Below, one piece after another: positions 1 to 64,000 of a DNA stretch of 64,000 nucleotides; position 1 is the first letter of the stretch, and each line of letters starts with the position of its first letter. The position numbers and the translations under genes were made by a program. This DNA comes from an uncultured Alphaproteobacteria bacterium (GTDB lineage: Bacteria; Pseudomonadota; Alphaproteobacteria; Paracaedibacterales; CAIULA01): positions 54,486-118,485 of the forward strand of contig CAIULA010000013.1 of assembly GCA_903899945.1 (NCBI GenBank), written 5' to 3'. Below the pieces are notes generated by a model, which saw only the letters and a list, made by a program, of their open reading frames with translations, was not told the origin of the DNA and ran no database searches.

Positions 1-30
1 CGTCCCGGGGAGCCAATTTTTCTTGAATAA
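1..30 (+). CDS. Possible 3' end of a gene entering from the left
   Basis: The first ten codons of frame 1 read RPGEPIFLE followed by TAA, and tatB starts 81 bases later. This could be the C-terminus of an upstream gene, but nine residues are too few to identify it and the other two frames are also open for a short distance. Confidence 0.2.
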   Translation, partial: RPGEPIFLE

Positions 31-111
31 ATCTTTTTTACATCACCGTAGTAAAAAACTACAGATTTTGATCCGATGGGCTGATTAGAATCAACTTTTA
101 AAAGTCAGAAA

Positions 112-414
112 ATGCTGGATATAGGTTGGAGCGAATATTTATTTATTGCCGTCTTGGCGCTTGTGTTATTAGGCCCAAAAGAGCTTCCGATTGTTCTTAG
201 AACGATTGGTCGCTTTGTGGCAAAAGCCAAAGAAGTAAGCAGCTCTTTACAAGAACAATTTTATAATCTAGAACAAGAACATTCGCTAAAAGAAGACTAT
301 TTCCATACAAAGTCTCAAGAAACATCTGATCACGTCTACCCCTTTCCTTACCAATTCTCTAGCTCACACATACCGGTAAAGGCACCAAAAGCTTACCCAT
401 TACCTTGGATGTAA
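112..414 (+). CDS. tatB: Sec-independent (twin-arginine) translocase subunit TatB-like
   Basis: This 100-residue protein has the TatA/TatB layout: one N-terminal membrane helix (about residues 7-21), a Gly-Pro hinge at 21-22, an amphipathic helix (about 24-55) and a polar tail. The start MLDIGWSEYL and the LGPKELP hinge favour TatB over TatA. TatB takes part in recognising folded twin-arginine substrates at the inner membrane. In alphaproteobacteria tatA and tatC usually adjoin it, but no tatC follows here and anything upstream lies outside the window. A dual-function TatA/B cannot be excluded. Confidence 0.8.
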   Translation: MLDIGWSEYLFIAVLALVLLGPKELPIVLRTIGRFVAKAKEVSSSLQEQFYNLEQEHSLKEDYFHTKSQETSDHVYPFPYQFSSSHIPVKAPKAYPLPWM

Positions 415-514
415 GCATAAGAAGAATTACTGAAATATCATTTTTGCTACCTAAACCACTATTGACTTAATCTTCGATTTAGTCATTATTGGCCCGTATA
501 AAGGGAGAACTCAT

Positions 515-1417
515 TTGAAAAAAAAGCTTGTTATTACGTTTTGTGTAATGCTTTTTATTTTTATTGCCTGCAAAACTTTAAAAAACGACCTTTTTTCTCA
601 AGAAGGTCAGAACTATATGGGAATTCCTGAGTTTGGAATACGAGCGGACTTAAAGATCCTAGATCAATTTCCTGTCATTCCTCCTGCGCTTAGTAAAACG
701 GGAAAATGTTTTTTAACATTTAACAAAATGGGATTCGACATAAATTCCACAAATCTTAGCTGGGTTGCAGAGGAATTTATTAATTTTTGTCAAAAACATC
801 CAGGCGAGTATGTATTAGATGTAGGAGCAGGATATGGTTTTTTATCCCGCCACGTTCTTTCAAAAGGGATGTTCGTTATTTCTAATGATATTGAAATACA
901 ACACTTACTTTATAGTCGAAAAAGAGTGAAGGATCCTGATCAAATTTCAAGGCTGTTTCTCAATACAAATCCATTTCCCTATCTTGATATCCCGAAAAAC
1001 TCTTTACGAGCCGTTATTTTGCATAGAATTTTGCATTTCTTGCCAGGCGAAGAAATTGATCTAGGCCTTGAAAACGTAAAGCATTGGTTAAAAAAAGGCG
1101 GCAAAATCTATATTATGGTCATGTCCTCTGAACATGTGGGATATTGCCAGAAAATTCTTCCTGCATTTGAAGAAAGAAAGAAAAATGGAGACCCATGGCC
1201 AGGGATGTATTTAGATGTTCCAAAATATTTACCAACACAAGCCTATAATTTACCCAGTCAATTACACATTATGGATCAAGAAGTCCTGAGAAATGCTTTA
1301 GAACGTCATGGTTATGAAATTGAAAGAATAGGCTACGTTTCCATGCACGGATTTGGAACTGAAACCGCGAGAGATGGCAAAGAGGCTATAGGCATAATTG
1401 GAATTAAGAAAAACTAA
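515..1417 (+). CDS. Class I SAM-dependent methyltransferase with an N-terminal export or lipoprotein-like segment
   Basis: The start is TTG, chosen because AAGGGAG lies 7 bases upstream. Residues 4-18 are hydrophobic and end in FIAC (Cys19), a near-lipobox, so the protein may be membrane anchored or exported. The methyltransferase core follows: motif I VLDVGAGYGF at 100-109 and an acidic loop SNDIE at 123-127, which normally contacts the SAM ribose. It is 300 residues long and lies alone between tatB and the convergent lysE gene. The substrate is unknown. A methyltransferase outside the cytosol would lack SAM, so the N-terminus may instead be an anchor with the domain inside. Confidence 0.65.
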   Translation: MKKKLVITFCVMLFIFIACKTLKNDLFSQEGQNYMGIPEFGIRADLKILDQFPVIPPALSKTGKCFLTFNKMGFDINSTNLSWVAEEFINFCQKHPGEYVLDVGAGYGFLSRHVLSKGMFVISNDIEIQHLLYSRKRVKDPDQISRLFLNTNPFPYLDIPKNSLRAVILHRILHFLPGEEIDLGLENVKHWLKKGGKIYIMVMSSEHVGYCQKILPAFEERKKNGDPWPGMYLDVPKYLPTQAYNLPSQLHIMDQEVLRNALERHGYEIERIGYVSMHGFGTETARDGKEAIGIIGIKKN

Positions 1418-1449
1418 GTTCTGGTATTTATTGCACCATGAAAAAAGGC

Positions 1450-2067
1450 TTATGACAGAAACAAACTGATCGAAAAAGCAATGAGAATAAGCCCTGTCCC
1501 TCTTTCAAGCCAATGGCGATAATCTTGAAATTTGCTTACAAATCTGTTGTCTGTAAAGAAAATTGCGACAATAGTAAACCAGCATAAAGACAAAACACCA
1601 ATCCAGCCTCCGTAAACCAGTTTGTGATAGAGAGGCGTTTCAACCGACACAACAACAGAAAATAGTGCAAATACAAAGATAAAAGCTTTTGGATTGGAGA
1701 GCGTTGCTAAAAACCCATCATAAAAAGCCCGCAATCGATTCGTCTTCTTGTATACAAACTCAAAATCATTCTCAACTCTAGGCTTACTTAAAATGCCCCT
1801 AATGCCTAGCCAAAATAAATAAATGGCTCCGGTCAATTGAATCACGCCAAAAGCTCTTGGAGAATTTGTAATCAGCAAACCAATACCCAGTAAATTTAAC
1901 GCTACATGAGTCATATCTCCCAAAGCGTTACCAAGCGCAGTTGCAATTCCGGCCTCCCTACCATAAGTTAAGCTATTTTTGACAACCACGGCAAAGCCCG
2001 GACCCGGACTCATAATAGCCAGTCCAGCAATCGTTGTGACACTCAGCCACTCATTAAAGAGTATCAT
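1450..2067 (-). CDS. LysE/RhtB family amino-acid exporter
   Basis: This 205-residue polytopic inner-membrane protein carries the LysE-family signature SPGPGF at residues 20-25, a conserved GNALGD stretch near 46-51 and about six hydrophobic segments. The family exports lysine, arginine, threonine or homoserine lactones; the substrate here cannot be read from sequence. It is the last gene of the DUF177-dapF-lysE unit and overlaps the end of dapF by 14 bases. The pairing with a diaminopimelate/lysine-pathway gene makes a basic amino acid a reasonable guess. Confidence 0.85.
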   Translation of the reverse strand: MILFNEWLSVTTIAGLAIMSPGPGFAVVVKNSLTYGREAGIATALGNALGDMTHVALNLLGIGLLITNSPRAFGVIQLTGAIYLFWLGIRGILSKPRVENDFEFVYKKTNRLRAFYDGFLATLSNPKAFIFVFALFSVVVSVETPLYHKLVYGGWIGVLSLCWFTIVAIFFTDNRFVSKFQDYRHWLERGTGLILIAFSISLFLS

Positions 2068-3190
2068 CGGTTATTCTATCCCCGTTTTTAAGGTGAGAAG
2101 GACGATCTAACAAAAGAAGATTATTATTTTCATCTAAATATCCAAGAAGCGTGAAAGAATCTGGATCATCTTCAGATAAGACTCCAGCGATCGCCTTTCC
2201 CACAAGCTGAATAACCTCATAGGTTAATGCCAACGCAGCAGTCGTTTTGCGCCTACCCAACTCACCAAAGTCAGCAAAAATCTCATAACTTTCTTTATCT
2301 CCCGTCGGAGAATACTGCACTAAAACAATAGTACCAGCGTAAACCTCACCTAGCGGTTGAAGCACATTTATTGCCCCTACCCTATCTGAGTTTATTTCGA
2401 TTTGGCCCTTATAAATAACTTTTGCTTCCCCTGTCATAACAAGATCAGAATTATCAAAATCAATCTCAAGAATTCCACCATCTTGGTGAACATTGACTTT
2501 CCCGGAAACAAGCCCTCGAACCCTCGCTGCAACTACGGCTGCACAGGCTCCGGACCCGCAAGCGGGCGTCAACCCTGAGCCTCTTTCCCACACTTTTAAA
2601 GCAAGGTTCTCTTCATCAAAAATTTTCGCAAAACCAACATTCATTCTCTCTGGGAACTGAGCATCATGCTCATGAAGATGACCTTCTAATAATGGTCCCA
2701 AAGTTGCAACATACCCGATATCATCGACGAAACAAACCAAATGAGGGTTACCTAAATCTACAAAAACGGGAGCAGGATCTGAAATTCGTTGATATTCCTG
2801 CAAATTAATCTCTGCATTCCATTCAGGAGACGGCATTTTTACAGCTATTTGATTATCTGCAACCTTTTTGCACTGCAAATAACCACCGGCAGTATGCAAA
2901 TAGACTTCTTCTGCTACAGTTTGGTTCATTAGAATTTCGGCAACGCACCTGGTGCCGTTACCGCAAGCCTCAGCTTCAGAACCATCAGCGTTAAAAAAAC
3001 GAACCATAAACTCTTTTGGGTCAGGAGTATCTTCTACAAAGATCACCTGATCGCAGCCAATTCCCTCTCGGCGATCACTTAGAAAAAAACTTAAAGCACC
3101 TAGGTCAATCCCCTCTTCCACTGAATGCAAAATAACAAAATCATTGCCAAGCGCTGAAGCTTTTATAAAAGAAAGGATTGTATTTTTCAC
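2054..3190 (-). CDS. dapF: Diaminopimelate epimerase fused to a C-terminal CsaA-like tRNA-binding domain
   Basis: Residues 1 to about 268 are a complete diaminopimelate epimerase, which interconverts LL- and meso-diaminopimelate for lysine and peptidoglycan. Both catalytic cysteines are present: ACGNGTR (Cys76) and ACGSGACA (Cys211). Standalone DapF is about 275 residues, whereas this one has 378. Residues 280-375 resemble the CsaA/EMAP-type OB fold: AGTIVLVQ, then a FADFGELGRRKTTAA segment (family pattern IDFGE-x-G-x-KxSSAQ), then LVGKAIAGVL, LLGYLDENNNLLLL and a final LKNGDRI. The reading frame is unbroken. The gene overlaps DUF177 by 4 bases and lysE by 14. The fusion call comes from by-eye alignment. 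Confidence 0.85.
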   Translation of the reverse strand: MKNTILSFIKASALGNDFVILHSVEEGIDLGALSFFLSDRREGIGCDQVIFVEDTPDPKEFMVRFFNADGSEAEACGNGTRCVAEILMNQTVAEEVYLHTAGGYLQCKKVADNQIAVKMPSPEWNAEINLQEYQRISDPAPVFVDLGNPHLVCFVDDIGYVATLGPLLEGHLHEHDAQFPERMNVGFAKIFDEENLALKVWERGSGLTPACGSGACAAVVAARVRGLVSGKVNVHQDGGILEIDFDNSDLVMTGEAKVIYKGQIEINSDRVGAINVLQPLGEVYAGTIVLVQYSPTGDKESYEIFADFGELGRRKTTAALALTYEVIQLVGKAIAGVLSEDDPDSFTLLGYLDENNNLLLLDRPSHLKNGDRITDDTL

Positions 3191-3702
3191 GATTTTAATT
3201 TCTCTAAGATAGCAAAAGGATTTTTCCTATCTTGAAATTGCTCAAGGACTTTGCTTGCATCGCTATCAGGAGCTCTTGGATAAGGATTCAAAGACAAAGA
3301 TAGATACTGAGCCGTTATCTCTCCCAAATCAATTTCATCAAAAGTGCTGTATTCAAAATCATCGTCTAATTCTGGATCCAAAGGATCCAATTCTTCATAT
3401 TTTTTATCAACGACTTGAAGGTCAATATCAACATCGATCACTTCACGGACCGGAGCAAGAGTTACAACGCAACTTTGCACAACCACAGCATGCAATTTAC
3501 CGCTAAGGTTATATCCTCCTCGACTGGTTTTCACAGGATCGATATCATAGCGAGCCTCAAGAGATTCGATCTCTATTAAATTAAATCGCTTAGCAAGAGC
3601 CTTACACTCTTCTTTTAAAGCCGTCACAATGTAGTATGCTTTATCGCTGTGGATACGTTCCAGATTGACGACCCGCATTAGTTCCGTATTATTATTTTCC
3701 AT
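3187..3702 (-). CDS. DUF177/YceD family protein (large-subunit rRNA accumulation)
   Basis: This 171-residue acidic protein matches the YceD/DUF177 family: a central CVVTLAPV segment followed by alternating strands (VIDVDIDLQVV), a long Asp/Glu-rich stretch, and a conserved end LNPYPRAPD...NPFAILEKLK. YceD homologues are linked to accumulation of 23S rRNA. It is the first gene of the dapF-lysE operon and is divergent from bamE, an arrangement common in alphaproteobacteria. Confidence 0.8.
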   Translation of the reverse strand: MENNNTELMRVVNLERIHSDKAYYIVTALKEECKALAKRFNLIEIESLEARYDIDPVKTSRGGYNLSGKLHAVVVQSCVVTLAPVREVIDVDIDLQVVDKKYEELDPLDPELDDDFEYSTFDEIDLGEITAQYLSLSLNPYPRAPDSDASKVLEQFQDRKNPFAILEKLKS

Positions 3703-3815
3703 GGATACTCGACCCTCTCACTTTCTTAAGTTTTGAGTATTTTCTTGCAAAGAGTTGACATCTTCTTAAAGTAATGCGAAATCTAGAAAAATGTAAGGAA
3801 TAAATATCTGATTTT

Positions 3816-4280
3816 ATGATGGTTCGTTTTTCTCTTTTTCTAAATCTCTTTCTGATTAGTTTTCTGCTTGTGGGATGTTATCCAACCATAGACAGCAGAG
3901 GGTATAATCCTGAGACTATGGACGTAAAAAAAATCCAAATTGGCGTTGATACGATGCAGACTATCCAAGAACGTTTTGGCAGCCCATCTACATCTTCTGC
4001 TTTTGGTGATGAAAACAAAGGGCATAACTGGTATTACATCTCTAAAAGAACATCGACAACTTCGTTTTACAGACCCGAAACACTCGAACAACAAACGATA
4101 GTTCTTAGATTTGATGCACAAGGGATTGTAAGAGATGTTTCAAAATATGAAGGTGAGCACCCTGTTATTCCAATCGACAGAAAAACAGAAACCACAGGTT
4201 ACGAAACTTCAATCATGCGCGATATTTTCGGTAACTTTGGACGATACAGCTCACAATCAAAAAATAAACCTGGACCCTAA
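3816..4280 (+). CDS. bamE: Outer-membrane assembly lipoprotein BamE (SmpA/OmlA)
   Basis: The protein begins with a lipoprotein signal whose lipobox is LLVGC (Cys21), so it should be processed by signal peptidase II and anchored in the outer membrane. The mature part has the BamE features: a conserved NPE near the start, QIGVDTMQTIQERFGSPS (a tilted helix before the sheet), and WYYISKR. BamE is an accessory subunit of the beta-barrel assembly machine. The start may be either of two adjacent ATG codons. holC follows after 9 bases. Confidence 0.88.
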   Translation: MMVRFSLFLNLFLISFLLVGCYPTIDSRGYNPETMDVKKIQIGVDTMQTIQERFGSPSTSSAFGDENKGHNWYYISKRTSTTSFYRPETLEQQTIVLRFDAQGIVRDVSKYEGEHPVIPIDRKTETTGYETSIMRDIFGNFGRYSSQSKNKPGP

Positions 4281-4289
4281 GGCCTATAC

Positions 4290-4751
4290 ATGGAAGTTGC
4301 CTTTTATCAGCTAACAACCACACCTCTTGAAAAGATGCTCCCTAAGCTTCTTGAGAAAGCCTATGCATCGAATCAAAGAGCAGTGGTTTTGGTTGATAGC
4401 CAAGAACGTCTTGAGCTGCTTAATTCTGTTTTCTGGACTTACTCAACGAATGCTTTTTTGCCACACGGGTCAGCTGCTGATGCTCCTGAAACTCATAGCC
4501 ATCAACCCATTTGGTTAACGACAAAAGTTGAAAATCCCAATGAAGCCAGCTTGATTATTTCAACCTCCGGTGCGCTTATAGAGCCATCAAGTGGCTTTAA
4601 TCGTTGTCTAGATGTATTTGATGGAAATATCCCGGACTTTCTAACGGCAGCCGATAATCGTCTCAGGCATTATCAAAGCTTAGGAGTTGCCTGCGTTTAT
4701 TGGCGTCAAAATATGCAAGGTGGCTGGGAAGATATTTCGAAGGCTATTTAA
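4290..4751 (+). CDS. holC: DNA polymerase III chi subunit
   Basis: At 153 residues this matches HolC in length and pattern: an N-terminal FYQLTTTPLEKMLPKLLEKAY helix, a VVLVDS strand, a WTYSTNAFLPHG segment (the family's LW-x4-FlPHg) and the QPIWLTT strand. Chi links the clamp loader to single-stranded-DNA-binding protein during replication. It lies directly behind bamE, probably co-transcribed, and in front of ssrA. Confidence 0.85.
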   Translation: MEVAFYQLTTTPLEKMLPKLLEKAYASNQRAVVLVDSQERLELLNSVFWTYSTNAFLPHGSAADAPETHSHQPIWLTTKVENPNEASLIISTSGALIEPSSGFNRCLDVFDGNIPDFLTAADNRLRHYQSLGVACVYWRQNMQGGWEDISKAI

Positions 4752-4792
4752 GCACATTCCTTTCAGCTCATTCGTCGGATGTTTGAAACTTC

Positions 4793-4820
4793 TTGATTTC
4801 CCTTCAAAAAGGTTTATTTT
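4793..4820 (+). promoter_or_regulatory. Possible ssrA promoter
   Basis: TTGATT (4793-4798) and TATTTT (4815-4820) are separated by 16 bases in an A+T-rich stretch just ahead of the mature tmRNA acceptor piece. The match to a sigma-70 promoter is moderate and the start site is not known. Confidence 0.35.
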
Positions 4821-4832
4821 ATTATTGTTAGC

Positions 4833-5178
4833 CTCGGCTGACTATGGCGATAAACGGTATATGTAATAAGCGTTGCGGACCCGGGGGCGGTACCCGGCGC
4901 CTCCACCATTAAAATTTATTAAAGTTATGGGGGTGAAACAGGATCGACGCGCGTACTAAAGATGTATTTTTCGCTCGGCATTGTACCACCGTTATCGGGC
5001 TGTTATAATAAGTGCTACATTTTTAAGCACAGGGGTAGCTACACGTAGACGTCGTCGTCGTGTTGCTGCGTCAAACCGTAATTGGAATTTAGCAGCTGCT
5101 AACTCCAATCGTTTTGTTGCAGCTCAAGCCGCTTAAGAGTCAGTGTTAACTGACTTGAGAGTATTTTGACTACCGCGG
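4833..5178 (+). ncRNA. ssrA: Transfer-messenger RNA, circularly permuted two-piece form
   Basis: The acceptor piece comes first and ends in CCA at 4906-4908. Its T-arm is CCGGG/CCCGG (4881-4885 with 4893-4897). A 20-base spacer (4909-4928) is removed, and the coding piece begins GGGGGTG at 4929. GGGGGTG pairs with CGCCTCC (4898-4904) to form a 7-bp acceptor stem with discriminator A. The conserved alphaproteobacterial stretches ACAGGATCGACG and GTACCACCGTTATCGGGC are present. A resume codon about 85 bases into the coding piece would be GCT at 5014, which opens a frame of 40 codons ending in TAA at 5134-5136. tmRNA rescues stalled ribosomes. The outer ends of both pieces are approximate. Confidence 0.93.
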
Positions 5179-5180
5179 TC

Positions 5181-5215
5181 GGGGGCAACCGGGCAACAGA
5201 ATGCCCCCACTTTTT
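5181..5215 (+). terminator. Rho-independent terminator of ssrA
   Basis: GGGGGC (5181-5186) pairs with GCCCCC (5203-5208) and is followed by AC and five T residues. This fits an intrinsic terminator for the tmRNA precursor, although part of the stem may also belong to the mature 3' domain. Confidence 0.65.
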
Positions 5216-5249
5216 AAAAGTGTCAAACGCCAATAGAAGGTTTAAACCA

Positions 5250-5756
5250 GTGAGTAAAAAAAGTTATATAGATTATGAGCAGCTTGTACAAAAGGCACTG
5301 CGTACGGTTGTCAGAGAGTCCCTATTATTTGCAACCAAAAAAGGGCTTCCTGGAAATCATCATTTCTACATTGCCTTTGCTACTGATCATCCTGGCGTTG
5401 ATTTACCTGATTATTTAAAAGAGCAATATACCGATGAGATCACCATTGTTCTGCAACATGAATTCTGGGATCTGGTCGTTGAAGAAGATCGTTTTGCAGT
5501 AACGCTGTGTTTCAATGACATTCACGAACGTCTTCTTATCCCCTTTGATGCAATCATTAGTTTTGTGGATCCAACTGTTAAATTTGGTCTTCAGTTCACA
5601 CCGAACCTGGAAGAGAAAATTGAGAAACCTAAAAAGGCTCCTGTAAAATTATCAGAGATCTCAGAAAAATCCGTTGATATTGCTGATTTTGAATCAGAGC
5701 CAGCAGAGTCTGGATCAAATGTTGTTACGTTGGATACATTCCGTAAAAAGCCATAA
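5250..5756 (+). CDS. sspB: ClpXP adaptor SspB, alphaproteobacterial type
   Basis: The start is GTG at 5250, with AGAAGG 9 bases upstream; the longer open frame reaches back into the tmRNA gene and is not used. The 168-residue protein has the SspB substrate-binding fold, including LPGNHHFYIAF, LPDYLKEQY and FWDLVVEEDRFAVTLCF, then a flexible linker and a C-terminal VVTLDTFRKK motif that fits the ClpX-docking tail of alphaproteobacterial SspB. SspB delivers ssrA-tagged proteins to ClpXP. Its position directly behind ssrA puts the tag and its reader side by side. Confidence 0.9.
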   Translation: MSKKSYIDYEQLVQKALRTVVRESLLFATKKGLPGNHHFYIAFATDHPGVDLPDYLKEQYTDEITIVLQHEFWDLVVEEDRFAVTLCFNDIHERLLIPFDAIISFVDPTVKFGLQFTPNLEEKIEKPKKAPVKLSEISEKSVDIADFESEPAESGSNVVTLDTFRKKP

Positions 5757-5759
5757 CCC

Positions 5760-6389
5760 TTGGATAACTGGAAAAGTCTGAAAGCAGAATGTAAATTAGG
5801 AAATGCGCAGCTTATGGCTGTTAGCAAGGGACAGCCTACTGAAAGAATCCTACCTCTTTTAAAAGCCGGCCAAATCCTTTTTGGTGAAAATCGAGTCCAA
5901 GAAGGGTTCCACAAATGGCCTAGTCTTAAACAAGATTATCCAGAGATTAAGCTCCACCTTATTGGGCCTTTGCAAACGAACAAGGTTGAGAAAGCAATTC
6001 GCTTATTTGATTGCATCCAAAGCGTAGATCGAATTCATTTAGCACAAACATTAAAACAAGAAATGTCTAGGCTGAATATAAACATACCATTAATGATTCA
6101 ACTTAATCTTGGTGATGAACCCCAAAAAAGTGGTGTATCTCTATCAAAGGCTGACGACTTTATAAGCCATTGCAAATATGAATTAAAGCTTCTTATCATT
6201 GGATTAATGGGGATCCCTCCTTTTGAAGAGAATCCTGTTCCTTATTTTAAGGACTTAGTAACCTTAGCGAATCGGCATGATTTACCGGAAAGAAGTATAG
6301 GAATGAGCCTTGATTACAAAGAAGCAATCCAGTGCGGAAGTACACTTGTTCGAATAGGAACGGCTCTTTTTGGTTCTCGATTACAGTAG
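5760..6389 (+). CDS. YggS/PLPBP family pyridoxal-phosphate homeostasis protein
   Basis: This 209-residue protein has the YggS signature AVSKGQP (PLP lysine at Lys23), then FGENRVQEG, LHLIGPLQTNK, IQSVDR and a C-terminal SIGMSLDYKEAIQCGSTLVRIGTALFG. YggS proteins bind PLP without known catalysis and buffer vitamin B6. The start is TTG, three bases after the sspB stop. The N-terminus before the PLP lysine is about 12 residues shorter than usual, and no better start is visible. Confidence 0.88.
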   Translation: MDNWKSLKAECKLGNAQLMAVSKGQPTERILPLLKAGQILFGENRVQEGFHKWPSLKQDYPEIKLHLIGPLQTNKVEKAIRLFDCIQSVDRIHLAQTLKQEMSRLNINIPLMIQLNLGDEPQKSGVSLSKADDFISHCKYELKLLIIGLMGIPPFEENPVPYFKDLVTLANRHDLPERSIGMSLDYKEAIQCGSTLVRIGTALFGSRLQ

Positions 6390-6397
6390 GTCCAGAA

Positions 6398-7147
6398 ATG
6401 ATTCGAAAGCTTTCAGGTTTTTCTCTTCTAGAAGTAGCCATAGTACTTTGCATTATTGGAATAATATCAGGGATTGGCATACCAGCCCTTAACAATTTTC
6501 TAAAATATCAAAAAATCCGAAAAACAGAAGATCATATAGAGCAAATCGTTCAGTCCTTAGCCAGTTATGTTTTAACAAACAATCGTCTTCCCTGCCCAGC
6601 TAAACCTGCGTCCTCTGGTGCAGAAAACGGGATTTCTGAAGAAAACTGTCTTTTTTCAGATACATTTATTGGCCTTGTTCCCTATCGAACCTTAGGAATC
6701 CCTGAAAAAATTGCAAAAGATGGTTACCATAATTGGATCACATATGCAGTCAATCTACCGCTTACAAATTCAGAAATAAAATCTTTAAATGCTGTTTTTG
6801 ATTCAGACCCCAGAGACACAGTTTTTTGCGAAATAGCAAAGAATCACAACGACTTAAAAGTCGTAAACGCTGAGAAACAGTCCGTTTTAGATCCAGAAAA
6901 CTCTACCGATTTAATTGCAGTTGTTCTTATCAGCCATGGTGCAAATGGTGGGGGAGGTTTTGATTTAAAAGGAGAAAGAAAAGAAACAAACAGTCCTGAT
7001 AAGGCACTTAATGCAGATATAACTCCTAATTTTATTGATCGAGGACTTTCTTTAACGAAAGAAGATTTTTTTGATGATACAGTGAAATGGATTACCAGAA
7101 ATAATCTAATGGCACTTTATGGAAAACAACCCTGTAAAAAACGCTGA
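6398..7147 (+). CDS. Type IV pilin-like protein (pseudopilin)
   Basis: ATG at 6398 is preferred because it places the prepilin cleavage motif at the N-terminus: a short basic leader (MIRKLSG), then FSLLEVAIVL with Glu at +5 of the mature protein and a hydrophobic helix. The 249-residue protein has a large C-terminal domain with several cysteines and an ISHGANGGGGFD stretch, like that of minor pseudopilins. It would be processed by prepilin peptidase, a candidate for which lies at 24479-25195. No pilus or type II secretion cluster adjoins it. Confidence 0.75.
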   Translation: MIRKLSGFSLLEVAIVLCIIGIISGIGIPALNNFLKYQKIRKTEDHIEQIVQSLASYVLTNNRLPCPAKPASSGAENGISEENCLFSDTFIGLVPYRTLGIPEKIAKDGYHNWITYAVNLPLTNSEIKSLNAVFDSDPRDTVFCEIAKNHNDLKVVNAEKQSVLDPENSTDLIAVVLISHGANGGGGFDLKGERKETNSPDKALNADITPNFIDRGLSLTKEDFFDDTVKWITRNNLMALYGKQPCKKR

Positions 7148-7718
7148 TCTAAACGCTGAAAAGCAAAAACTTCGCCGCCTGATACAGATTAAACTTCAAA
7201 CGATTGACTGGCCAGAGATCAGCATTCAAGTTTTAAAAAATTTAAAAACTTACCTTCAAAATTCATCTAAAGGAAAACGAATTGCTGGCTACTGGCCAAT
7301 TGAAAACGAAATAAATGTTATCCCTTTTTTAAAAGACTGGCTTTTTGAAGGAGGATCAGTTTGCTTGCCAGTTGTCCAAGAAACAAACCAGCCTTTAAAA
7401 TTCTACATTTGGACATCTGATACAAAAATGGAGACAGGTCATTACCAAATCCAGGTACCTAAGCAAAAAATCAATGCAGTTGTGCCAGATATTGTTTTGA
7501 TTCCTTTAACTGCATTTGATAAGTCTGGTTATCGTCTCGGAAAAGGCGGTGGTTACTATGATAGAACTCTTCAAGAATTGAGAAAGAATGGATCAATTCA
7601 TGCTATAGGCCTTGCTGCGGATGTGCAACTTTTAACTTCGACAACACACTCGCTTTATGACCAACCTTTGGATGTCGTTATTACTGAAAAACAGATTTAT
7701 CGTTTTAACGTCCTTTGA
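7119..7718 (+). CDS. 5-formyltetrahydrofolate cyclo-ligase
   Basis: This 199-residue protein has the N-terminal KQKLRRLIQ helix, AGYWPIENEIN (residues 56-66), PDIVLIPLTAFD and the nucleotide-binding YRLGKGGGYYDRT at 138-150 that define the YgfA/MTHFS family. It converts 5-formyl-THF to 5,10-methenyl-THF using ATP. The start overlaps the pseudopilin by 29 bases in another frame, so the two are probably translationally coupled although functionally unrelated. Confidence 0.9.
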   Translation: MENNPVKNADLNAEKQKLRRLIQIKLQTIDWPEISIQVLKNLKTYLQNSSKGKRIAGYWPIENEINVIPFLKDWLFEGGSVCLPVVQETNQPLKFYIWTSDTKMETGHYQIQVPKQKINAVVPDIVLIPLTAFDKSGYRLGKGGGYYDRTLQELRKNGSIHAIGLAADVQLLTSTTHSLYDQPLDVVITEKQIYRFNVL

Positions 7719-7863
7719 GTAATATTTTTATCTTCCTATCAAGTTCAATTCAAAGATAAATTTTGAAAAAAACTTCTGGCCTTTTATTGCGTTTTTAAAT
7801 AAGAATAACAACTATACAAATAAATCATTTCAAACCTATACCCAACTTTATAGTTTATATTTT

Positions 7864-8310
7864 ATGAAAATAACCGTACCCATTCAAAAACTTGAACACG
7901 CACATGATTTAGACCTTCCTTTTTATGCCACAGAGCAAAGCGCAGGGATGGATTTGCATGCTGCGATCACTGATGATATTATTCTACTGCCGGGGAAAAG
8001 ATGTCTTGTGCCAACGGGAATCGCTATAGCTCTTCCAAAGGGATACGAGGCCCAGATTCGTTCGCGCTCAGGACTTGCAATAAAAAACGGTCTTGCCGTT
8101 CTTAATGCGCCGGGCACAATTGATGCAGATTATCGCGGAGAAATTATTGCCATTATGATTAATTTAGGAGAAGAGTCCTTTACAATCAAACGTGGCATGA
8201 AAATCGCTCAAATGGTTATTGGATCTTTTAGTCAAGTTAGTTGGCTTCAAAGCGATAATCTTGACGAAACGGCTAGAGGCTCTCAAGGATTTGGATCGAC
8301 GGGCTTGTGA
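7864..8310 (+). CDS. dut: dUTP pyrophosphatase
   Basis: All five trimeric dUTPase motifs are present: AGMDLHAA (27-34), RSRSG (66-70), [11 protein letters not shown] (84-94), GMKIAQMV (111-118) and [10 protein letters not shown] (138-147). The length of 148 residues is normal. It hydrolyses dUTP to dUMP, protecting DNA from uracil and feeding dTMP synthesis. It heads a run of overlapping genes, since the SH3 gene starts inside its stop codon. Confidence 0.96.
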
Positions 8311-8786
8311 AAATATTACTTTTCCTATTGATATTTCTTACGACAGGGAATGCTGACCCCTTACCCATTCCAAGGTATGCTTCGCTTCGTGCAAATGCAG
8401 TTAACCTTCATGTAGGGCCGGGTAATAACTATCCAATTGACTGGCTTTATATACGTCAAGGCATGCCTGTGGAAATTATTGCCGAGTTTGATACATGGCG
8501 CCAAATTCGTGACTGGCAAGGAACCCAAGGATGGGTTCATAAAAGCCTATTGTCAGGCAGAAGAACCATATGGGTCCTTCATACAATTAAAAATCTTCGA
8601 AAAGATCCAGATATCAAGGCACAAATTATTGCAAGACTTGAACCTGGAGTCATTGCAAAAGCCCTTGAATGCAAAAATAGTTGGTGTAGAGTTGAGGTTA
8701 AATCCCCAACCGGTGGCCGTTTACGCGGTTGGGTAAAACGTGCTGCTTTATGGGGTGTATATCCCAATGAAACCAGTTTTAAATGA
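8307..8786 (+). CDS. Exported protein with two bacterial SH3 domains
   Basis: The start is GTG overlapping the dut stop by 4 bases. Residues 1-16 are a signal peptide ending near NADP. Two SH3b units follow: [19 protein letters not shown]...WVHKSLLSG and a second with [19 protein letters not shown]...WCRVEV...[15 protein letters not shown]3b domains bind peptidoglycan or other wall ligands. The gene overlaps znuC by 4 bases, so it is co-expressed with zinc uptake without an obvious functional link. Confidence 0.85.
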
Positions 8787-9547
8787 ACAAACATAGCTCC
8801 TTAGTTGAGCTTTCAGATGTATCTTTTAAGGACTTAAAGACAAATAGACTCGTCTTAAAGGATATAACTTTAAGTATAAAAGAAGCAGAGATTTTGACAA
8901 TCATTGGGCCTAATGGAGCTGGAAAAACCACGCTTATTAAGTTAATTCTTGGGCTTATTTTTCCGAGCACAGGAACAGTTAAGAGAACTGCTGATTTAAA
9001 AATTGGTTACATGCCACAAAAATTAGGCATTAATACATTTCTTCCCCTCACCGTAGATCGCCTTTTACAGCTCTCGCAAAGGCAACACATTCAAAAACAA
9101 ATGATTGATGAAGCTCTTGAAAAAGTCCAAATGATTCCCCTTAAGAATCAATCTGTTCATAATCTTTCTGGGGGAGAATGGCAAAGAGTCCTTTTAGCAA
9201 GGGCCTTACTGCGCAGGCCTGACCTTTTGGTACTGGATGAACCTGCCCAAGGCGTTGATGTCATTGGTCAGTCAGAATTTTATTTACTGTTATCAAAACT
9301 AAGAGATGAATTGAACTGTGGCATTGTTTTGGTGTCTCATGACTTACATCATGTGATGGCGGCAACCGATCAAGTCATTTGCCTGAATCAACATATTTGT
9401 TGCTCAGGACATCCTGATAAAATCATTCACGATCCTGAATACCATTTAATGTTTTCAAAAACCAAAGAAACTCCTGTCAAATTAGGAGTTACCTCTTACA
9501 CCCATCACCATGACCATCGTCATGACTGCGTGGAACATCATGATTGA
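8783..9547 (+). CDS. znuC: Zinc ABC transporter ATP-binding protein
   Basis: This 254-residue ABC ATPase has Walker A GPNGAGKTT (42-50), the signature LSGGEWQR and Walker B LLVLDEP. The C-terminus is His/Asp rich (HHHDHRHD and EHHD), which suggests metal binding and supports zinc over manganese. It energises import through the permease encoded next. No periplasmic ZnuA gene is in the operon, so the binding protein must be encoded elsewhere. Confidence 0.88.
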   Translation: MNKHSSLVELSDVSFKDLKTNRLVLKDITLSIKEAEILTIIGPNGAGKTTLIKLILGLIFPSTGTVKRTADLKIGYMPQKLGINTFLPLTVDRLLQLSQRQHIQKQMIDEALEKVQMIPLKNQSVHNLSGGEWQRVLLARALLRRPDLLVLDEPAQGVDVIGQSEFYLLLSKLRDELNCGIVLVSHDLHHVMAATDQVICLNQHICCSGHPDKIIHDPEYHLMFSKTKETPVKLGVTSYTHHHDHRHDCVEHHD

Positions 9548-10319
9548 TATTTTCTTTTTTCAAAGCCTATTAGCAGGCATCGGGCTTTCCTTTATTACTA
9601 GCCCCATCGGATGTTTTCTTGTTTGGCGTCGCATGTCCTTTTTTGGTGATGCATTATCCCATAGCGCCCTCTTAGGTGTTGCTTTGGGCCTAATTTTCAA
9701 TATGAACATTCATTTTGGGATCTTGCTTGTTTGTTTAATGGTAACATTTATTTTAGCATTTGTGGACGATCGTGTGGATCTTCCCTCTGATACGTGGCTC
9801 AGTATTACTTCTTACAGCGCCCTTGCTTTGGGCATTGTTTTTATGAACAAAGCTTCTGTCAGAGTTGATCCTTCCAGTTATCTATTCGGGGATATATTAA
9901 CCTTGCAGAACCAAGATTTCATATGGATTTTTGGCTGCGCTCTTTTAGTTGGATTCTTTACCTATTGGCAGTGGCAGCCCTTGCTTTTGTGCACCTTAGA
10001 TGCAGGACTGGCACAAGCAGAAGGTGTCCCTTCAACCAGATTAAAACTGGGCTTTATGCTTGTTTTGGCTCTGACGGTTGCGGTTAGTTTAAAGTTTATT
10101 GGGGTTTTACTGGTTCCAGCTTTACTTGTTATTCCCCCTGCAACTGCAAAAGGGTATGCTAAGACTCCCGAACAGATGGTGCTTTATGCTCTTCTTTTCA
10201 CCCTGGTTGGAATTATAGGGGGATTGTTTATATCTTTGGCCTTTAATCTTGCAACAGGTGCATCCATTGTTTTGACCTGCTTGACGTTGTTCCTTCTTAG
10301 TCAAATTTTCAAAAAATAA
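9540..10319 (+). CDS. znuB: Zinc ABC transporter permease
   Basis: This is a polytopic ABC-3 family permease with about eight membrane helices. The typical beginning LLAGIGLSFITSPIGCFLVWRR and SFFGDALSHSALLGVALG are present. I place the start at ATG 9540, within the last codons of znuC, because homologues begin at this MIDIFF position. An in-frame ATG at 9510 would add ten residues. It forms the import channel with ZnuC. Confidence 0.87.
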   Translation: MIDIFFFQSLLAGIGLSFITSPIGCFLVWRRMSFFGDALSHSALLGVALGLIFNMNIHFGILLVCLMVTFILAFVDDRVDLPSDTWLSITSYSALALGIVFMNKASVRVDPSSYLFGDILTLQNQDFIWIFGCALLVGFFTYWQWQPLLLCTLDAGLAQAEGVPSTRLKLGFMLVLALTVAVSLKFIGVLLVPALLVIPPATAKGYAKTPEQMVLYALLFTLVGIIGGLFISLAFNLATGASIVLTCLTLFLLSQIFKK

Positions 10320-10320
10320 T

Positions 10321-11268
10321 ATGCAGTCCAGTCTTGACCACGCCCTGAATTACATTTCTTCTTACAAACAAGCTTTTTCATCAAAAGAAATTCAAAAGGC
10401 TCATGAGGCTTTGAGCATCTGTTATCGGGCAAAAGGCAGAACACAGGATATCAACGAAGAGGCGATGATTGCAGCGTACGTATCGGCAAGAATGCCTGCA
10501 ACCTATGCGGCGATGGACATGTGTTTTCAGATGATTAAAAACGTTTTCCCCACATCGATTCTTGACCTTGGAGCCGGACCAGGAACAGCGACCCTTGCGG
10601 CCCTAAATTTATGGCCAAAATTAAAAATCGCAATATTGGTTGAACATCACGCTGCTATGAGCCGTTTTAGTAAAGGTCTTTTAAATTCGCTTAATCTTGA
10701 GACAAGATTTGAACATCATCAAAAAGATATAACAAGCTTCTCTTCACCAAAAGAATATGACTTGGTCACGCTTGGATATGTGCTGGGAGAATTAAATCAA
10801 GAACAACAATTGGCTGCTTTGAAAAAGGCCTGGGATGCTACCAAAGAATTTTTAGTTATCACCATGCCAGGCACTCCGCACGACTATCAAACCCTTATGT
10901 TCGCAAGGGATTTTTTGATTCAAAACAAGGGATATATTATAGCACCCTGTCCGCACAGAAACAAATGCCCCCTACAAGAAACAAATGATTGGTGCCACTT
11001 TTCGGTACGGTTAAGTCGCACCAAATCCCATAAACGTGCCAAAAAAGGTGAACTTAGTTATGAGGATGAAAAATTTTCCTATCTGATTATAAGTAAAAAA
11101 GAGACTGACCAAAATTTTACGCGTATCCTTCGAAAGCCCATAAAAAGACCCGGTCATATTTTATTAGACCTTTGCACTGCCGATGCCATAAAACGAGAAA
11201 CAGTGACGAAATCTCAAAAAGATATTTATAAAAATGCCTCAAAAAAAATCTGGGGCGATGAGTGGTAG
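10321..11268 (+). CDS. Rsm22-family ribosome assembly methyltransferase-like protein
   Basis: This 315-residue protein has a methyltransferase fold with motif I LDLGAGPGTAT at 81-91 and the Rsm22 motif GYVLGEL at 152-158. Four cysteines at 210, 216, 225 and 285 match the spacing of the Fe-S ligands of mitochondrial METTL17/Rsm22, with CPHRNKCPL as the first pair. The mitochondrial protein acts in small-subunit assembly; the bacterial role is inferred. It starts one base after the znuB stop and closes the dut-to-znu run. Confidence 0.85.
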   Translation: MQSSLDHALNYISSYKQAFSSKEIQKAHEALSICYRAKGRTQDINEEAMIAAYVSARMPATYAAMDMCFQMIKNVFPTSILDLGAGPGTATLAALNLWPKLKIAILVEHHAAMSRFSKGLLNSLNLETRFEHHQKDITSFSSPKEYDLVTLGYVLGELNQEQQLAALKKAWDATKEFLVITMPGTPHDYQTLMFARDFLIQNKGYIIAPCPHRNKCPLQETNDWCHFSVRLSRTKSHKRAKKGELSYEDEKFSYLIISKKETDQNFTRILRKPIKRPGHILLDLCTADAIKRETVTKSQKDIYKNASKKIWGDEW

Positions 11269-11403
11269 AATCTTGGAAAATCACATATGTAAAGTTCTAA
11301 TTTAGTACGAGGACCCTGATGAGAGACTATTAAATTTGTGTAGGTAAAAAATAGACTAGCTTGCCAGCCATTAAGGATTGTAATGATTAAGCATTCGTGT
11401 AAT

Positions 11404-11907
11404 CTACCGAATCCCTCTTAATACTGTCATCAGATTGCGATCTATAGAAAACTCTGGAGTCTTGGAAAATAACTTTGGTTCGGATTGATCTGGAGACATC
11501 AGTGACAAAAAAGGCATCTTTTTTGTAGATTCTGAATTCATATAAGACGTATTTGAAAGACCATCATTCTTAGACGTTATAAAAGGAGAGTCCTTTAAAA
11601 AACACTCAGCTTTATGAGCCTTTTCAATCAGCTGATCTAAACGAATCATTATGCTCTCGCTTTGATGAATCAGATCCTCAAAATCTTTTCTTATAATCTC
11701 AGCGTCTTGCCTTTTTTCAGCAGCTTCTTTAAGTTTATTAAGTTCTTTGGTTACCTGAACAATTGAACGTGAAAAACTATTGGCAAAAGGTGTGGTCTTT
11801 GCACTCATTTTTTTTATCTCATGGATACGCTTATTAAGATGCCAACAAAAAATGATTGCCATTATGAAAAAAGACATAATCAAACTATCCAATACAAAAT
11901 TTGTCAT
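11404..11907 (-). CDS. Membrane-anchored coiled-coil protein, possibly DUF6468
   Basis: I choose ATG at 11907 because GGAG lies 7 bases upstream; the TTG four codons earlier overlaps that ribosome site. The 167-residue product has one N-terminal membrane helix (LIMSFFIMAIIFCWHLN), then a basic stretch and a long Lys/Glu-rich region (about 45-110) likely to form a coiled coil. The layout is like DUF6468 proteins of alphaproteobacteria, often found near flagellar genes, but none occur here. The function is unknown. Confidence 0.6.
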   Translation of the reverse strand: MTNFVLDSLIMSFFIMAIIFCWHLNKRIHEIKKMSAKTTPFANSFSRSIVQVTKELNKLKEAAEKRQDAEIIRKDFEDLIHQSESIMIRLDQLIEKAHKAECFLKDSPFITSKNDGLSNTSYMNSESTKKMPFLSLMSPDQSEPKLFSKTPEFSIDRNLMTVLRGIR

Positions 11908-12221
11908 CTTTCTCTCCAATCCTTTAATATCGCATCTTCCCTCTTTTTCATGATATCCTTATGAGACTGGTCATAAACTTTCCCCTCTAAAATGATTATC
12001 ATTTAATTTTATTAAAATTTTCTTAACTTTTAAGGAATTGCTCTTTATAATTCACTTATGAAGTGAAGACTCCATCCTTTCGCAAAAAGTGAAGCTATAA
12101 TTTTGATTTAAATAGAAATTTGCGTGACACAACATGACGACTGTGTTATATTTTAATAAAAGTTACACTATTTTTATCTTTAAATTAGTAAATTTTAAAA
12201 TTTAATCCTAACAGTTGAAAA
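11908..12221. other. Intergenic region with an early Fur-like palindrome
   Basis: This A+T-rich spacer separates the divergent membrane-protein gene and lrp gene. It holds the palindrome described separately and TTATATTTTAATAA near 12150, which could include a -10 element for the regulator. No open frame with a credible product was seen. Confidence 0.5.
11988..12006. promoter_or_regulatory. Fur-box-like palindrome
   Basis: AATGATTATCATT (11991-12003) is a perfect palindrome around its centre and equals the 13-base core of the 19-base Fur consensus. The flanking bases match less well. It lies about 85 bases ahead of the minus-strand membrane-protein gene and 220 ahead of lrp. Which gene it would control is unclear, and this lineage may use Irr or RirA instead of Fur. 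Confidence 0.4.
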
Positions 12222-12716
12222 GTGAAAGTATTCAAAGTGATTGGAAAACTCGACAGAATTGATTTAAACATCTTAAATGACCTTCAAAATGACGGCAGAC
12301 TAACCAACGTAGAACTGGCAAAACGTGCAGGAATCTCTGCACCACCCTGTTTAAGGCGCGTAAAAAACCTTGAAGATCAAAATATAATACAAAGCTACCA
12401 TGCAAACTTAAATGCAGGAGCACTTGGTTTTGGCGTTATCATTTTCGCAGAAGTTGCTTTATCCAGCCAGAATGATGCTGATCTTAGAGTCTTTGAAGAA
12501 CAAGTTCAAAAATGGCCTATGGTTCGTGAATGCTACATGGTTACAGGCGGGTCTGATTTTCTTTTGAAAATAGTTGCAAAAGACTTTGATGCTTATCAAA
12601 GCTTTTTATCTGCTGAACTTTCAACGATGGTCAAAGTAGCGCAAATTAAAACACGTATGGTTATCAGAGCTGCAAAAAAACTACCTGGAGTTCCTTTGGA
12701 ACAAGTGCAAATCTAA
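12222..12716 (+). CDS. Lrp/AsnC family transcriptional regulator
   Basis: This 164-residue protein begins with LDRIDLNILNDLQNDGRLTNVELAKRAGIS, the family HTH, with CLRRVKNLE as the recognition helix region. A RAM ligand-binding domain follows (VRECYMVTGGSDFLLKIVAKDFDAY). Such proteins sense amino acids and regulate nearby or global metabolism. The start is GTG with no strong ribosome site; a second GTG five codons on is possible. The gene ends in a clear terminator. Confidence 0.9.
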   Translation: MKVFKVIGKLDRIDLNILNDLQNDGRLTNVELAKRAGISAPPCLRRVKNLEDQNIIQSYHANLNAGALGFGVIIFAEVALSSQNDADLRVFEEQVQKWPMVRECYMVTGGSDFLLKIVAKDFDAYQSFLSAELSTMVKVAQIKTRMVIRAAKKLPGVPLEQVQI

Positions 12717-12780
12717 TCAGTCTTTTCTCAAGTAGATCCCAATAAGGACAATGTTTTTTTGTAAAGAAGGCAGTAACCTT

Positions 12781-12818
12781 ACCCCTATCTTCGTGCTAAA
12801 TAAAAATAGGGGTTTTTC
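12781..12818 (+). terminator. Rho-independent terminator after the lrp-type gene
   Basis: ACCCCTAT (12781-12788) pairs with ATAGGGGT (12806-12813) and is followed by TTTTC. It lies 65 bases after the regulator's stop. Confidence 0.75.
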
Positions 12819-12844
12819 TAAACCAAAGGTATTTAAAATACTTA

Positions 12845-13069
12845 TTATTGGCCTGCGTCTTTGCAAGCCTCATTTGCTCTTTGTATTTTACTAGAGTCTG
12901 AAGTCCTTTTCGCAACGCACGTGCAACGCTTTTCCAAAGTTTCCTCAGTTGGGTTACGTTTTGAAGTTTCTTTTAACCATTTTTTACAATCGCTCTTTAC
13001 ATCCGCATAACTTGCACCAGACCAAAGTGTAGCAACCGCAAGTGCTAAAAAAATTATCTTCTTTGACAT
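12845..13069 (-). CDS. Small exported cysteine-containing protein
   Basis: ATG at 13069 is chosen because GGAGAG precedes it and because it starts a clear signal peptide, MSKKIIFLALAV...GASYA, cleaved near residue 22. The 90 extra residues in the open frame upstream overlap tonB and are not credible. The mature part is about 50 residues with four cysteines (DCKKWLKE, RCTCVAKR, ACKDAG), which could form two disulfides in the periplasm. I do not recognise the family. It lies behind tonB on the same strand. Confidence 0.6.
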   Translation of the reverse strand: MSKKIIFLALAVATLWSGASYADVKSDCKKWLKETSKRNPTEETLEKRCTCVAKRTSDSSKIQRANEACKDAGQ

Positions 13070-13114
13070 CGATATCTCTCCTAAAAGAATTTTACTAATA
13101 TAATTAGTTTTAAT

Positions 13115-13154
13115 TAATTTTGTTAATAAACCGTTAATTTTATTAACAAAATTA
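13115..13154. repeat. 16-bp inverted repeat downstream of tonB
   Basis: AATTTTGTTAATAAA (13116-13130) is exactly complementary to TTTATTAACAAAATT (13139-13153), with one more outer T-A pair and an 8-base loop. It starts about 10 bases after the tonB stop and ends ahead of the small exported gene. There is no T run, so it may act as a processing or attenuation hairpin, or as a protein-binding palindrome. Confidence 0.65.
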
Positions 13155-13163
13155 GATACGCGA

Positions 13164-13760
13164 TTAATCTTCCAGATTAAAAACGATAGGTAAAGAAAGT
13201 ACCGCTCTCTCCCGAGGGGTAGTTTTATACCTAAATCTCCACTCTTTAACAGCTGAAATAGCCGCATCCTGAAGAATTTGGGGAGTATTATCTTGCCCTT
13301 CAATGACCTTGACATGGATAACACGTCCTGTTTGATCAACGGTCAATTGGATCATCATTTTACCAGTCAGCCCCTCTGATCTTGCTTTTTCAGGGTAAGC
13401 TGGGGGTTGATTGGATGAGTGGGGAATTAAATTGGCTGCCCCTTCTTCACGTCTTGCATTTCCCGCATTTGACAGAGCCATTGATGTACTTTGAGCTGTC
13501 TGTACCGAAGGCATTAGTGAGGTTGAAGGAGTGTTTTTTACTAAAGATCTCGTTTTTTGCACAGTCCCTTTTCGAACCAAAGCAGGCTCTGCTTTAGTAA
13601 CCTCTTTTTTCTCAATTGGTGAAACAATCATATTAACCGAAATAACGCTTCCCTCAAGTTCACTAATCTTGTTGGCTAAAAAACTGTTTCCTAATAAAAA
13701 AAATGATCCCGCAAATGCAAGACTGTGAAATAAAAAAGATAAGACCAGTGCTTTTGTCAT
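13164..13760 (-). CDS. tonB: TonB energy-transducing protein
   Basis: This 198-residue protein has one N-terminal membrane helix (about 6-26), a periplasmic spacer and a TonB C-terminal domain: PAYPEKARSEGLTGKMMIQLTVDQTGRV, then AAISAVKEWRFRY and a final strand LPIVFNLED. It couples the proton-motive force via ExbBD to outer-membrane receptors. It overlaps the 3' end of the upstream receptor gene by 4 bases, so it is probably dedicated to that receptor. No exbBD is in the window. Confidence 0.85.
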   Translation of the reverse strand: MTKALVLSFLFHSLAFAGSFFLLGNSFLANKISELEGSVISVNMIVSPIEKKEVTKAEPALVRKGTVQKTRSLVKNTPSTSLMPSVQTAQSTSMALSNAGNARREEGAANLIPHSSNQPPAYPEKARSEGLTGKMMIQLTVDQTGRVIHVKVIEGQDNTPQILQDAAISAVKEWRFRYKTTPRERAVLSLPIVFNLED

Positions 13761-15664
13761 GTGCGAATGCGGACTCCAGTATACACAGCAAGACCTGGTT
13801 GCGCATAACCAGCGGGCTCTTCAAAATGTCGATCTAATGCATTTTCAATGCGACCAAATATTTCACAATTTTTGCTCACTCGGTATGTTGTGTGAACTCT
13901 CAAAACGGTAACCCCACCCATATAAACTCTTCCATAAGGCGTAAAACGGGATATATCTGCTTGCTTGCCATTATAAATTGCCCCCATCCCCATATCCCAT
14001 CTTTCCGTTATTTGGAAATTTAGCTTTGCTGCAAACTTATGTAAAGGTCTGCGTAAAAGCTGTAATCCAGAATTTAAATCTTTTGCTCTTAAATAGGTAT
14101 GCTCTAGGCGAAAAGTCATACTATCCATAGGTTTCACAGAAATAAAGGATTCAAGACCTCTGGTTTCTGCATTATTAATATTGAAGTATTTAAATTGTAA
14201 AGGTGCGACTTGCTTCCCTGAAATAAGCCTTGCAATTAAATTTCTAAAAAATGTAGTCCCTATTTCGACTTTTTGTGTTAACGGTTGCCGAACCCCCACT
14301 TCATAGCCATAACTTTTTTCAGGGTGTAGATTTGGATTACCGGATTTTGTATCAAAAAGCTGCGACAAAGAGGGGGCCTTTATGGCCGTTCCATAGCTTG
14401 TATAAATTTCTGTATTCGTTTCAAGATGACGGTAAGTTGCCGCTGTCCTATAGCTGTTCTCACCGCCAAATTGACTATGTCGATGATAACGCCCCCAAGC
14501 CTCTAATTTAATGCCTTTATGAGGATTTAATATATTACCCATAAACAGATCCTTTTCATCTGCCCTTGCTTGAATTGGCCTTGTTTGATGATTATCAGAC
14601 CGATAAGATTGCTGTTCTTTTTCAATCCCTAACTGCACATCATAAATATCGGTTATTTTGACCTGATTCTTCCAATCCAATTTAAACGTTTGGCCCTGAT
14701 CAGTTCGTTTTGGCATAAATGGCGCTATATCATTACCTGATCTTCGTTCTTGTTCTACGTATCCTATACCAAAAGCTGGTTTCCATTTTGAACCTATTTC
14801 ACCCTCTAACTGAGCACGATTAAACCACTGAATTCCTATATCTTGGGCCGATGGATTGCTAAGAGTGTCGTTAACATAACGAGAATGATTGTGTTGATAG
14901 CGGTTCCATAAACTAAGGTGCCAATCTGGATTAAGCTCGGCCCCCAAACGCGATGAAAATGCATTACGTTCGTAAGGCTCTGGATTCCACTGCCTTGGCA
15001 GTGTTCGACAAGACTTGGAAGTTGAAGGAGTACCATCCGCTGCTAAATGACGAGCGCTAACATTAAAATCTACGGCATTGATTTGCCCTTGGGTTCCAAA
15101 GCTTTGCTGAAAGGTCTCAAAGGATCCAGCTTCTGCAGCCGCTTTAAAGGTTGGCTTGCCTTTACCCTTCGCTGTTCTAATACTAACGACACCAGCCATC
15201 GCGTCCCCACCATACTGAGCTGCATAAGGTCCCTTTGCGACTTCGATTGTTTCAAATCCATCAACACCCAAATGCCCAAAATCAAAGAGACCACTGGGAT
15301 TACTGGGATCATTAGCGCGCATTCCATCTATCAGAACTAAAGTTCCTCCTGGATCTCCACCCCTTATAAACATTGAAGCCGACTTTCCCGGACCTCCTTG
15401 TTGGACTGCATGTATGCCCGGTAAATCCTTAAGAGCCTCTAAGACTGTTTCTTGTTGATTTATCTGCAATGACTTGTCCGTAACGGTATTAACTGAAAGA
15501 GGACCGGCAGTTTCTCGCTTTGCTTTAACCAAAAGCGTTGGCAGCGTAGGTACCGAGCTTGCATAACCACAATGGCAAAGGGAAATTAATAGAAAAAAAA
15601 CAAACATACCATATTTTGTTATATTTAATGATTTAGACGCAATATATGGTAATAAATGGATCAC
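13757..15664 (-). CDS. TonB-dependent outer-membrane receptor, BtuB-like
   Basis: This 635-residue protein has a signal segment (MFVFFLLISLCHCGYAS), then a TonB-box-like LPTLLVKAKR and a plug domain with VLEALKDLPGIHAVQQGGPGK, SMFIRGGDP, TLVLIDGMRANDPSNP and GPYAAQYGGDAMAGVV. A beta-barrel with many aromatic strand ends follows. Plug motifs and length are closest to BtuB, the cobalamin receptor. No cobalamin riboswitch is visible in the 116 bases upstream. The start is GTG and is uncertain. tonB follows directly. Confidence 0.83.
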   Translation of the reverse strand: MIHLLPYIASKSLNITKYGMFVFFLLISLCHCGYASSVPTLPTLLVKAKRETAGPLSVNTVTDKSLQINQQETVLEALKDLPGIHAVQQGGPGKSASMFIRGGDPGGTLVLIDGMRANDPSNPSGLFDFGHLGVDGFETIEVAKGPYAAQYGGDAMAGVVSIRTAKGKGKPTFKAAAEAGSFETFQQSFGTQGQINAVDFNVSARHLAADGTPSTSKSCRTLPRQWNPEPYERNAFSSRLGAELNPDWHLSLWNRYQHNHSRYVNDTLSNPSAQDIGIQWFNRAQLEGEIGSKWKPAFGIGYVEQERRSGNDIAPFMPKRTDQGQTFKLDWKNQVKITDIYDVQLGIEKEQQSYRSDNHQTRPIQARADEKDLFMGNILNPHKGIKLEAWGRYHRHSQFGGENSYRTAATYRHLETNTEIYTSYGTAIKAPSLSQLFDTKSGNPNLHPEKSYGYEVGVRQPLTQKVEIGTTFFRNLIARLISGKQVAPLQFKYFNINNAETRGLESFISVKPMDSMTFRLEHTYLRAKDLNSGLQLLRRPLHKFAAKLNFQITERWDMGMGAIYNGKQADISRFTPYGRVYMGGVTVLRVHTTYRVSKNCEIFGRIENALDRHFEEPAGYAQPGLAVYTGVRIRT

Positions 15665-15780
15665 TGCAAGATGAAAAAACAGTCTCTAATCATAATTCAA
15701 ACACAAAGGAGAGGGTTGCTCTTAGTTTCGAAAATTAGTAACAATGAATTAATCATTTCGTAATACCAAAGGTCAAAGCA

Positions 15781-17730
15781 TTGCGCATTTTAGGATTTTT
15801 AGTTTTTCTTGCCGTTTTTTCCCCATTTTCCTCAGTTCAGGCTCAAACACAGCCTTCTTTTTCTCACGGGTTTTCAACCTTTGGTCAACTAAAATATCCA
15901 AGCACATTCAACAATTTTGATTATGTCAATCCAAATGCACCAAAGGGTGGGGAAATAAAAGTTGCTGGCCTTGGAACTTTTGATAACCTAAACCCTTTCA
16001 TTATCAAAGGAACACCCGCTCAGGGAATATCCCAATGCTACGCAACTCTTCTCGAATCATCTTTTGATGAGCCTGCAACTCATTACGGTTATGTAGCCGA
16101 AGCTACTAGTGTCGCCCCTGATCTTTCGTGGGTGATTTTTAGACTGAACCCGAAAGCTTGTTTCAATAACGGAACACCGATTACTGCAGATGACATAATC
16201 TTTAGCTTTAATATTTTGCGTGAAAAAGGGTTGCCTCTCTTCCGTACCTATTACAAGGCCGTCACAAAGATTGAAAAATTATCGGATCACGAAGTCAAAT
16301 TTCATTGCCCAGGCAATAAAAGTCGTGAAATCCCGGCAATTCTAGGACAATTACCAGCGCTTTCTAAGGTTTATTACGAAACACATCCTTTTGAAGAAAC
16401 GACGTTGACACCTCCGCCATGTAGTGGCGCATATGAAGTAAAATCCGTAGATGCCGGACGTTCGGTTACTTATAAACGTGTTAAGAATTGGTGGGGGGAA
16501 AATATCTCAAGTCAAAAAGGTCGTCATAATTTTGATGCCATCAAGGTGGATTATTATCGTGATGCCAATGCCATGTTTGAAGCCTTTAAAAATGGTCAAG
16601 TTGACATTCGTCATGAAGGAAGCTCTAAACTATGGTCCACGGCCTATACTTTTCCGGCAATTGAACAAGGTTTTGTAAAAAAAGAGAGAATCAAACACAG
16701 CCTTTGCATTCCTGGAAGTTACGGTCTGTTCTTTAACACACGTCGGGAAATTTTTAGCGACCGTAAAGCACGCCAGGCCCTAACAGAAATGTTTGATTTT
16801 AACTGGGCAAACAAAAACCTTTTTTATAATACATACCAAAGAATTAAAAGTTATTTTCCTAACACACCTTTTTCGGCAATTGGCATTCCAGAAGGCGAGG
16901 AACGGGCTTTACTTGAGCCTTATAAAGATCAAATTCCAACAGAGGTCTTTACAGACACTTTTACACTTCCCGAACATAATAACGAGAGCGATATCAGAAA
17001 ATCATCGGATAAAGCTTTAAAACTGTTAAAAGAAGCTGGCTTCGAAATTAAAAATCAAAAGCTTATTAATGTCAAAACAGGAAAGCCTTTTGTATTTGAA
17101 GCCCTGATCTATGATCAGTCTTTGGAAAAAATATTCCTTCATTTCCAAAACTATTTAAAATTAATTGGCATCGAAATGGCGGTTAGACTTGTTGATGTTT
17201 CAACTTACCAAGAACGTATTGATCAATATGATTACGATATGATTATTAGTAGCAATCCCCAAAGTCCAACTCCGGGCAATGAACAAAGAGATATGTGGGG
17301 AAGTCAGGCAGTGAGCATGAAAGGCTCTAGAAATGTAGCTGGCATTCACGAGAAACCAATTGATGAAATGATTGAGAAATTAATTGAATCCAAAGATTAC
17401 AAAACGCTAATAACAACCACAAAAGCCCTCGATCGTTTGTTATTATGGGGATATTACATGATTCCAGCCTGGACAACAGATAGCATCCCTGTTGCTTTTT
17501 GGGATCGATTTGGCCGTCCAGACATTGCCTCTCCCTATAATCCGTTAACCTTCGATGCATGGTGGATAGATAAAGATAAAGAGAAACGATTACCTTCTCA
17601 TTTGCAAAGAAATGACGTTAATGAAAAAGCACCGGTAGCTCAATCAAGCGACACAAAAGAAGTGCATGATGGTGTTTTCTGTAAAATATGGTCTTGGTTT
17701 AAAGGATTGTTTAAAAATACAGAAGCGTGA
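15781..17730 (+). CDS. yejA: Peptide ABC transporter substrate-binding protein, YejA-like
   Basis: This 649-residue family-5 solute-binding protein has a signal peptide ending near VQAQ. The N-terminal HGFSTFGQLKYPSTFNNFDYVNPNAPKGG pattern (shown in part) and DNLNPFIIKG are typical of YejA. It should capture peptides in the periplasm for YejB, YejE and YejF encoded downstream. The start is TTG with AAAGG upstream. A C-terminal extension of about 50 polar residues ending in an aromatic, basic stretch (KIWSWFKGLFKN) is unusual. Confidence 0.9.
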   Translation: MRILGFLVFLAVFSPFSSVQAQTQPSFSHGFSTFGQLKYPSTFNNFDYVNPNAPKGGEIKVAGLGTFDNLNPFIIKGTPAQGISQCYATLLESSFDEPATHYGYVAEATSVAPDLSWVIFRLNPKACFNNGTPITADDIIFSFNILREKGLPLFRTYYKAVTKIEKLSDHEVKFHCPGNKSREIPAILGQLPALSKVYYETHPFEETTLTPPPCSGAYEVKSVDAGRSVTYKRVKNWWGENISSQKGRHNFDAIKVDYYRDANAMFEAFKNGQVDIRHEGSSKLWSTAYTFPAIEQGFVKKERIKHSLCIPGSYGLFFNTRREIFSDRKARQALTEMFDFNWANKNLFYNTYQRIKSYFPNTPFSAIGIPEGEERALLEPYKDQIPTEVFTDTFTLPEHNNESDIRKSSDKALKLLKEAGFEIKNQKLINVKTGKPFVFEALIYDQSLEKIFLHFQNYLKLIGIEMAVRLVDVSTYQERIDQYDYDMIISSNPQSPTPGNEQRDMWGSQAVSMKGSRNVAGIHEKPIDEMIEKLIESKDYKTLITTTKALDRLLLWGYYMIPAWTTDSIPVAFWDRFGRPDIASPYNPLTFDAWWIDKDKEKRLPSHLQRNDVNEKAPVAQSSDTKEVHDGVFCKIWSWFKGLFKNTEA

Positions 17731-17787
17731 CAAAAATCCATTTTTCCGCTACAGTTTAACCACTAAGATTTTGTTAATTGTTGCTTA

Positions 17788-18888
17788 ATGACCAGTTACA
17801 TTTTACGCCGTCTGCTTTTGATGATTCCAACTTTGTTTGGAATTATGTTGATCAACTTTATCATCATCCAAGCAGCACCTGGCGGGCCTATTCAGCAGAT
17901 CGTTGCGAAACTTCGTGGGCAATCCTCTGATCTCGACAGTAGATTGGGTGGTGCTGGCCAAGATATAGGCACACAAAGCATTCATGGTGATAGTTTTCAA
18001 GAACACACCTACAGGGGTGCTCAAGGCATTGATCCAGCACTCATTAAAGAATTAGAAATACAGTTCGGCTTTGATAAACCGGCTCATGAACGCTTTTTCA
18101 AAATGATCGGGAATTATCTGACCTTTGATTTTGGAAAAAGCTATTTCCGTGATCAAAGCGTTGTTTCGCTTGTCACATCAAAACTGCCTGTTTCCGTTTC
18201 CCTTGGCCTGTGGACCACTCTTCTTGTTTACTTAATCTCTATTCCTATAGGCATTAAAAAGGCCGTGCGCGACGGCTCTGCCTTTGATATTTGGACAAGC
18301 GGCATCGTCATTATTGCCTATGCAATCCCTAGTTTTCTTTTTGCGCTTTTTTTAATCATCCTTTTCGCAGGAGGAAGCTTTTGGAACATCTTTCCTTTAA
18401 GGGGATTGACGTCAGATAATTGGCAATCCTTAAACCTTTTTGGAAAATGTTTGGATTATTTTTGGCATCTTGCCTTACCGATTACAGCGATGGTGATTGG
18501 TGGCTTTGCGAAATTGACCTTGCTGACTAAAAATTCATTTCTCGATGAAATCCACAAACAATATGTCACAACCGCCCGCGCCAAAGGACTTGCGGAAAGA
18601 CGCATTTTATATGGGCATATTTTCAGAAACGCTATGTTGATTGTTATTGCCGGATTTCCTATGGCCTTTATCCACATCTTGTTCACTTCATCCTTGTTAA
18701 TTGAAGTATTATTTTCCCTTGATGGCCTTGGACTTTTGGGGTTTGAATCTGCCATGAGCCGAGATTATCCTGTTATGTTTGGCACCCTTTATATGTTCAC
18801 CCTTTTGGGGATGGCGCTTCATTTAATTGGAGATATGATGTACATGATTGTCGATCGTCGCATTGATCTTAGTGCAAGTCGGGGATAA
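17788..18888 (+). CDS. yejB: Peptide ABC transporter permease, YejB-like
   Basis: This 366-residue inner-membrane permease of the DppB/OppB family starts YILRRLLLMIPTLFGIMLINF and contains the cytoplasmic coupling loop (RAKGLAERRILYGHIFRNA) and a PVMFGTLYMF end segment. A long periplasmic insert near 45-80 (GGPIQQIVAKLRG...) is the YejB hallmark. With YejE it forms the channel. Confidence 0.92.
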   Translation: MTSYILRRLLLMIPTLFGIMLINFIIIQAAPGGPIQQIVAKLRGQSSDLDSRLGGAGQDIGTQSIHGDSFQEHTYRGAQGIDPALIKELEIQFGFDKPAHERFFKMIGNYLTFDFGKSYFRDQSVVSLVTSKLPVSVSLGLWTTLLVYLISIPIGIKKAVRDGSAFDIWTSGIVIIAYAIPSFLFALFLIILFAGGSFWNIFPLRGLTSDNWQSLNLFGKCLDYFWHLALPITAMVIGGFAKLTLLTKNSFLDEIHKQYVTTARAKGLAERRILYGHIFRNAMLIVIAGFPMAFIHILFTSSLLIEVLFSLDGLGLLGFESAMSRDYPVMFGTLYMFTLLGMALHLIGDMMYMIVDRRIDLSASRG

Positions 18889-18895
18889 AAAATCG

Positions 18896-19927
18896 ATGAA
18901 ACTATCCCCCATTACCATAAGACGTCTTCAACAATTTAAAGCTAACAAACGCGGCTATTGGGCTTTTTGGTTATTTGTGGGGCTTTTTGTTCTCACTTTT
19001 TTTGCCGAACTAATCGCTAATGATCAACCTCTTTTGGTTTCTTACAAAGGGCATTATTACTGCCCCCTTGTCAAAAGTTACCCTGAGACAACCTTTGGCG
19101 GAACCTTTGAAACAGCCACTAATTACCGCGATCCGACCGTGCGGAACCTTATTGAGAAAGATGGCTGGCTTCTTTTTCCGCCTATTCCCTTTGGCATTCA
19201 AACGGTCAATTACAACCTGCCTGTTCCGGCCCCTGCCCCCCCTTCAAAGGAGAACTGGCTAGGCACCGATGATCAAGGCAGAGATGTTTTAGCCAGATCT
19301 ATTTATGGGTTTCGTGTATCAATTTTATTTGGAATCACACTGACTTTCTTTTCGGCCATCATCGGCATCATAGCAGGCGCTATTCAAGGATATTTTGGCG
19401 GAAAAGTTGATCTTATTTTTCAGCGTTTTATTGAAATCTGGAATGGACTGCCTATTCTCTATCTTCTCATTATCCTCTCCAGCATGATTGAACCTAACTT
19501 TTGGTGGCTGCTTGGAATCATGTTATTGTTTAGCTGGATGATGCTGGTTGGTGTTGTCCGTGCTGAATTCTTTAGAGCGCGAACTCTTGAATATGTAAGA
19601 GCCGCCGAAGCCCTTGGTGTTCCAACTTTTAGAATTATTTTAAGACATATGCTTCCCAATGCAATGATTGCAACCATTACTTATATCCCGTTTATTCTAA
19701 ATGGTTCGATTACAACACTTACATCACTTGACTTCTTAGGTTTTGGGCTGCCGCCCGGTTCTGCATCTTTGGGTGAATTGCTGACTCAAGGTAAAAATAA
19801 TATCCAAGCTCCTTGGTTGGGGTTAACTGGTTTTTTCTCAATTGCTTTTATTTTGAGCCTGTTAATATTCATTGGTGAAGCCGTCCGAGATGCCTTTGAC
19901 CCTCGTCAAAATAAATTCTTAAGGTAG
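18896..19927 (+). CDS. yejE: Peptide ABC transporter permease, YejE-like
   Basis: ATG at 18896 is chosen because GGGGAT lies just upstream and the product begins MKLSPITIRRLQQFKANKRGYW, like YejE. The 343-residue protein has the DppC-type N-terminal helix, a long periplasmic segment with YKGHYYCPLVKSYPETTFGG, the motif NWLGTDDQGRDVLAR and the EAA loop (RAAEALGVPTFRIILRHMLPNA). The gene starts 7 bases after yejB. Confidence 0.92.
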   Translation: MKLSPITIRRLQQFKANKRGYWAFWLFVGLFVLTFFAELIANDQPLLVSYKGHYYCPLVKSYPETTFGGTFETATNYRDPTVRNLIEKDGWLLFPPIPFGIQTVNYNLPVPAPAPPSKENWLGTDDQGRDVLARSIYGFRVSILFGITLTFFSAIIGIIAGAIQGYFGGKVDLIFQRFIEIWNGLPILYLLIILSSMIEPNFWWLLGIMLLFSWMMLVGVVRAEFFRARTLEYVRAAEALGVPTFRIILRHMLPNAMIATITYIPFILNGSITTLTSLDFLGFGLPPGSASLGELLTQGKNNIQAPWLGLTGFFSIAFILSLLIFIGEAVRDAFDPRQNKFLR

Positions 19928-19938
19928 AAAAATTTCCT

Positions 19939-20691
19939 ATGGACGAAACGATTTCTCTTAAAAATAACCTTACCATTGCTTATCAAGCCCTTGCATCCAT
20001 GAAGCTTGATAACCTGACATATACGCATCTATCAGCGCGCCTTCCAGGAAAAGATAGTTTTTATATCTACCCCTTTGGCTTTCTTTATTCAGAAGTTACT
20101 CCCTCATCCCTTTTACAGGTTTCTTTCTCAGGCGATGTATTGGAAGGTGAAAAAGAAGGCTATAATCCAACAGGATACGCTCTTCACAGCGCTATTTACC
20201 GAAATCGTCCTGATATCAATGCAATTTTTCATCTTCATACAACAGCTGGCGTTGCAGTATCTGCGATGGAATGCGGGCTTTTGCCAATCAGTCAATTTGC
20301 TTTGCATTTTTACAATCGCGTTTCTTACCAAGATTATGATTCACTCGTTCTAGATCCTCATAAACAAGAGGAAATCTTAAAAACGATTATGGGACAGGAT
20401 AATAAAACGATTATGCTCAGAAATCATGGAACAGTTACTTGTGGCTCTACCATCCAAGAGGCTTTCTTTTACACACATCACTTAGAAGAGGCCTGTAAGG
20501 TTCAATGTCTGGCCTTAAGCAGTCGTGAGAAACTTATTATGCCGGATCCTATTATTTGCGAAAAATCGTGCACGCAGTTATTATCTTTTGAAGAATCCTT
20601 AGGCGAAAGAGATTGGAAAGCCATATCCAGACAATTTAAAGTAAAAGACAATAGTTCAATTTCCTATCCCTTGAAACTTAAGGCTGTTTAA
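19939..20691 (+). CDS. Class II aldolase/adducin family protein
   Basis: This 250-residue protein has the family zinc site: HLH at 98-100 and His163 in MLRNHGTVTCG. Other landmarks are LTYTHLSARLP, NPTGYALHSAIYRNRPDINAI and AFFYTHHLEEAC. Related enzymes include fuculose- and ribulose-phosphate aldolases/epimerases and methylthioribulose dehydratase; the residues seen do not settle the substrate. It sits between yejE (11 bases) and yejF (4 bases), inside a peptide importer operon where it does not normally occur. Confidence 0.85.
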   Translation: MDETISLKNNLTIAYQALASMKLDNLTYTHLSARLPGKDSFYIYPFGFLYSEVTPSSLLQVSFSGDVLEGEKEGYNPTGYALHSAIYRNRPDINAIFHLHTTAGVAVSAMECGLLPISQFALHFYNRVSYQDYDSLVLDPHKQEEILKTIMGQDNKTIMLRNHGTVTCGSTIQEAFFYTHHLEEACKVQCLALSSREKLIMPDPIICEKSCTQLLSFEESLGERDWKAISRQFKVKDNSSISYPLKLKAV

Positions 20692-20695
20692 TTCA

Positions 20696-22306
20696 ATGAC
20701 TTTGCTTAAAGTTAATAATCTAGGCGTTGCCTTTCACCAAAACAATCAAAGCGATCTTATAGCCGTCAAAGGTGTTTCATTTGACCTTGATCAAGGGCAA
20801 ACCTTAGCCCTTGTTGGCGAAAGTGGTTCTGGAAAATCTGTAAGCGCCTTGTCGATTTTAGGTCTTTTGCCTTATCCACAAGCTAGCCATCCAACAGGGT
20901 CCATCTTGTTTCAAGGACAAGAACTTTTGAATCAATCAGAAGATGTCTTACGAAAAGTTCGCGGCAGCGAGATTGGGATGATTTTCCAAGAACCGATGAC
21001 TGCCCTCAATCCGCTTCATACTATTGAAAAACAAATTGCCGAACCCTTAGAAATTCATAAAAAACTAACACGCTCTCAGGCCTATTCACAAGTTGTTGAT
21101 CTTTTGAAACTCGTTGGCTTTGAAGACGGCGTTGATCGTCTTCAGGCCTTTCCCCATCAATTATCGGGTGGGCAACGTCAACGTGTCATGATTGCAATGG
21201 CCTTAGCGTGCGAACCGAAACTGTTGATTGCAGATGAACCGACAACAGCGCTGGATGTCACCATTCAAGCCAGCATCCTAGAGTTGATTCAATCTTTGAA
21301 AAAACGTTTTAAAATGGCGTTGCTATTAATCAGTCATGATTTGGGCATGGTTGCTAAAATGTCAGAGCGGATTGCCGTGATGCGTTATGGAGAAGTCGTT
21401 GAGGCCGGAAATACTCTTGATGTCCTCAAAAAACCAAAGCACCCCTACACCCAACATTTGATTGCATCAGAGCCATCTGGCTCTCCTGCCCCCCTTCCCT
21501 TACATCCGAAAATCATTCTCAGTGCAAAAGATTTATGTGTAACTTTTGAAAAAGATAAACCCTTGTTTTCAAAAAAACAGGAAAAGGTAATAAAAGCCGT
21601 TAATCACGTAAGCATTAATCTGAACATAGGAGAAACCTTAGGGATTGTTGGTGAAAGCGGCTCTGGAAAAAGCACTCTTGCTTATGCTCTTTTGAGATTG
21701 CAGGCAAATCAGGGTGGGAAGATTCTTTTTGATGGAACAGATCTTAATGCTTTAAAATCCCATGAACTGAGACCACTTAGAAAATCTATGCAAATCATTT
21801 TTCAAGATCCATTTGGATCTTTAAACCCACGCCTTTCGATTGGTCAAATTGTGGCAGAAGGCTTGGTTGTGCATAATAAAGAACTTACCCCTAAACAAAT
21901 AGAAGAGGCTGTTTCTCATCGATTGGAAGAGGTTGGAATTGATCCCAAATTCCAAAGCCGTTATCCCCATGAATTTTCAGGTGGACAACGCCAAAGAATA
22001 GCCATTGCGCGAGCTCTTATTCTACAGCCAAAGCTTTTAATATTAGACGAACCCACATCTGCACTCGATCGTTCAATTCAAGCAGAGGTCATTGATTTGC
22101 TAAGAAATTTACAAACCAAACATCATTTAAGTTATTTGTTTATCAGCCATGACCTAAAAGTTGTAAGGGCCATGAGCCATCGTATTATCGTTATGAAAGA
22201 TGGTCAAATCGTTGAAGAGGGTTCTGTGGATAAAATTTTTAATAATCCAGAAACCCCCTATACCAAAACCTTAATCAAAGCCGCCTTTGATATCTTACCA
22301 AGTTAA
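20696..22306 (+). CDS. yejF: Peptide ABC transporter ATPase with two ATP-binding domains, YejF-like
   Basis: This 536-residue protein contains two complete ABC modules. Each has Walker A GESGSGKS, a signature (LSGGQRQRV and FSGGQRQRI) and Walker B (LLIADEPTTALD and LLILDEPTSALD). The oligopeptide/dipeptide C-terminal motif (HPYTQHLI, TPYTKTLI) follows each. A fused double ATPase is typical of YejF and energises YejB/YejE. Confidence 0.93.
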   Translation: MTLLKVNNLGVAFHQNNQSDLIAVKGVSFDLDQGQTLALVGESGSGKSVSALSILGLLPYPQASHPTGSILFQGQELLNQSEDVLRKVRGSEIGMIFQEPMTALNPLHTIEKQIAEPLEIHKKLTRSQAYSQVVDLLKLVGFEDGVDRLQAFPHQLSGGQRQRVMIAMALACEPKLLIADEPTTALDVTIQASILELIQSLKKRFKMALLLISHDLGMVAKMSERIAVMRYGEVVEAGNTLDVLKKPKHPYTQHLIASEPSGSPAPLPLHPKIILSAKDLCVTFEKDKPLFSKKQEKVIKAVNHVSINLNIGETLGIVGESGSGKSTLAYALLRLQANQGGKILFDGTDLNALKSHELRPLRKSMQIIFQDPFGSLNPRLSIGQIVAEGLVVHNKELTPKQIEEAVSHRLEEVGIDPKFQSRYPHEFSGGQRQRIAIARALILQPKLLILDEPTSALDRSIQAEVIDLLRNLQTKHHLSYLFISHDLKVVRAMSHRIIVMKDGQIVEEGSVDKIFNNPETPYTKTLIKAAFDILPS

Positions 22307-22317
22307 AAGTGTCCTTT

Positions 22318-22581
22318 TTAATCAGGTTCTTCTTCTCCGTCAAAATCATCACTTAAAGAAGAGGAAGAAAACGCGAAAGGTGAAATGGGCCTACTCGTGG
22401 TTGCATAGTCTTCAGTGTCTCGGTCATTTCTGCTTTGAAATTCTTTTTGTATAGCTTGTCCAAACATATATAATCCCCCATCAGGAAGCCCATCGGCACT
22501 GTAAGCTTTAGTTAAGTTGAAGCCAGACAGAATGCTGACTAATACTAGAATTTTTCCAAACCTTTTTACCGCCATCTTCAT
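22318..22581 (-). CDS. Small exported protein with an acidic tail
   Basis: This 87-residue product has a good AGGAGG ribosome site 5 bases before ATG. A signal peptide (KRFGKILVLVSILSGFNLTKAYS) is followed by a short mature part with GGLYMFGQAIQKEF and a Ser-rich, acidic C-terminus (SSSSLSDDFDGEEEPD). No family is recognised. It lies convergent to yejF, with 11 bases between the stops. Confidence 0.55.
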   Translation of the reverse strand: MKMAVKRFGKILVLVSILSGFNLTKAYSADGLPDGGLYMFGQAIQKEFQSRNDRDTEDYATTSRPISPFAFSSSSLSDDFDGEEEPD

Positions 22582-22655
22582 CGTCTCCTCCTTTTGTGTT
22601 AAGAACCAGATTAAGCCCTAATTCTTAATAGAATCTTAAGGGGAGAGAGAAATTT

Positions 22656-22784
22656 TTAGTCCAATAGGTCTTGAAGATACAAATTTACTCCGGCTTCTTT
22701 TGCCACTCTCTTCAGTTTTGTATCAAAAGTTGCTAACGGCAATCCGCGAGTTAGAGCAACAAGATCTGCATCAGGATTACACAT
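22656..22784 (-). pseudogene. Remnant of a PIN-domain (VapC-type) toxin
   Basis: The minus strand encodes 42 residues that include TRGLPLATFDTKLKRVAKEA and GVNLYLQDLLD before a stop. This is the characteristic C-terminal part of PIN-domain RNases (pattern GLPLATxDxxLxxAAxxxG). A full VapC is about 130 residues; the catalytic N-terminal half and any antitoxin are missing, and an in-frame stop lies just upstream. It is a decayed toxin gene next to ctrA. Confidence 0.65.
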
Positions 22785-23002
22785 GATTAAAAATCAAATT
22801 AAACTAGAATAGATCGGAAAGAAAAAAGTCAAGACCTCAAACAATTTTCAAAAATCATTCTTCTTTGACCCAATCAACTTGATAGACATAAAAGGTAAAT
22901 AAAATATTAAAAATCCCGAAAAATAAAAAAATATTATGTTAGGTATTTTAATAAAATTTTGCTAGCATTTTATCCAAGAGAGTAGAAACTGGTAGTAAAG
23001 TC
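22785..23002. promoter_or_regulatory. A+T-rich ctrA upstream region
   Basis: Between the toxin remnant and ctrA is a strongly A+T-rich stretch containing TTAGGTATTTTAA near 22940-22952, a partial match to CtrA-type half sites with wrong spacing. No clear -35/-10 pair could be assigned and no gene is seen. Confidence 0.3.
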
Positions 23003-23785
23003 ATGCGTGTATTATTAATAGAAGACGATTCCGCCACTGCAAAAGGGCTTGTGTCTACGCTAAAAAGTGAAGGTTTTGTCTGCGATACAACAGACCTTGG
23101 AGAAGATGGTCTTGAGATTGGTAAACTGTATGAATATGATCTGATTATTCTCGATTTAATGCTCCCGGATATTGATGGTTATGAGGTTCTTCGCCGCCTA
23201 CGCGCTGCCAGTATTAAAACGCCAATTTTGGTTTTATCAGGTCTTAGCGAAACGGATGACAAAGTCAAAGGTTTGGGTTTTGGCGCAGATGATTATTTAA
23301 CCAAACCCTTTAGCAAAGTTGAGTTATTGGCCCGCGCACACGCCATCGTACGTCGTTCACGTGGTCATTCTGATTCCATGATTCGCATTGGCCGCTTAAC
23401 AGTAAATTTACAAAAACGAATTGCAAGCGTCGATAATGAAACCTTGAACTTAACAGGCAAAGAATATGCTATTCTAGAGCTCTTATCTTTGAGAAAAGGC
23501 ACAACATTGACTAAGGAAATGTTCTTAAATCATCTGTATGGTGGTATGGACGAGCCTGAATTAAAAATTATAGATGTATTCATTTGCAAACTTCGCCGCA
23601 AAATTGCCGAAGCCTTAGGCGCAGATAACTACATTGAAACTGTATGGGGTCGCGGATATGTATTGCGTGATCCAAATGAAGATACAACTGTCGAAAAAGA
23701 AACTTCTGCACAACAAAGCGAATTTGCTGTTTTAGCAAACCCTCTTCCAGATGGACAACGACGCATTAGCTTGGAAGCTGTATAA
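23003..23785 (+). CDS. ctrA: Cell-cycle response regulator CtrA
   Basis: This 260-residue OmpR/PhoB-type regulator matches CtrA from the first residues ([16 protein letters not shown]). Asp51 in ILDLMLPD is the phosphoacceptor, YLTKPF carries the conserved lysine, and the winged-helix domain contains [37 protein letters not shown] and [12 protein letters not shown]. CtrA controls DNA replication, division and motility in alphaproteobacteria. The tail ends EAV rather than the double alanine used as a ClpXP signal in Caulobacter. Confidence 0.96.
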
Positions 23786-23867
23786 ACTTCGTTTTTTAGC
23801 ATTCATAAATAAAGCTGAATCTGATAAGTTTAATCAGTTTCAATTCAATTAATAACGGGATTCATCT

Positions 23868-24464
23868 ATGCCTCATGTTTTGCCTCCTCTTCCCTATCCG
23901 ATAGACGCTCTTGAGCCTTCAATTTCTGCAAATACTCTCTCCTTTCATTATGGAAAGCACCACCAAACTTATGTAACGAATCTTAATAATTTGATCAAGG
24001 ATACAGACATTGAATCACTTCCTTTAGAAGAAATTATTAAAAAGACAGCCAAAAATCCGGATCAAATGGGTATTTTCAATAATGCAGCGCAGGTATGGAA
24101 TCATACATTTTTCTGGAATTGCATGCAGGCTGAGGGGGGCGGTAAACCAACAGGACGCCTCTTGGATATGATTATAGAAGCCTTCAACAGTTATGAAGAG
24201 TTTTATAATACCTTTAAGCAAGCTGCATTAACCCAATTTGGCAGCGGTTGGGCTTGGCTTGTGATGGATCAAGGACAACTAAAAATCACCAAGACAGGAA
24301 ATGCTGATCTGCCTATGGCGCATGGAATGACAGCACTGCTGACTTGTGACGTTTGGGAACATGCTTACTATTTGGATTATCAAAATCGTCGTGCCGACTT
24401 TGTTGATGCATTTTTAACCAAACTGGTTAATTGGTCGTTTGTTGAGAAAAATCTCAACGCGTAA
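23868..24464 (+). CDS. sodB: Iron superoxide dismutase
   Basis: This 198-residue protein has all four metal ligands: His27 in LSFHYGKHH, the His of VWNHTFFWNCM, and Asp and His in DVWEHAYYLDYQNRR. The GGGKPTG turn and the aromatic residues around the ligands favour the Fe form. It lacks a signal peptide, so it acts in the cytosol. It follows ctrA by 82 bases. Confidence 0.94.
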   Translation: MPHVLPPLPYPIDALEPSISANTLSFHYGKHHQTYVTNLNNLIKDTDIESLPLEEIIKKTAKNPDQMGIFNNAAQVWNHTFFWNCMQAEGGGKPTGRLLDMIIEAFNSYEEFYNTFKQAALTQFGSGWAWLVMDQGQLKITKTGNADLPMAHGMTALLTCDVWEHAYYLDYQNRRADFVDAFLTKLVNWSFVEKNLNA

Positions 24465-24478
24465 TAATCATTCAGTAA

Positions 24479-25195
24479 ATGGAAATAGAGATGATTGAAT
24501 CCTTGATCATCTCTTTCCTTTTGGGTGTTGCCTTAGCAAGTTTTACAATCTCACTGGCAGAGCAACCCTTGTCTTCTCTTTGGCGTTCTTCTATCTGCGA
24601 TGGTTGCGGCCATCCTCTTAAAATTAAGCAACTTGTTCCTGTATTTTCCTCATTTCTAAAAACCATATGCAAGTGCGGTCATCGTCCTTCTTTAAAGTAT
24701 GGAATTCTTGAAGCCTTGCTGGGATTCATTTTTTTCACTAACACCTTAGTTTTTGAGGCTACACTTTTTGGAGTTTTACTCAATCTTTTTTCGCTTGTCA
24801 GCTTTTACATCAGTCTTGTGGATTGGAAAACTCTCCACATCCCTCTTATTAGCTTATGCTTCCTAACAATTCTGAGTGGGCTATGGTCATATTTTAAGGA
24901 GCAGATTCCCATACCCGTTTTCATTATGCTTGCAGGAACAATCATTTTTTACTTTGTATGGAAATTTGTAAAAAATACTAAACCTACCGGAACCGCCGAT
25001 ATATTCCTTTTTATCCTTTCCGGTTTTTGGCTGCCCCTTAACTTAATTCCGTTTTTTCTCTTTTTGACAGGTCTGTGCGGAATCATCAGTTTTAAGTTTT
25101 TTAACGGAATAGACGGAAAATTCCCTTTTTCCCCATCCATTTTTTTAGCATTATGGGCTACGATTCTTATGTCGACCAGCCTACTTTATTTTTAG
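24479..25195 (+). CDS. Prepilin peptidase (type 4 prepilin leader peptidase)
   Basis: This 238-residue membrane protein has the N-terminal zinc cysteines CDGC (40, 43) and CKC (64, 66) on a cytoplasmic loop, and two catalytic aspartates: Asp115 in SLVDWKTLHIP and Asp174 in GTADIFLF. The usual GxGD is degenerate here (GTAD). It would cut and N-methylate pilin-like proteins such as the one at 6398-7147. A start four codons later is also possible. Confidence 0.85.
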   Translation: MEIEMIESLIISFLLGVALASFTISLAEQPLSSLWRSSICDGCGHPLKIKQLVPVFSSFLKTICKCGHRPSLKYGILEALLGFIFFTNTLVFEATLFGVLLNLFSLVSFYISLVDWKTLHIPLISLCFLTILSGLWSYFKEQIPIPVFIMLAGTIIFYFVWKFVKNTKPTGTADIFLFILSGFWLPLNLIPFFLFLTGLCGIISFKFFNGIDGKFPFSPSIFLALWATILMSTSLLYF

Positions 25196-25337
25196 AACGA
25201 GGATTACCATAAATGTCTCTCAACGCAAAGCAGCAGTCAGTAATATTGTAAAATTTATTGAACAATAACAAAAGGTCGTTTTTTTAACGAATTCAGGTTA
25301 GAATAACTCTAAATTTATGATGTTGCCGGAGACTTTT

Positions 25338-26237
25338 ATGCTCTTTTTAAAAGAAAAAAATCAGAATGCTACAGCAGGTTTTAATAAACATATTAAAGAT
25401 ATTAAATCTCGATTGTCTCAGGCCATGCCCAACCATGCTATTTTGCCATCCGCTGTTTTGACTTTTGACACATTAATGGCCTTTTTATCCCTATTTATCG
25501 CTTTATATTTAAGAATCGGCGATGAATTTTTAGAATATACTCCTGAGTTCATCTTAAAAAACATGTTGGTTTTTTCCCTTGTTAGCGCAAGTATCTTCTT
25601 TTGGATGCAAACTCACAGAGCTATTTGGCGATATGTTTCCTTAGAGGACATGATTCCATTAGCATTGGCAACTATTTTAACAACGATTCTTTTCTATCCT
25701 TTAATGCTTTTAATGGCCCAGCAGGAATCATTGCCTAGGTCAGTGCCTATTATTAATGCGCTTGTATTAATCATGCTTTTAGGATTGCCTAGGTTTATTT
25801 ACCGCAGCATTCACGATCAGCATCTTTTACAAAAACGCCGAGCAAATGCCGAAGCGTTGATACCTGTTTTGTTAATTGGTAATGGTGATTCAACTGAGCT
25901 TTTTATTCGTGAAGTTCTACACAGCCCTAGTCTACCCTATAATCCTTTAGCGCTTATTACATTTGAAAAAGACGAAGTTGGAAGACAAATTCACGGTGTT
26001 CCCATCCTCGGAACACTTGATGAACTTGATGAAATTATTGAATCTTTGGATGAGGAAAAACATCCACCTAGACAGATTATCATTACAGAAAGCAACCTTT
26101 TAAAGACCCAGAAACAGCTGGTTTCAAAAGCAGCTATTGCGCATGGTTTAACCGTCATGCATATGCTGCAGCACTTTTCCATGGATGTTATTGACGAAGA
26201 ATTCGAGGAAATTCAAGCAGAATTGGATTTGGAATAA
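25338..26237 (+). CDS. N-terminal half of a CapD/FlaA1-type nucleotide-sugar protein, lacking the epimerase domain
   Basis: ATG at 25338 is preferred because GGAG lies 6 bases upstream. The 299-residue product has four membrane helices (about 38-155) and then a Rossmann-like domain (PVLLIGNGDSTELFIREVL, HGVPILGTLDELDEII, QIIITESNL). These are the first two parts of CapD/PglF-type UDP-sugar dehydratases. The C-terminal SDR epimerase/dehydratase with its TGxxGxxG and Tyr-Lys pair is absent, and the protein ends in an acidic tail. It may be a truncated gene or a standalone membrane sensor or scaffold. Confidence 0.7.
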   Translation: MLFLKEKNQNATAGFNKHIKDIKSRLSQAMPNHAILPSAVLTFDTLMAFLSLFIALYLRIGDEFLEYTPEFILKNMLVFSLVSASIFFWMQTHRAIWRYVSLEDMIPLALATILTTILFYPLMLLMAQQESLPRSVPIINALVLIMLLGLPRFIYRSIHDQHLLQKRRANAEALIPVLLIGNGDSTELFIREVLHSPSLPYNPLALITFEKDEVGRQIHGVPILGTLDELDEIIESLDEEKHPPRQIIITESNLLKTQKQLVSKAAIAHGLTVMHMLQHFSMDVIDEEFEEIQAELDLE

Positions 26238-26276
26238 AGCATTCTTTTGATCTTAGAACCTTATTCATAAAACACT

Positions 26277-27500
26277 CTATTTTTTTGAATACTCTTTGAG
26301 CCAAATATTGTAACTCCTAGAAAATGCTTCTTTGTACTTTTCAGAGAGCGCTTCTTTGTTTTCTTTCTTTACGTTGGTTAAATAATTAAAAAGAGCCTCT
26401 CTTTCTTTGGCTAACCCAAAAAACCTTAGACCTATCAAAAAACGTGTCATTCTTAGGTAATTGTGCGTGCTCTTGATCCAGTTATTTTCCCACTTATTAT
26501 CTCCTTTTTCGTCTACCTCAGCTCCTGGCAAACCTTCAAGAACAAGGGGTGTTTTTTCATAACGAACACTTTGTCCCCAAAAATGGGCTTTTCTGGCAAA
26601 AGACACTCTCATTATTTGCTGCACATATGAACAAACAAGAAAATCACTTTGCAAAATATTGGCTGTCGATTCTAAGAAACGAGGCGTTAGGATCCCATCT
26701 CCCATACCAACCACTTCGTTGGGGAACCACCACTGCACATAATTATGCTGAACCTCCATCCACTGATTATCTTTTGCCCATAAAGTATCGATATAGTCTC
26801 CTCTGAAATTGGGAAGAACCCCCATCTGAAAACCAATCAATTCAACATCATTAAGCCAACTGGCTTTTCTATCTGAAGAAAGCGCATTTCCTTCTTTGAA
26901 AAGATCGGGATTAAGTAGTAGCCTTTTAAAGCGCATCCAACCTTCATTTGTATTCATATTTTGCTTTAATTCATCAGGAATATCTCTGGCGGCTTCCGGC
27001 AAAACAAATGCCCCTCGCAGAGGATGAGAAGTATCGCCGTCTACAGCTTTTCTCTGAATTTCCAAAATCTTAGTTAAATGCTTCTGTAGGCCAAGCGGTC
27101 TAGATTCCAAAGGAATAATAGAATGGTAATCTTCGTTTGCAAGTGTAGGGTCAAGCTCTGCAACAATTTGGCTTGCTGCTGCTAAAAAGACTTTTTCTTG
27201 TGATTTTGCTTTATGGTATTTAAATCCTCCACCGGTCTTTAACAAATAATCAAGAGCTCTACACACATTACGATCACAGCTTTTGTTGACCAAAAGCATC
27301 ACAAAATCCATCATAGAATTGGTATTTCGGCTTTTTTGATAATAAGAGCCTCCCTCAAAATGGGATTTAAAACCTTTGAAATTTTGGTCTAATTCACTAT
27401 TCAAACTATCGCGGTCAGAGGCTCCGGTAAAATTAACCCTATAATCGGCATAAGCTGCATTGATGACTAAAATAAAGAAAAACAAAATAGATTTAAACAC
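26277..27500 (-). CDS. Exported protein with an OGFr (opioid growth factor receptor)-like conserved region
   Basis: This 407-residue protein starts with a signal peptide (residues 1-18, ending AAYA). The second half carries the OGFr N-terminal conserved pattern: an E-x-x-H-x-Y-x-QWWFP core at 249-260 (EVQHNYVQWWFP) and THNYLRMTRFLIGLRFFGL at 345-363, with LTPRFLE between. In eukaryotes this region is QWLFP...LRITRILKSLxxLG. The biochemical role of the fold is not known. Export from a likely intracellular bacterium makes a host-directed role possible, but that is inference. Confidence 0.7.
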   Translation of the reverse strand: MFKSILFFFILVINAAYADYRVNFTGASDRDSLNSELDQNFKGFKSHFEGGSYYQKSRNTNSMMDFVMLLVNKSCDRNVCRALDYLLKTGGGFKYHKAKSQEKVFLAAASQIVAELDPTLANEDYHSIIPLESRPLGLQKHLTKILEIQRKAVDGDTSHPLRGAFVLPEAARDIPDELKQNMNTNEGWMRFKRLLLNPDLFKEGNALSSDRKASWLNDVELIGFQMGVLPNFRGDYIDTLWAKDNQWMEVQHNYVQWWFPNEVVGMGDGILTPRFLESTANILQSDFLVCSYVQQIMRVSFARKAHFWGQSVRYEKTPLVLEGLPGAEVDEKGDNKWENNWIKSTHNYLRMTRFLIGLRFFGLAKEREALFNYLTNVKKENKEALSEKYKEAFSRSYNIWLKEYSKK

Positions 27501-27569
27501 TTTTTATTGACACTGAAAATATTGTTTATAGAAATAATATAATATTAAAAATAAACATTTTCAATTTCA

Positions 27570-28379
27570 TTATTCCTTAAAATCTAACGCCCTTTGGTAA
27601 ACCTTTTTCTTAGGTAATCCGAGCACCTTTGATACCATCTCACTTGCATCTTTCATTGACATTTCAGAAAGAGCCTTTTTTAAAAGCTCATCAATTTTGT
27701 CTTCGCTTGCGTCGATAGATTCCGGTGGGCTCAAACAGATCACAATCTCGCCGCGTGGTGGATGTTTTATAAAATGATCAATCATTTCTGAAAAAGAACC
27801 TGTTTGCGCTTCTTCAAACATTTTCGTTATTTCACGCACAACTGTCACATTACGATTTAAAAATGCCGAACTCATTTTTTCCAAAGTTTTCACAAGACGA
27901 GGAGCTGACTCAAAAAACACCAGCGTTGCATTATAAGATGTAAATTCTTCAAACTTTCCGGCCTCTGCAAAACCGCAAAAAGCAAACTTATCACTTGGCA
28001 TTCCAGATAAAACCAAACCCGCTAAAACCGATGATGCCCCCGGAATCACAGTCAGATAGACAGCATTCTCTCGGCACATTTTAACAAGCTTATAACCGGG
28101 GTCTGAAATAAGCGGCATCCCGGCATCCGTTATAAAAGTCATCTTTTCACCAGCGTGCAATTTTTCTAAAATCTTAGGCCTCATGATTTCAGCATTATGA
28201 TCATGATAAACCATCAATGGCTTTTCGATATTGTAGGCAGATAATAACTTTCGGCTAACCCGACTATCCTCGCAAATAATTGTATCGCATTCCTTTAAAA
28301 CACGAAGAGCCCTCAAGGTTATATCCTCTAAATTTCCAATCGGAGTTGCGACGAGATATAAACCGGATTTAAGAATCAT
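27570..28379 (-). CDS. rsmI: 16S rRNA (cytidine-1402-2'-O)-methyltransferase
   Basis: I start at ATG 28379, giving MILKSGLYLVATPIGNLEDI as in RsmI. The 31 extra residues of the longer frame overlap the divergent ATPase gene. The 269-residue SPOUT-like/tetrapyrrole-methylase-fold protein shows ICEDSRVSRKLL, ITDAGMPLISDPGYKLV, PGASSVLAGLVLSGMPSDKF and REITKMFEE. It methylates the P-site region of 16S rRNA. The C-terminus is the usual small helical domain. Confidence 0.93.
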   Translation of the reverse strand: MILKSGLYLVATPIGNLEDITLRALRVLKECDTIICEDSRVSRKLLSAYNIEKPLMVYHDHNAEIMRPKILEKLHAGEKMTFITDAGMPLISDPGYKLVKMCRENAVYLTVIPGASSVLAGLVLSGMPSDKFAFCGFAEAGKFEEFTSYNATLVFFESAPRLVKTLEKMSSAFLNRNVTVVREITKMFEEAQTGSFSEMIDHFIKHPPRGEIVICLSPPESIDASEDKIDELLKKALSEMSMKDASEMVSKVLGLPKKKVYQRALDFKE

Positions 28380-28462
28380 AATTTTAAGATCTGCTAACGA
28401 ATTTTTAATGATCACAGAGTATCGTCTTTTGTAGAGACTGTTGAGTAAAAAGTGATTTTCTT

Positions 28463-30040
28463 GTGATTTCAATCCAGCCGAACCACAATAAACGACTAAA
28501 GGATGTCTTGATCCAACAAGGATTGATTACTTTTGATCAATTGCACGCAGCAGAGGAAGAAAAACGTCGTCGTCCCAGACTGCTTGGAGAAGTTCTCGTT
28601 GACCTTAAATTAGTAACGCCCCAAGTATTGCAAGAAACTTTATCTCTGGTAACAGGATTTCCTGCTATCAATTTAAAAACATTCTCCATTGATAAAGGAC
28701 CTGCGTTTCTTTTGACGGCGCAAATTTGGCGAGATCATAAAGCCATTGCTTTTTCTAAAGCAGATTCCCTGATTTCGATCGCCATGGCGGATCCTGAAAA
28801 TATCTTGTTGGTTGACAGTTTAAAATCTCATCTTTTTGAGGCTTTGGAACATCTGCCCAACATTCAACTTTATCATTGTGATCCGGCACAAATAGAAAAC
28901 GCAATTGATAGTCTTTACCACAGTCACAATTCCTTAATGGGTATCCAAGATGCCGCAACGGAAATGGTCGAATCTATTTTAGTGCACGCTATTCGAAAAG
29001 GGGCCTCCGATCTTCATTTTCAACCCGAAAACCAAACGGTTACGATTCGTTATCGCCTTGATGGTATTCTTAGAGCTTTACAGGTCTTGCATAAGTCCTA
29101 TTGGCCGCAATTATGTGTCCGTCTTAAAATCATGGCAAATCTAGATATTGCTGAGTCAAGACGCCCTCAAAGTGGTCGATTTCATCGCTTTATCACAGGA
29201 CATGATATTGATTTTCGTCTCTCAACTCATCCAACAATCTTTGGTGAAAATATTGTTATTAGGCTGCTCAATAAAGACAAAACCGTATTAACTTTAGACG
29301 AGTTGGGTTTTGACAAAGCGCACATTGACTATCTTAAATCTGCCTCTGACTCTCCTCAAGGTCTTATTATTCTAAGCGGTCCCACAGGATCTGGGAAAAC
29401 AACCACCTTGTACGCTCTTTTTTCCCAGATGGATTTTGAAAGTCGCAATATCATGACCTTAGAAGAACCTGTTGAATATCAATTACCCGGAATTAGGCAA
29501 ACTGAGATAAAAGAAGGAGGAATCATTGATTTCGCGGATGGTGTGCGCTCTATTCTTCGCCAGGATCCGGATGTAATTTTCATTGGGGAAATTCGTGACG
29601 AAGAAACTGCAAAAATGGCCCTTCGTTCGGCCATGACAGGTCATTTAGTCATTGCTACCCTTCACGCTAATGATAGTTTCGGAGTCACCTCTCGGTTAAT
29701 AGATTTAGGCCTTGAGCCGTCCTTATTAGCAGGCAATATTATTTGTGCGGTTGCTCAGCGGTTGGTTCGAAAATGCTGCGCAGATTGCAAAGCCAAAGGT
29801 TGTGAAACGTGTGATCAATTGGGTTATAAGGGCCGTACCTTGATTGCAGAAATATTACCTTTTGATGATGATTTGGATGCCTTGGTATCAAAAAATGCGA
29901 ATCGTTTGGATATCTTTAAAATGTCACAGATAAAAAATCACCCAACATTAAAAGATAGCGCTTTAAAAAAAGTACAAGATGGAATTACAACCGAAAGTGA
30001 AGTAAAACGAGTATTAGGATCCCTTCACTCTTCTTTTTAA
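28463..30040 (+). CDS. GspE/PilB family secretion or pilus-assembly ATPase
   Basis: This 525-residue protein has an N-terminal T2SSE_N domain (QGLITFDQLHAAEEEKRRR, LGEVLVDL), then the motor: GASDLHFQPEN, Walker A GPTGSGKTTT from residue 306, Asp box EEPVEYQLPG, Walker B VIFIGEIRD and TLHAND. The zinc tetracysteine CCADC...CETC is near 437-451. It powers type II secretion or type IV pilus assembly. The start is GTG. No other secretion genes adjoin it; ampD follows 4 bases later. Confidence 0.9.
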   Translation: MISIQPNHNKRLKDVLIQQGLITFDQLHAAEEEKRRRPRLLGEVLVDLKLVTPQVLQETLSLVTGFPAINLKTFSIDKGPAFLLTAQIWRDHKAIAFSKADSLISIAMADPENILLVDSLKSHLFEALEHLPNIQLYHCDPAQIENAIDSLYHSHNSLMGIQDAATEMVESILVHAIRKGASDLHFQPENQTVTIRYRLDGILRALQVLHKSYWPQLCVRLKIMANLDIAESRRPQSGRFHRFITGHDIDFRLSTHPTIFGENIVIRLLNKDKTVLTLDELGFDKAHIDYLKSASDSPQGLIILSGPTGSGKTTTLYALFSQMDFESRNIMTLEEPVEYQLPGIRQTEIKEGGIIDFADGVRSILRQDPDVIFIGEIRDEETAKMALRSAMTGHLVIATLHANDSFGVTSRLIDLGLEPSLLAGNIICAVAQRLVRKCCADCKAKGCETCDQLGYKGRTLIAEILPFDDDLDALVSKNANRLDIFKMSQIKNHPTLKDSALKKVQDGITTESEVKRVLGSLHSSF

Positions 30041-30044
30041 CGAT

Positions 30045-30554
30045 ATGCAAATCATCTCCAGGCCTTCTCCTAACTTTAATAGCCGCCCTGACGGGACAAT
30101 CATTGACACAGTTGTTATTCATTATACAGATATGGAAAATACCGAGATTTCTTTGGAAAGGCTTTGTGATCCAAAAACTGAGGTCAGTTCTCATTATCTA
30201 ATTGATGAAGATGGGACTATCTATCAACTGGTAGCGGATGAAAAGCGCGCTTGGCATGCCGGCATCAGTCACTGGAACGGCAAAGATAACGTGAATAATT
30301 TTTCAATAGGGATTGAGCTGCAAAATCACGGATATAATTATTTTCTGTTGCACGGGTATTGGCCCGCTTACCCTTTAGTACAAATGGAATCTTTGGTCCT
30401 CTTGCTTAAAGATTTAAGCAATCGTCACCCAATTAGACACATAACAGGACATAGCGATGTTTCACCCAATCGAAAACCCGAACCAAAACGCGATCCTGGT
30501 CCGCATTTCAACTGGCAATGGCTAGCTGAAAGAGGGTTAAAAAAAGCAAGCTAA
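30045..30554 (+). CDS. AmpD-type N-acetylmuramoyl-L-alanine amidase
   Basis: This 169-residue amidase_2 protein has the zinc ligands His26 (VVIHYTDM), the His of TGHSDVSP and the Asp/His region RDPGPHF, plus SSHYLIDEDGTIYQLV and AWHAGISHW. It lacks a signal peptide, so it should act in the cytosol on recycled anhydro-muropeptides, as AmpD does. It starts 4 bases after the ATPase gene. Confidence 0.9.
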   Translation: MQIISRPSPNFNSRPDGTIIDTVVIHYTDMENTEISLERLCDPKTEVSSHYLIDEDGTIYQLVADEKRAWHAGISHWNGKDNVNNFSIGIELQNHGYNYFLLHGYWPAYPLVQMESLVLLLKDLSNRHPIRHITGHSDVSPNRKPEPKRDPGPHFNWQWLAERGLKKAS

Positions 30555-30672
30555 TTGCAAGGGGAGCATCCTCTAAATTGCTTCTACATTCGTAATCGAT
30601 AACTTTTAATCTGCCAAGGTTCATTATTTTTACAAATGATATTCATAGGAAACTTGCATGACGCAAAAGAAC

Positions 30673-30721
30673 TTGTGAGCGAAAGCCAATAAAAAGGCTC
30701 AAAGCTCACAATCACTTTTTT
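30673..30721 (+). terminator. Rho-independent terminator downstream of the amidase gene
   Basis: TTGTGAGC (30673-30680) pairs with GCTCACAA (30704-30711), with an inner AGCC/GGCT pairing, followed by TCAC and six T residues. It ends the ATPase-amidase unit. Confidence 0.7.
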
Positions 30722-30769
30722 CAGCCAAAGTCCCAAAGTCCTTACACCCTAAAGCTTTCAACTGATCCG

Positions 30770-31054
30770 TTAAGCCTTATTCACAGCTTCTTTTAGCTCT
30801 TTCCCAACTCTAAAAACCGGCCTGTTACTGGCAGCGATCTTAATGGTTTCGCCTGTTCTTGGATTGCGGCCCTCTCTTGCTGCACTTTTACTAATTGCAA
30901 AGGAACCAAAACCAATCAGTCTAACGTCTTCTGCCCTTTTAAGAGCCTCGGTAATTCCCTCGAGCACAGCTTCAATTGCTTTTTGTGAATCAACTTTTGT
31001 AAGCTTTGTTTCTGCAGCTACGTAATTAATAAGGTCTGATTTTCCAACTGTCAT
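30770..31054 (-). CDS. HU-family DNA-binding protein
   Basis: ATG at 31054 is chosen because AAGGAA precedes it and the product begins MTVGKSDLINYVAAETKLTK. The 94-residue protein has the HU fold with GFGSFAISKSAAREGRNPRTGE, the DNA-gripping beta arm with the conserved RNPxTGE, and ASNRPVFRVGKELKEAVN. HU compacts DNA and bends it. It is the last core gene before the accessory island. Confidence 0.94.
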   Translation of the reverse strand: MTVGKSDLINYVAAETKLTKVDSQKAIEAVLEGITEALKRAEDVRLIGFGSFAISKSAAREGRNPRTGETIKIAASNRPVFRVGKELKEAVNKA

Positions 31055-31359
31055 AAAGATTCCTTTTCTTAAAAATAATTTTGTTAATACTATACCTAAC
31101 GAGTCTTCATAGCACACTATGTGGGTAAAACAGAGAACAAAAACACCATTATTTTCCACTTTATCTGTAGCAAATTCTTGATATTTTTCAGAACTGTAAT
31201 AATCACCATCGGCAATCTGTGGTCAGTCCAGTTTACAGCACTACCGAACAAAGCCACCTTTTGGAAAGTGACATTCTTTAAATTCGATCTGCTTTAACTA
31301 CCTCATGAAATATATCGCGACAACTTATAACAAATTTCACTATTATTTGCGACAGAGCC
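31055..31359. other. Intergenic region at the left island boundary
   Basis: It contains the HU promoter region and, from about 31200 to 31255, a stretch that ends in the inverted repeat described separately. A short degenerate frame reading leftward from 31255 (ALFGSAVNWTDH...) looks like insertion-sequence debris, but no transposase family can be named. Confidence 0.4.
31244..31255 (-). repeat. Left copy of island-flanking inverted repeat (IS-end-like)
   Basis: CCGAACAAAGCC here is the exact reverse complement of GGCTTTGTTCGG at 46594-46605. Both copies point their GGC ends toward the island. Outside the 12 bases the similarity continues weakly (TAGTG versus CAATG). Confidence 0.6.
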
Positions 31360-32214
31360 TTACAATAAGTCAGCCGCCGAAGGCCATTTATGATGCCGCT
31401 TCAGATATTCAAATTGCCTCTCTGTCACAGCTTCATTTTCTGCGGTAAAGGTCTCTTCAAAACACGCATCCTGATAATGAACCGCTGTTATTTCCGAAAA
31501 TCCACATGTAAATTCATAAGTCGAAATTTCATCAACCCAGCTTTTTCTATCATCTATTACAAGAACACTACCCCATCTTGCCCCCAAAAACTTCACTAAA
31601 AGGTCCAAACATCTTGCCTTAGAACTCTTGGCGGTTAACATTACCCCCTGTTTAAAAACAGGATTTATCCCGTCAACACTTTCTTCAAATTTTACAGCCT
31701 CTTGAGGAAAATTACCCATATTCAAGTCGATACCTATTTTATTCAATTGCTCTATACGACAATCTTCCATTGATTCAAATATCCCAAAAGGACCAATTTT
31801 TCCTGCCGTTAAAGCAATAACATCGCAACCATTACCCCTGAGTTCTTGTATGATTCCTAATAAACGAGGATCGATCAATTCGCTTGTCAGACTTTGAATC
31901 ATTATGCTTTGCAAGTATTCGGCAAGAGGAATTAAGCGTGAACCAACGCTTATTGTTTGGCCATATAAAGATTCTTGCAACTTGGCGTAATGCCTTCTGT
32001 ATGCCTCTCTACCACAGGGATGTAACAATTTATCAGTGTACTTTAAGCTAACGTTATCCACATCAAGTACAACCAATGTGCCCGGTTTGGTTTTTTTTAG
32101 TATCCCTATAATTTGATCAAAGCGCGAAGCTTCAAGCACACAACTTGATCGACAAGGCACCACTAAACACTGAAAAAACAAACAAAATAAAATAACAACT
32201 TTTTTCATCATCAT
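31360..32214 (-). CDS. Exported DUF2608 family, HAD-like protein
   Basis: This 284-residue protein has a signal peptide (residues 4-23) and then LVVLDVDNVSLKYT with the DxD pair Asp51/Asp53 of HAD-type phosphohydrolases, VIALTAGKIGPFG (motif II region with Thr) and GSVLVIDDRKSWVDE (motif IV region with Asp-Asp). The overall pattern fits DUF2608, a family known mainly from Legionella-like intracellular bacteria. The substrate is unknown. It is the first gene inside the left repeat. Confidence 0.7.
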   Translation of the reverse strand: MMMKKVVILFCLFFQCLVVPCRSSCVLEASRFDQIIGILKKTKPGTLVVLDVDNVSLKYTDKLLHPCGREAYRRHYAKLQESLYGQTISVGSRLIPLAEYLQSIMIQSLTSELIDPRLLGIIQELRGNGCDVIALTAGKIGPFGIFESMEDCRIEQLNKIGIDLNMGNFPQEAVKFEESVDGINPVFKQGVMLTAKSSKARCLDLLVKFLGARWGSVLVIDDRKSWVDEISTYEFTCGFSEITAVHYQDACFEETFTAENEAVTERQFEYLKRHHKWPSAADLL

Positions 32215-32282
32215 ATTCCCAACTTTCCAACCGAAAATATCAAAATTATTATAAAGTAGAAATTGAAATAAGAAAATTTTTT

Positions 32283-33299
32283 CTATTTATAAAATTTAGA
32301 ATTAGAATTTACAGTTATGTTATTTGCAATTGCGTTTAATCTATCTACAGAAAAGAATTGAGGAGTATTATTAACCATCTGAACTGCATGTTGTCTAAAG
32401 TACAAAGTTGGGTATCCAAAAACATTAATTAATGGGGATCGAACAGTTCCTAGATCATATTGAGCTGCAAATTCAATGAGAGAATTTTCTATTCTTGGAT
32501 CGTTTATATGGCTTTGTTTACTTGAATCTTCAAAACAAGCCGCTTCATGTATTATCTTTTCGACCTTTTCAAGGGTTTCAGTAAGCGATAATGGATCAGT
32601 ATTGATATAAATAATTTTCCCCTTAAATAGTATAGGAAGCTCTTTAGAATAAAATTCTTTTAAAAAGCCTAGAAAGATTTCTTCTGACCATGGCCAACTG
32701 CTATCACTTCTTAAAGAATGAAGCCTCTTTAAACCTAACTCGGGAGAAACATCCATTACAATAATCAGGTCTAGCTTTTTATCTTTAAGATCTCTTTCAT
32801 AAAGTTTTTTTTGCAAAAGGTATAATTTCTTTCCATTCTTAGCTTTTTTATACCGTTCTTTATTATGCACGTCAGCCAGATACTTTTTATTCTCAAGAAA
32901 ATTATCGTACGCGTAAGAATAGGCAAGATTTGTAAAATATACCCTATGGAATATCACACACTTTGTATAAGGCGATAACTTTTCTACTGATTTCATACGA
33001 GAAACCCACCAGTCATGAAATCTCTGAGAAAGGATTGTTGCCGAAGATTTGGGTAAAGGTTTGCCAGGAACAGGGTGAAGAGAGGGTAAAACAAGGCATT
33101 GGTTACTTGATTTATTAAGCAAAGCGAAGATTATACTTGTCTTGCCAGCACCTGGCATACCTTCTATAGCAATCAGAGTACTAGGAGTTTCAGAAGGAAT
33201 TAAAATCTCAGCTTTTACGCAAGAGATTTTATTAGGAATTAAGAGTATTAATGCCACAAAAGGATAATATAAAAACATTTTTTGAAACTTTTCTTTCAT
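32283..33299 (-). CDS. Deoxynucleoside/thymidylate-kinase-like P-loop protein with an N-terminal membrane or export segment
   Basis: Residues 9-22 form a hydrophobic segment ahead of the domain, like a signal peptide or anchor. Walker A is GMPGAGKT at 47-54. FHRVYFTNLAYSYAY resembles the DR(Y)-x-S-x-x-AY motif of deoxynucleoside and thymidylate kinases, DLIIVMDVSPELGLKRL is the following strand-helix, and RSDSSWPW is a LID-like arginine loop. About 100 C-terminal residues are unassigned. A nucleotide kinase outside the cytosol is unusual; the substrate is not known. Confidence 0.6.
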   Translation of the reverse strand: MKEKFQKMFLYYPFVALILLIPNKISCVKAEILIPSETPSTLIAIEGMPGAGKTSIIFALLNKSSNQCLVLPSLHPVPGKPLPKSSATILSQRFHDWWVSRMKSVEKLSPYTKCVIFHRVYFTNLAYSYAYDNFLENKKYLADVHNKERYKKAKNGKKLYLLQKKLYERDLKDKKLDLIIVMDVSPELGLKRLHSLRSDSSWPWSEEIFLGFLKEFYSKELPILFKGKIIYINTDPLSLTETLEKVEKIIHEAACFEDSSKQSHINDPRIENSLIEFAAQYDLGTVRSPLINVFGYPTLYFRQHAVQMVNNTPQFFSVDRLNAIANNITVNSNSKFYK

Positions 33300-33353
33300 T
33301 TTGTTTCCTCTATTTTTATAGAATTTCTTCTAGGTTTAATTACATCATTATAA

Positions 33354-34121
33354 TTATAGATTATTTATATCTATTAGAGTATTTTCAAAAATTTCTTCGT
33401 TTATTTCTTGCAAAACATCTATAATTCTTTTAAGTTCCTTTCTGTCATTTTTTATTGTCTCCCACGATGCCTTGTATCCTTCTATGAGCTGGATATTTTT
33501 AAAAGGAATACTTGGAAAACATCTATACAATAAGTCTTGATCAATATCTTCCTCTAATAAGACTCCGGCTTTAATATAAATACAATTTTTAATAAGGTGA
33601 TTCGATCTCCTCATCAGGTGCTTAGCATAGGTTGCAATCGCATCTGTAGAATTCTCTAATTCCATATAACGATTGCGTAAGTCATGAATTAGATAACAGA
33701 CATTGGAAATTGTATCTAATCTAAGTTCACGTTCATCTACCTTATCTCCAAACTTAATTTCATTATTAAAGAGAGAAATAGACTGCTCAAGACCGTAATG
33801 CGAATAGAAAATCGGCTTCATACCGTGGTGATGCCTTTTTGAAAGAAAATCATTTCGTGAAACTAACGTTATGGTAATTTTTATAGGATATTTTCTTTTC
33901 AACAACTGATAAACATCTCTGACTTCTTTCAAAACAGAAGAATTAATTTTTTCAACGATAATAGATAAATCGATGTCGCTCCATCCCTTCCTAGGTTGCC
34001 TTAAACTTTTTCCTAGCCCCCCTCTAATTAATAAATCATGTAAATCAGAGATATTGCCTTTAGATAATCTTATAAAATCATTAATAGCCTCTGAAAATAA
34101 ATCTTCTTCTATCTTTTTCAT
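33354..34121 (-). CDS. Nucleotidyltransferase-domain protein
   Basis: This 255-residue protein has a nucleotidyltransferase core: RGGLGKSLRQPRKGWSDIDLS, in which the loop (residues 33-40) and the Asp49/Asp51 pair correspond to GS...DxD. A third strand with KITITLVSR follows. The C-terminal half is helical (AKHLMRRSNHLIKNCIYIKAG), like the helical domain of antibiotic nucleotidyltransferases or HEPN proteins. The substrate is unknown. It lies beside the kinase-like gene on the same strand. Confidence 0.6.
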   Translation of the reverse strand: MKKIEEDLFSEAINDFIRLSKGNISDLHDLLIRGGLGKSLRQPRKGWSDIDLSIIVEKINSSVLKEVRDVYQLLKRKYPIKITITLVSRNDFLSKRHHHGMKPIFYSHYGLEQSISLFNNEIKFGDKVDERELRLDTISNVCYLIHDLRNRYMELENSTDAIATYAKHLMRRSNHLIKNCIYIKAGVLLEEDIDQDLLYRCFPSIPFKNIQLIEGYKASWETIKNDRKELKRIIDVLQEINEEIFENTLIDINNL

Positions 34122-34271
34122 TCCCTAACAAAAATAAAAGCAACTAGTCCCACTATTTAATAGTAAGTTTTTTACCCTCCCAATAGGAGAAAATTGCGTC
34201 TATTTTCCATGTCAGCCTCTTAAAGTAATTCCTTTAAAATGCGAATAAAATCAAAATAATACTTGGATTTT

Positions 34272-35291
34272 ATGAAAAATTCGCGAGCCATACAGTTTAA
34301 CTTAATAAAAAAGTCTGTATTTAAAGTTTTAAGGGACTTTGATGTACCTAAAAGAATTGCTGCAGTAACAGCTGCTGTTATGATAGAAGGCGACTTACGT
34401 GGATACAAAAATCACGGTATTGAAAGAACATTTGAAATCATTAATGGCATTGAAAAGAAGACAATTAACCCATTAGCACAACATCTTGTACTTAAAGATT
34501 TTCAAGCTATTAAAATTATTGATGGACAATATGGCTTAGGTCACTTTTTTGCAAGACAAAGCATGAAAGAAGCTATAAAACGAGCAAAGCATTACGGTGT
34601 TGGTGTTTGTGCCAATATTAACTCAAGTCATATTGGTATTTTGTCTTATTACTCTGAACTTGCAAGTCATTCAGGATGCATAGGAATCACTATGTCTACG
34701 TCCTCTCCTTGCGTTGTTTTAGGTAAGTCAGGGAAGAAAATACTTGGAACTAATCCCATTTCTTTTTCACTTCCCTTTTATCCTTTTCATATAACAGGAG
34801 ATTTTTCCACTGCTATGATTAGCCGAGGAAAAATCTTAGAATATTTACAGAAAAATGATAAATTTGATAAATATTTCGGAATTGATAAAAATAATAAACC
34901 CACGAAAGATCCCCAATCTCTTCTAGAAGGGGGAATTTATAGTATGGATGGATCGATTAAAGGAACCTTACTTTCATTATTAATAAGTGTTTTATGTGGT
35001 CATTTGATTGGAGGAGACATCAATGCCAATGTAAAAGGAACAAGGTTTACAGATCATCATCCAAACAAAGGGGATTTTTTTATAGCTTTTGATATTTCTA
35101 AATTTACCTCACTTGACAAATTCTGGGACCAAACATTTGCATTAGCACAAATGATTGAGACGAGTGGTTCGGATTTTGGAATTCCCGGAAAAAGGTCATT
35201 TGCATGCAAACAGCACAATTTAGATAAAGGCTTAGTTATAAGCCAGAACATGCTTACATTATTCAAGAATCATAATATAAATTTCAGTTAA
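34272..35291 (+). CDS. Ldh2/ComC family NAD(P)-dependent 2-hydroxyacid dehydrogenase
   Basis: The 339-residue protein follows the malate/sulfolactate dehydrogenase family throughout: DLRGYKNHGIERT, NSSHIGILSYYSELA (catalytic His region), GTNPISFSLPF, DFSTAMISRGKI, NKPTKDPQSLLEGGIYSM and GSIKGTLLSLL. Family members reduce 2-oxoacids such as oxaloacetate or sulfopyruvate. Sulfopyruvate is an isosteric analogue of phosphonopyruvate, the product of the PEP mutase encoded 8 kb away, so phosphonopyruvate reduction is a plausible role. I use ATG at 34272; a TTG three codons earlier also exists. Confidence 0.85.
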   Translation: MKNSRAIQFNLIKKSVFKVLRDFDVPKRIAAVTAAVMIEGDLRGYKNHGIERTFEIINGIEKKTINPLAQHLVLKDFQAIKIIDGQYGLGHFFARQSMKEAIKRAKHYGVGVCANINSSHIGILSYYSELASHSGCIGITMSTSSPCVVLGKSGKKILGTNPISFSLPFYPFHITGDFSTAMISRGKILEYLQKNDKFDKYFGIDKNNKPTKDPQSLLEGGIYSMDGSIKGTLLSLLISVLCGHLIGGDINANVKGTRFTDHHPNKGDFFIAFDISKFTSLDKFWDQTFALAQMIETSGSDFGIPGKRSFACKQHNLDKGLVISQNMLTLFKNHNINFS

Positions 35292-35335
35292 CGACAAATG
35301 ACCCTAATAATACGTGATTGGGTTACTCTAATTTT

Positions 35336-36244
35336 CTATCTATCTTCAAGCCATTTCATAGACCAGCCATAAAGCTCTGCTTTATCATCTAAAATTAAAG
35401 GCACTTGATCGATTGGCGGACGATATGCAATATCCCCACTTTTGTATTCGCCAAAATCACCCAACAAACGCCTACGTCTTGGAGTCATTCTGTCAATAAT
35501 AGCAGACGAGTAATAAGAGTAATATTCTTTGAACCACATTTGAGCATATCGCAAAGAAATACTTATTCTAGTTTGATTTGAAAAGTTTGGAGCTACGGCA
35601 TGCCATAAATTTAAATGATGAAAAAGAATATCACCGGCTTTTAGTTTAACTTGGATTGCGTCGGGTGGCAAATCTCCCCTCTCTAGATAAGCATTGTATT
35701 GAGGAATAAAACAAAAGGGATGATGATATCCTACTTGTCTTAAATGGCTACCTGGAACAGCCCAAAAATTACTTTGATTCTCAGTTAACACATCTGTTAA
35801 GAAAAACTGAACTTTAAGCTGCAGGGGTAAATTACCAGGTAAAGGTAATATTCGCTGTAACGCAGGACCAGAATCTGTATGGAATTTTCCAATATTACCT
35901 AAATTATTGCGTGTTGGACGACGCACAAAGATATGACAGCCGTTCAACTGAATATAAGGTCCCATTAAATATCGAATAATATCAAATGATATAAAGTGAT
36001 CGATAAGAAAATCAAACACCTCAGAGTACTCTAAAGGATTATGAATATTATAATAATCTACTCCATGATTCTTTCGAGTATTTTTGTCATCTACTTTGTC
36101 TTTTTCATGATTTTTTATAATAGTATTTGCAGTTTGGAGCAGTGTCTGAATTTCTTTTTTAACTAAAACATCTTCGATAATTATATACCCATTCTCTTGA
36201 AGAAACCTAGACTGCTCTTGTGTAAGAGGAGAAGAATTTTTCAT
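35336..36244 (-). CDS. PhyH-family Fe(II)/2-oxoglutarate-dependent dioxygenase
   Basis: This 302-residue protein begins with LTQEQSRFLQENGYIIIEDVL, the PhyH N-terminal pattern. The iron triad is His122-x-Asp124 in KFHTDSG and His215 in NLWHAVAPN, and Arg226 in QTRISISLRY is placed to bind 2-oxoglutarate. SNFWAVPGSHL is the usual loop. Family members hydroxylate or desaturate small molecules and occur in phosphonate pathways. No substrate can be assigned from sequence. It is divergent from the SAM-dependent enzyme gene. Confidence 0.87.
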   Translation of the reverse strand: MKNSSPLTQEQSRFLQENGYIIIEDVLVKKEIQTLLQTANTIIKNHEKDKVDDKNTRKNHGVDYYNIHNPLEYSEVFDFLIDHFISFDIIRYLMGPYIQLNGCHIFVRRPTRNNLGNIGKFHTDSGPALQRILPLPGNLPLQLKVQFFLTDVLTENQSNFWAVPGSHLRQVGYHHPFCFIPQYNAYLERGDLPPDAIQVKLKAGDILFHHLNLWHAVAPNFSNQTRISISLRYAQMWFKEYYSYYSSAIIDRMTPRRRRLLGDFGEYKSGDIAYRPPIDQVPLILDDKAELYGWSMKWLEDR

Positions 36245-36371
36245 AAAAAACCGAATTTTTTAAATATTACTAACATTCGATTCCATAAAATAAGAGAGGG
36301 CATTTTTCTGAAACATTAAACTTGCAATTTGTGCTATTTATTCTGTTTATTTTGAGCGGAAAACTCATGTT

Positions 36372-37190
36372 ATGCAAAATGCAAAAATAGGAATATTTTT
36401 TATGGATCACTATTTAAAAAAAAGAAAAGTTGTCATTTTCACAGACTGTTATGATTTAGCTTTTAATGAAATAGCTCAAGTTATTTGGAATCATGTCTCT
36501 CCCTCATTAATAAATTCTATTCATATTGATCCCGTTGTCGCTATAAAAAAATTTTCAACCGTGAATGCTGCATTTGCTGTAAGGCTATTTGCTGAATTAT
36601 ATCCTTCTTCAACAATTTTTTTGGTCGTTATGAACAGCATGGACAACTCCCCCTCCCGCATTATAGTGGAAACAAATAATAATCTTATTCTTGTAGGAAA
36701 TAACTCTGGCTATTTTAATTGGTTGATTGAGGACATAGGACTTAAATCAGTTTATGAAAATTCAATGCAACGAGAAACAAACCCTCGATCTTTTGGAGGG
36801 AAATATGTCCAAGCTCCCACAGTCGCCTCAATCTTGAATGGTAAGACGCTTGATACGCTAGGCAACAAACGTAGCAAAGAAATATTAGCAGATTTCAAAA
36901 TACCAAATGGCACAGTCGTTCATTGTGATAATTTTGGTCTGATCAAAATAAAGGGAGAACCTCTGAATAACATCGACGAAGGTCAACGTATGCGAATATT
37001 AATTAATAATAAAATAGAAATTGAAGCTATTTTCTCTCATCAACTAAAGACTCATCTGGATGGAACATGGGTTCTTTTCCCTGGCAGTTCATTGTATGGC
37101 CTTCCAGAACTTGGAAAAGTAAGATGTCCAGACTCAGCGGAAAGTTTAAATGTAAAAGAAGGAGATTTCATAGTATGGGAAAAAGTTTAG
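36372..37190 (+). CDS. SAM hydroxide-adenosyltransferase/halogenase family protein with altered active site
   Basis: This 272-residue protein fits the DUF62 fold: VVIFTDCYD near the N-terminus, SIHIDPVVAIKKFSTVNAAFAVRLF, ELYPSSTIFLVVM, VGNNSGYFNWLIED and the C-terminal barrel ending KEGDFIVWEKV. SAM hydrolases use an Asp-Arg-His triad in DPGVG-x-x-R and TFHGRD. Here the first motif is NSMDNSPSR (88-96) and the second is SFGGKY (140-145). By alignment the Asp and His are gone and only Arg96 remains, as in fluorinase and chlorinase. It overlaps the HIT gene by 16 bases. Activity is unknown. Confidence 0.75.
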   Translation: MQNAKIGIFFMDHYLKKRKVVIFTDCYDLAFNEIAQVIWNHVSPSLINSIHIDPVVAIKKFSTVNAAFAVRLFAELYPSSTIFLVVMNSMDNSPSRIIVETNNNLILVGNNSGYFNWLIEDIGLKSVYENSMQRETNPRSFGGKYVQAPTVASILNGKTLDTLGNKRSKEILADFKIPNGTVVHCDNFGLIKIKGEPLNNIDEGQRMRILINNKIEIEAIFSHQLKTHLDGTWVLFPGSSLYGLPELGKVRCPDSAESLNVKEGDFIVWEKV

Positions 37191-37600
37191 AATACGAACG
37201 ATTTTTTTTAAAAGAATATACCCATTGGGTCCTTTTTTTACATCAAAACCAATGTTATCTGGGACGAATATACCTCTTAGCGAAACGCCATAATGCTCTT
37301 GATTTTTTTTTGATGACGGAAGAAGAAAAAAGTGAATTATTTTTACTAGGAAAAGTAGTGACGAAAGCACTTAGTAACCTTTTTCAGCCTGATATTTTTA
37401 ATGTCGCATCTTTAGGTAATATTTTTAACCATCTTCATGTACATATTATACCAAGATACAAAGAAAGCAGATATTTCGAAGGAATGCAATTTACTGATAA
37501 TAGATGGGGGAAAAATTACAGTCCTTATGACTATAATTTCAAAACCCCTGATCACATACTTAAAAATATACACCAAGCCCTATTAAATGTAATGCTCTAG
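37175..37600 (+). CDS. HIT (histidine triad) family protein
   Basis: ATG at 37175 is chosen for its AAGGAG site 9 bases upstream. The 141-residue protein has the triad HLHVHIIPR (His86, His88, His90), with His88 expected to be the catalytic nucleophile. HIT proteins cleave or transfer nucleotide phosphates such as AMP conjugates. It overlaps the SAM-family gene and converges on the large regulator gene with a 4-base overlap of stops. It could process a nucleotide-linked intermediate of the island pathway. Confidence 0.85.
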   Translation: MGKSLEYERFFLKEYTHWVLFLHQNQCYLGRIYLLAKRHNALDFFLMTEEEKSELFLLGKVVTKALSNLFQPDIFNVASLGNIFNHLHVHIIPRYKESRYFEGMQFTDNRWGKNYSPYDYNFKTPDHILKNIHQALLNVML

Positions 37601-40600
37601 TTTTTTGCTACATAATCAGCAACAAAAGGGTGAAAGGGACCATATATCTCAATAAAGATTTTCTTACTGTGTTGTAAATATCTTTCTGCAATAGAACTTA
37701 AACTACCTTCTTTATTTTTTATAGAATTAAAAATATTTTCTGCCTTTAACTTATTGAAACTTTTTTCATCAAGAAATACCTTACAAAAGGATTCCGAAGC
37801 TTTGAAAAATGACTCAAAATAAACAAAGCTCTCTTTAAAATTTTTTTGTTTATAATAAATAATCGACGCATTATAGATATTAATTAAATTTAATAAATCA
37901 ATTTGACTGTTACTTACTGTTTTCTCTGTTTGCAAAATATAATTGCAGTCTTCAATAGCTTGATCTAGATTGCCTCTACTAATTCTTGCTTCTGCCCTAA
38001 GAGTTCTTGCTTTTAAAGTTTTATGCTTTCCAATTAGTTTTTCAAATAACAAGATCGATTCGGTTAGATTATCTTCAGCTTTTTGAATTTCCCCTAGTCT
38101 TAACAAAGCTTCACCCATTCCTAGAAACATATAGGCTTTTAATAAGTCATGAGAAAAATTTTTCAAATCGTAAGTAATAATATTTTGCGCTTTCTTAAAC
38201 CCCTGTTCTATTGCTTGTTGATATTCCCCTAGCCTGCAATAGACTTGACCTGCTTTAATAAAATTCTGAGCAAGATTTTTAGAAACTTTATTATAAGTCT
38301 TGATATCATATTTTTTATTTGAAGAACTAAGATATGACTGAAAATCTGTCCATATTTGGAGAACATAAATAGCGTATTTTTTAGTTTCTTCCGCCTTATA
38401 TTTGTGTAGATATTGTTTACTGTAAAGAGAAGATAACTCAGAATAAATATCTGCTTCTGCCTCCACCTCTTCTATGTTGTGATTGTCAATTTTTCCAAGC
38501 TTATTTAATGCTGTTCTTAGTATTTGCTCAGCTGCCAGAAAATCACCCTTTTTACTATAAATATCGCCAATATTTATCAAGTTTTTTGATATCAGAACCT
38601 TTTTTTGGGGAACGGGCATATTCTCACTTAATTTAATACTTTCTTTTGCATAAGAAAGCGCTTTATTAAGCTCACCTAACTCTATTAGAATCATCCCTAA
38701 TTTTCTAAAAATATCTGCCAATAAAGGGCTGCTGAGTAATTGATTATATGCTGGATTTTCGAAAATTTGAGTATAGTACTTCTCGGCTAGAAATATGTTA
38801 TGCGTACATTTATAATGAATTCCGCCTAAAACTATTAACAATTCTAATTTGCTTTTGTCCTGCATTTCTTTTGGCAAATTTATTATTTGCAAATTCTTCA
38901 TTAAGGTTTCCAGATGAGGAATTAATGCTATACTTTCCTGACGATTTTCTTCTAAATAAGATCCATAGGACAACTTTATTACCTGAGTGATTTTAGAGAA
39001 AAAGTCCTTTTTCTCTTTTTCAGTTAATAGGTATACAAGTCGCATTAAACTCAAGATACGAGTACTACGATGCAAAGATAACACCATATTTTTATCGTCT
39101 TTTTTTGACGGGTCAGACACAATAAAGGAGTATCTTCTTAAAGCCCGGATTAAACTATCAACAACAGAACTTTCTTTACAAAACTCTAACAAATTTCTTG
39201 GTATATTATATTCATTTAAAAGACAGATAAAAAATGTCAGTTCTTTAAAATCTGGATGTTCTTCAATCAGCTTTTCTAATGATGTAGTTATAATTCCATA
39301 ACGAGTCTTTGTGTACTCTCCCACTGCTTTTAAAAGGCTTTCTTGAGTATGTTGGAAACTTTGTCCGTATTGGTTAACTCTTTCCAAATATTGCTTAAAA
39401 GTAATATTGCTATTTTTAATATAGTAAGCAGCAATAGCAACATCTAAAGGAAAAGGAGGTATATTAACCAAAAAACCCATTGTCTCTTCCCTTACTACCT
39501 GAGGCAATTTGTCCGGTTTGGTATCATAAAGAACTCGGCAAAAAAGGGATAAGGCTTCCTTTTTAGTTAATTCGCCCAAATGAATAATATTTTCCGAGTT
39601 TATAAAACTTGAATTCTGGATATTATTATCATTGCTTGTAATGATTACCTTACCTGTGCCCCAAATTTCTGGATCATTGGGAAAATAAATCTTTATATTG
39701 GAAAAGGCCTCAATTTCAATATTGTCATAGATCAGTAACCAATTCGGATGACTTTTTAATTGACGCATTATAAAACTCAAAAGTTGCTTTTCCCTTTCAC
39801 CGCTTTCCTGGATTTGCAAAATAAACGTTAATTCCTCTTTTAACTCTTTATTTTTTGCAAATGTATAGGCTAATTCTTTAAAAGAATTGATAAGAGTCTC
39901 TTTTGTTTCAGCATTAATCTCCCATGTAACAGAGGCTGGATGTGTCTTGGCGTAATAACGAGCAATAACAGTTTTTCCTGTGCCCCCGATTCCTGTTATA
40001 GCTATCGAAGAAATTCTTTCTTTATATTGCTTTTTATTTAATATCTTTTCTATTAACTGAACAATGTCAGATCTTTGAAGAAAAATATTTTCTTGTGGGA
40101 TGATTAAATGGGAACGGACAAGAATAGAGGGTTCTTTTTTTAAGAAAAAAATAAAACTAAGAAAAAGACTTAAAAGAACCACTCCACCTATTAAAAATAA
40201 CTGCGTAGAATGGTACCGCTTCTTTGCTTCTACTATAATTTTGCTTTCATTAAATTCTGAAATATCGCTTGAGGCCTGAATATGCTGCATAAATTCCGCA
40301 CTAAGACTTGCCGTATCAATTTCAGGTGACAAAATCTTTAAAATTTCAAAAATAGCGACATAGAAGTTGCTATAATCATTAAAATCTACAACTGTAATAT
40401 GATTTTCCCTAAGATTAATTTTATCTTTATACAATATAATTATGTTAATATCAGAAACATACGAAGATATATTTTTAATTGTTAAAGTACTATAATTATT
40501 GCATTCGCACAGTTGCTGTTCTTCATGGGAAAAGTAAGATAAAAGAATAAACTTATCAGGGTTCGACTCTATGTGCTCTTTGAGAGCTTCTTGGTTTTTG

Positions 40601-41070
40601 TTCTGGAAAACAGAAATCCTGACATCTGCAATAAGCAAATACCTTTCTATTTCTCTGGCAAAAATAGTCCATTCTTTAGCGTAGTTTCTAGTATTTATTC
40701 TGCTACTTAAAGGAAGAGATATAGAAGAAGAAAGAGAAAACTTTTTATAAAGAAAATTTTCAAAGGAAAAATAGATAAGTAAAATTGAATAGTATTTTCT
40801 TATTGAACAACGTTGCTGAGAATTTTCTACAAAATTTATAATATCTTCGCGACTATTGCCCTGAATTTTCTGCAAGATTTTACTTATATGTGCACTTGCC
40901 GTTTTAGGAGCAATTGATAAGAAAGACGAAAGAGTAGAGGATCTACCGCATGCGATACATGCAATAACATCCATCTCTCTAAAGGTAAACTCCTTATCTC
41001 TTATGGTTTTTAAGTAGGTTGAATAAAAATCGTAAGGATGAGATATAAAAAAGGATTCCGAGGAGAGCAT
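37597..41070 (-). CDS. LuxR-HTH / transmembrane / NB-ARC-like ATPase / TPR regulator
   Basis: This 1157-residue protein has four parts. Residues 27-70 are a LuxR/GerE HTH (FTFREMDVIACIACGR, then APKTASAHISKILQKI). Residues 291-310 are one strong membrane helix. An NB-ARC/STAND module follows: Walker A GIGGTGKT at 360-367, WLLIYDN as Walker B, GKVIITSND and PFPLDVAIA (the GLPL position). From about 700 to the end are TPR-like repeats (ALSYAKESIKLSE, QAIEQGFKKAQ, KAEDNLTESILLFEK). STAND proteins act as ligand-triggered switches. A helix between HTH and ATPase is hard to reconcile with a cytosolic ATPase unless it is not fully spanning. Confidence 0.75.
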   Translation of the reverse strand: MLSSESFFISHPYDFYSTYLKTIRDKEFTFREMDVIACIACGRSSTLSSFLSIAPKTASAHISKILQKIQGNSREDIINFVENSQQRCSIRKYYSILLIYFSFENFLYKKFSLSSSISLPLSSRINTRNYAKEWTIFAREIERYLLIADVRISVFQNKNQEALKEHIESNPDKFILLSYFSHEEQQLCECNNYSTLTIKNISSYVSDINIIILYKDKINLRENHITVVDFNDYSNFYVAIFEILKILSPEIDTASLSAEFMQHIQASSDISEFNESKIIVEAKKRYHSTQLFLIGGVVLLSLFLSFIFFLKKEPSILVRSHLIIPQENIFLQRSDIVQLIEKILNKKQYKERISSIAITGIGGTGKTVIARYYAKTHPASVTWEINAETKETLINSFKELAYTFAKNKELKEELTFILQIQESGEREKQLLSFIMRQLKSHPNWLLIYDNIEIEAFSNIKIYFPNDPEIWGTGKVIITSNDNNIQNSSFINSENIIHLGELTKKEALSLFCRVLYDTKPDKLPQVVREETMGFLVNIPPFPLDVAIAAYYIKNSNITFKQYLERVNQYGQSFQHTQESLLKAVGEYTKTRYGIITTSLEKLIEEHPDFKELTFFICLLNEYNIPRNLLEFCKESSVVDSLIRALRRYSFIVSDPSKKDDKNMVLSLHRSTRILSLMRLVYLLTEKEKKDFFSKITQVIKLSYGSYLEENRQESIALIPHLETLMKNLQIINLPKEMQDKSKLELLIVLGGIHYKCTHNIFLAEKYYTQIFENPAYNQLLSSPLLADIFRKLGMILIELGELNKALSYAKESIKLSENMPVPQKKVLISKNLINIGDIYSKKGDFLAAEQILRTALNKLGKIDNHNIEEVEAEADIYSELSSLYSKQYLHKYKAEETKKYAIYVLQIWTDFQSYLSSSNKKYDIKTYNKVSKNLAQNFIKAGQVYCRLGEYQQAIEQGFKKAQNIITYDLKNFSHDLLKAYMFLGMGEALLRLGEIQKAEDNLTESILLFEKLIGKHKTLKARTLRAEARISRGNLDQAIEDCNYILQTEKTVSNSQIDLLNLINIYNASIIYYKQKNFKESFVYFESFFKASESFCKVFLDEKSFNKLKAENIFNSIKNKEGSLSSIAERYLQHSKKIFIEIYGPFHPFVADYVAKN

Positions 41071-41368
41071 TTAGATTTCTATAGCAAAAACAAATATTTT
41101 CACGAAATAAACGTACATATACGTATAAGCAAGATAACATCATGAAAATATCAAAAACAAGCCCTCCATTCTTTTTCTTGGTAGAAAAAAAACTGATTTT
41201 CCCTTTTAACTAGCACTCACAGAGAAAAGATTTATGTAGTTTCCTTAGATTATTAAGTTGTTGAATTTAGAGGAAAAAAATTGCATAAGAAAATTAAGAA
41301 AAATTCCCCTTATTTTTCTTTTAATTTAATCTCATTATTCAAAAAAATTGATTTATCTGTAGCTGCCA
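41071..41368. other. A+T-rich divergent promoter region inside the island
   Basis: This spacer separates the big regulator from the kinase/phosphoesterase/PEP-mutase operon. It holds ACGTA-CATA-TACGT (41111-41124) followed by the overlapping palindrome ATACGTAT (41119-41126), 40-60 bases ahead of the regulator start, a possible operator. No gene is seen. Confidence 0.4.
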
Positions 41369-42058
41369 ATGAAATATCTGCTCATTTTCTGTTTTTTGTT
41401 TTTCATTAACAAAAATGCCTTACCGTGTGAAACATTGGGTGAAGATGGGACTAATGTGTATATACTTCTAGGTCCACCCGGATCAGGTAAAACAACTTTA
41501 TCTCACGTACTCGTAACTGAAAAAGGTTACGAAAGATTAAGCGCAGGCGATTCTCTACGAAGTGACTTAAAAGAAGGTCTTGCATTTGCCATACGGTATA
41601 GAGAACAAATAGAAACTGGATTGCCAGGAATTCCTCCAGATGAAATTCAGGAATATGTAAGAGAAAAATTAGAAAGATTATTAACCGAAGGAAAAAATAA
41701 GATAATATTAGATAATTTTCCAAGGATAGAGTCCCAGGCTATTTTTTTAAAAGAAGTTTTAGAAAGAAACGGATTGTGGCAGAAGACAAAAGCCCTTCTT
41801 CTTGATATCTCTGACGACATCGCCACAGAAAGAATGCTTAACAGAAGAGCATGCGCAAACTGTAATCTGGTTTACAACTTGAAATTTTGCCCTCCTAGAG
41901 ATTCTGCTATTTGCGATAAATGCGCCGGTGAATTGTTCCAGCGATCTTGTGACATAGAAATTAGTAATGTTACAAGACGTTTAGAAAATTTCCGAATGTG
42001 GTCTCCGAATATAATTAGTTTCTTTGGCAGTGAAGGAAAAATTGTTGATTTTAAATAA
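41369..42058 (+). CDS. Adenylate-kinase-family protein with signal peptide
   Basis: This 229-residue protein begins with a hydrophobic signal segment (residues 3-19), unlike cytosolic adenylate kinase. The kinase core has Walker A GPPGSGKT (35-42), LSAGDSLRSDL, ILDNFPR and a zinc LID with RACANC and CDKC cysteine pairs, followed by VTRRLENF. It would interconvert adenylates, or another NMP, outside the inner membrane if the segment is cleaved. It heads a three-gene unit with the 2H phosphoesterase (22-base gap) and PEP mutase (11-base gap). Confidence 0.82.
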   Translation: MKYLLIFCFLFFINKNALPCETLGEDGTNVYILLGPPGSGKTTLSHVLVTEKGYERLSAGDSLRSDLKEGLAFAIRYREQIETGLPGIPPDEIQEYVREKLERLLTEGKNKIILDNFPRIESQAIFLKEVLERNGLWQKTKALLLDISDDIATERMLNRRACANCNLVYNLKFCPPRDSAICDKCAGELFQRSCDIEISNVTRRLENFRMWSPNIISFFGSEGKIVDFK

Positions 42059-42080
42059 ATGTTGATTACTTTGGATAAGA

Positions 42081-42902
42081 ATGATGTATTTTTTAAAAGT
42101 ATTTTTTTTAGTATTCACATTTGGTATGTCCATTATATTCTCAGCTATAAAACAATTGGAAGCTTCCAATGAAATTTATGCTCCGTCGGGCAAATCCTAC
42201 TGCCCTACAGATAGGATTGATATTGGGTTCGTTCTTTTGCCTGACCCTCTTCAAGTTAGCTCTCTTCTAAGTTATAGGGATATGGTGCTGGAAAGATTAT
42301 CAGGCATTTCACCGAGAAAAGAGGAATCAACAAGAAAACCAATTAACGTACCTGTTGAGATGCCTCATATATCGTTAGGTCATTATGCTCTACTTGCCGA
42401 AGAATTGCCTATGTTACGAGAAATAATAAACAAAGTGGCTTTCGAATTTTCTGCATTAACAGAGCCTATGAGTGAGGTGCTTCATGCAACAGAATACAAT
42501 CTTTCCTTTGAATGTAAAAACCTAAGAGAAGCTGTTAATCCAGTAATTGTTGACCTTTATTTAAATTTAAGAGACAAATTCTTTAATGAAATTGTTACAA
42601 AACAACCGACAATAAGAGGATTACATCTTAAATATGTTTGCAAAGATAAGCCAACTGAATTTGAACTTTTAGAAAAATATTACCAAAACTGGAACACTCC
42701 AGAATATAACAGAATCTGCCCCCATTTTACACTTGTGTATAGTCATGTAGGCAGAGAAAACATCATATCAACTTTAAGTAAAATTAAAACACCACCTTCC
42801 TTGAGTGAAATAAGACTTACGCATCTTGGCTTAATTGCTATTGATCTTAATGGCAATCCATTGCCGGACGGTTTAATTCACGCAGTGCCATTAAAACAGT
42901 AA
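42081..42902 (+). CDS. Exported 2H phosphoesterase (2'-5' RNA ligase-like)
   Basis: The N-terminus has a hydrophobic export segment (residues 4-22). Two H-x-S/T motifs define the 2H fold: HISLGHY at 96-102 and HFTLVYS at 215-221. Enzymes of this class open 2',3'-cyclic phosphates, ADP-ribose cyclic phosphate or 2'-5' linkages. The spacing of about 119 residues is a little longer than usual. It lies between the exported kinase and PEP mutase genes. Confidence 0.75.
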   Translation: MMYFLKVFFLVFTFGMSIIFSAIKQLEASNEIYAPSGKSYCPTDRIDIGFVLLPDPLQVSSLLSYRDMVLERLSGISPRKEESTRKPINVPVEMPHISLGHYALLAEELPMLREIINKVAFEFSALTEPMSEVLHATEYNLSFECKNLREAVNPVIVDLYLNLRDKFFNEIVTKQPTIRGLHLKYVCKDKPTEFELLEKYYQNWNTPEYNRICPHFTLVYSHVGRENIISTLSKIKTPPSLSEIRLTHLGLIAIDLNGNPLPDGLIHAVPLKQ

Positions 42903-42913
42903 AGCTAGAGATC

Positions 42914-43804
42914 GTGATTAAAACAACAACAATTTTAAAAAATTTAATAAACTCTAAAAAACTTGAATTTTTCTTAGAAGCCCACAATGGAATAAGTGCC
43001 TCCATAGTACAAGAAGCAGGTTTCAGTGGAATATGGGCAAGTGGTCTTTCGATTGCAGCCTCTCTTGGAGTTCGTGATAGCAATGAAGCCAGTTGGACTC
43101 AAGTTCTTGAAATATTAGAATTTATGAGCGATTCTACTAGCATACCAATATTAGCTGATGCTGATTCCGGGTATGGTAATTTTAATAATGTCCGCCGTCT
43201 TGTAAAAAAACTGGAACAGCGTGGCATTGCAGGTATGTGTATTGAAGATAAAGAATTCCCTAAAAAAAATTCTTTTATCAATAGCGAATCTCAGTATTTA
43301 GTTTCAATAGATGAATTTGTTGGAAAAATACAAGCTGCTAAAGATACCCAAATAGATCCAGATTTTTGTGTGATAGCACGCACAGAAGCGATCATAACGA
43401 CTCAAAACATAGATGAAGCATTGCTTAGGTGCCAAGCCTATTATCATGCCGGAGCAGATGCCTTAGTGATACATTCTAAAAGACAAGATCCTTCAGATAT
43501 AATAACTTTTATGAAACAGTGGCATTACGACTGCCCGATAATAATTATACCAACGACATATATGGATACACCTACATCTTTATTTGAGAGTTTAAATATC
43601 AGCTTGGTTCTTTGGGCGAATCACATGTTAAGGGCAAGCGTTTACCAAATGAAAAAGATAGCAGCCTTAATTTTTGCTAACTCTTCTGTCTTAGAAGCTG
43701 ATAAGAAAATTGCTTCCTTAGAAGAAATTTTTCGGTTTCAAAAAGTACAAGAGCTAGAAGAGGCAGAAAAGATTTATCTCTCTCATCCATCCTATAAATG
43801 TTAA
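42914..43804 (+). CDS. Phosphoenolpyruvate phosphomutase
   Basis: This 296-residue protein belongs to the isocitrate lyase/PEP mutase superfamily. LEAHNGISASIVQEAGFSGIW, ILADADSGYGN (metal-binding Asp82/Asp84) and VIARTEA are present. The diagnostic motif EDK-x5-NS is exact (Glu111-Asp112-Lys113 to Asn119-Ser120, reading EDKEFPKKNS), which separates true PEP mutases from methylisocitrate lyases. The enzyme makes phosphonopyruvate, the entry to almost all biological C-P bonds, and needs a pulling step. No phosphonopyruvate decarboxylase gene is nearby. The start is GTG. Confidence 0.88.
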   Translation: MIKTTTILKNLINSKKLEFFLEAHNGISASIVQEAGFSGIWASGLSIAASLGVRDSNEASWTQVLEILEFMSDSTSIPILADADSGYGNFNNVRRLVKKLEQRGIAGMCIEDKEFPKKNSFINSESQYLVSIDEFVGKIQAAKDTQIDPDFCVIARTEAIITTQNIDEALLRCQAYYHAGADALVIHSKRQDPSDIITFMKQWHYDCPIIIIPTTYMDTPTSLFESLNISLVLWANHMLRASVYQMKKIAALIFANSSVLEADKKIASLEEIFRFQKVQELEEAEKIYLSHPSYKC

Positions 43805-43853
43805 TATTATTACGAAGCAAGATTAATAAAAGCAAGCACATTGACTAAGTGGA

Positions 43854-44189
43854 TTATCTCTGGGCTGGCTTTTCACTGAAATGAGTTTCATATTTATCTG
43901 CGACTTCTATCCAGTCCTCTGCCTTTTTAGAAGATGGTAACTTCTCTACTATATTAGGCCATATAGATGCGTACTTTTGATTTAACTCTAGCCAAATCTG
44001 CGCTCTTGGATCCGTATCAGGTAAAATCGCATTTGCTCTACATTCATTTACGCAAGCTCCACAATCTATACACTCTTCAGGATGAATAACTAGCATATTT
44101 TCTCCCTCATAAAAACAGTCAGCAACACATGCAGGAACGCAATCTGTAAATTTACATTTTATACATGCTTCCGTTACAACGTAAGTCAT
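43854..44189 (-). CDS. fdxA: 7Fe ferredoxin (FdxA type)
   Basis: This 111-residue protein has the 3Fe-4S/4Fe-4S pattern: [21 protein letters not shown] (shown only as a family landmark) and [12 protein letters not shown], then the helical C-terminal extension typical of alphaproteobacterial FdxA. It carries electrons at low potential. It lies opposite to its neighbours within the island and could serve the radical SAM or other oxidoreductase there, but it may simply be a general ferredoxin. Confidence 0.92.
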
Positions 44190-44375
44190 TTGTGCTCCTT
44201 ATTCATAAGTTTTAGCTTCTTTATTTGAGGTATATTGGTGCAAAATAAATATTTTGTCACTCATCTATAAGGTGAATTTTATTAGAAAATCTTCTTTTGG
44301 AAACTCAGCAGTCCATACTATAAAGAGTCAAATTGGTGCGGTTTTCGTGAAGTTTAGACGAAGGAAATAAAATTT

Positions 44376-44813
44376 ATGAATTTGCAACAATTGAAAATCA
44401 ACAAAGAAATCCACGTTTTAGCTCGAGCAGTAATTATCGATCAAGGAATGATACTACTTTCCCGAGCAAAGCAATTTACACCTGAGTTTTTTGTGCTGCC
44501 AGGAGGTCATATAGAACATGGAGAAAGTGCAAGGCAGGCACTTCAACGAGAACTATTAGAAGAATCAGGTTTTGAGTTCCAAGTTAAAAGGTTTGTTGGA
44601 TGTTTGGAATGCAGTTTTGATATGCAAAATATATGTCATTCGCATGAATATAATCTTATTTTTGAAGCAGAGTCTTTTACTGTTAGAGCTATGCACTCTC
44701 TACCTTCTGCAATTAAACTCGAATGGTTATCTTTTGAAAAACTTCCAGAAATTAATTTACAGCCAAAAAGTTTAAAAGATTGCTTAAAAGAATGGCTTAA
44801 AAGAATGGCTTAA
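44376..44813 (+). CDS. Nudix hydrolase
   Basis: This 145-residue protein has an exact Nudix box: G-x5-E-x7-RE-x2-EE-x-G from GGHIEHGESARQALQ through RELLEESGF. It also has ARAVIIDQGMILLSRAK and VLPGGH strands. Nudix enzymes hydrolyse nucleoside diphosphate-X compounds. The substrate is unknown; in this setting a nucleotide-conjugated intermediate is possible. Confidence 0.87.
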   Translation: MNLQQLKINKEIHVLARAVIIDQGMILLSRAKQFTPEFFVLPGGHIEHGESARQALQRELLEESGFEFQVKRFVGCLECSFDMQNICHSHEYNLIFEAESFTVRAMHSLPSAIKLEWLSFEKLPEINLQPKSLKDCLKEWLKRMA

Positions 44814-45002
44814 AAGTGATTTAAATCTCTCTTTTCAAAGCCAAATGTTATGCTAGAAAACCTCACATACAAAATAATTATGCAAAGAAAAATTACTATA
44901 TAGGTTGTATTTTTATCGTCTTTTTTTGTTTAAAAATTCTCTACCCTTTAAGCCAGCAAGTAATACCGATAAACGAAATTGTGTTAAAAAAGGAAGAAAC
45001 AC

Positions 45003-46583
45003 ATGAAGATAGGTTTAATAAGCCCTAATGATAAAGGATCATATCGTAACGCCAATTTTTTAACAGAAAATTTAGGAATAGGTTACCTTTGCGCGTATCT
45101 AGAAGAACGAGGTCATGAGGTTATTATGTGTGATGCTCGTTTTAATGATTTTTCCCCTCAAACTGCAGTCAAAGAAATGGGATCTAAATCGCTTGATATT
45201 TTAGGTTTTTCAATCTGGACTGGTGAAGGTGCCGAATGGTGCAAGCAATTTCTAAGTCATTTTATAAGGAAACAAAAAAATATTCGTATTGTTCTTGGTG
45301 GATATTTTCCAACATTACAACCAGAAAGAAGCTTTGAAATTCTTCCTCATGCAGATGTTATTGTGATGGGTGAAGGAGAAGAGATTTTGTGTAACCTTGT
45401 GAGTGCTTTTGAGAAGCAAAAAGAATGGAAGGATCTTCATGGTATTGCATACTTTAGTTCTAAGGAGAAAAAGGTAATTACGAATGCCCGCGCAAAATTA
45501 CTTGAAGATTTAGATGAGCTTCCTTGGCCTAAACGATATTTAACTGAAAAAATGGGGGAATACGACGAAGTCTATCTTGAAGGCAGCAGAGGATGTGTCT
45601 TTTGCTGCACTTTTTGCGCTATAAGGCCTTTTGTAGGGATAGGTGCTGGATCTGCCTGGCGACATAGATCCGCCGCTGACATAGTAAACGAAATAAAATA
45701 TTTAAGGCAACAAAATCCTACTTTAAAAACTTTCCGTTTTATTGATTCAGATTTTATTGGTCCTGCAGAGCATGCAAGAGCAGAAGAGTTTGCACTCTTA
45801 GCAAAACAAGAATTACCAGGGATCAAATTCCATGCTGAAGGACGGGCTGTTTCAATCGCAAAAAGTAAATGTTTGCTAGAAAAACTCAAAGAAGCAGGCT
45901 TGTATAGAGTTTACCTTGGGGTTGAGTCAGGGAGTCAAAGAATCTTAAATAAAATGAACAAACAGACAACGGTACAAGAAAATAAAGACGCAATAGCAGT
46001 TCTAAAAAAATTAGGAATAGACTGTACCTATGGTTTTATCATGTTCACTCCCTGGACCATGGAGGAAGATATAGAAGAAAATGTAAAATTTTTAACAGAA
46101 GTAGGCAATATTCAAATGAACAAATTCTTTACCGAATTATTGCTCATTCCTAATACTGCGGCGTACAAAATGGCTCGAAGTGATTTTACTATTTCGCTTA
46201 AAGAAAATGACACTACGTATTATACATATCCCAGCTTAACAACGTCTGTAGCAAGAATCAGGGAAATAGGTAATATTTTAGAAAAGAAGAGAGCGGATTT
46301 CATGAACAAACTTTGGTTTATTCATAGGGGTATTCGCAATGCTCATAGACGTAACCTTATTGAAACGACATCATATGAAGTAGGTTCTAATAGCTTATTT
46401 CTGAACATTTTTGATTTCTGTTGGAAGCAAGCTAAGGAAAATACCTTACCTGAAATAGAGATTGTAAATACCTGCATAGAAAACTTTACTCCTCAGATTA
46501 CAAGTTTTCTAAATACATTAGCTGAAAAAAACCTTCTTAAGGTTAGTTCGTTTACTGATGAGTTTCAATATAATGTATCCTAG
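45003..46583 (+). CDS. Cobalamin-binding-domain radical SAM enzyme
   Basis: This 526-residue protein has an N-terminal B12-binding-like Rossmann domain (KIGLISPND, LGIGYLCAYLEERGHEV, IVLGGYFPTLQPE, VIVMGEGEE). The radical SAM cluster follows, C-x3-C-x2-C at 198, 202 and 205 (GCVFCCTFC). SGSQRILNKMNKQT and YGFIMFTPW are typical of this class. The usual DxHxxG cobalamin motif is not evident. Relatives methylate unactivated carbon or phosphorus centres, including in phosphonate antibiotics, or rearrange substrates. It is the last gene before the right repeat. Confidence 0.87.
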   Translation: MKIGLISPNDKGSYRNANFLTENLGIGYLCAYLEERGHEVIMCDARFNDFSPQTAVKEMGSKSLDILGFSIWTGEGAEWCKQFLSHFIRKQKNIRIVLGGYFPTLQPERSFEILPHADVIVMGEGEEILCNLVSAFEKQKEWKDLHGIAYFSSKEKKVITNARAKLLEDLDELPWPKRYLTEKMGEYDEVYLEGSRGCVFCCTFCAIRPFVGIGAGSAWRHRSAADIVNEIKYLRQQNPTLKTFRFIDSDFIGPAEHARAEEFALLAKQELPGIKFHAEGRAVSIAKSKCLLEKLKEAGLYRVYLGVESGSQRILNKMNKQTTVQENKDAIAVLKKLGIDCTYGFIMFTPWTMEEDIEENVKFLTEVGNIQMNKFFTELLLIPNTAAYKMARSDFTISLKENDTTYYTYPSLTTSVARIREIGNILEKKRADFMNKLWFIHRGIRNAHRRNLIETTSYEVGSNSLFLNIFDFCWKQAKENTLPEIEIVNTCIENFTPQITSFLNTLAEKNLLKVSSFTDEFQYNVS

Positions 46584-46593
46584 GAGTCTGAAC

Positions 46594-46605
46594 GGCTTTG
46601 TTCGG
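46594..46605 (+). repeat. Right copy of island-flanking inverted repeat (IS-end-like)
   Basis: GGCTTTGTTCGG begins 10 bases after the radical SAM gene stop and is the exact inverse of the copy at 31244-31255. Confidence 0.6.
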
Positions 46606-47053
46606 CAATGTAATCTTCCTTTTTTAACAAGTTCAATAATAGTCTTTACTACTGTGAAATAACCGGATTTATAAATATCTTCTGGCTGATATCTTTAATA
46701 CACGGATCAGTAAAGTGGATTTGATAAATCGGTTCTTGATAATTAAATTATACTCAACACCCAATTTTGTCTGAGCAGAAAGCTGTCAGATTTCATTTCT
46801 GAATAAAAATTGAAGCGCTGAAAAATTTTTTCATCCGGATAGTATTTTTACGAAAGAAGAGTATGACGATTCCCTTATTTTATCTGTAATTTCATTTAAT
46901 AGGATCTAGCCCAAAGTCCTAAGACTTGTCTTAAGGCATCTCCTCCGTATATTTCCATTCAATTCTTTTGTTATTTCTCAGACATACAGAAGACCTGTTA
47001 AGAAAATATCTTCTGCTTCAAAACATAAAGATTTTTGGTGAAGGGAAATTAAA
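46606..47053. other. Intergenic region at the right island boundary
   Basis: About 450 bases without a credible gene lie between the right repeat and the small LuxR-type gene. Short broken frames suggest decayed mobile-element DNA. AAGGG lies 11 bases ahead of the LuxR-type start. Confidence 0.4.
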
Positions 47054-47383
47054 ATGGAAAGCTATGTTTCAATCTCTGATGAAAATATTTTTAACTCAAA
47101 TTTCAGCTCTAATTTGTTAAAAATCAATACACCTAAAAATCAAAAGACAAAATCTTTTGTAATTAAGGGAAAAACAATCTCTATATCAAATAGAGAATTC
47201 CAATGTATTAAACTTCTGGCTCATGGAAAACGAGCTAAAGAGATAGCAAGGTATTTGAAAATTTCTCATAGAACTGTTGAGTGTTATCTAGAGTTTTTAA
47301 GAGAAAAAACAGACTGTGATTATCATGAAAAACTTGTTGATTTTTATTGGACCTTTTTAGAACCAAAAATTATTGATATTTAA
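47054..47383 (+). CDS. Small LuxR-type HTH protein
   Basis: This 109-residue protein has an unstructured N-terminus and then a LuxR/GerE HTH: SNREFQCIKLLAHGKRAKEI, RYLKISHRTVECYLEFLREK. There is no receiver or autoinducer domain, so it is a stand-alone DNA-binding unit. The same type of HTH heads the large island regulator. It lies just outside the right repeat and convergent to rpoD. Confidence 0.75.
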   Translation: MESYVSISDENIFNSNFSSNLLKINTPKNQKTKSFVIKGKTISISNREFQCIKLLAHGKRAKEIARYLKISHRTVECYLEFLREKTDCDYHEKLVDFYWTFLEPKIIDI

Positions 47384-47435
47384 TCAAATGATTTTGATTA
47401 TGGTAGAATCGATATAAAGTAAAATATGTCGATTC
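47381..47435. repeat. Two inverted repeats after the small LuxR-type gene
   Basis: TAATCAAA (47381-47388) pairs with TTTGATTA (47393-47400), covering the stop codon. GAATCGA (47406-47412) pairs with TCGATTC (47429-47435). Neither is followed by a T run. Confidence 0.55.
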
Positions 47436-47445
47436 AATCAGCATA

Positions 47446-47487
47446 TTACAAAAACATGTCGAAAACTTTAAAATTCTTCGACATGTT
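47446..47487 (-). terminator. Terminator of rpoD, possibly bidirectional
   Basis: AACATGTCGAA (47453-47463) and TTCGACATGTT (47477-47487) form an 11-bp stem. Read on the minus strand the stem is followed by a short T run, fitting the end of the dnaG-rpoD transcript. On the plus strand GCTGTTTT follows, so it could also end the LuxR-type gene. Confidence 0.65.
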
Positions 47488-47533
47488 GCTGTTTTAAATT
47501 AAGATTTCAGGGGTATTTCACCTAGTAAAATCC

Positions 47534-49447
47534 TCACGTATCCAAGAAACTTCTAAGTTTACGAGAACGGCTTGGATGTTTTAATTTACGCAAAGCCTTT
47601 GCTTCGATCTGACGGATACGCTCACGGGTTACAGCAAACTGTTGGCCCACTTCTTCTAAGGTGTGGTCGGTGTTCATTCCGATACCAAAACGCATACGAA
47701 GAACACGTTCCTCGCGCGGCGTTAAGCTTGCTAAAACACGCGTTGTTGTCTCGCGAAGATTAGCATGAATCGCGGCTTCGATTGGCAGAACTGCGTTCTT
47801 ATCCTCAATAAAGTCACCCAAATGACTATCTTCCTCATCACCGATTGGCGTTTCAAGACTGATCGGTTCTTTTGCAATTTTCATGACTTTACGAACCTTG
47901 TCCAAAGGCATCACTAACTTTTCAGCCAACTCCTCTGGCGTTGGTTCACGGCCTATTTCGTGCATAATTTGACGCGATGTGCGAACCAGCTTGTTAATTG
48001 TTTCGATCATGTGAACAGGAATACGAATGGTACGCGCCTGGTCTGCGATTGAACGAGTAATAGCCTGCCTGATCCACCAAGTTGCATACGTTGAAAACTT
48101 ATAACCACGTCTGTATTCAAACTTATCAACAGCCTTCATCAGCCCGATGTTGCCTTCTTGAATAAGATCAAGGAACTGAAGACCACGATTCGTATATTTC
48201 TTAGCAATTGAAATAACAAGACGAAGGTTTGCTTCAATCATTTCTTTTTTGGCGCGCGATGCATCCCGTTCACCTCTTTGAATGACTGAGACAATGCGAC
48301 GGAATTCTGCAAAAGGAACGTGAATTCTATCTTCAATATCTTTAATAGATTGGACAAATTTCTGAAGGGACGCCTCTTGCGTTTCAATAAATTTTTTCCA
48401 ACCCTTATCATTTAGTTCTTTTAATTTATTTAACCATTGCTCGTTAAAAGCTTGATTGAGGAAATGCTTTAAAAATTGATCGCGTTTTACACCAGCCGCG
48501 TCAGCCTGCATTGCGAACGAACGTTCCATATTAGCAATGACTCGATTCAACTCGTTATGCTGATCGATAAGTTCTTCCATACAAATAATATTGAGCTTTA
48601 ATTCTTCGAAATTGGTGATAAGTTGTTGTTTTAATTCTTTATACTCAGGATCATCCGCAACTATTGTTCCCTGCTTTTTCAAAAGAACTTTCTGACATTT
48701 GAAAAGCTGATCATAGAAATCTAAGTGATTTTGAAAAAGAGCTATAACCTTATTACGCGCAGCTTCTTCTGCATCGGACAAAGCAATCTTAGCGCTCTCT
48801 TCTGTAACGATTTCGCCTTCAGGAAGATCAAAATCAACCTCTTCAGACTCAAGATCCTCCTCGCTTACATTCGTATCCACTGTGATCAGGTCACGAATAT
48901 ATAATCTTCCGGCTTCAAGCTGAGCCTTCCAATTTCTCAAAAGTTGAGCAGTAACTGGGCTCTCGCACAAGCTTCCAACCATAGTTTCCCGACCAGATTC
49001 AATCCTTTTAGCAATTGCGATTTCACCCTCACGAGACAATAACTCAACATTCCCCATTTCCCTGAGATACATGCGTACAGGATCATCGGTACGGCCAGCA
49101 ACCTCTTCAGCAGCCTCTTCTTCTGAATCTTCTACCTCAAAATCAGATATAGAAAGGCCTTCAGCTAAATTTCCAGACAACGCCGTTTCTTCAGCTTCAT
49201 CACTGTCCACAATGCTAATTCCCATGTCAGCAATCATGGTCATAGATTCATCAATCTGCTCTGATGACAATTGATTTTGAGGTAAAGCTTCATTTAACTC
49301 ATCATAGGTGATGTAACCTCTCTCTTTTCCTTTGGCAAGCAACCTCTTCAAAAGAGGGTTTGATTTACTTAGTTCAATCAAAGGAACATCTAATTCTTCG
49401 GTTGCAGATTCATCAACTTTTTTCATCGCCTTTCCTGCCATTTGCAA
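47534..49447 (-). CDS. rpoD: Primary RNA polymerase sigma factor (sigma-70)
   Basis: This 637-residue protein contains region 1.1 ([12 protein letters not shown]), 1.2 ([21 protein letters not shown]), the non-conserved insert, 2 ([34 protein letters not shown]), 3 and 4 ([18 protein letters not shown], [20 protein letters not shown]). It directs housekeeping transcription. AAGGAG lies 5 bases before the TTG start and 11 before an ATG two codons later; either is possible. It follows dnaG, the classical macromolecular-synthesis arrangement without rpsU. Confidence 0.96.
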
Positions 49448-49490
49448 TTGTGCTCCTTAAAAAATAAAATTATAAAAAATAAAAATTAAT

Positions 49491-51275
49491 TCAATCTAAA
49501 GACGTTAAATTTGCCTTTAGTGCTTTTAGCTTTTCCCATGCCTTTTGATCAAAAGATGTCTTCATATCTTCCGTGGAATGCTTAAGATCTTTTTTCATTA
49601 GCTCTTGGTATGTCGCCCTTTGCCAAAGCTCTCTCCATCTTTCTAGCGCCACAGCCGGATCTGTACCCTCGCCTGCAAAAGGAGCATGGACATAAATGCT
49701 CTTATCTAATATTTCCTCTAGAATAGAACCAAAACCTTTTGTTTGCAAAGCCAACTTCAAGTCTTGTACATCTCCATTAAGACTTTCTAGAAGATAATCC
49801 CCCAAATCAGCCCATTCTTTTCTTTCAAATTCGATAATCGCAAACTGCTCAGCAATCTCATGTAATAATGTGGGGTGATTTATAACTGTTGCCAATAAAA
49901 TTTTCTGAGATAAAGAATTTTTTTTATGTAAGCCGTCTTTTTTACTAAAAAGAACCTGGTTAGATCCCGTTTTTAAAGACTCACGCGACCTAAAAGGTTT
50001 ATACCACAAATTTCGTAATCTTTCATTAAAATCCAACTTATAAAAATACTTGACCTCGGAATCCTCTATTTTTTCAATCAGTTCTAAAGCATTCTTTTTA
50101 AAAGAGGCCTTTTCTTCAGGATCAGCATTTTCTAGAGATTTCTCAGAAAACAATAAACCTTGCCATAAAGTGTCAACCAATGATGATGGAGTAGAGAATA
50201 TCTTTCGAAGCGCTTCCTTGCCTTTTGATTTCAAAAAACTATCAGGATCTTCGCCTTTTGGAAGATTTATAAATTTTAATGTCTTTTGAGAAGAAAGCAA
50301 GGGAAGCGCTTTTTCTGCTGCCCTGAATGCAGCTCTTAACCCTGCATTATCCCCATCAAAACATAAAAGAGGCTGAGGGTTTCTCTTCCATAAGAGTTGC
50401 AATTGTTCGATTGTTAAAGCCGTTCCAAGCGGCGCAACAGCTGTCTTCCATCCTGCTTCAGATAAAGCGATAACGTCGCTGTATCCCTCAACAACAATTA
50501 AAGGCTGATCTTTATTCACATGTTTGCCTGCATTTGAATAATTATAAAGGATCTGCCCTTTATGAAAAAAAACAGTATCAGATGAATTTAGATACTTAGG
50601 TTGCCCCTCTCCTAAAATCCGCCCCCCAAATGCAACAACACGTCCCTTAAGATCTAAAATAGGAAACATGACTCGACCGCGAAAACGATCATAAGGTTCT
50701 TTTTTATCCTCTGACTGAATAAAAAGACCTGAAGACAACATTGCTCTTTTTGAAAATCCCTTCGCTAAAAAAGTTTGATAAAGAGAAGAAAATCCTTTAT
50801 TTCTATCAGGCGCAAATCCAAGCCTAAACTCTTCGATTGTTTTTTCAAGAAACCCTCTGTGCTTTAGATAGGTTCGTGCCTCATCCCCAAGAGATCGCTT
50901 TAAATTTTCTTGGTACCATAGGCAAGCCTCTTCTAATAAAGTAAAGTATTCTTCCCCTTCTGCCGTTTCTTTTTTCTCATTTTTTTCAGGCAAAATTACG
51001 CCTGTTAAATTCGCCAGATGCTTTACTGCATCCATAAAACTCAAATTCTGACGATGCATAGTATACGTAATAACGTCACCATGAGCCCCGCATCCAAAAC
51101 AATGATAAAATTCTTTCGTATCGTTTATTGTAAATGAAGGAGTTTTTTCATTGTGAAAAGGGCATAACCCTGAAAACTCATGCCCTTTTCGAATCAATCG
51201 AACATCTTTTCCTATCACCTCAGACACCCTAAGACGTGCTCGGATTTGTTCGATATAAGGAGCAAAATCAGACAT
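49491..51275 (-). CDS. dnaG: DNA primase
   Basis: This 594-residue protein has the zinc-binding CHC2 domain (CPFHNEKTPSF...FYHCFGCGAHGD) at the N-terminus. The RNA-polymerase core follows, with FRLGFAPDRN, GRVMFPILDLKGRVVAFGGR, the TOPRIM motif VVEGYSDVIAL and CFDGDNAGLRAAFRA. The C-terminal helicase-binding region is less conserved. It primes replication. It overlaps the upstream ppx/gppA gene by 8 bases. Confidence 0.95.
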   Translation of the reverse strand: MSDFAPYIEQIRARLRVSEVIGKDVRLIRKGHEFSGLCPFHNEKTPSFTINDTKEFYHCFGCGAHGDVITYTMHRQNLSFMDAVKHLANLTGVILPEKNEKKETAEGEEYFTLLEEACLWYQENLKRSLGDEARTYLKHRGFLEKTIEEFRLGFAPDRNKGFSSLYQTFLAKGFSKRAMLSSGLFIQSEDKKEPYDRFRGRVMFPILDLKGRVVAFGGRILGEGQPKYLNSSDTVFFHKGQILYNYSNAGKHVNKDQPLIVVEGYSDVIALSEAGWKTAVAPLGTALTIEQLQLLWKRNPQPLLCFDGDNAGLRAAFRAAEKALPLLSSQKTLKFINLPKGEDPDSFLKSKGKEALRKIFSTPSSLVDTLWQGLLFSEKSLENADPEEKASFKKNALELIEKIEDSEVKYFYKLDFNERLRNLWYKPFRSRESLKTGSNQVLFSKKDGLHKKNSLSQKILLATVINHPTLLHEIAEQFAIIEFERKEWADLGDYLLESLNGDVQDLKLALQTKGFGSILEEILDKSIYVHAPFAGEGTDPAVALERWRELWQRATYQELMKKDLKHSTEDMKTSFDQKAWEKLKALKANLTSLD

Positions 51276-52392
51276 CTATAGTGTGATACCCCTTCTTAGA
51301 GTCTTTATTGATACTACCCAATAGTTCAGAAAGGATTCCTTCTCGAACACCCCTATCAGCGACACGCAACTCTTTTATCTGGATAGCATCGCAAATACCC
51401 TCAAGAATTGCAGATCCGACAACAACAAGCTCCGCTCTTCCTCCGCCAATACAAGGATGTTGAATTCGCTCGTTTTGAGTCATAAACAGGATCTTTTGGC
51501 TAATTGCCTTTAAAGCTTCCGTCTCAATAGTCAAGCCGTCAATAGCGCGTCTTTCATAACGCACTAACCCCATTTTAATAGCAGCAAGCGTTGTCACCGT
51601 TCCGGATGATCCAACTAGCTGCACCTCAGAATTGGCTATATGTTCTTGTATTTTATTTTTGGTAGCAAAACGAGTTATTTCATCCCTAACATGCGCCCTG
51701 ACATCTAAATGAATTTCAGGCGTTGAAGCAAATTGAGCATAAGACTCACTAACTGTAACAACACCATAAGGCAATGAAATTGAATCTATAACCTCAAAAG
51801 GGATAGGGTAACCGGGACGTTTTTTTCCAGTCTCATTAACACGAAGCCAAATTGCCTCGGTACTGCCCCCTCCTATGTCAAAAACCACAGCATAAGGAGT
51901 TTTAGGATTCAAGATGGCTGCGCAACCTGTTAAAACAAGGCGAGCCTCTTCCTCGCTTGGAATAATTTCAATATCTAATCCCAACTCGTTTCGCGCTCTA
52001 TTTATCAAAACATGCCCGTTGGCTGCTCTTCGGCATGCTTCCGTTGCAACAGCCCTAACCTTAGTTGCATGATGAAAATCTATCTTACGTCTGCAAACAC
52101 GAAGAGCCTCAATCGATCTTTCCATAGCCTCTTCCGACAGTTCACCCGTTTTATGAAGACCTTCTCCAAGACGAACAATCTTTGCAAAAGAATCAATAAT
52201 CTTCCAGGACGCGGCATTAGGGCGTCTACGAAAAAAAGTCTTCTTTAGCCCAGCCATATTAACGCTAGCAACCAAAAGTCTGCAAGAATTTGTACCAAGA
52301 TCAATTGCAGCTAACACAGGATAGTGCGCGTCGCATCGACCACTAACATAAGCAGCATTGTCATCAGCAGGAATTATAAGTTGTTTTATCAC
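51268..52392 (-). CDS. Ppx/GppA family phosphatase (exopolyphosphatase-like)
   Basis: This 374-residue protein has the ASKHA fold: AAIDLGTNSCRLLVA, AVATEACRRAANG, IIPSEEEARLVL, VVFDIGGGSTEAIW and LVGSSGTVTTLAA. It should hydrolyse polyphosphate or pppGpp, linking phosphate stores and the stringent response. A pairing next to an RrmJ-type methyltransferase is usual in alphaproteobacteria but is not seen here. It overlaps dnaG. Confidence 0.9.
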   Translation of the reverse strand: MIKQLIIPADDNAAYVSGRCDAHYPVLAAIDLGTNSCRLLVASVNMAGLKKTFFRRRPNAASWKIIDSFAKIVRLGEGLHKTGELSEEAMERSIEALRVCRRKIDFHHATKVRAVATEACRRAANGHVLINRARNELGLDIEIIPSEEEARLVLTGCAAILNPKTPYAVVFDIGGGSTEAIWLRVNETGKKRPGYPIPFEVIDSISLPYGVVTVSESYAQFASTPEIHLDVRAHVRDEITRFATKNKIQEHIANSEVQLVGSSGTVTTLAAIKMGLVRYERRAIDGLTIETEALKAISQKILFMTQNERIQHPCIGGGRAELVVVGSAILEGICDAIQIKELRVADRGVREGILSELLGSINKDSKKGYHTIDV

Positions 52393-52566
52393 AAGAGTGT
52401 GCCATTTATGATACAGTATTTATGTTTATATTAGTCTCTTTTTAAGAGGCTCTCTTTTCTAGTTTACGGAAAACAGGCAAAATATGATAGTCATAACCTA
52501 TAAAAAAATGTAAATTAATTTATTATTTCTGATTATCTGTCAGAAAATTCTTAGAATTTATTAAAA

Positions 52567-52640
52567 TGGGGGATAGTTTAGTGGTAGAACTCTCGGCTCT
52601 GGACCGAGGAGCTCTGGTTCGAATCCAGGTCCCCCAGCCA
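52567..52640 (+). tRNA. tRNA-Gln (anticodon CTG)
   Basis: The 74-base sequence folds into a full cloverleaf. The acceptor stem TGGGGGA/TCCCCCA has a U1-A72 pair typical of tRNA-Gln, and the discriminator is G. D stem GTT/AAC, anticodon stem CTCGG/CCGAG with loop CTCTGGA (anticodon CUG at positions 34-36), and T loop TTCGAAT. CCA is encoded. Confidence 0.95.
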
Positions 52641-52662
52641 TCTAATCAGATATTTAACAAAC

Positions 52663-53736
52663 ATGTTCACATATTTTTCATTGTTTAACCCTCTAGTTTT
52701 TGGGATTTGTGGAGTTTTACCGCTCTCGCTTGCTTTAACCTATTTGATGATACAGGTTAATATTTCAGCAGAACCCATGCAACGATCCTCACACAGCGCT
52801 CCCACTCCAACCGCGGGGGGGCTGGCTTTTATTTGCGTCTTTTGGATAACTTATTTTGCTCATTTTTTGCTTTCCTCTTCTTCCGATCCAAGCTTACTTT
52901 ATCGCTTTTTACCAGTTTACGGCCTTGCCTCTCTTATACTTGCGGTTATCAGCCTGAGAGATGATTACAAACCTCTGTCCTATCGATTTCGACTTTTGAC
53001 TCATATTATTTGTGTTACGTTGATCATTTCAGGGGGACTCCAAATTCAATTTCCCGCCTTTGGTTTGGAGACCAATGGATGGATCGCAGCAATTATGACT
53101 GGATTTTGCCTTATATCGATTATAAACGGTGCAAACTTTGTGGATGGTCTTAATGGTCTTTTAGCCGGATGCTTTTTAATTTCTCTCATTTTCAATATCC
53201 TTGTCATCCTTCCCACTAATCCGCTTGTTATTTATTTTTATGCTTCCTTATTTTTTAGCGTTTTAGGGTTTTTTATTTTTAATTTCCCAAAAGCCCGAAT
53301 TTTTATGGGCGATATTGGCAGTACATTTCTAGGTTTAACTGTTGGGTTTTGTGGGCTTATTTCTCAATTTTACTATCCTTTGCCAACAGATATGGCATGG
53401 GTTCATAAAGGTTTTATTTATACCCTTACACCGCTTGGATTCTTATGGTTTGATGTTGGTTTTACGCTTTTAAGAAGGGCCATTTTAGGATACCGTCTTA
53501 CAGAGCCGCATCGTGATCATCTTTTTCACATTTTGAATGATTGCGGCTATTCTCACACTTTCTTAAGCTGCTTATACTTCTCTCTTACGGCCACCATGGG
53601 CGGATTTACACTTCTTAGCCATTACGGATATCTTACATTTTTATCTTTCTTTTTAATCTATGCCTTAGCACAAGCACTTTTCTGTTTTTGGGTGTTTCAT
53701 CAAAAACAACACTATCATAAGCCAAAATCTGCATGA
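52663..53736 (+). CDS. WecA/MraY-family polyprenyl-phosphate sugar-1-phosphate transferase
   Basis: This 357-residue polytopic membrane protein has the family's conserved sites: SHSAPTPTAGGLAF near the N-terminus, LRDDYKPLSYRFR, NGANFVDGLNGL, ARIFMGDIGSTFLG and HRDHLFH (His motif). It transfers a sugar phosphate, usually GlcNAc-1-P, to undecaprenyl phosphate, starting polysaccharide or LPS assembly. The sequence favours the WecA branch over MraY. It overlaps recO by 4 bases. Confidence 0.87.
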   Translation: MFTYFSLFNPLVFGICGVLPLSLALTYLMIQVNISAEPMQRSSHSAPTPTAGGLAFICVFWITYFAHFLLSSSSDPSLLYRFLPVYGLASLILAVISLRDDYKPLSYRFRLLTHIICVTLIISGGLQIQFPAFGLETNGWIAAIMTGFCLISIINGANFVDGLNGLLAGCFLISLIFNILVILPTNPLVIYFYASLFFSVLGFFIFNFPKARIFMGDIGSTFLGLTVGFCGLISQFYYPLPTDMAWVHKGFIYTLTPLGFLWFDVGFTLLRRAILGYRLTEPHRDHLFHILNDCGYSHTFLSCLYFSLTATMGGFTLLSHYGYLTFLSFFLIYALAQALFCFWVFHQKQHYHKPKSA

Positions 53737-54452
53737 AGTGGCAGGATAACGGTATTATTTTAAGTCAGCGCGCTTGGAATGATAACAAAATCATCCTGAG
53801 CATACTAACTGTTGATCATGGGCGTCATACGGGCCTTATCCATGTCAGCCAGAAAAACAAAAATCTTTCCCATGTTCAGCCTGGGAATTTCGCCCAAATC
53901 ACCTGGAATGCTCGTTTAAATGAACATTTGGGGAGATGGCATCTCGATATCGGGTTTATGCCATGGTTTCAGGTCTTTAAAGATCCGACTCGCCTGCTCG
54001 CTTTAAGTACTGCCTGTGCGCTTATTGATCATTGTTTACCTGAACGTCATCCTTACCAAATACTATACGTGTCACTAAAAGGTTTTTTAGAAAGCCTTAT
54101 CCACAATAGAGATTGGAAACGAGATTATATTCAATTCGAAATGAATCTTCTTTCAGAGCTTGGCTTTGGTCTTAATTTAAATTTTTGCGCGGTTACAAAA
54201 CAAACAGACGACCTTATATTTGTATCGCCGAAAACAGGGCATGCCGTCTCAAGAAAGGCCGGAGAACCTTACCAAAGTAAACTCTTGCATCTTCCTCTCT
54301 TTTTAACCCAGGAAAATACCGAAATTACGCATAATCAGTTAGATCAGGCCCTTTATTTAACTGGCTATTTCTTAAGCCGCCATTTATTAGAGAACAAAAC
54401 ATTACCAGAAATCCGTCAGCGCTTTGTGAAATCGCTCACGACCTCACTGTAA
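53733..54452 (+). CDS. recO: DNA repair protein RecO
   Basis: This 239-residue protein has the N-terminal OB fold (DNGIILSQRAWNDNKIILSILTVDHGRHTGLIH), the Q-P-G-N-F segment and the helical domain with FEMNLLSELGFGLNL. RecO loads RecA on SSB-coated gaps with RecR. The alphaproteobacterial type lacks the zinc cysteines seen in some RecOs. Confidence 0.9.
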   Translation: MKWQDNGIILSQRAWNDNKIILSILTVDHGRHTGLIHVSQKNKNLSHVQPGNFAQITWNARLNEHLGRWHLDIGFMPWFQVFKDPTRLLALSTACALIDHCLPERHPYQILYVSLKGFLESLIHNRDWKRDYIQFEMNLLSELGFGLNLNFCAVTKQTDDLIFVSPKTGHAVSRKAGEPYQSKLLHLPLFLTQENTEITHNQLDQALYLTGYFLSRHLLENKTLPEIRQRFVKSLTTSL

Positions 54453-54507
54453 TTATAATTATATTACAAAATTTTATAATTTTTTCATCTATTGTTGCAA
54501 ATAGTTC

Positions 54508-54535
54508 TTGACAAAAGAAAAAAAGATGTTATATT
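54508..54535 (+). promoter_or_regulatory. Strong promoter for the leader peptide and brnQ
   Basis: TTGACA (54508-54513) and TATATT (54530-54535) are separated by 16 bases, close to the sigma-70 consensus. Six bases after the -10 box is the ATG at 54542, so transcription should begin at or next to that codon. Confidence 0.75.
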
Positions 54536-54541
54536 AGCATT

Positions 54542-54631
54542 ATGAAAAAACTTGTTGCATCATTTCTGATTTCTAAAAAAGCACACCCGCGAATTATTTG
54601 GGTGATTGCTGGAAATGTCGTCGGCGCATAG
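54542..54631 (+). CDS. Leaderless branched-chain-rich leader peptide upstream of brnQ
   Basis: A 29-codon frame (ATG to TAG) lies between the promoter and brnQ. It begins MKKLVASFLISKKAHP and ends RIIWVIAGNVVGA. Ten of 29 residues are Ile, Val or Leu, with three Ile/Val clusters near the 3' end. The downstream gene transports these amino acids, so ribosome pausing could control readthrough. The start codon lies at the predicted transcription start, leaving no room for a ribosome site, as in leaderless alphaproteobacterial leaders such as trpL. Confidence 0.65.
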   Translation: MKKLVASFLISKKAHPRIIWVIAGNVVGA

Positions 54632-54649
54632 CGCCCCGTATATCACCCA
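54599..54649 (+). promoter_or_regulatory. Leader hairpins over the end of the leader peptide frame
   Basis: TGGGTGAT (54599-54606) pairs with ATCACCCA (54642-54649), and inside it GGCGC-ATA-GCGCC (54623-54635) forms a second stem that covers the TAG. This fits a translation-coupled switch; the absence of a T run suggests Rho or ribosome-site control rather than a simple terminator. Confidence 0.55.
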
Positions 54650-54732
54650 CTCCTCCCTTTAAGAATTTAAAGATTTTCTGTTTTTTCAGGAAATCACTTA
54701 TATAGATATTTATTAACAAAAGGAATTATTCA

Positions 54733-55854
54733 ATGCAGCCCTATAAATTAGTTTTAACAGCGGGATTTGCCATGTTTTCCATGTTTTTTGGATCTGGAAA
54801 TCTAGTATTTCCTCTTTTAGTTGGCTTTGAAACTTCAGATAATTATATTTACGCCATTGCCGGTCTTCTTGTAACAGCTGTCTGCGTACCATTTTTGGGA
54901 CTATTGGGTATGGTTCAATTTAAAGGTGATAGAAAAGAATATTTTGCTTCTTTGGGGAAAATACCGGCTTTTGTATTAACGCTTCTTATGCTTTCACTTA
55001 TGGGGCCTTTTGGGGTTATTCCACGCTGCATCACGGTAGCATTTGGCGGATTACAATTACTGACCCCTAATCTATCTTTTTCTTTATTTAGCTTGAGTTT
55101 CTGTATATTGACCGGATTCTTAATTTGGCAGCGCAACCAAATTGTTAACATAATCGGCCTTGTTCTAACACCCTTTAAATTGGGTAGCATTATTCTTCTT
55201 ATTTTAGTTGGTCTCTATTTCGGTGAAGGTCCACTCCCTTCTCTTCATTCCGCAAAAGAATCTTTTAGTTTTGGATTTCTTCAAGGTTATCAAACTATGG
55301 ATTTAGTTGCCGGACTCTTTTTTGCCTGTACTATTTATGAGTACTTAAAGACTAACCTTGCTTCCCTAGGATCAGGCGAAGACGATGAACGCAGGCTTCT
55401 CAAAAAAGGAATTTATGCCAGTTTGATCGGGGCTTTACTTTTGAGCCTTGTTTATATTGGTTTCATTATGCTAGGTGCAGAATATGCCCCTTTCCTGAAG
55501 AATATCCCCCCTGAATCAATGCTTGTTGAAATTGCAAGGCATGCGCTTGGCCATTATGCAATGCCCATTGTTGCTGTAACTTTAGCGGTTTCTTGCCTTG
55601 CAACAGCAACAGTTTTAACAACACTTGCTGTTGATTTTCTTCAAGATGACATTAGCAAAAACCGTCTTAATCGTGCCCAATCCATCTTCATTATTCTAGC
55701 CGTTGCCTTTGGGATATCAATGCTTGGATTTCAATCCATCTGCTCACTCTTAGGAACTGCTTTGGCTTGGATATATCCTTTCCTAGTCATCTATGCTTTA
55801 ATTCAGATTATTCGTAAAACCACTTGTTTAAAGGGTACCCAGAGCTTTCAATGA
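54733..55854 (+). CDS. brnQ: Branched-chain amino-acid transporter, LIVCS family
   Basis: This 373-residue protein has about 12 hydrophobic segments and the BrnQ start AGFAMFSMFFGSGNLVFPLLVG, GPFGVIPRC and GYQTMDLVAGLFFACTIYEYL. It imports Leu, Ile and Val by cation symport. It is about 60 residues shorter than many BrnQ proteins. The leader peptide upstream suggests amino-acid-sensitive control. Its stop overlaps the mnmA start (ATGA). Confidence 0.85.
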   Translation: MQPYKLVLTAGFAMFSMFFGSGNLVFPLLVGFETSDNYIYAIAGLLVTAVCVPFLGLLGMVQFKGDRKEYFASLGKIPAFVLTLLMLSLMGPFGVIPRCITVAFGGLQLLTPNLSFSLFSLSFCILTGFLIWQRNQIVNIIGLVLTPFKLGSIILLILVGLYFGEGPLPSLHSAKESFSFGFLQGYQTMDLVAGLFFACTIYEYLKTNLASLGSGEDDERRLLKKGIYASLIGALLLSLVYIGFIMLGAEYAPFLKNIPPESMLVEIARHALGHYAMPIVAVTLAVSCLATATVLTTLAVDFLQDDISKNRLNRAQSIFIILAVAFGISMLGFQSICSLLGTALAWIYPFLVIYALIQIIRKTTCLKGTQSFQ

Positions 55855-56951
55855 TTAGTTTAGATGGAATCAAAAAAGGAAGCCGTATTGCTGTCGCTAT
55901 GTCAGGAGGAGTTGATTCATCAGTAGCAGCAGCACTTATGGTAGAAGCCGGGTACGATGTGGTTGGCATTACTTTGCAGCTTTATGATCATGGTGAAATG
56001 GCGAATAAGAAAGGGGCTTGCTGCGCAGGCCAGGATATATACGATGCTAGAACCGTTGCAGATCGTTTGAACTTTCCGCATTATGTCCTTGATTATGAAA
56101 GTCTTTTTCGCCAAAACGTCATTGATGATTTTGTAGACAGTTACCTGCAAGGAGAAACCCCCATTCCGTGTATCAGATGTAATCAAAAAGTTAAATTTAA
56201 AGACCTTTTGACAACAGCCCAAGATTTAGGGGCAGAAGCGTTAGTCACCGGACATTATGTCAGACGCGTTGAATCTCCAGATGGGGCTAAGCTTTTTAGA
56301 GCGAGCGATTACAACCGAGACCAAAGCTATTTTTTATTTACCACCACTCAAGACCAACTAAATTATTTACGTTTTCCTTTGGGAGACATGGAAAAATCAG
56401 AAACACGGATGCATGCCAGACGTTTTGATTTAGAGGTATCTGAGAAACCTGATAGTCAGGATATTTGTTTTGTACCCGGTGGTGGTTATAGTTCTGTTGT
56501 GGCTAAGCTTCGCCCCGGAGCCCTAGAAGCTGGGGAAATTGTCCATCTTAATGGAGATGTTTTAGGAACCCATCAGGGTATTATTAATTACACTGTGGGC
56601 CAACGGCGTGGACTTGGCATTGCAGCAAGCGAGCCTTTATATGTCATCCGCCTCGAACCTGAAACGCACCGCGTCATTGTAGGGCCTCATCATGAATTGG
56701 CTAAAACCAAGATTTTGCTTAAAGAGGTTAATTGGCTGTATAATCCAAAAGCCTTTGAAAATGGATATGCTTGCCAGGTTAAAATACGTTCAACTCATCA
56801 GCCTGTTTCAGCAACCGTGACGAAATTGGATCAAAGCAGCGCCGAGGTAACCTTTACAGAACCAGAGTATGGCGTTGCTTTTGGTCAAGCGTGCGTGTTT
56901 ATCGAAAATGACCATATCTTGGGCGGTGGCTGGATTACAAGTACGCTTTAA
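55851..56951 (+). CDS. mnmA: tRNA-specific 2-thiouridylase MnmA
   Basis: ATG at 55851 overlaps the brnQ stop (ATGA) and gives the normal N-terminus ISLDGIKKGSRIAVAMSGG. The 366-residue enzyme has the PP-loop AMSGGVDSSVAAAL, the catalytic cysteine in PCIRCNQKVKF, the second in DSQDICFVPGG and VTGHYVRR. It thiolates U34 of tRNA-Lys, -Glu and -Gln; a tRNA-Gln gene is nearby. Confidence 0.95.
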   Translation: MISLDGIKKGSRIAVAMSGGVDSSVAAALMVEAGYDVVGITLQLYDHGEMANKKGACCAGQDIYDARTVADRLNFPHYVLDYESLFRQNVIDDFVDSYLQGETPIPCIRCNQKVKFKDLLTTAQDLGAEALVTGHYVRRVESPDGAKLFRASDYNRDQSYFLFTTTQDQLNYLRFPLGDMEKSETRMHARRFDLEVSEKPDSQDICFVPGGGYSSVVAKLRPGALEAGEIVHLNGDVLGTHQGIINYTVGQRRGLGIAASEPLYVIRLEPETHRVIVGPHHELAKTKILLKEVNWLYNPKAFENGYACQVKIRSTHQPVSATVTKLDQSSAEVTFTEPEYGVAFGQACVFIENDHILGGGWITSTL

Positions 56952-56968
56952 TCACGCCAGAAATACCC

Positions 56969-57571
56969 TTAAGTAGCCACGCTTCTGCGAGTCTTTAAAG
57001 AAGGATGATTTGGCTTTTGTGCTTTTGCTTTAACAGAAACGATTGATTTCCGCGCAGCAGGCTTTTTAGAGGATTTTATAAACTTAGGATTAATAACTCT
57101 TTTTGAAGTTGATCTTGTTTTTAGCTTCCCATTTGCTTTTACTTTATGAATTTCTTCTTTTATTTTCGACGGTTCTTCTCTTTCTTGAATTGGCAGCTCT
57201 TCATCACTTTCTAAGGCTGATATTTCCCTAACTCCAACAGCCTTTGCAGGTTTTCCATATCTGGTGATTAACCAATCGATAGCAGCAAGACCATCTTGGC
57301 AGTCTTTAGATAGGGAAAGAATAATCTGAGGTTCCCTCGCAGCTTTGAGTTTTACAATCAGTTCATTTATATCTTGAACTGTTTTTCCATAAGCACCACT
57401 GATCTCTCTGACCAAACGACATTTTTGCTGCTCTAAGGACTTTAAGCCATTCTCACAGTTCTTTGTAGCAGCAACTTTATCCATCCCGTGAGCAGGCTCT
57501 GCGTCAAAAACAAGAGTAAAAAGTGCGGCTGCAAAAATAGTCAAAACACGCTTTGCAAGTAATAAAACCAT
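56969..57571 (-). CDS. Exported protein with a basic, low-complexity C-terminus
   Basis: I start at ATG 57571, giving a signal segment (VLLLAKRVLTIFAAALFTLVF) cleaved near PAHG. The 200-residue protein has a helical middle (CENGLKSLEQQKCRLVREISG...DCQDGLAAIDWLI) and an Arg/Lys/Ser-rich C-terminus (KTRSTSKRVI, KSSKKPAARKS). A TTG 24 codons earlier is possible. I do not recognise a family. It is convergent to mnmA. Confidence 0.55.
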   Translation of the reverse strand: MVLLLAKRVLTIFAAALFTLVFDAEPAHGMDKVAATKNCENGLKSLEQQKCRLVREISGAYGKTVQDINELIVKLKAAREPQIILSLSKDCQDGLAAIDWLITRYGKPAKAVGVREISALESDEELPIQEREEPSKIKEEIHKVKANGKLKTRSTSKRVINPKFIKSSKKPAARKSIVSVKAKAQKPNHPSLKTRRSVAT

Positions 57572-57729
57572 TTTAATTAATGTACTCAAGGTCTTAATTT
57601 TCAATATTGAAGCACAATTTAAAGCGTACGTAAAGACATCCAATGACTCAAAATATTCTCAAGTCAATAATAGATCTTACGCAGGATGACGGTGCTGAAA
57701 GATTTTTAATGTTCGTTTTAATTGGAAAT

Positions 57730-59070
57730 TTAGTATTTCTCAACCAGTTTTGTTAAAAGGGGCGCATGGGATGACCAACCAAATGTACGCCATTCTATTT
57801 TTCCTGCTGCTCCGCAATGACCACAAACACTTTGCCATTTTTCTGATGGACTCAAACAATCATGACAAAACCAACCTTCTTGCTTTGGTGCCATTGATGC
57901 TCGAAGCCACCAATCACGTATTTTAGAATCTGCTCCTGGATACTCTCCTTCTTCGACTTCAGCCATTAAACGACAAGCCGATTGATTCTCGCCATAGGCT
58001 AAAATCGTATTCAAATAACCACGAGCTTGCCCCCATAACTTCGCCTCAAAAGCAGCCTCCGCCAGAACCCACCATGTTTCCGGATGAGAGGGAGATAAAC
58101 TTGTCAATTTTTCCAAATATCTGTATCGTTCGATCGGCTCAATACCACTAACCATACTCAACCACGCATAGGCTAATTCTCGGTGAGGATTCAGCTTATA
58201 AGTCACCTCTAAAACACGCTGCGCTTTTGAAAGATGGTCAGTTTGGATCCATGATTGAGCTAAATTAACGGCAACAACGATAAATTCAGGACTTAAATCA
58301 TGCGCTTTTTGACATAATTTACGAAACGCTTGCAAATCATCTCTGCTTTTTTCTGCTTTTAACCATAATAAAATGGCTTGATGTTTGTGCCATTCTTGTT
58401 TCGGCAATACTCTATGCACAGACCCAGTAGTCATTGCCATATCTTGACCCGCTTTAGAAAGCTGTATTTGATTTTTTAAAATTTCCTGATGAACCCATGG
58501 CGAATCTGCTCTAATGGACATTGCTTGCTTTAAAAGATGGTCGGCCTTTATCCAATCTTCTTGCTCTTTTGCTTGCAAAATAAGCCCTCTTAAACCTAAA
58601 AAAGAAAGGTTCGGATCTTGGACCATTTTCTCAAAATAACCTATCGCTTTTGCAGAATCTTTAAGCATATGAGCAGATTGCGCAGCAATAAACACAGTTA
58701 AAGGGTGATTGGGGAGCAAAACCTTAGCAAGCTCAATGCTGCTTTGAGCCTCTTCGGGTTGCTGAGCAGCAATTGCCGTTAAGCTTTCAAGCAGAAGTTT
58801 CTCTCCTTTATTCTGGCGCCTCTTTTGTAAAAATTGATAATAACGAAGGGGAATTCCCCAAATTTTTATCCAAATGTGATGAAACAAAATACATAATGCG
58901 GTGAATGCAAAAAATATAGTAAAAAGAATAGCTATCGGCATATCAACCTTGTAGCCTAACCACTCCAAAGCCACCGTGCCAGGATAAAGGGTTAGAAAAA
59001 CCGCAAGAGCGCAAATAATAGCAAGTTTAAAAAAAAGTTGCGTCCCATATACCCAGCGCATTTTATGCAC
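57730..59070 (-). CDS. HemY-like TPR membrane protein with C-terminal zinc ribbon
   Basis: This 446-residue protein has two N-terminal membrane helices and then TPR-type helices (SIELAKVLLPNHPLTVFIAAQ, DHLLKQAMSIRADSPWVHQ, AYAWLSMVSG). The alphaproteobacterial HemY hallmark is a final zinc ribbon, here WFCHDC...VCGHCGAAGKIEW. The role of HemY in heme synthesis is still indirect. It overlaps the mitofilin-like gene by 8 bases and is third in the heme cluster. Confidence 0.87.
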   Translation of the reverse strand: MHKMRWVYGTQLFFKLAIICALAVFLTLYPGTVALEWLGYKVDMPIAILFTIFFAFTALCILFHHIWIKIWGIPLRYYQFLQKRRQNKGEKLLLESLTAIAAQQPEEAQSSIELAKVLLPNHPLTVFIAAQSAHMLKDSAKAIGYFEKMVQDPNLSFLGLRGLILQAKEQEDWIKADHLLKQAMSIRADSPWVHQEILKNQIQLSKAGQDMAMTTGSVHRVLPKQEWHKHQAILLWLKAEKSRDDLQAFRKLCQKAHDLSPEFIVVAVNLAQSWIQTDHLSKAQRVLEVTYKLNPHRELAYAWLSMVSGIEPIERYRYLEKLTSLSPSHPETWWVLAEAAFEAKLWGQARGYLNTILAYGENQSACRLMAEVEEGEYPGADSKIRDWWLRASMAPKQEGWFCHDCLSPSEKWQSVCGHCGAAGKIEWRTFGWSSHAPLLTKLVEKY

Positions 59071-60037
59071 TCCTCTTTATCAAAGGTTCGATCTTATTTT
59101 TGAAAAGAGAAAAAGCTTTTTCTAAGCCTTTTCTTGTTTCTGCGTCTTGTAACCAGGATGAAAAAAGCCCCTTATATTGGCCTGCCAAAACGCGTGCTGA
59201 TTCAATAGCATGTGGTAAATCTTGCTGGTTAAGTTTTTTAATAATTTCCTCTACTTTTGCAGAAATATTATCTAAATCTTGCCTACTTACTTCTTGTCTT
59301 TTTTCTTCTTCAACTCTTTTGATATGAACCAAGCCATAAACTTTCGATATAAACCTATCCCAAAGCCCCCTATCCGCGACCGTTTCAGATTGGCTTTCTT
59401 CTTTTCTGAGCTTTAGACGATCAAAAATTGACTGTAATTCCTGAGCCAATACAGATGATGTTTTTGTAGGAGTGCCAGCATAAACGGTTAATTGATGAAT
59501 GGTTTCAATTGCCATTTTGTCCGACCCAACTTTAGAAATCAGCCCATGCAGTATATCTGAAAATGGCTCCCCTTTATCTATGCGCTGCTGCAATTGATCA
59601 AATCCCTCTTCCAGAAAATTCATTTCTCCTTCTGGAGTTGAGTGTCTAAACTTTTCAAATCTCTCTGTTAACTCAACCAAAGATTTTGAATAAGTGTTCA
59701 ACATTTCCCCAAAGATTGCAACTTGGGATTTTAGGTTTCCAACCTCTGAAAGCTGGTCTTTCTGACTTTGAACCTGACGCCCTAATTCATCTATTTTTAC
59801 TGTTAAAACCGTCATCTCTTTTTGAATCATCTCTATTTTCTTAACAGATGGAAAAATAAACTTTTCTATTTCCGAACCAAAATGAGGAAGACACACGATG
59901 AGCGTACATAACAAAAAAATGGTCACTAAAGCATTTGTAATAAGATTATGAAAAAAATGTTTATAATGCCAAAAAGACTCTTTTGATTTCTTTGAAACTT
60001 CTTCTTTTTTCTGGGTCAAGTCAGCTGTGGTTGTCAT
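59063..60037 (-). CDS. Mitofilin/HemX-like inner-membrane protein
   Basis: This 324-residue protein has a basic N-terminus, one membrane helix (about 35-52), a long coiled coil (about 65-155: EMTVLTVKIDELGRQVQSQKD and following) and a helical C-terminal domain. The architecture and location between hemD and hemY match the alphaproteobacterial mitofilin-related family, the ancestor of mitochondrial Mic60. It may shape membranes or scaffold heme enzymes. Confidence 0.8.
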   Translation of the reverse strand: MTTTADLTQKKEEVSKKSKESFWHYKHFFHNLITNALVTIFLLCTLIVCLPHFGSEIEKFIFPSVKKIEMIQKEMTVLTVKIDELGRQVQSQKDQLSEVGNLKSQVAIFGEMLNTYSKSLVELTERFEKFRHSTPEGEMNFLEEGFDQLQQRIDKGEPFSDILHGLISKVGSDKMAIETIHQLTVYAGTPTKTSSVLAQELQSIFDRLKLRKEESQSETVADRGLWDRFISKVYGLVHIKRVEEEKRQEVSRQDLDNISAKVEEIIKKLNQQDLPHAIESARVLAGQYKGLFSSWLQDAETRKGLEKAFSLFKNKIEPLIKRSA

Positions 60038-60785
60038 TTACGTCATCCTCTCGAACAATTTTTCTTACGTTAACGATTAACTGCGTCACTGTCGACGCTG
60101 TAATGATTTTAACCCACGGTAATTTTTCCAGTTCTTTTGATATAGCAGCGCTTAAACTGAGAGCAATGAATCTTTCATACTGCAAAAGCGCTGGTTCTTT
60201 TTTACAAAGCTTTAAAAAAATATCAACAGTTCTAAGAGAAAAAAAAGTTATTCCTCTTAACGAACACTTACTCTTTCCAAAAAGAAAATCTCTCGCCTGA
60301 TTTGAAAAACTCTCCCTTGCTTTGCTTTTATAAACAATCATGGAATCCACTATACACCCAAAAGAGTTAAGGATTCCTTTAAGATCAGTTTGAATATGAT
60401 CACCCCTTATATACAAAAGTGGGCTGCGGTCAAAATTAAGTCTTTCTTTAATCGTTGCAATCAGACCGTGAGCATTTTGTTCATGATCTGTTGGGGCGTA
60501 TACGTTTCTAAATCCTAATTCAAGTGCTGTTTGTTTTGAAACTTCGCCAACACACCATAAAGGTATGCTCCTCTCTGAGTTCAATTTAGCAAAAGCCCTA
60601 ATTGCCATCGATGAAGTCGTCAAAATTGCTTGATAAGGCTCTAATGGCAAATCAAAAGAGTTTACCGGAATAATCTCCATTAACGGCTCTTTTACTACAT
60701 CAATTCCGAAGCTATGAAAAAGAGCTTCAGATTTGCCCAAAACAGGCTCCGGACGGGTCAGAAGGACTGAAAAATTCAAAGCCAA
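60021..60785 (-). CDS. hemD: Uroporphyrinogen-III synthase
   Basis: This 254-residue two-domain protein has the weak HemD pattern: VLLTRPEPVLGKSEALFHSFG at the start, ILTTSSMAIRAF, WCVGEVSKQTALELGF, LLYIRGDHI and ITASTVTQLI. It cyclises hydroxymethylbilane. It overlaps the mitofilin-like gene by 17 bases. hemC, often divergent from hemD, is not present here. Confidence 0.85.
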   Translation of the reverse strand: MALNFSVLLTRPEPVLGKSEALFHSFGIDVVKEPLMEIIPVNSFDLPLEPYQAILTTSSMAIRAFAKLNSERSIPLWCVGEVSKQTALELGFRNVYAPTDHEQNAHGLIATIKERLNFDRSPLLYIRGDHIQTDLKGILNSFGCIVDSMIVYKSKARESFSNQARDFLFGKSKCSLRGITFFSLRTVDIFLKLCKKEPALLQYERFIALSLSAAISKELEKLPWVKIITASTVTQLIVNVRKIVREDDVNDNHS

Positions 60786-60919
60786 GGCTTTTTCTTTCTT
60801 CGCTATAAAAACTCCTTTCCTTTATAAGCCTTCGGTAGAGTTTATGCAAATATCGCCTTCAAACTCGAACAAAGAAGATTTGTTTATCTTTTTAATTATT
60901 ACTAAATAAAGATGAATAT

Positions 60920-60938
60920 TATAATGATGATTATTTCA
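60920..60938. promoter_or_regulatory. Weak Fur-box-like site ahead of the NifU-type gene
   Basis: The 19 bases from 60920 match 13 of 19 positions of the Fur consensus by my count, with ATAAT-GATG-ATTAT as a palindromic centre. It lies about 90 bases before a gene for Fe-S cluster assembly. It is weak evidence on its own. Confidence 0.3.
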
Positions 60939-61028
60939 TTGCCTGACTACATCTAAGAATGACCGAAATTTGACAAACAATTCAAAATGATCTAGTGTGT
61001 CTGAAATTGTTTTTTGAAAAGGGCGTTA

Positions 61029-61586
61029 ATGTTTATTCAAACAGAGGAAACACCGAATCCTCAAAGCTTAAAATTCCTGCCTGACCGTAAGGTTATGGGT
61101 GAAGCGGAGCCGTTGTCTTTTACAAACAAAGAGCTTTGTGCAAACTCTCCTTTTGCAAAGCAGTTGTTAGAAATTGAAGGCGTCGCCGGTGTTTTCTTAG
61201 GTTCAGACTTTGTTACGATCACTAAAAAACCAAATGCAGACTGGTTTGCGTTGAAACCATTCATTTTAAATACGCTAATGAAACTTTTTGTTAACGATTT
61301 TCCTGTAGTTTTAGATAAACTAGCCGGAGATTCTGTTACAAATGACAGTGATGATCCTATTGTAAAACAAATAAAAGAGCTGCTTGACACACGTATCCGC
61401 CCTGCCGTGGCAGGAGATGGTGGAGACATTGTCTTTGACTCTTTCCAAGAAGGAATTGTTTATCTTAAGTTACAGGGATCTTGTTCCGGATGCCCAAGTT
61501 CAAGCGCAACGTTAAAAACAGGCATAGAAAATATGTTAAAATATTATGTTCCTGAAGTTACGGAGGTACGTCAAGTTGGTCACTAA
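61029..61586 (+). CDS. NifU-type Fe-S scaffold protein (Nfu with N-terminal domain)
   Basis: ATG at 61029 gives MFIQTEETPNPQSLKFLPD, the typical Nfu start. The 185-residue protein has the N-terminal Nfu domain and a C-terminal NifU domain with the cluster-binding CSGCPSS. It delivers Fe-S clusters to target enzymes. The frame overlaps the following transglycosylase by 11 bases. Confidence 0.92.
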   Translation: MFIQTEETPNPQSLKFLPDRKVMGEAEPLSFTNKELCANSPFAKQLLEIEGVAGVFLGSDFVTITKKPNADWFALKPFILNTLMKLFVNDFPVVLDKLAGDSVTNDSDDPIVKQIKELLDTRIRPAVAGDGGDIVFDSFQEGIVYLKLQGSCSGCPSSSATLKTGIENMLKYYVPEVTEVRQVGH

Positions 61587-62289
61587 AAATTTACTTTGGT
61601 TTTATTTAGTCGTTACGTTGTCCACCCACGAAGTTTACGCTAGAGTTAGCATGCCCTTGGGAGTGCAAAACCCCTCAAAGACTCAAGCCAAGAATTCTTT
61701 AGAATCCTCTACAAATTGCCCAGCAATTATCAGTCATTTTGAGAAACTTTATGGCATTCCTGACAAATTACTTGCGTCAATTGCAACGGTAGAATCCCGT
61801 AATTCCCCATGGGCTGTATATGCTTTGAAAAAATCACGTTTTTTCTCCACACAAAAAGGAGCCATTGATTATATTCAAAAACTAAAAGCAAAGGGCGTTA
61901 AAAATATAAACATTGGTTGCATGCAAATTAATTTACAATCGCATGGTCGCCGATTTAAAAACTTGAGCGATATTCTGCCTCCCTACCAAAACATTGCCTA
62001 TGCCGCAAAACTTATGAAGATTTTATACACTCAATATGGTTCTTGGGAAACAGCCGTCAAACATTATCACTCAAGCTCTTCTCTCCATAATGTCTCCTAC
62101 AAGGATCGAGTGTTTTCAGTATGGGCTCACAAAAAAGGTGAAACCTATACAGCCTCACCTCAGTCTGTCTCATGGGATCAAAAACAGCCCCCTTCAACTA
62201 TGAATTCACTTGAAGAAAAGCAACCTCTTGTTAGAATCGTATTTGGCCCAGGTGCGGGTGTGTCAAAACAGTTTTTGAAGAATAAGTAG
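61576..62289 (+). CDS. Exported lytic transglycosylase (SLT domain)
   Basis: TTG at 61576 is chosen because CGGAGG lies 9 bases upstream and a signal peptide ([17 protein letters not shown]) follows at once. The 237-residue protein has the goose-lysozyme-like fold: [19 protein letters not shown] (catalytic Glu), [42 protein letters not shown]. It cleaves peptidoglycan in the periplasm. The C-terminal tail is polar and unassigned. Confidence 0.85.
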
Positions 62290-62297
62290 AGTTTTAT

Positions 62298-62888
62298 ATG
62301 ATAAATTCAATAGATCAAGCAGCAATCGATCAACTTTTTTTAAATGCTCGTACGCATTCCTTTTGGCAAGATAAGGAAGTCAGTGATGATCTTTTAAAAC
62401 AAGTATATGACCTTGCTAAGATATGTCCAACAAGTGCTAATTGCTCTCCTTTAAGGGTTATTTTTGTAAAATCAACTTCTGCAAAAGAAAAGCTTAGACC
62501 GCTCCTTGCTGAAGGCAATATTGAAAAAACTATGTCGGCACCGGTAACAGCCATTCTTGGACATGATATGGAATTCTATGAAAAACTCCCGATTCTTTTC
62601 CCTCATGCAGATGCAAAGTCTTGGTTTACCGGTAGCCCTGAACTTGTTGAAACAACCGCTTTCAGAAATGGAACCTTGCAAGGTGCTTACTTTATCCTTG
62701 CAGCCCGTTCTCTTGGGCTTGACTGCGGTCCAATGTCAGGCTTTGATAACAAAGGCGTAGACCAGTCATTCTTCGCCGGCACCTCTTTTAAATCAAATTT
62801 CTTATGTAACTTAGGGTATGGGATACCAGAAAAGCTCTTCCCTAGATCTCCTCGATTAAATTTCACTGAAGCCTGTCAAATACTTTAA
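62298..62888 (+). CDS. Nitroreductase-family protein, RutE/malonic semialdehyde reductase type
   Basis: This 196-residue protein lacks a signal peptide and has [16 protein letters not shown] (FMN-binding), [50 protein letters not shown] and LCNLGYG, as in RutE. It reduces small aldehydes or nitro compounds with NAD(P)H and FMN. It starts 8 bases after the transglycosylase, probably by chance of operon packing. Confidence 0.87.
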
Positions 62889-62898
62889 GGGATCTGTT

Positions 62899-63663
62899 AT
62901 GAACGGCGTTGATATTGGTGTTATTGTTATCGTTTTGATATCAGCCGGCATTAGCCTTGTTCGTGGATTAACTCGAGAAGTTCTTTCTGTGGTTTCATGG
63001 CTGGGCGCAGCTGTGTCTACATTAATTGCACTGCCTTTGGCCCAAAACATAGCAAGGCAGCATATCAGCAACCCTATGATGGCAGATGTTGCGACAGCTG
63101 CTGTGGTTTTTATTCTTTTTTTAATTATTTTTAGCTTAATAAGCCATTTTCTCTCTGGACTTATTAGACAAAGCGCCCTTGGTGGAATTGATCGATCGCT
63201 CGGATTTGGTTTTGGTATCGTACGCGGCATTATCTTTTTATGTTTGATTGAAATTACAATGAGTTGTTTTGTTTCTAGAGGCAATCAACCTTCTTCTTTA
63301 AAAGAAAGCCGATTTACTTCTGCAATTTACCAAGGAAGCGATTTACTTTTTCAGATATTTCCTTCTTCCTTACAAAATTTCATCACATTGCAGCATCAAA
63401 GACGTAGCACCGAAATAAATGCTAATACTTCCCCTTCGACGACAAATGAAATCGTTGAGTCTCTTTTGAAAACCCAATTAGAACAACATCTTCAACAAGT
63501 AGCTCCGCCTAATAAAGAAGAAAAGAAAATAGAAACACAGAGAGTAGCAGAGGATTTGGCCCAATTAAAACCGAAAGCGCCTGAACCTCAGGATGCGAAT
63601 AGATATTCAAAAAAACAACGTCAGGATATGGAAAGACTGTTGGCACAAGAAGCCGCTGAGTAA
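62899..63663 (+). CDS. CvpA family membrane protein
   Basis: This 254-residue protein has four membrane helices in the first 130 residues with the CvpA pattern (VDIGVIVIVLISAGISLVRGLTREVLSVVSW, then GGIDRSLGFGFGIVRGIIF). The rest is a polar, Gln/Lys-rich cytoplasmic or periplasmic tail. CvpA is needed for colicin V export in E. coli and for envelope stress survival elsewhere. Confidence 0.88.
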   Translation: MNGVDIGVIVIVLISAGISLVRGLTREVLSVVSWLGAAVSTLIALPLAQNIARQHISNPMMADVATAAVVFILFLIIFSLISHFLSGLIRQSALGGIDRSLGFGFGIVRGIIFLCLIEITMSCFVSRGNQPSSLKESRFTSAIYQGSDLLFQIFPSSLQNFITLQHQRRSTEINANTSPSTTNEIVESLLKTQLEQHLQQVAPPNKEEKKIETQRVAEDLAQLKPKAPEPQDANRYSKKQRQDMERLLAQEAAE

Positions 63664-63776
63664 AAAAATCGCTCTTCCCAGCGAAACATAGCTGCTAGCA
63701 GAACTGGAGAAAGCGCGTGTGATACAAGTGGAAAGGCCAATTATTCAGTGATGAATGGAGATAGCGGTGAAGAACT

Positions 63777-63872
63777 TTAATCGTAAAAATCATCTTCGGA
63801 ATAAGGATACTCATCTGCAGATTTTTGTGAACCTTCAAAGTCATCACTATCATATTCCTCATCATAAGTCAA
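63777..63872 (-). pseudogene. Possible remnant encoding an acidic C-terminal tail
   Basis: A 31-residue frame on the minus strand starts at TTG right after an in-frame TGA and reads LTYDEEYDSDDFEGSQ, then KSADEYPYSEDDFYD. The composition is like the acidic end of the small exported protein at 22318-22581. It may be the end of a broken gene or chance. Confidence 0.25.
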
Positions 63873-63930
63873 TCACAAAATCCTAGCGGATCTTGGTTAA
63901 AATGAAAGAAACAATCTCAGTCGTTTGTTA

Positions 63931-64000
63931 TTATAGGGTCGCCGGGGTTATTTTAAGAATTATGACCGTTTCCGCAATGGCGTCATCTACCCGTGCATAA
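63931..64000 (-). repeat. Possible dispersed repeat or gene end at the window edge
   Basis: The minus strand reads ARVDDAIAETVIILKITPA before a stop. This resembles the peptide read through short dispersed repeats common in alphaproteobacterial intergenic DNA. It could instead be the end of a gene entering from the right. Confidence 0.25.

Follow-up and report, generated by a model that had tools for sequence, protein, structure and literature searches.

Antibiotics and herbicides have been obtained from phosphonate clusters in good number, and to our knowledge nearly all of the clusters that have been worked out come from free-living bacteria. Phosphonopyruvate is decarboxylated in the fosfomycin pathway by Fom2, and its further known fates include an aminotransferase reaction and a homocitrate-synthase-like condensation. 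Reduction to phosphonolactate is also known, from clusters in which a 2-hydroxyacid dehydrogenase draws off phosphonopyruvate (PMC12871164). In the fosfomycin pathway of Streptomyces (Fom1-Fom2-FomC-Fom3-FomD-Fom4), Fom3 is a B12-binding radical SAM enzyme that acts on a nucleotidylated phosphonate (PMC8158854). Two clusters in metagenome-assembled genomes of sponge Chlamydiae were likened to fosfomycin clusters by PepM similarity (PMC9666466).

A phosphonate-type gene block (31244..46605) was found between an amidase gene and rpoD in the genome of an uncultured alphaproteobacterium (CAIULA01, Paracaedibacterales), within the 64-kb window that is the whole stretch of DNA analysed. The host bacterium is kin to endosymbionts of amoebae. 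In common with the fosfomycin pathway as outlined in PMC8158854, the block has a PEP mutase, a B12 radical SAM enzyme, candidate enzymes for tag removal, a (here predicted) nucleotide-tagged phosphonate and, in the window version only, an iron oxygenase. It differs from that outline in having an Ldh2-type dehydrogenase where no decarboxylase was found, an ANT-type nucleotidyltransferase (NTase) as a separate gene, and additional SAM_HAT, HIT, Nudix and adenylate kinase genes. The phosphonolactate-forming clusters likewise have a dehydrogenase at this branch (PMC12871164), whereas the island enzyme is of the Ldh2/sulfolactate type. The sponge Chlamydiae clusters likewise place PepM in obligate intracellular bacteria; the available part of their description does not name SAM_HAT, ANT or HIT (PMC9666466).

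Gene content and composition

GC was low in the block (33.1% vs 38.8%). The comparison with the flanks proposed in a preliminary description of this DNA gave 38.5–39.4% when the rest of the window was cut into 179 overlapping stretches of 15.4 kb. Profile searches and translations located every gene class named in that description at its place, and its list had overlooked an adenylate-kinase-like gene (41369..42058, + strand; PF00406, 74 bits, and ADK_lid). Pfam cut-offs were passed for Ldh2, PhyH, HIT, Nudix, B12-binding, radical SAM, ferredoxin, LuxR/NB-ARC/TPR and SAM_HAT_N, while the NTase fell under every Pfam cut-off.

PEP mutase and the fate of phosphonopyruvate

The predicted committed step to phosphonopyruvate is encoded by a PEP mutase gene (PepM; 42914..43804, +). 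The protein scored 357.4 bits against TIGR02320 (equivalog cut-off 319.55), and its closest solved relative was the PEP mutase 1m1b (E 3e-113). The motif EDK-x5-NS marks PEP mutases off from their isocitrate-lyase kin, and its presence as EDKEFPKKNS bears out the earlier assignment of a true-signature PEP mutase. Phosphonopyruvate hydrolase and methylisocitrate lyase were rejected as identities, those models scoring far under their cut-offs. The gene was the sole PEP_mutase Pfam match of the assembly at E ≤ 0.001.

PEP mutase is not confined to this pathway: the relative G020 pairs it with a phosphonopyruvate decarboxylase directly downstream, and in nine of ten other loci fetched a decarboxylase lay ~1 kb or less downstream. 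With the G020 decarboxylase as query, which matched its own genome as a control, no phosphonopyruvate decarboxylase was detected at E ≤ 0.001 in the window's own assembly (G000) or in that of Candidatus Odyssella (G032). Its absence, as claimed earlier, thus held at this threshold, in an assembly whose 91% completeness means that a decarboxylase might have escaped detection.

The predicted phosphonopyruvate reductase is an Ldh2-family dehydrogenase (34263..35291, +; PF02615, 257.6 bits), starting with TTG or with an ATG at 34272. A two-row profile gave 2x06, an L-sulfolactate dehydrogenase, as its best solved relative (E 7e-75); since it reached 252.7 bits against a cut-off of 500 for the L-sulfolactate dehydrogenase equivalog NF040650, its substrate is not fixed by family. 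A literature search returned no paper mentioning phosphonopyruvate together with sulfolactate dehydrogenase.

Conservation of the core

Eight island genes have homologues, all on one strand and within 8.1 kb, in Candidatus Odyssella thessalonicensis, which belongs to the same order but to a different family: the B12 radical SAM enzyme (60% to the window protein), DUF2608 (23%), PEP mutase (68%), HIT (43%, residue 36 onward), adenylate kinase (30% over residues 1–227), SAM_HAT, Ldh2 (48%) and an NTase fused to a Nudix domain (L018:79-1245). Six of these ORFs are spaced by 2, −16, 21, −76 and 18 nt, the −76 depending on an uncertain GTG start, and such close spacing suggests that they likely form an operon. 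Gene order and strand differ between the window and Odyssella. The search for the same gene set in relatives recovered these eight homologues, but on the Odyssella contig (L018, E ≤ 1e-4) no counterpart of PhyH, ferredoxin, NB-ARC, the separate Nudix, the TMK-like or the 273-aa protein. The Nudix gene (44376..44813, +; PF00293, 57 bits) is tied to the cluster by domain family alone, because its protein had no direct tblastn match on that contig at this threshold.

Among the PEP mutase and SAM_HAT matches listed, eight pairs lie on contigs of exactly equal length >9 kb, one of them Odyssella's, where a jittered null gave a mean of 0.06 pairs and a maximum of 2 in 20,000. Similarly, seven of 11 NTase matches (the window's excluded) pair with an equal-sized SAM_HAT contig, Odyssella among them, and one such pair is named Chlamydiales. 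Beyond Odyssella, whose contig was read directly, the equal sizes suggest that SAM_HAT shares further contigs with PEP mutase or NTase. In a quick tree the window's PepM lay in a 12-row set (SH-aLRT 99) that takes in all nine SAM_HAT-linked PepMs.

PEP mutase thus occurs in a relative together with part of the gene set listed in the preliminary description, which had named a lack of any such co-occurrence as grounds for rejection. Its headline, a phosphonate-type pathway not described before and carried on an accessory island, was supported. Because of the eight homologues in Odyssella, the co-occurrence of rare families and the signs of contig sharing, the conserved core is very likely one pathway.

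Tailoring enzymes of the core

The NTase (33354..34121, −) belongs to a very rare family. Its predicted fold is ANT/AadA-like, a nucleotidyltransferase domain plus a helical domain; known phosphonate cytidylyltransferases have a different fold. The ANT/AadA active site consists of polymerase-beta carboxylates (GG...D-x-D plus a third acid), of which only two were located, D49 and D51, nearly invariant and absent in P0246. Going by the modelled fold, the NTase could instead be a self-resistance enzyme.

Judging from the Odyssella alignment, the HIT-family gene (37067..37600, +; PF01230, 36 bits) probably starts at 37175 and so overlaps the SAM_HAT gene by 16 nt. The adenylate-kinase-like protein has a hydrophobic, signal-peptide-like N-terminus, and the Odyssella protein also begins with a hydrophobic stretch. 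DUF2608 (31360..32214, −; PF11019, 73.9 bits), present in both clusters yet generic (32 of 42 order genomes), has a signal-peptide-like N-terminus too. Because of these two N-termini, a late step may be extracytoplasmic.

In the B12-binding radical SAM enzyme (45003..46583, +; PF02310, 64.9 bits; PF04055, 74.1 bits), the CX3CX2C cysteines C198, C202 and C205 are invariant between the window and Odyssella, which are the only two of 42 order genomes with this enzyme (E ≤ 1e-20). It exceeded no cut-off among the 25 NCBIfam models listed; a PhpK-type P-methyltransferase was rejected at 85.5 bits against the TIGR04479 cut-off of 600 bits. The island's FdxA-type ferredoxin (43854..44189, −; PF11953/PF00037) is an extra copy, with two in the window's genome and one in each of six relatives searched, and might supply the radical SAM enzyme with electrons.

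The SAM_HAT protein (36372..37190, +; SAM_HAT_N 42.0, cut-off 26.3) has the PF01887 domain and the fold common to SalL and fluorinase. It occurs in the same two of 42 order genomes, and its matches include proteins named Chlamydiia and Chlamydiales. The catalytic triad of SAM hydroxide adenosyltransferase is given as Asp68-Arg75-His127 (PMC4859513). In a profile alignment to 2zbu, in which the triad positions (D, R at +7, FHG-His) were equated by spacing, Asn88, Pro94 and Gly142 stand there instead, so that the island family departs from this feature of the SAM hydroxide adenosyltransferase/SalL/fluorinase superfamily; Arg96 lies two residues off the triad-Arg position. The hydrolases have His-Gly after the Phe, whereas here FGG is invariant in 34/34 rows. 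R71, K144 and K192 are invariant in 25/25 rows, R71 and K144 reaching at least 90% in the 34-row set. The D186-x-F-G stretch is retained, as is an N-terminal Asp25, which by eye we take to be the ribose-binding Asp16 of fluorinase. These proteins form a family of their own, whose listed members divide in two: 66 rows make up a clade in which Micrarchaeota, Marsarchaeota and Moraniibacteriota are named, and the remainder includes every PepM- or NTase-linked row.

Predicted pathway and alternatives

On balance we think it probable that the block is a conserved cluster without a decarboxylase, making a phosphonate natural product via phosphonolactate and nucleotide-linked tailoring. This reading builds on the gene content, the conservation in Odyssella, the decarboxylase search, the altered SAM_HAT site and the predicted ANT-like fold; all chemistry past PEP mutase is what we infer from these. 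PEP mutase would convert PEP reversibly to phosphonopyruvate, and Ldh2 would reduce this to phosphonolactate, likely drawing the reversible step forward. The NTase would then put a nucleotide, probably AMP, on the phosphonate, and the B12 radical SAM enzyme, perhaps ferredoxin-fed, would methylate or rearrange the tagged compound. HIT and Nudix would take off or swap the tag, a course for which Fom1, Fom3 and FomD offer a parallel in fosfomycin synthesis. The SAM_HAT-fold enzyme would also use SAM, its nucleophile being something different from activated water. As predicted from sequence, the cluster builds a C-P (phosphonate) molecule, likely with nucleotide-linked intermediates. It is shared by intracellular symbionts, being largely conserved in Candidatus Odyssella, with Ldh2 apparently replacing the decarboxylase, and holds two families without an assigned activity, the triad-less SAM_HAT and the NTase. 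With few genes to express, the core offers an entry to possible new phosphonate chemistry and to a predicted small molecule of potential use to symbionts within host cells.

An unlikely but serious alternative is an adenosine-phosphonate, a nucleotide mimic, for which SAM_HAT would add 5'-deoxyadenosyl and the kinase, HIT, Nudix and radical SAM enzyme would process an AMP analogue. It would account for a core that combines several families of nucleotide-handling enzymes, for the loss of the triad with D186-x-F-G and Asp25 kept, and for the invariant R71, K144 and K192. The best PDB match of the radical SAM enzyme was OxsB (4.7e-29), whose substrate is a nucleotide, but its profile gave only two PDB matches in all, and we know of no SAM_HAT/fluorinase-fold enzyme with a phosphonate nucleophile.

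We give a low probability to an ordinary surface phosphonate, on lipid or glycan, with its later-route genes elsewhere. Surface modification is a common fate of PEP mutase products, and the G020 contig with PEP mutase and decarboxylase has a glycosyltransferase ~9 kb off; however, no decarboxylase was found in the window's genome, and conservation around PEP mutase extends to radical SAM, SAM_HAT and NTase genes rather than to lipid or glycan transferases. Equally speculative is a scheme in which the triad-less fluorinase-fold enzyme would use the phosphonate as nucleophile on SAM, the adenosyl tag so made carrying it through the B12 radical SAM step; the nucleotide-mimicking product, spread by gene transfer among unrelated intracellular symbionts (Holosporales kin, Chlamydiales), would be aimed at protist hosts or rival symbionts.

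Doubtful to a slightly greater degree is a chlorinase-like role for SAM_HAT, in a phosphonate cluster with a halogenated sugar or nucleoside. The fold is that of SalL and fluorinase, and of the halogenase halide-site pair (T80-S158 or Y70-G131) the second position, the only one mapped, is taken by the Gly-Gly, which by eye corresponds to the halide-site G131 of SalL (PMC4859513). Against this, the IDxxFGN motif has Leu, Ile, Val or Pro where its Asn should stand, and the block's Pfam matches include no 5'-haloadenosine phosphorylase.

Genes outside the conserved core

The earlier claim of one pathway very likely holds for the core but found no support for the PhyH-type Fe/2OG dioxygenase (35336..36244, −; PF05721, 65 bits), which the window's genome alone carries among the 42 of the order and whose iron-ligand residues were recognised by eye, or for the LuxR-HTH/NB-ARC/TPR regulator (37597..41070, −; Pfam), a candidate cluster regulator from a family found in 26 of 42 order genomes, often in multiple copies. 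These two stand outside the demonstrated pathway set, as do a P-loop, thymidylate-kinase-like (TMK-like) protein under Pfam cut-offs (32283..33299, −), with a hydrophobic, signal-peptide-like N-terminus, and a 273-aa protein (42081..42902, +), also with a signal-peptide-like N-terminus. By eye, a pair of H-x-[ST] motifs likens the latter to 2H phosphoesterases; it has sub-threshold matches only (PF13563, E 0.15; PF18523, E 0.02).

That the whole block is a heap of unrelated insertions of different ages is very improbable. In its favour, the amidase/rpoD site is variable (2.7 kb of different genes in the congener G018), PhyH, the NB-ARC regulator, the ferredoxin and the TMK-like and 273-aa proteins lack Odyssella-contig counterparts, gene order differs and DUF2608 is flank-like (GC3 0.32). 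Against it, eight homologues lie together in Odyssella, equal-sized contigs are repeatedly shared, and GC3 is 0.19–0.29 over 14 genes from TMK-like through LuxR109, a range that also holds the flanking HU (0.285) and DnaG (0.287). Separate insertion may apply to the non-conserved genes. The best non-self match of the NB-ARC regulator (L019:7342-10884) adjoins PEP mutase in G020. Just to the right of the block lies a gene for a small LuxR-type HTH protein (47054..47383, +); its match in G020, L019:6539-6895 (62% over 100 residues), adjoins the NB-ARC regulator there.

Gene content and base composition of the island

Pfam and NCBIfam searches bore out the genes that the preliminary description had listed for the island (31244..46605). 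The island also contained an adenylate-kinase-like gene (41369–42058) that was missing from that list. The PEP mutase (PepM, 42914..43804) passed the TIGR02320 equivalog cut-off and matched a solved PEP mutase (E 3e-113). Its assignment to the isocitrate-lyase type (methylisocitrate lyase model, 135 bits against 354) or to phosphonopyruvate hydrolase (221 bits against 374) was rejected. Likewise, the fluorinase-fold protein SAM_HAT (36372..37190) was rejected as an ordinary SAM hydrolase, since the catalytic triad was not conserved. A profile of the ANT/AadA-fold nucleotidyltransferase (NTase, 33354..34121) found no convincing sequence relative in the PDB, and a 273-aa protein (42081..42902) matched no family above cut-off. 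A role in anti-phage defence was dismissed, as seven island proteins compared with PADLOC gave a single partial match (radical SAM enzyme, E 2e-12).

The window comprised bases 54486–118485 of contig 13. The comparison of GC content with the flanks, proposed in the preliminary description, set the block apart: its GC content was 33.1%, compared with 38.8% in the remainder of the window, where 179 overlapping 15.4-kb stretches ranged from 38.5 to 39.4% and never fell lower. GC3 was 0.19–0.29 for the 14 genes from a P-loop, TMK-like gene (32283..33299) to the small LuxR gene LuxR109 (47054..47383), and 0.32 for the DUF2608 gene. The seven flanking genes measured had a GC3 of 0.285–0.382, so that HU and DnaG overlapped the island range. 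A search for direct repeats yielded no pair framing the island that would count as attachment sites, and promoter-like sites were not in excess (59 vs 67.7 in shuffles). The island was absent from the congener G018, where rpoD and the amidase gene were separated by 2.7 kb containing other genes, compared with 17 kb in the window. The rpoD–amidase site was variable; in G018 (L035:8273-10986), it carried a 439-aa protein that matched no Pfam family, together with a LuxR protein with an autoinducer-binding domain.

A decarboxylase-free gene set shared with Candidatus Odyssella thessalonicensis

A clear PEP mutase (58–100% identity) was encoded by 3 of the 42 genomes of the order: the genome of the window (1.69 Mb, 91% complete), the relative G020 and Candidatus Odyssella thessalonicensis. 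PEP mutase matches in G019 and G025 reached 23–25% only. SAM_HAT was found in two of the 42 genomes, and the B12 radical SAM enzyme in the identical two (the window's and Odyssella). G020 lacked both, and its PEP mutase gene was adjoined by a phosphonopyruvate decarboxylase gene. With this decarboxylase as the query, nothing was found at E<=0.001 in the window's genome, in line with the absence claimed earlier, or in Odyssella. PEP mutase was the sole island gene matched at E<=1e-3 in ten further named loci around its relatives (L008-L017). In nine of them, a decarboxylase gene was located within approximately 1 kb downstream of PEP mutase (the copy in L009 was cut by the contig end); L017 ended within PEP mutase.

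Odyssella, placed by NCBI in the Holosporales (Candidatus Paracaedibacteraceae), was the nearest named relative with island genes. Conservation was assessed by searching loci around relatives of PEP mutase with the island proteins (tblastn). Odyssella contained homologues of PEP mutase (68% identity), B12 radical SAM (60%), Ldh2 (48%), SAM_HAT (45%), HIT (43%), NTase (37%), adenylate kinase (30%) and DUF2608 (23%). All eight were on one strand, with ORFs covering 8.1 kb. The called spacings of the six ORFs from PEP mutase to NTase were 2, -16, 21, -76 and 18 nt, the value of -76 nt hinging on a GTG start that is uncertain. A Nudix domain formed the C-terminus of the Odyssella NTase; this links the window's separate Nudix gene to the set through its domain family, although the protein it encodes had no tblastn match on the Odyssella contig at E<=1e-4. 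Recurrence in a relative was observed for eight genes. The view that the listed genes form one pathway is very likely correct for the conserved core but did not extend to PhyH, without a counterpart on that contig, or to the widespread NB-ARC family.

The Odyssella contig also carried TniQ, an rve integrase and two resolvases, consistent with mobility. Adjoining the cluster (L018:9103-11703), an 866-aa PPDK_N/PEP-utilizer protein had a signal-peptide-like start, which is odd for a PEP-forming type of enzyme.

Proposed chemistry and novelty

The best solved relative of Ldh2 was an L-sulfolactate dehydrogenase; sulfopyruvate differs from phosphonopyruvate in having a sulfonate in place of the phosphonate group. 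The PEP mutase equilibrium lies far on the PEP side, so that the reaction has to be pulled by a further step, which can be a decarboxylation, an amination, a reduction or, more rarely, a condensation with acetyl-CoA (PMC12871164). Because no decarboxylase was found and Ldh2 was nearest to L-sulfolactate dehydrogenase, the simplest reading of the step after PEP mutase is that Ldh2 would reduce phosphonopyruvate to phosphonolactate, thereby driving the PEP mutase step. In fosfomycin synthesis, a CMP-tagged phosphonate is methylated by Fom3 and the CMP removed by FomD (PMC8158854). NTase, HIT, Nudix and the B12 radical SAM enzyme fit the same tag-methylate-untag logic and, judging by family membership, may act on a nucleotide-tagged phosphonate.

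Obligate intracellular bacteria with the potential to make phosphonates have been described before: PepM has been reported in sponge Chlamydiae (PMC9666466). As far as literature searches show, the set of genes without a decarboxylase, and the fact that it recurs, are new. The one paper found on phosphonate together with Odyssella was a soil metagenome study, and those papers on Holosporales or phosphonates that were covered, a Holosporales review among them, had 0 occurrences of "phosphonate" and "phosphoenolpyruvate mutase"; neither proves absence in print.

Probable linkage outside the order

Searching with a two-row SAM_HAT profile retrieved 280 proteins (E<=1e-10). Source names among the best 120 of these included Odyssella, Chlamydiia, Chlamydiales, an unidentified bacterial endosymbiont, Caedibacter 37-49, Micrarchaeota, Marsarchaeota and Moraniibacteriota. 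The NTase profile matched 12 proteins at E<=1e-6, counting those of the window and Odyssella. Since protein searches give no gene context, the sizes of the longest contigs were compared between lists. Eight sizes, all >9 kb and one of them that of Odyssella's own contig, were common to the PEP mutase (best 120 of 5722) and SAM_HAT (best 120 of 280) lists; among the 46 and 58 sizes >9 kb compared, the null mean was 0.06 and the maximum 2 in 20,000 jittered draws. Seven of the 11 NTase contig sizes other than the window's recurred in the SAM_HAT list and four in the PEP mutase list (best-120 lists), Odyssella in both. These matches are indirect evidence of contig sharing. In the Chlamydiales pair, SAM_HAT was linked with NTase and not with PEP mutase among the best 120 of 5722.

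In a quick PEP mutase tree (130 rows), the window protein and eight linked proteins fell inside one 12-row set (SH-aLRT 99), whose remaining three rows came from contigs of <=2.7 kb. In the SAM_HAT tree (best 120 of 280), a 66-row clade with archaeal and Moraniibacteriota members split off (100/100), and all PepM- or NTase-linked rows fell outside it, among other rows that may also have a PEP mutase. This clade (e.g. protein rows P0180, P0192 and P0203; named members Micrarchaeota, Marsarchaeota and Moraniibacteriota) was a deep branch of the triad-less SAM_HAT family, mostly with FGGK..H in place of FGGK..Q. SAM_HAT was not confirmed in two scans of viral sequences (IMG/VR) and not found in plasmids; B12 radical SAM matches in plasmids (141 records) were all <60%, none covering 80% of the query. 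The class sample yielded the window's genome only (1/385) and the phylum sample 3/398, two of them partial matches (E 3e-7 and 9e-10).

Genes not tied to the core and hydrophobic N-termini

PhyH occurred in one of the 42 genomes of the order, and the TMK-like and 273-aa proteins also had no counterpart on the Odyssella contig. The family of the NB-ARC regulator (LuxR-HTH/NB-ARC/TPR, 37597..41070) was present in 26 of the 42 genomes and was multicopy (five matches in the window's genome), and a phosphonate-specific regulator was therefore rejected. The link to phosphonates rests on one neighbour: the best match outside the window's genome adjoined PEP mutase in G020, where a small LuxR homologue was also present. 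This G020 locus (L019, contig C240, 6539-14602) is a second phosphonate locus within the same bacterial family, of the decarboxylase type, encoding a small LuxR protein, a 1180-aa LuxR/NB-ARC/TPR regulator, PEP mutase, phosphonopyruvate decarboxylase and an AMP-binding (adenylation) enzyme. DUF2608 was rejected as a pathway marker (32/42 genomes), though the island copy was the sole one found in its genome. The ferredoxin was an extra copy and plausibly serves as electron donor.

N-termini were screened by the best mean Kyte-Doolittle value over 12 residues. Four proteins had strongly hydrophobic starts (DUF2608, TMK-like, adenylate-kinase-like and the 273-aa protein; 2.35–2.85), compared with <=1.73 for the others from NTase to LuxR109. 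The screen is crude, with 2.27 for the flanking HU as called (start probably too early) and 2.06 for Odyssella SAM_HAT. The Odyssella counterparts of the adenylate-kinase-like and DUF2608 proteins reached 2.55 and 2.88. The adenylate-kinase-like translation contained no second Met between the first Met and the P-loop. If exported, the putative nucleotide kinases (TMK-like, 32283-33299; adenylate-kinase-like, 41369-42058) would be sensible only where ATP is present, such as the host cytosol.
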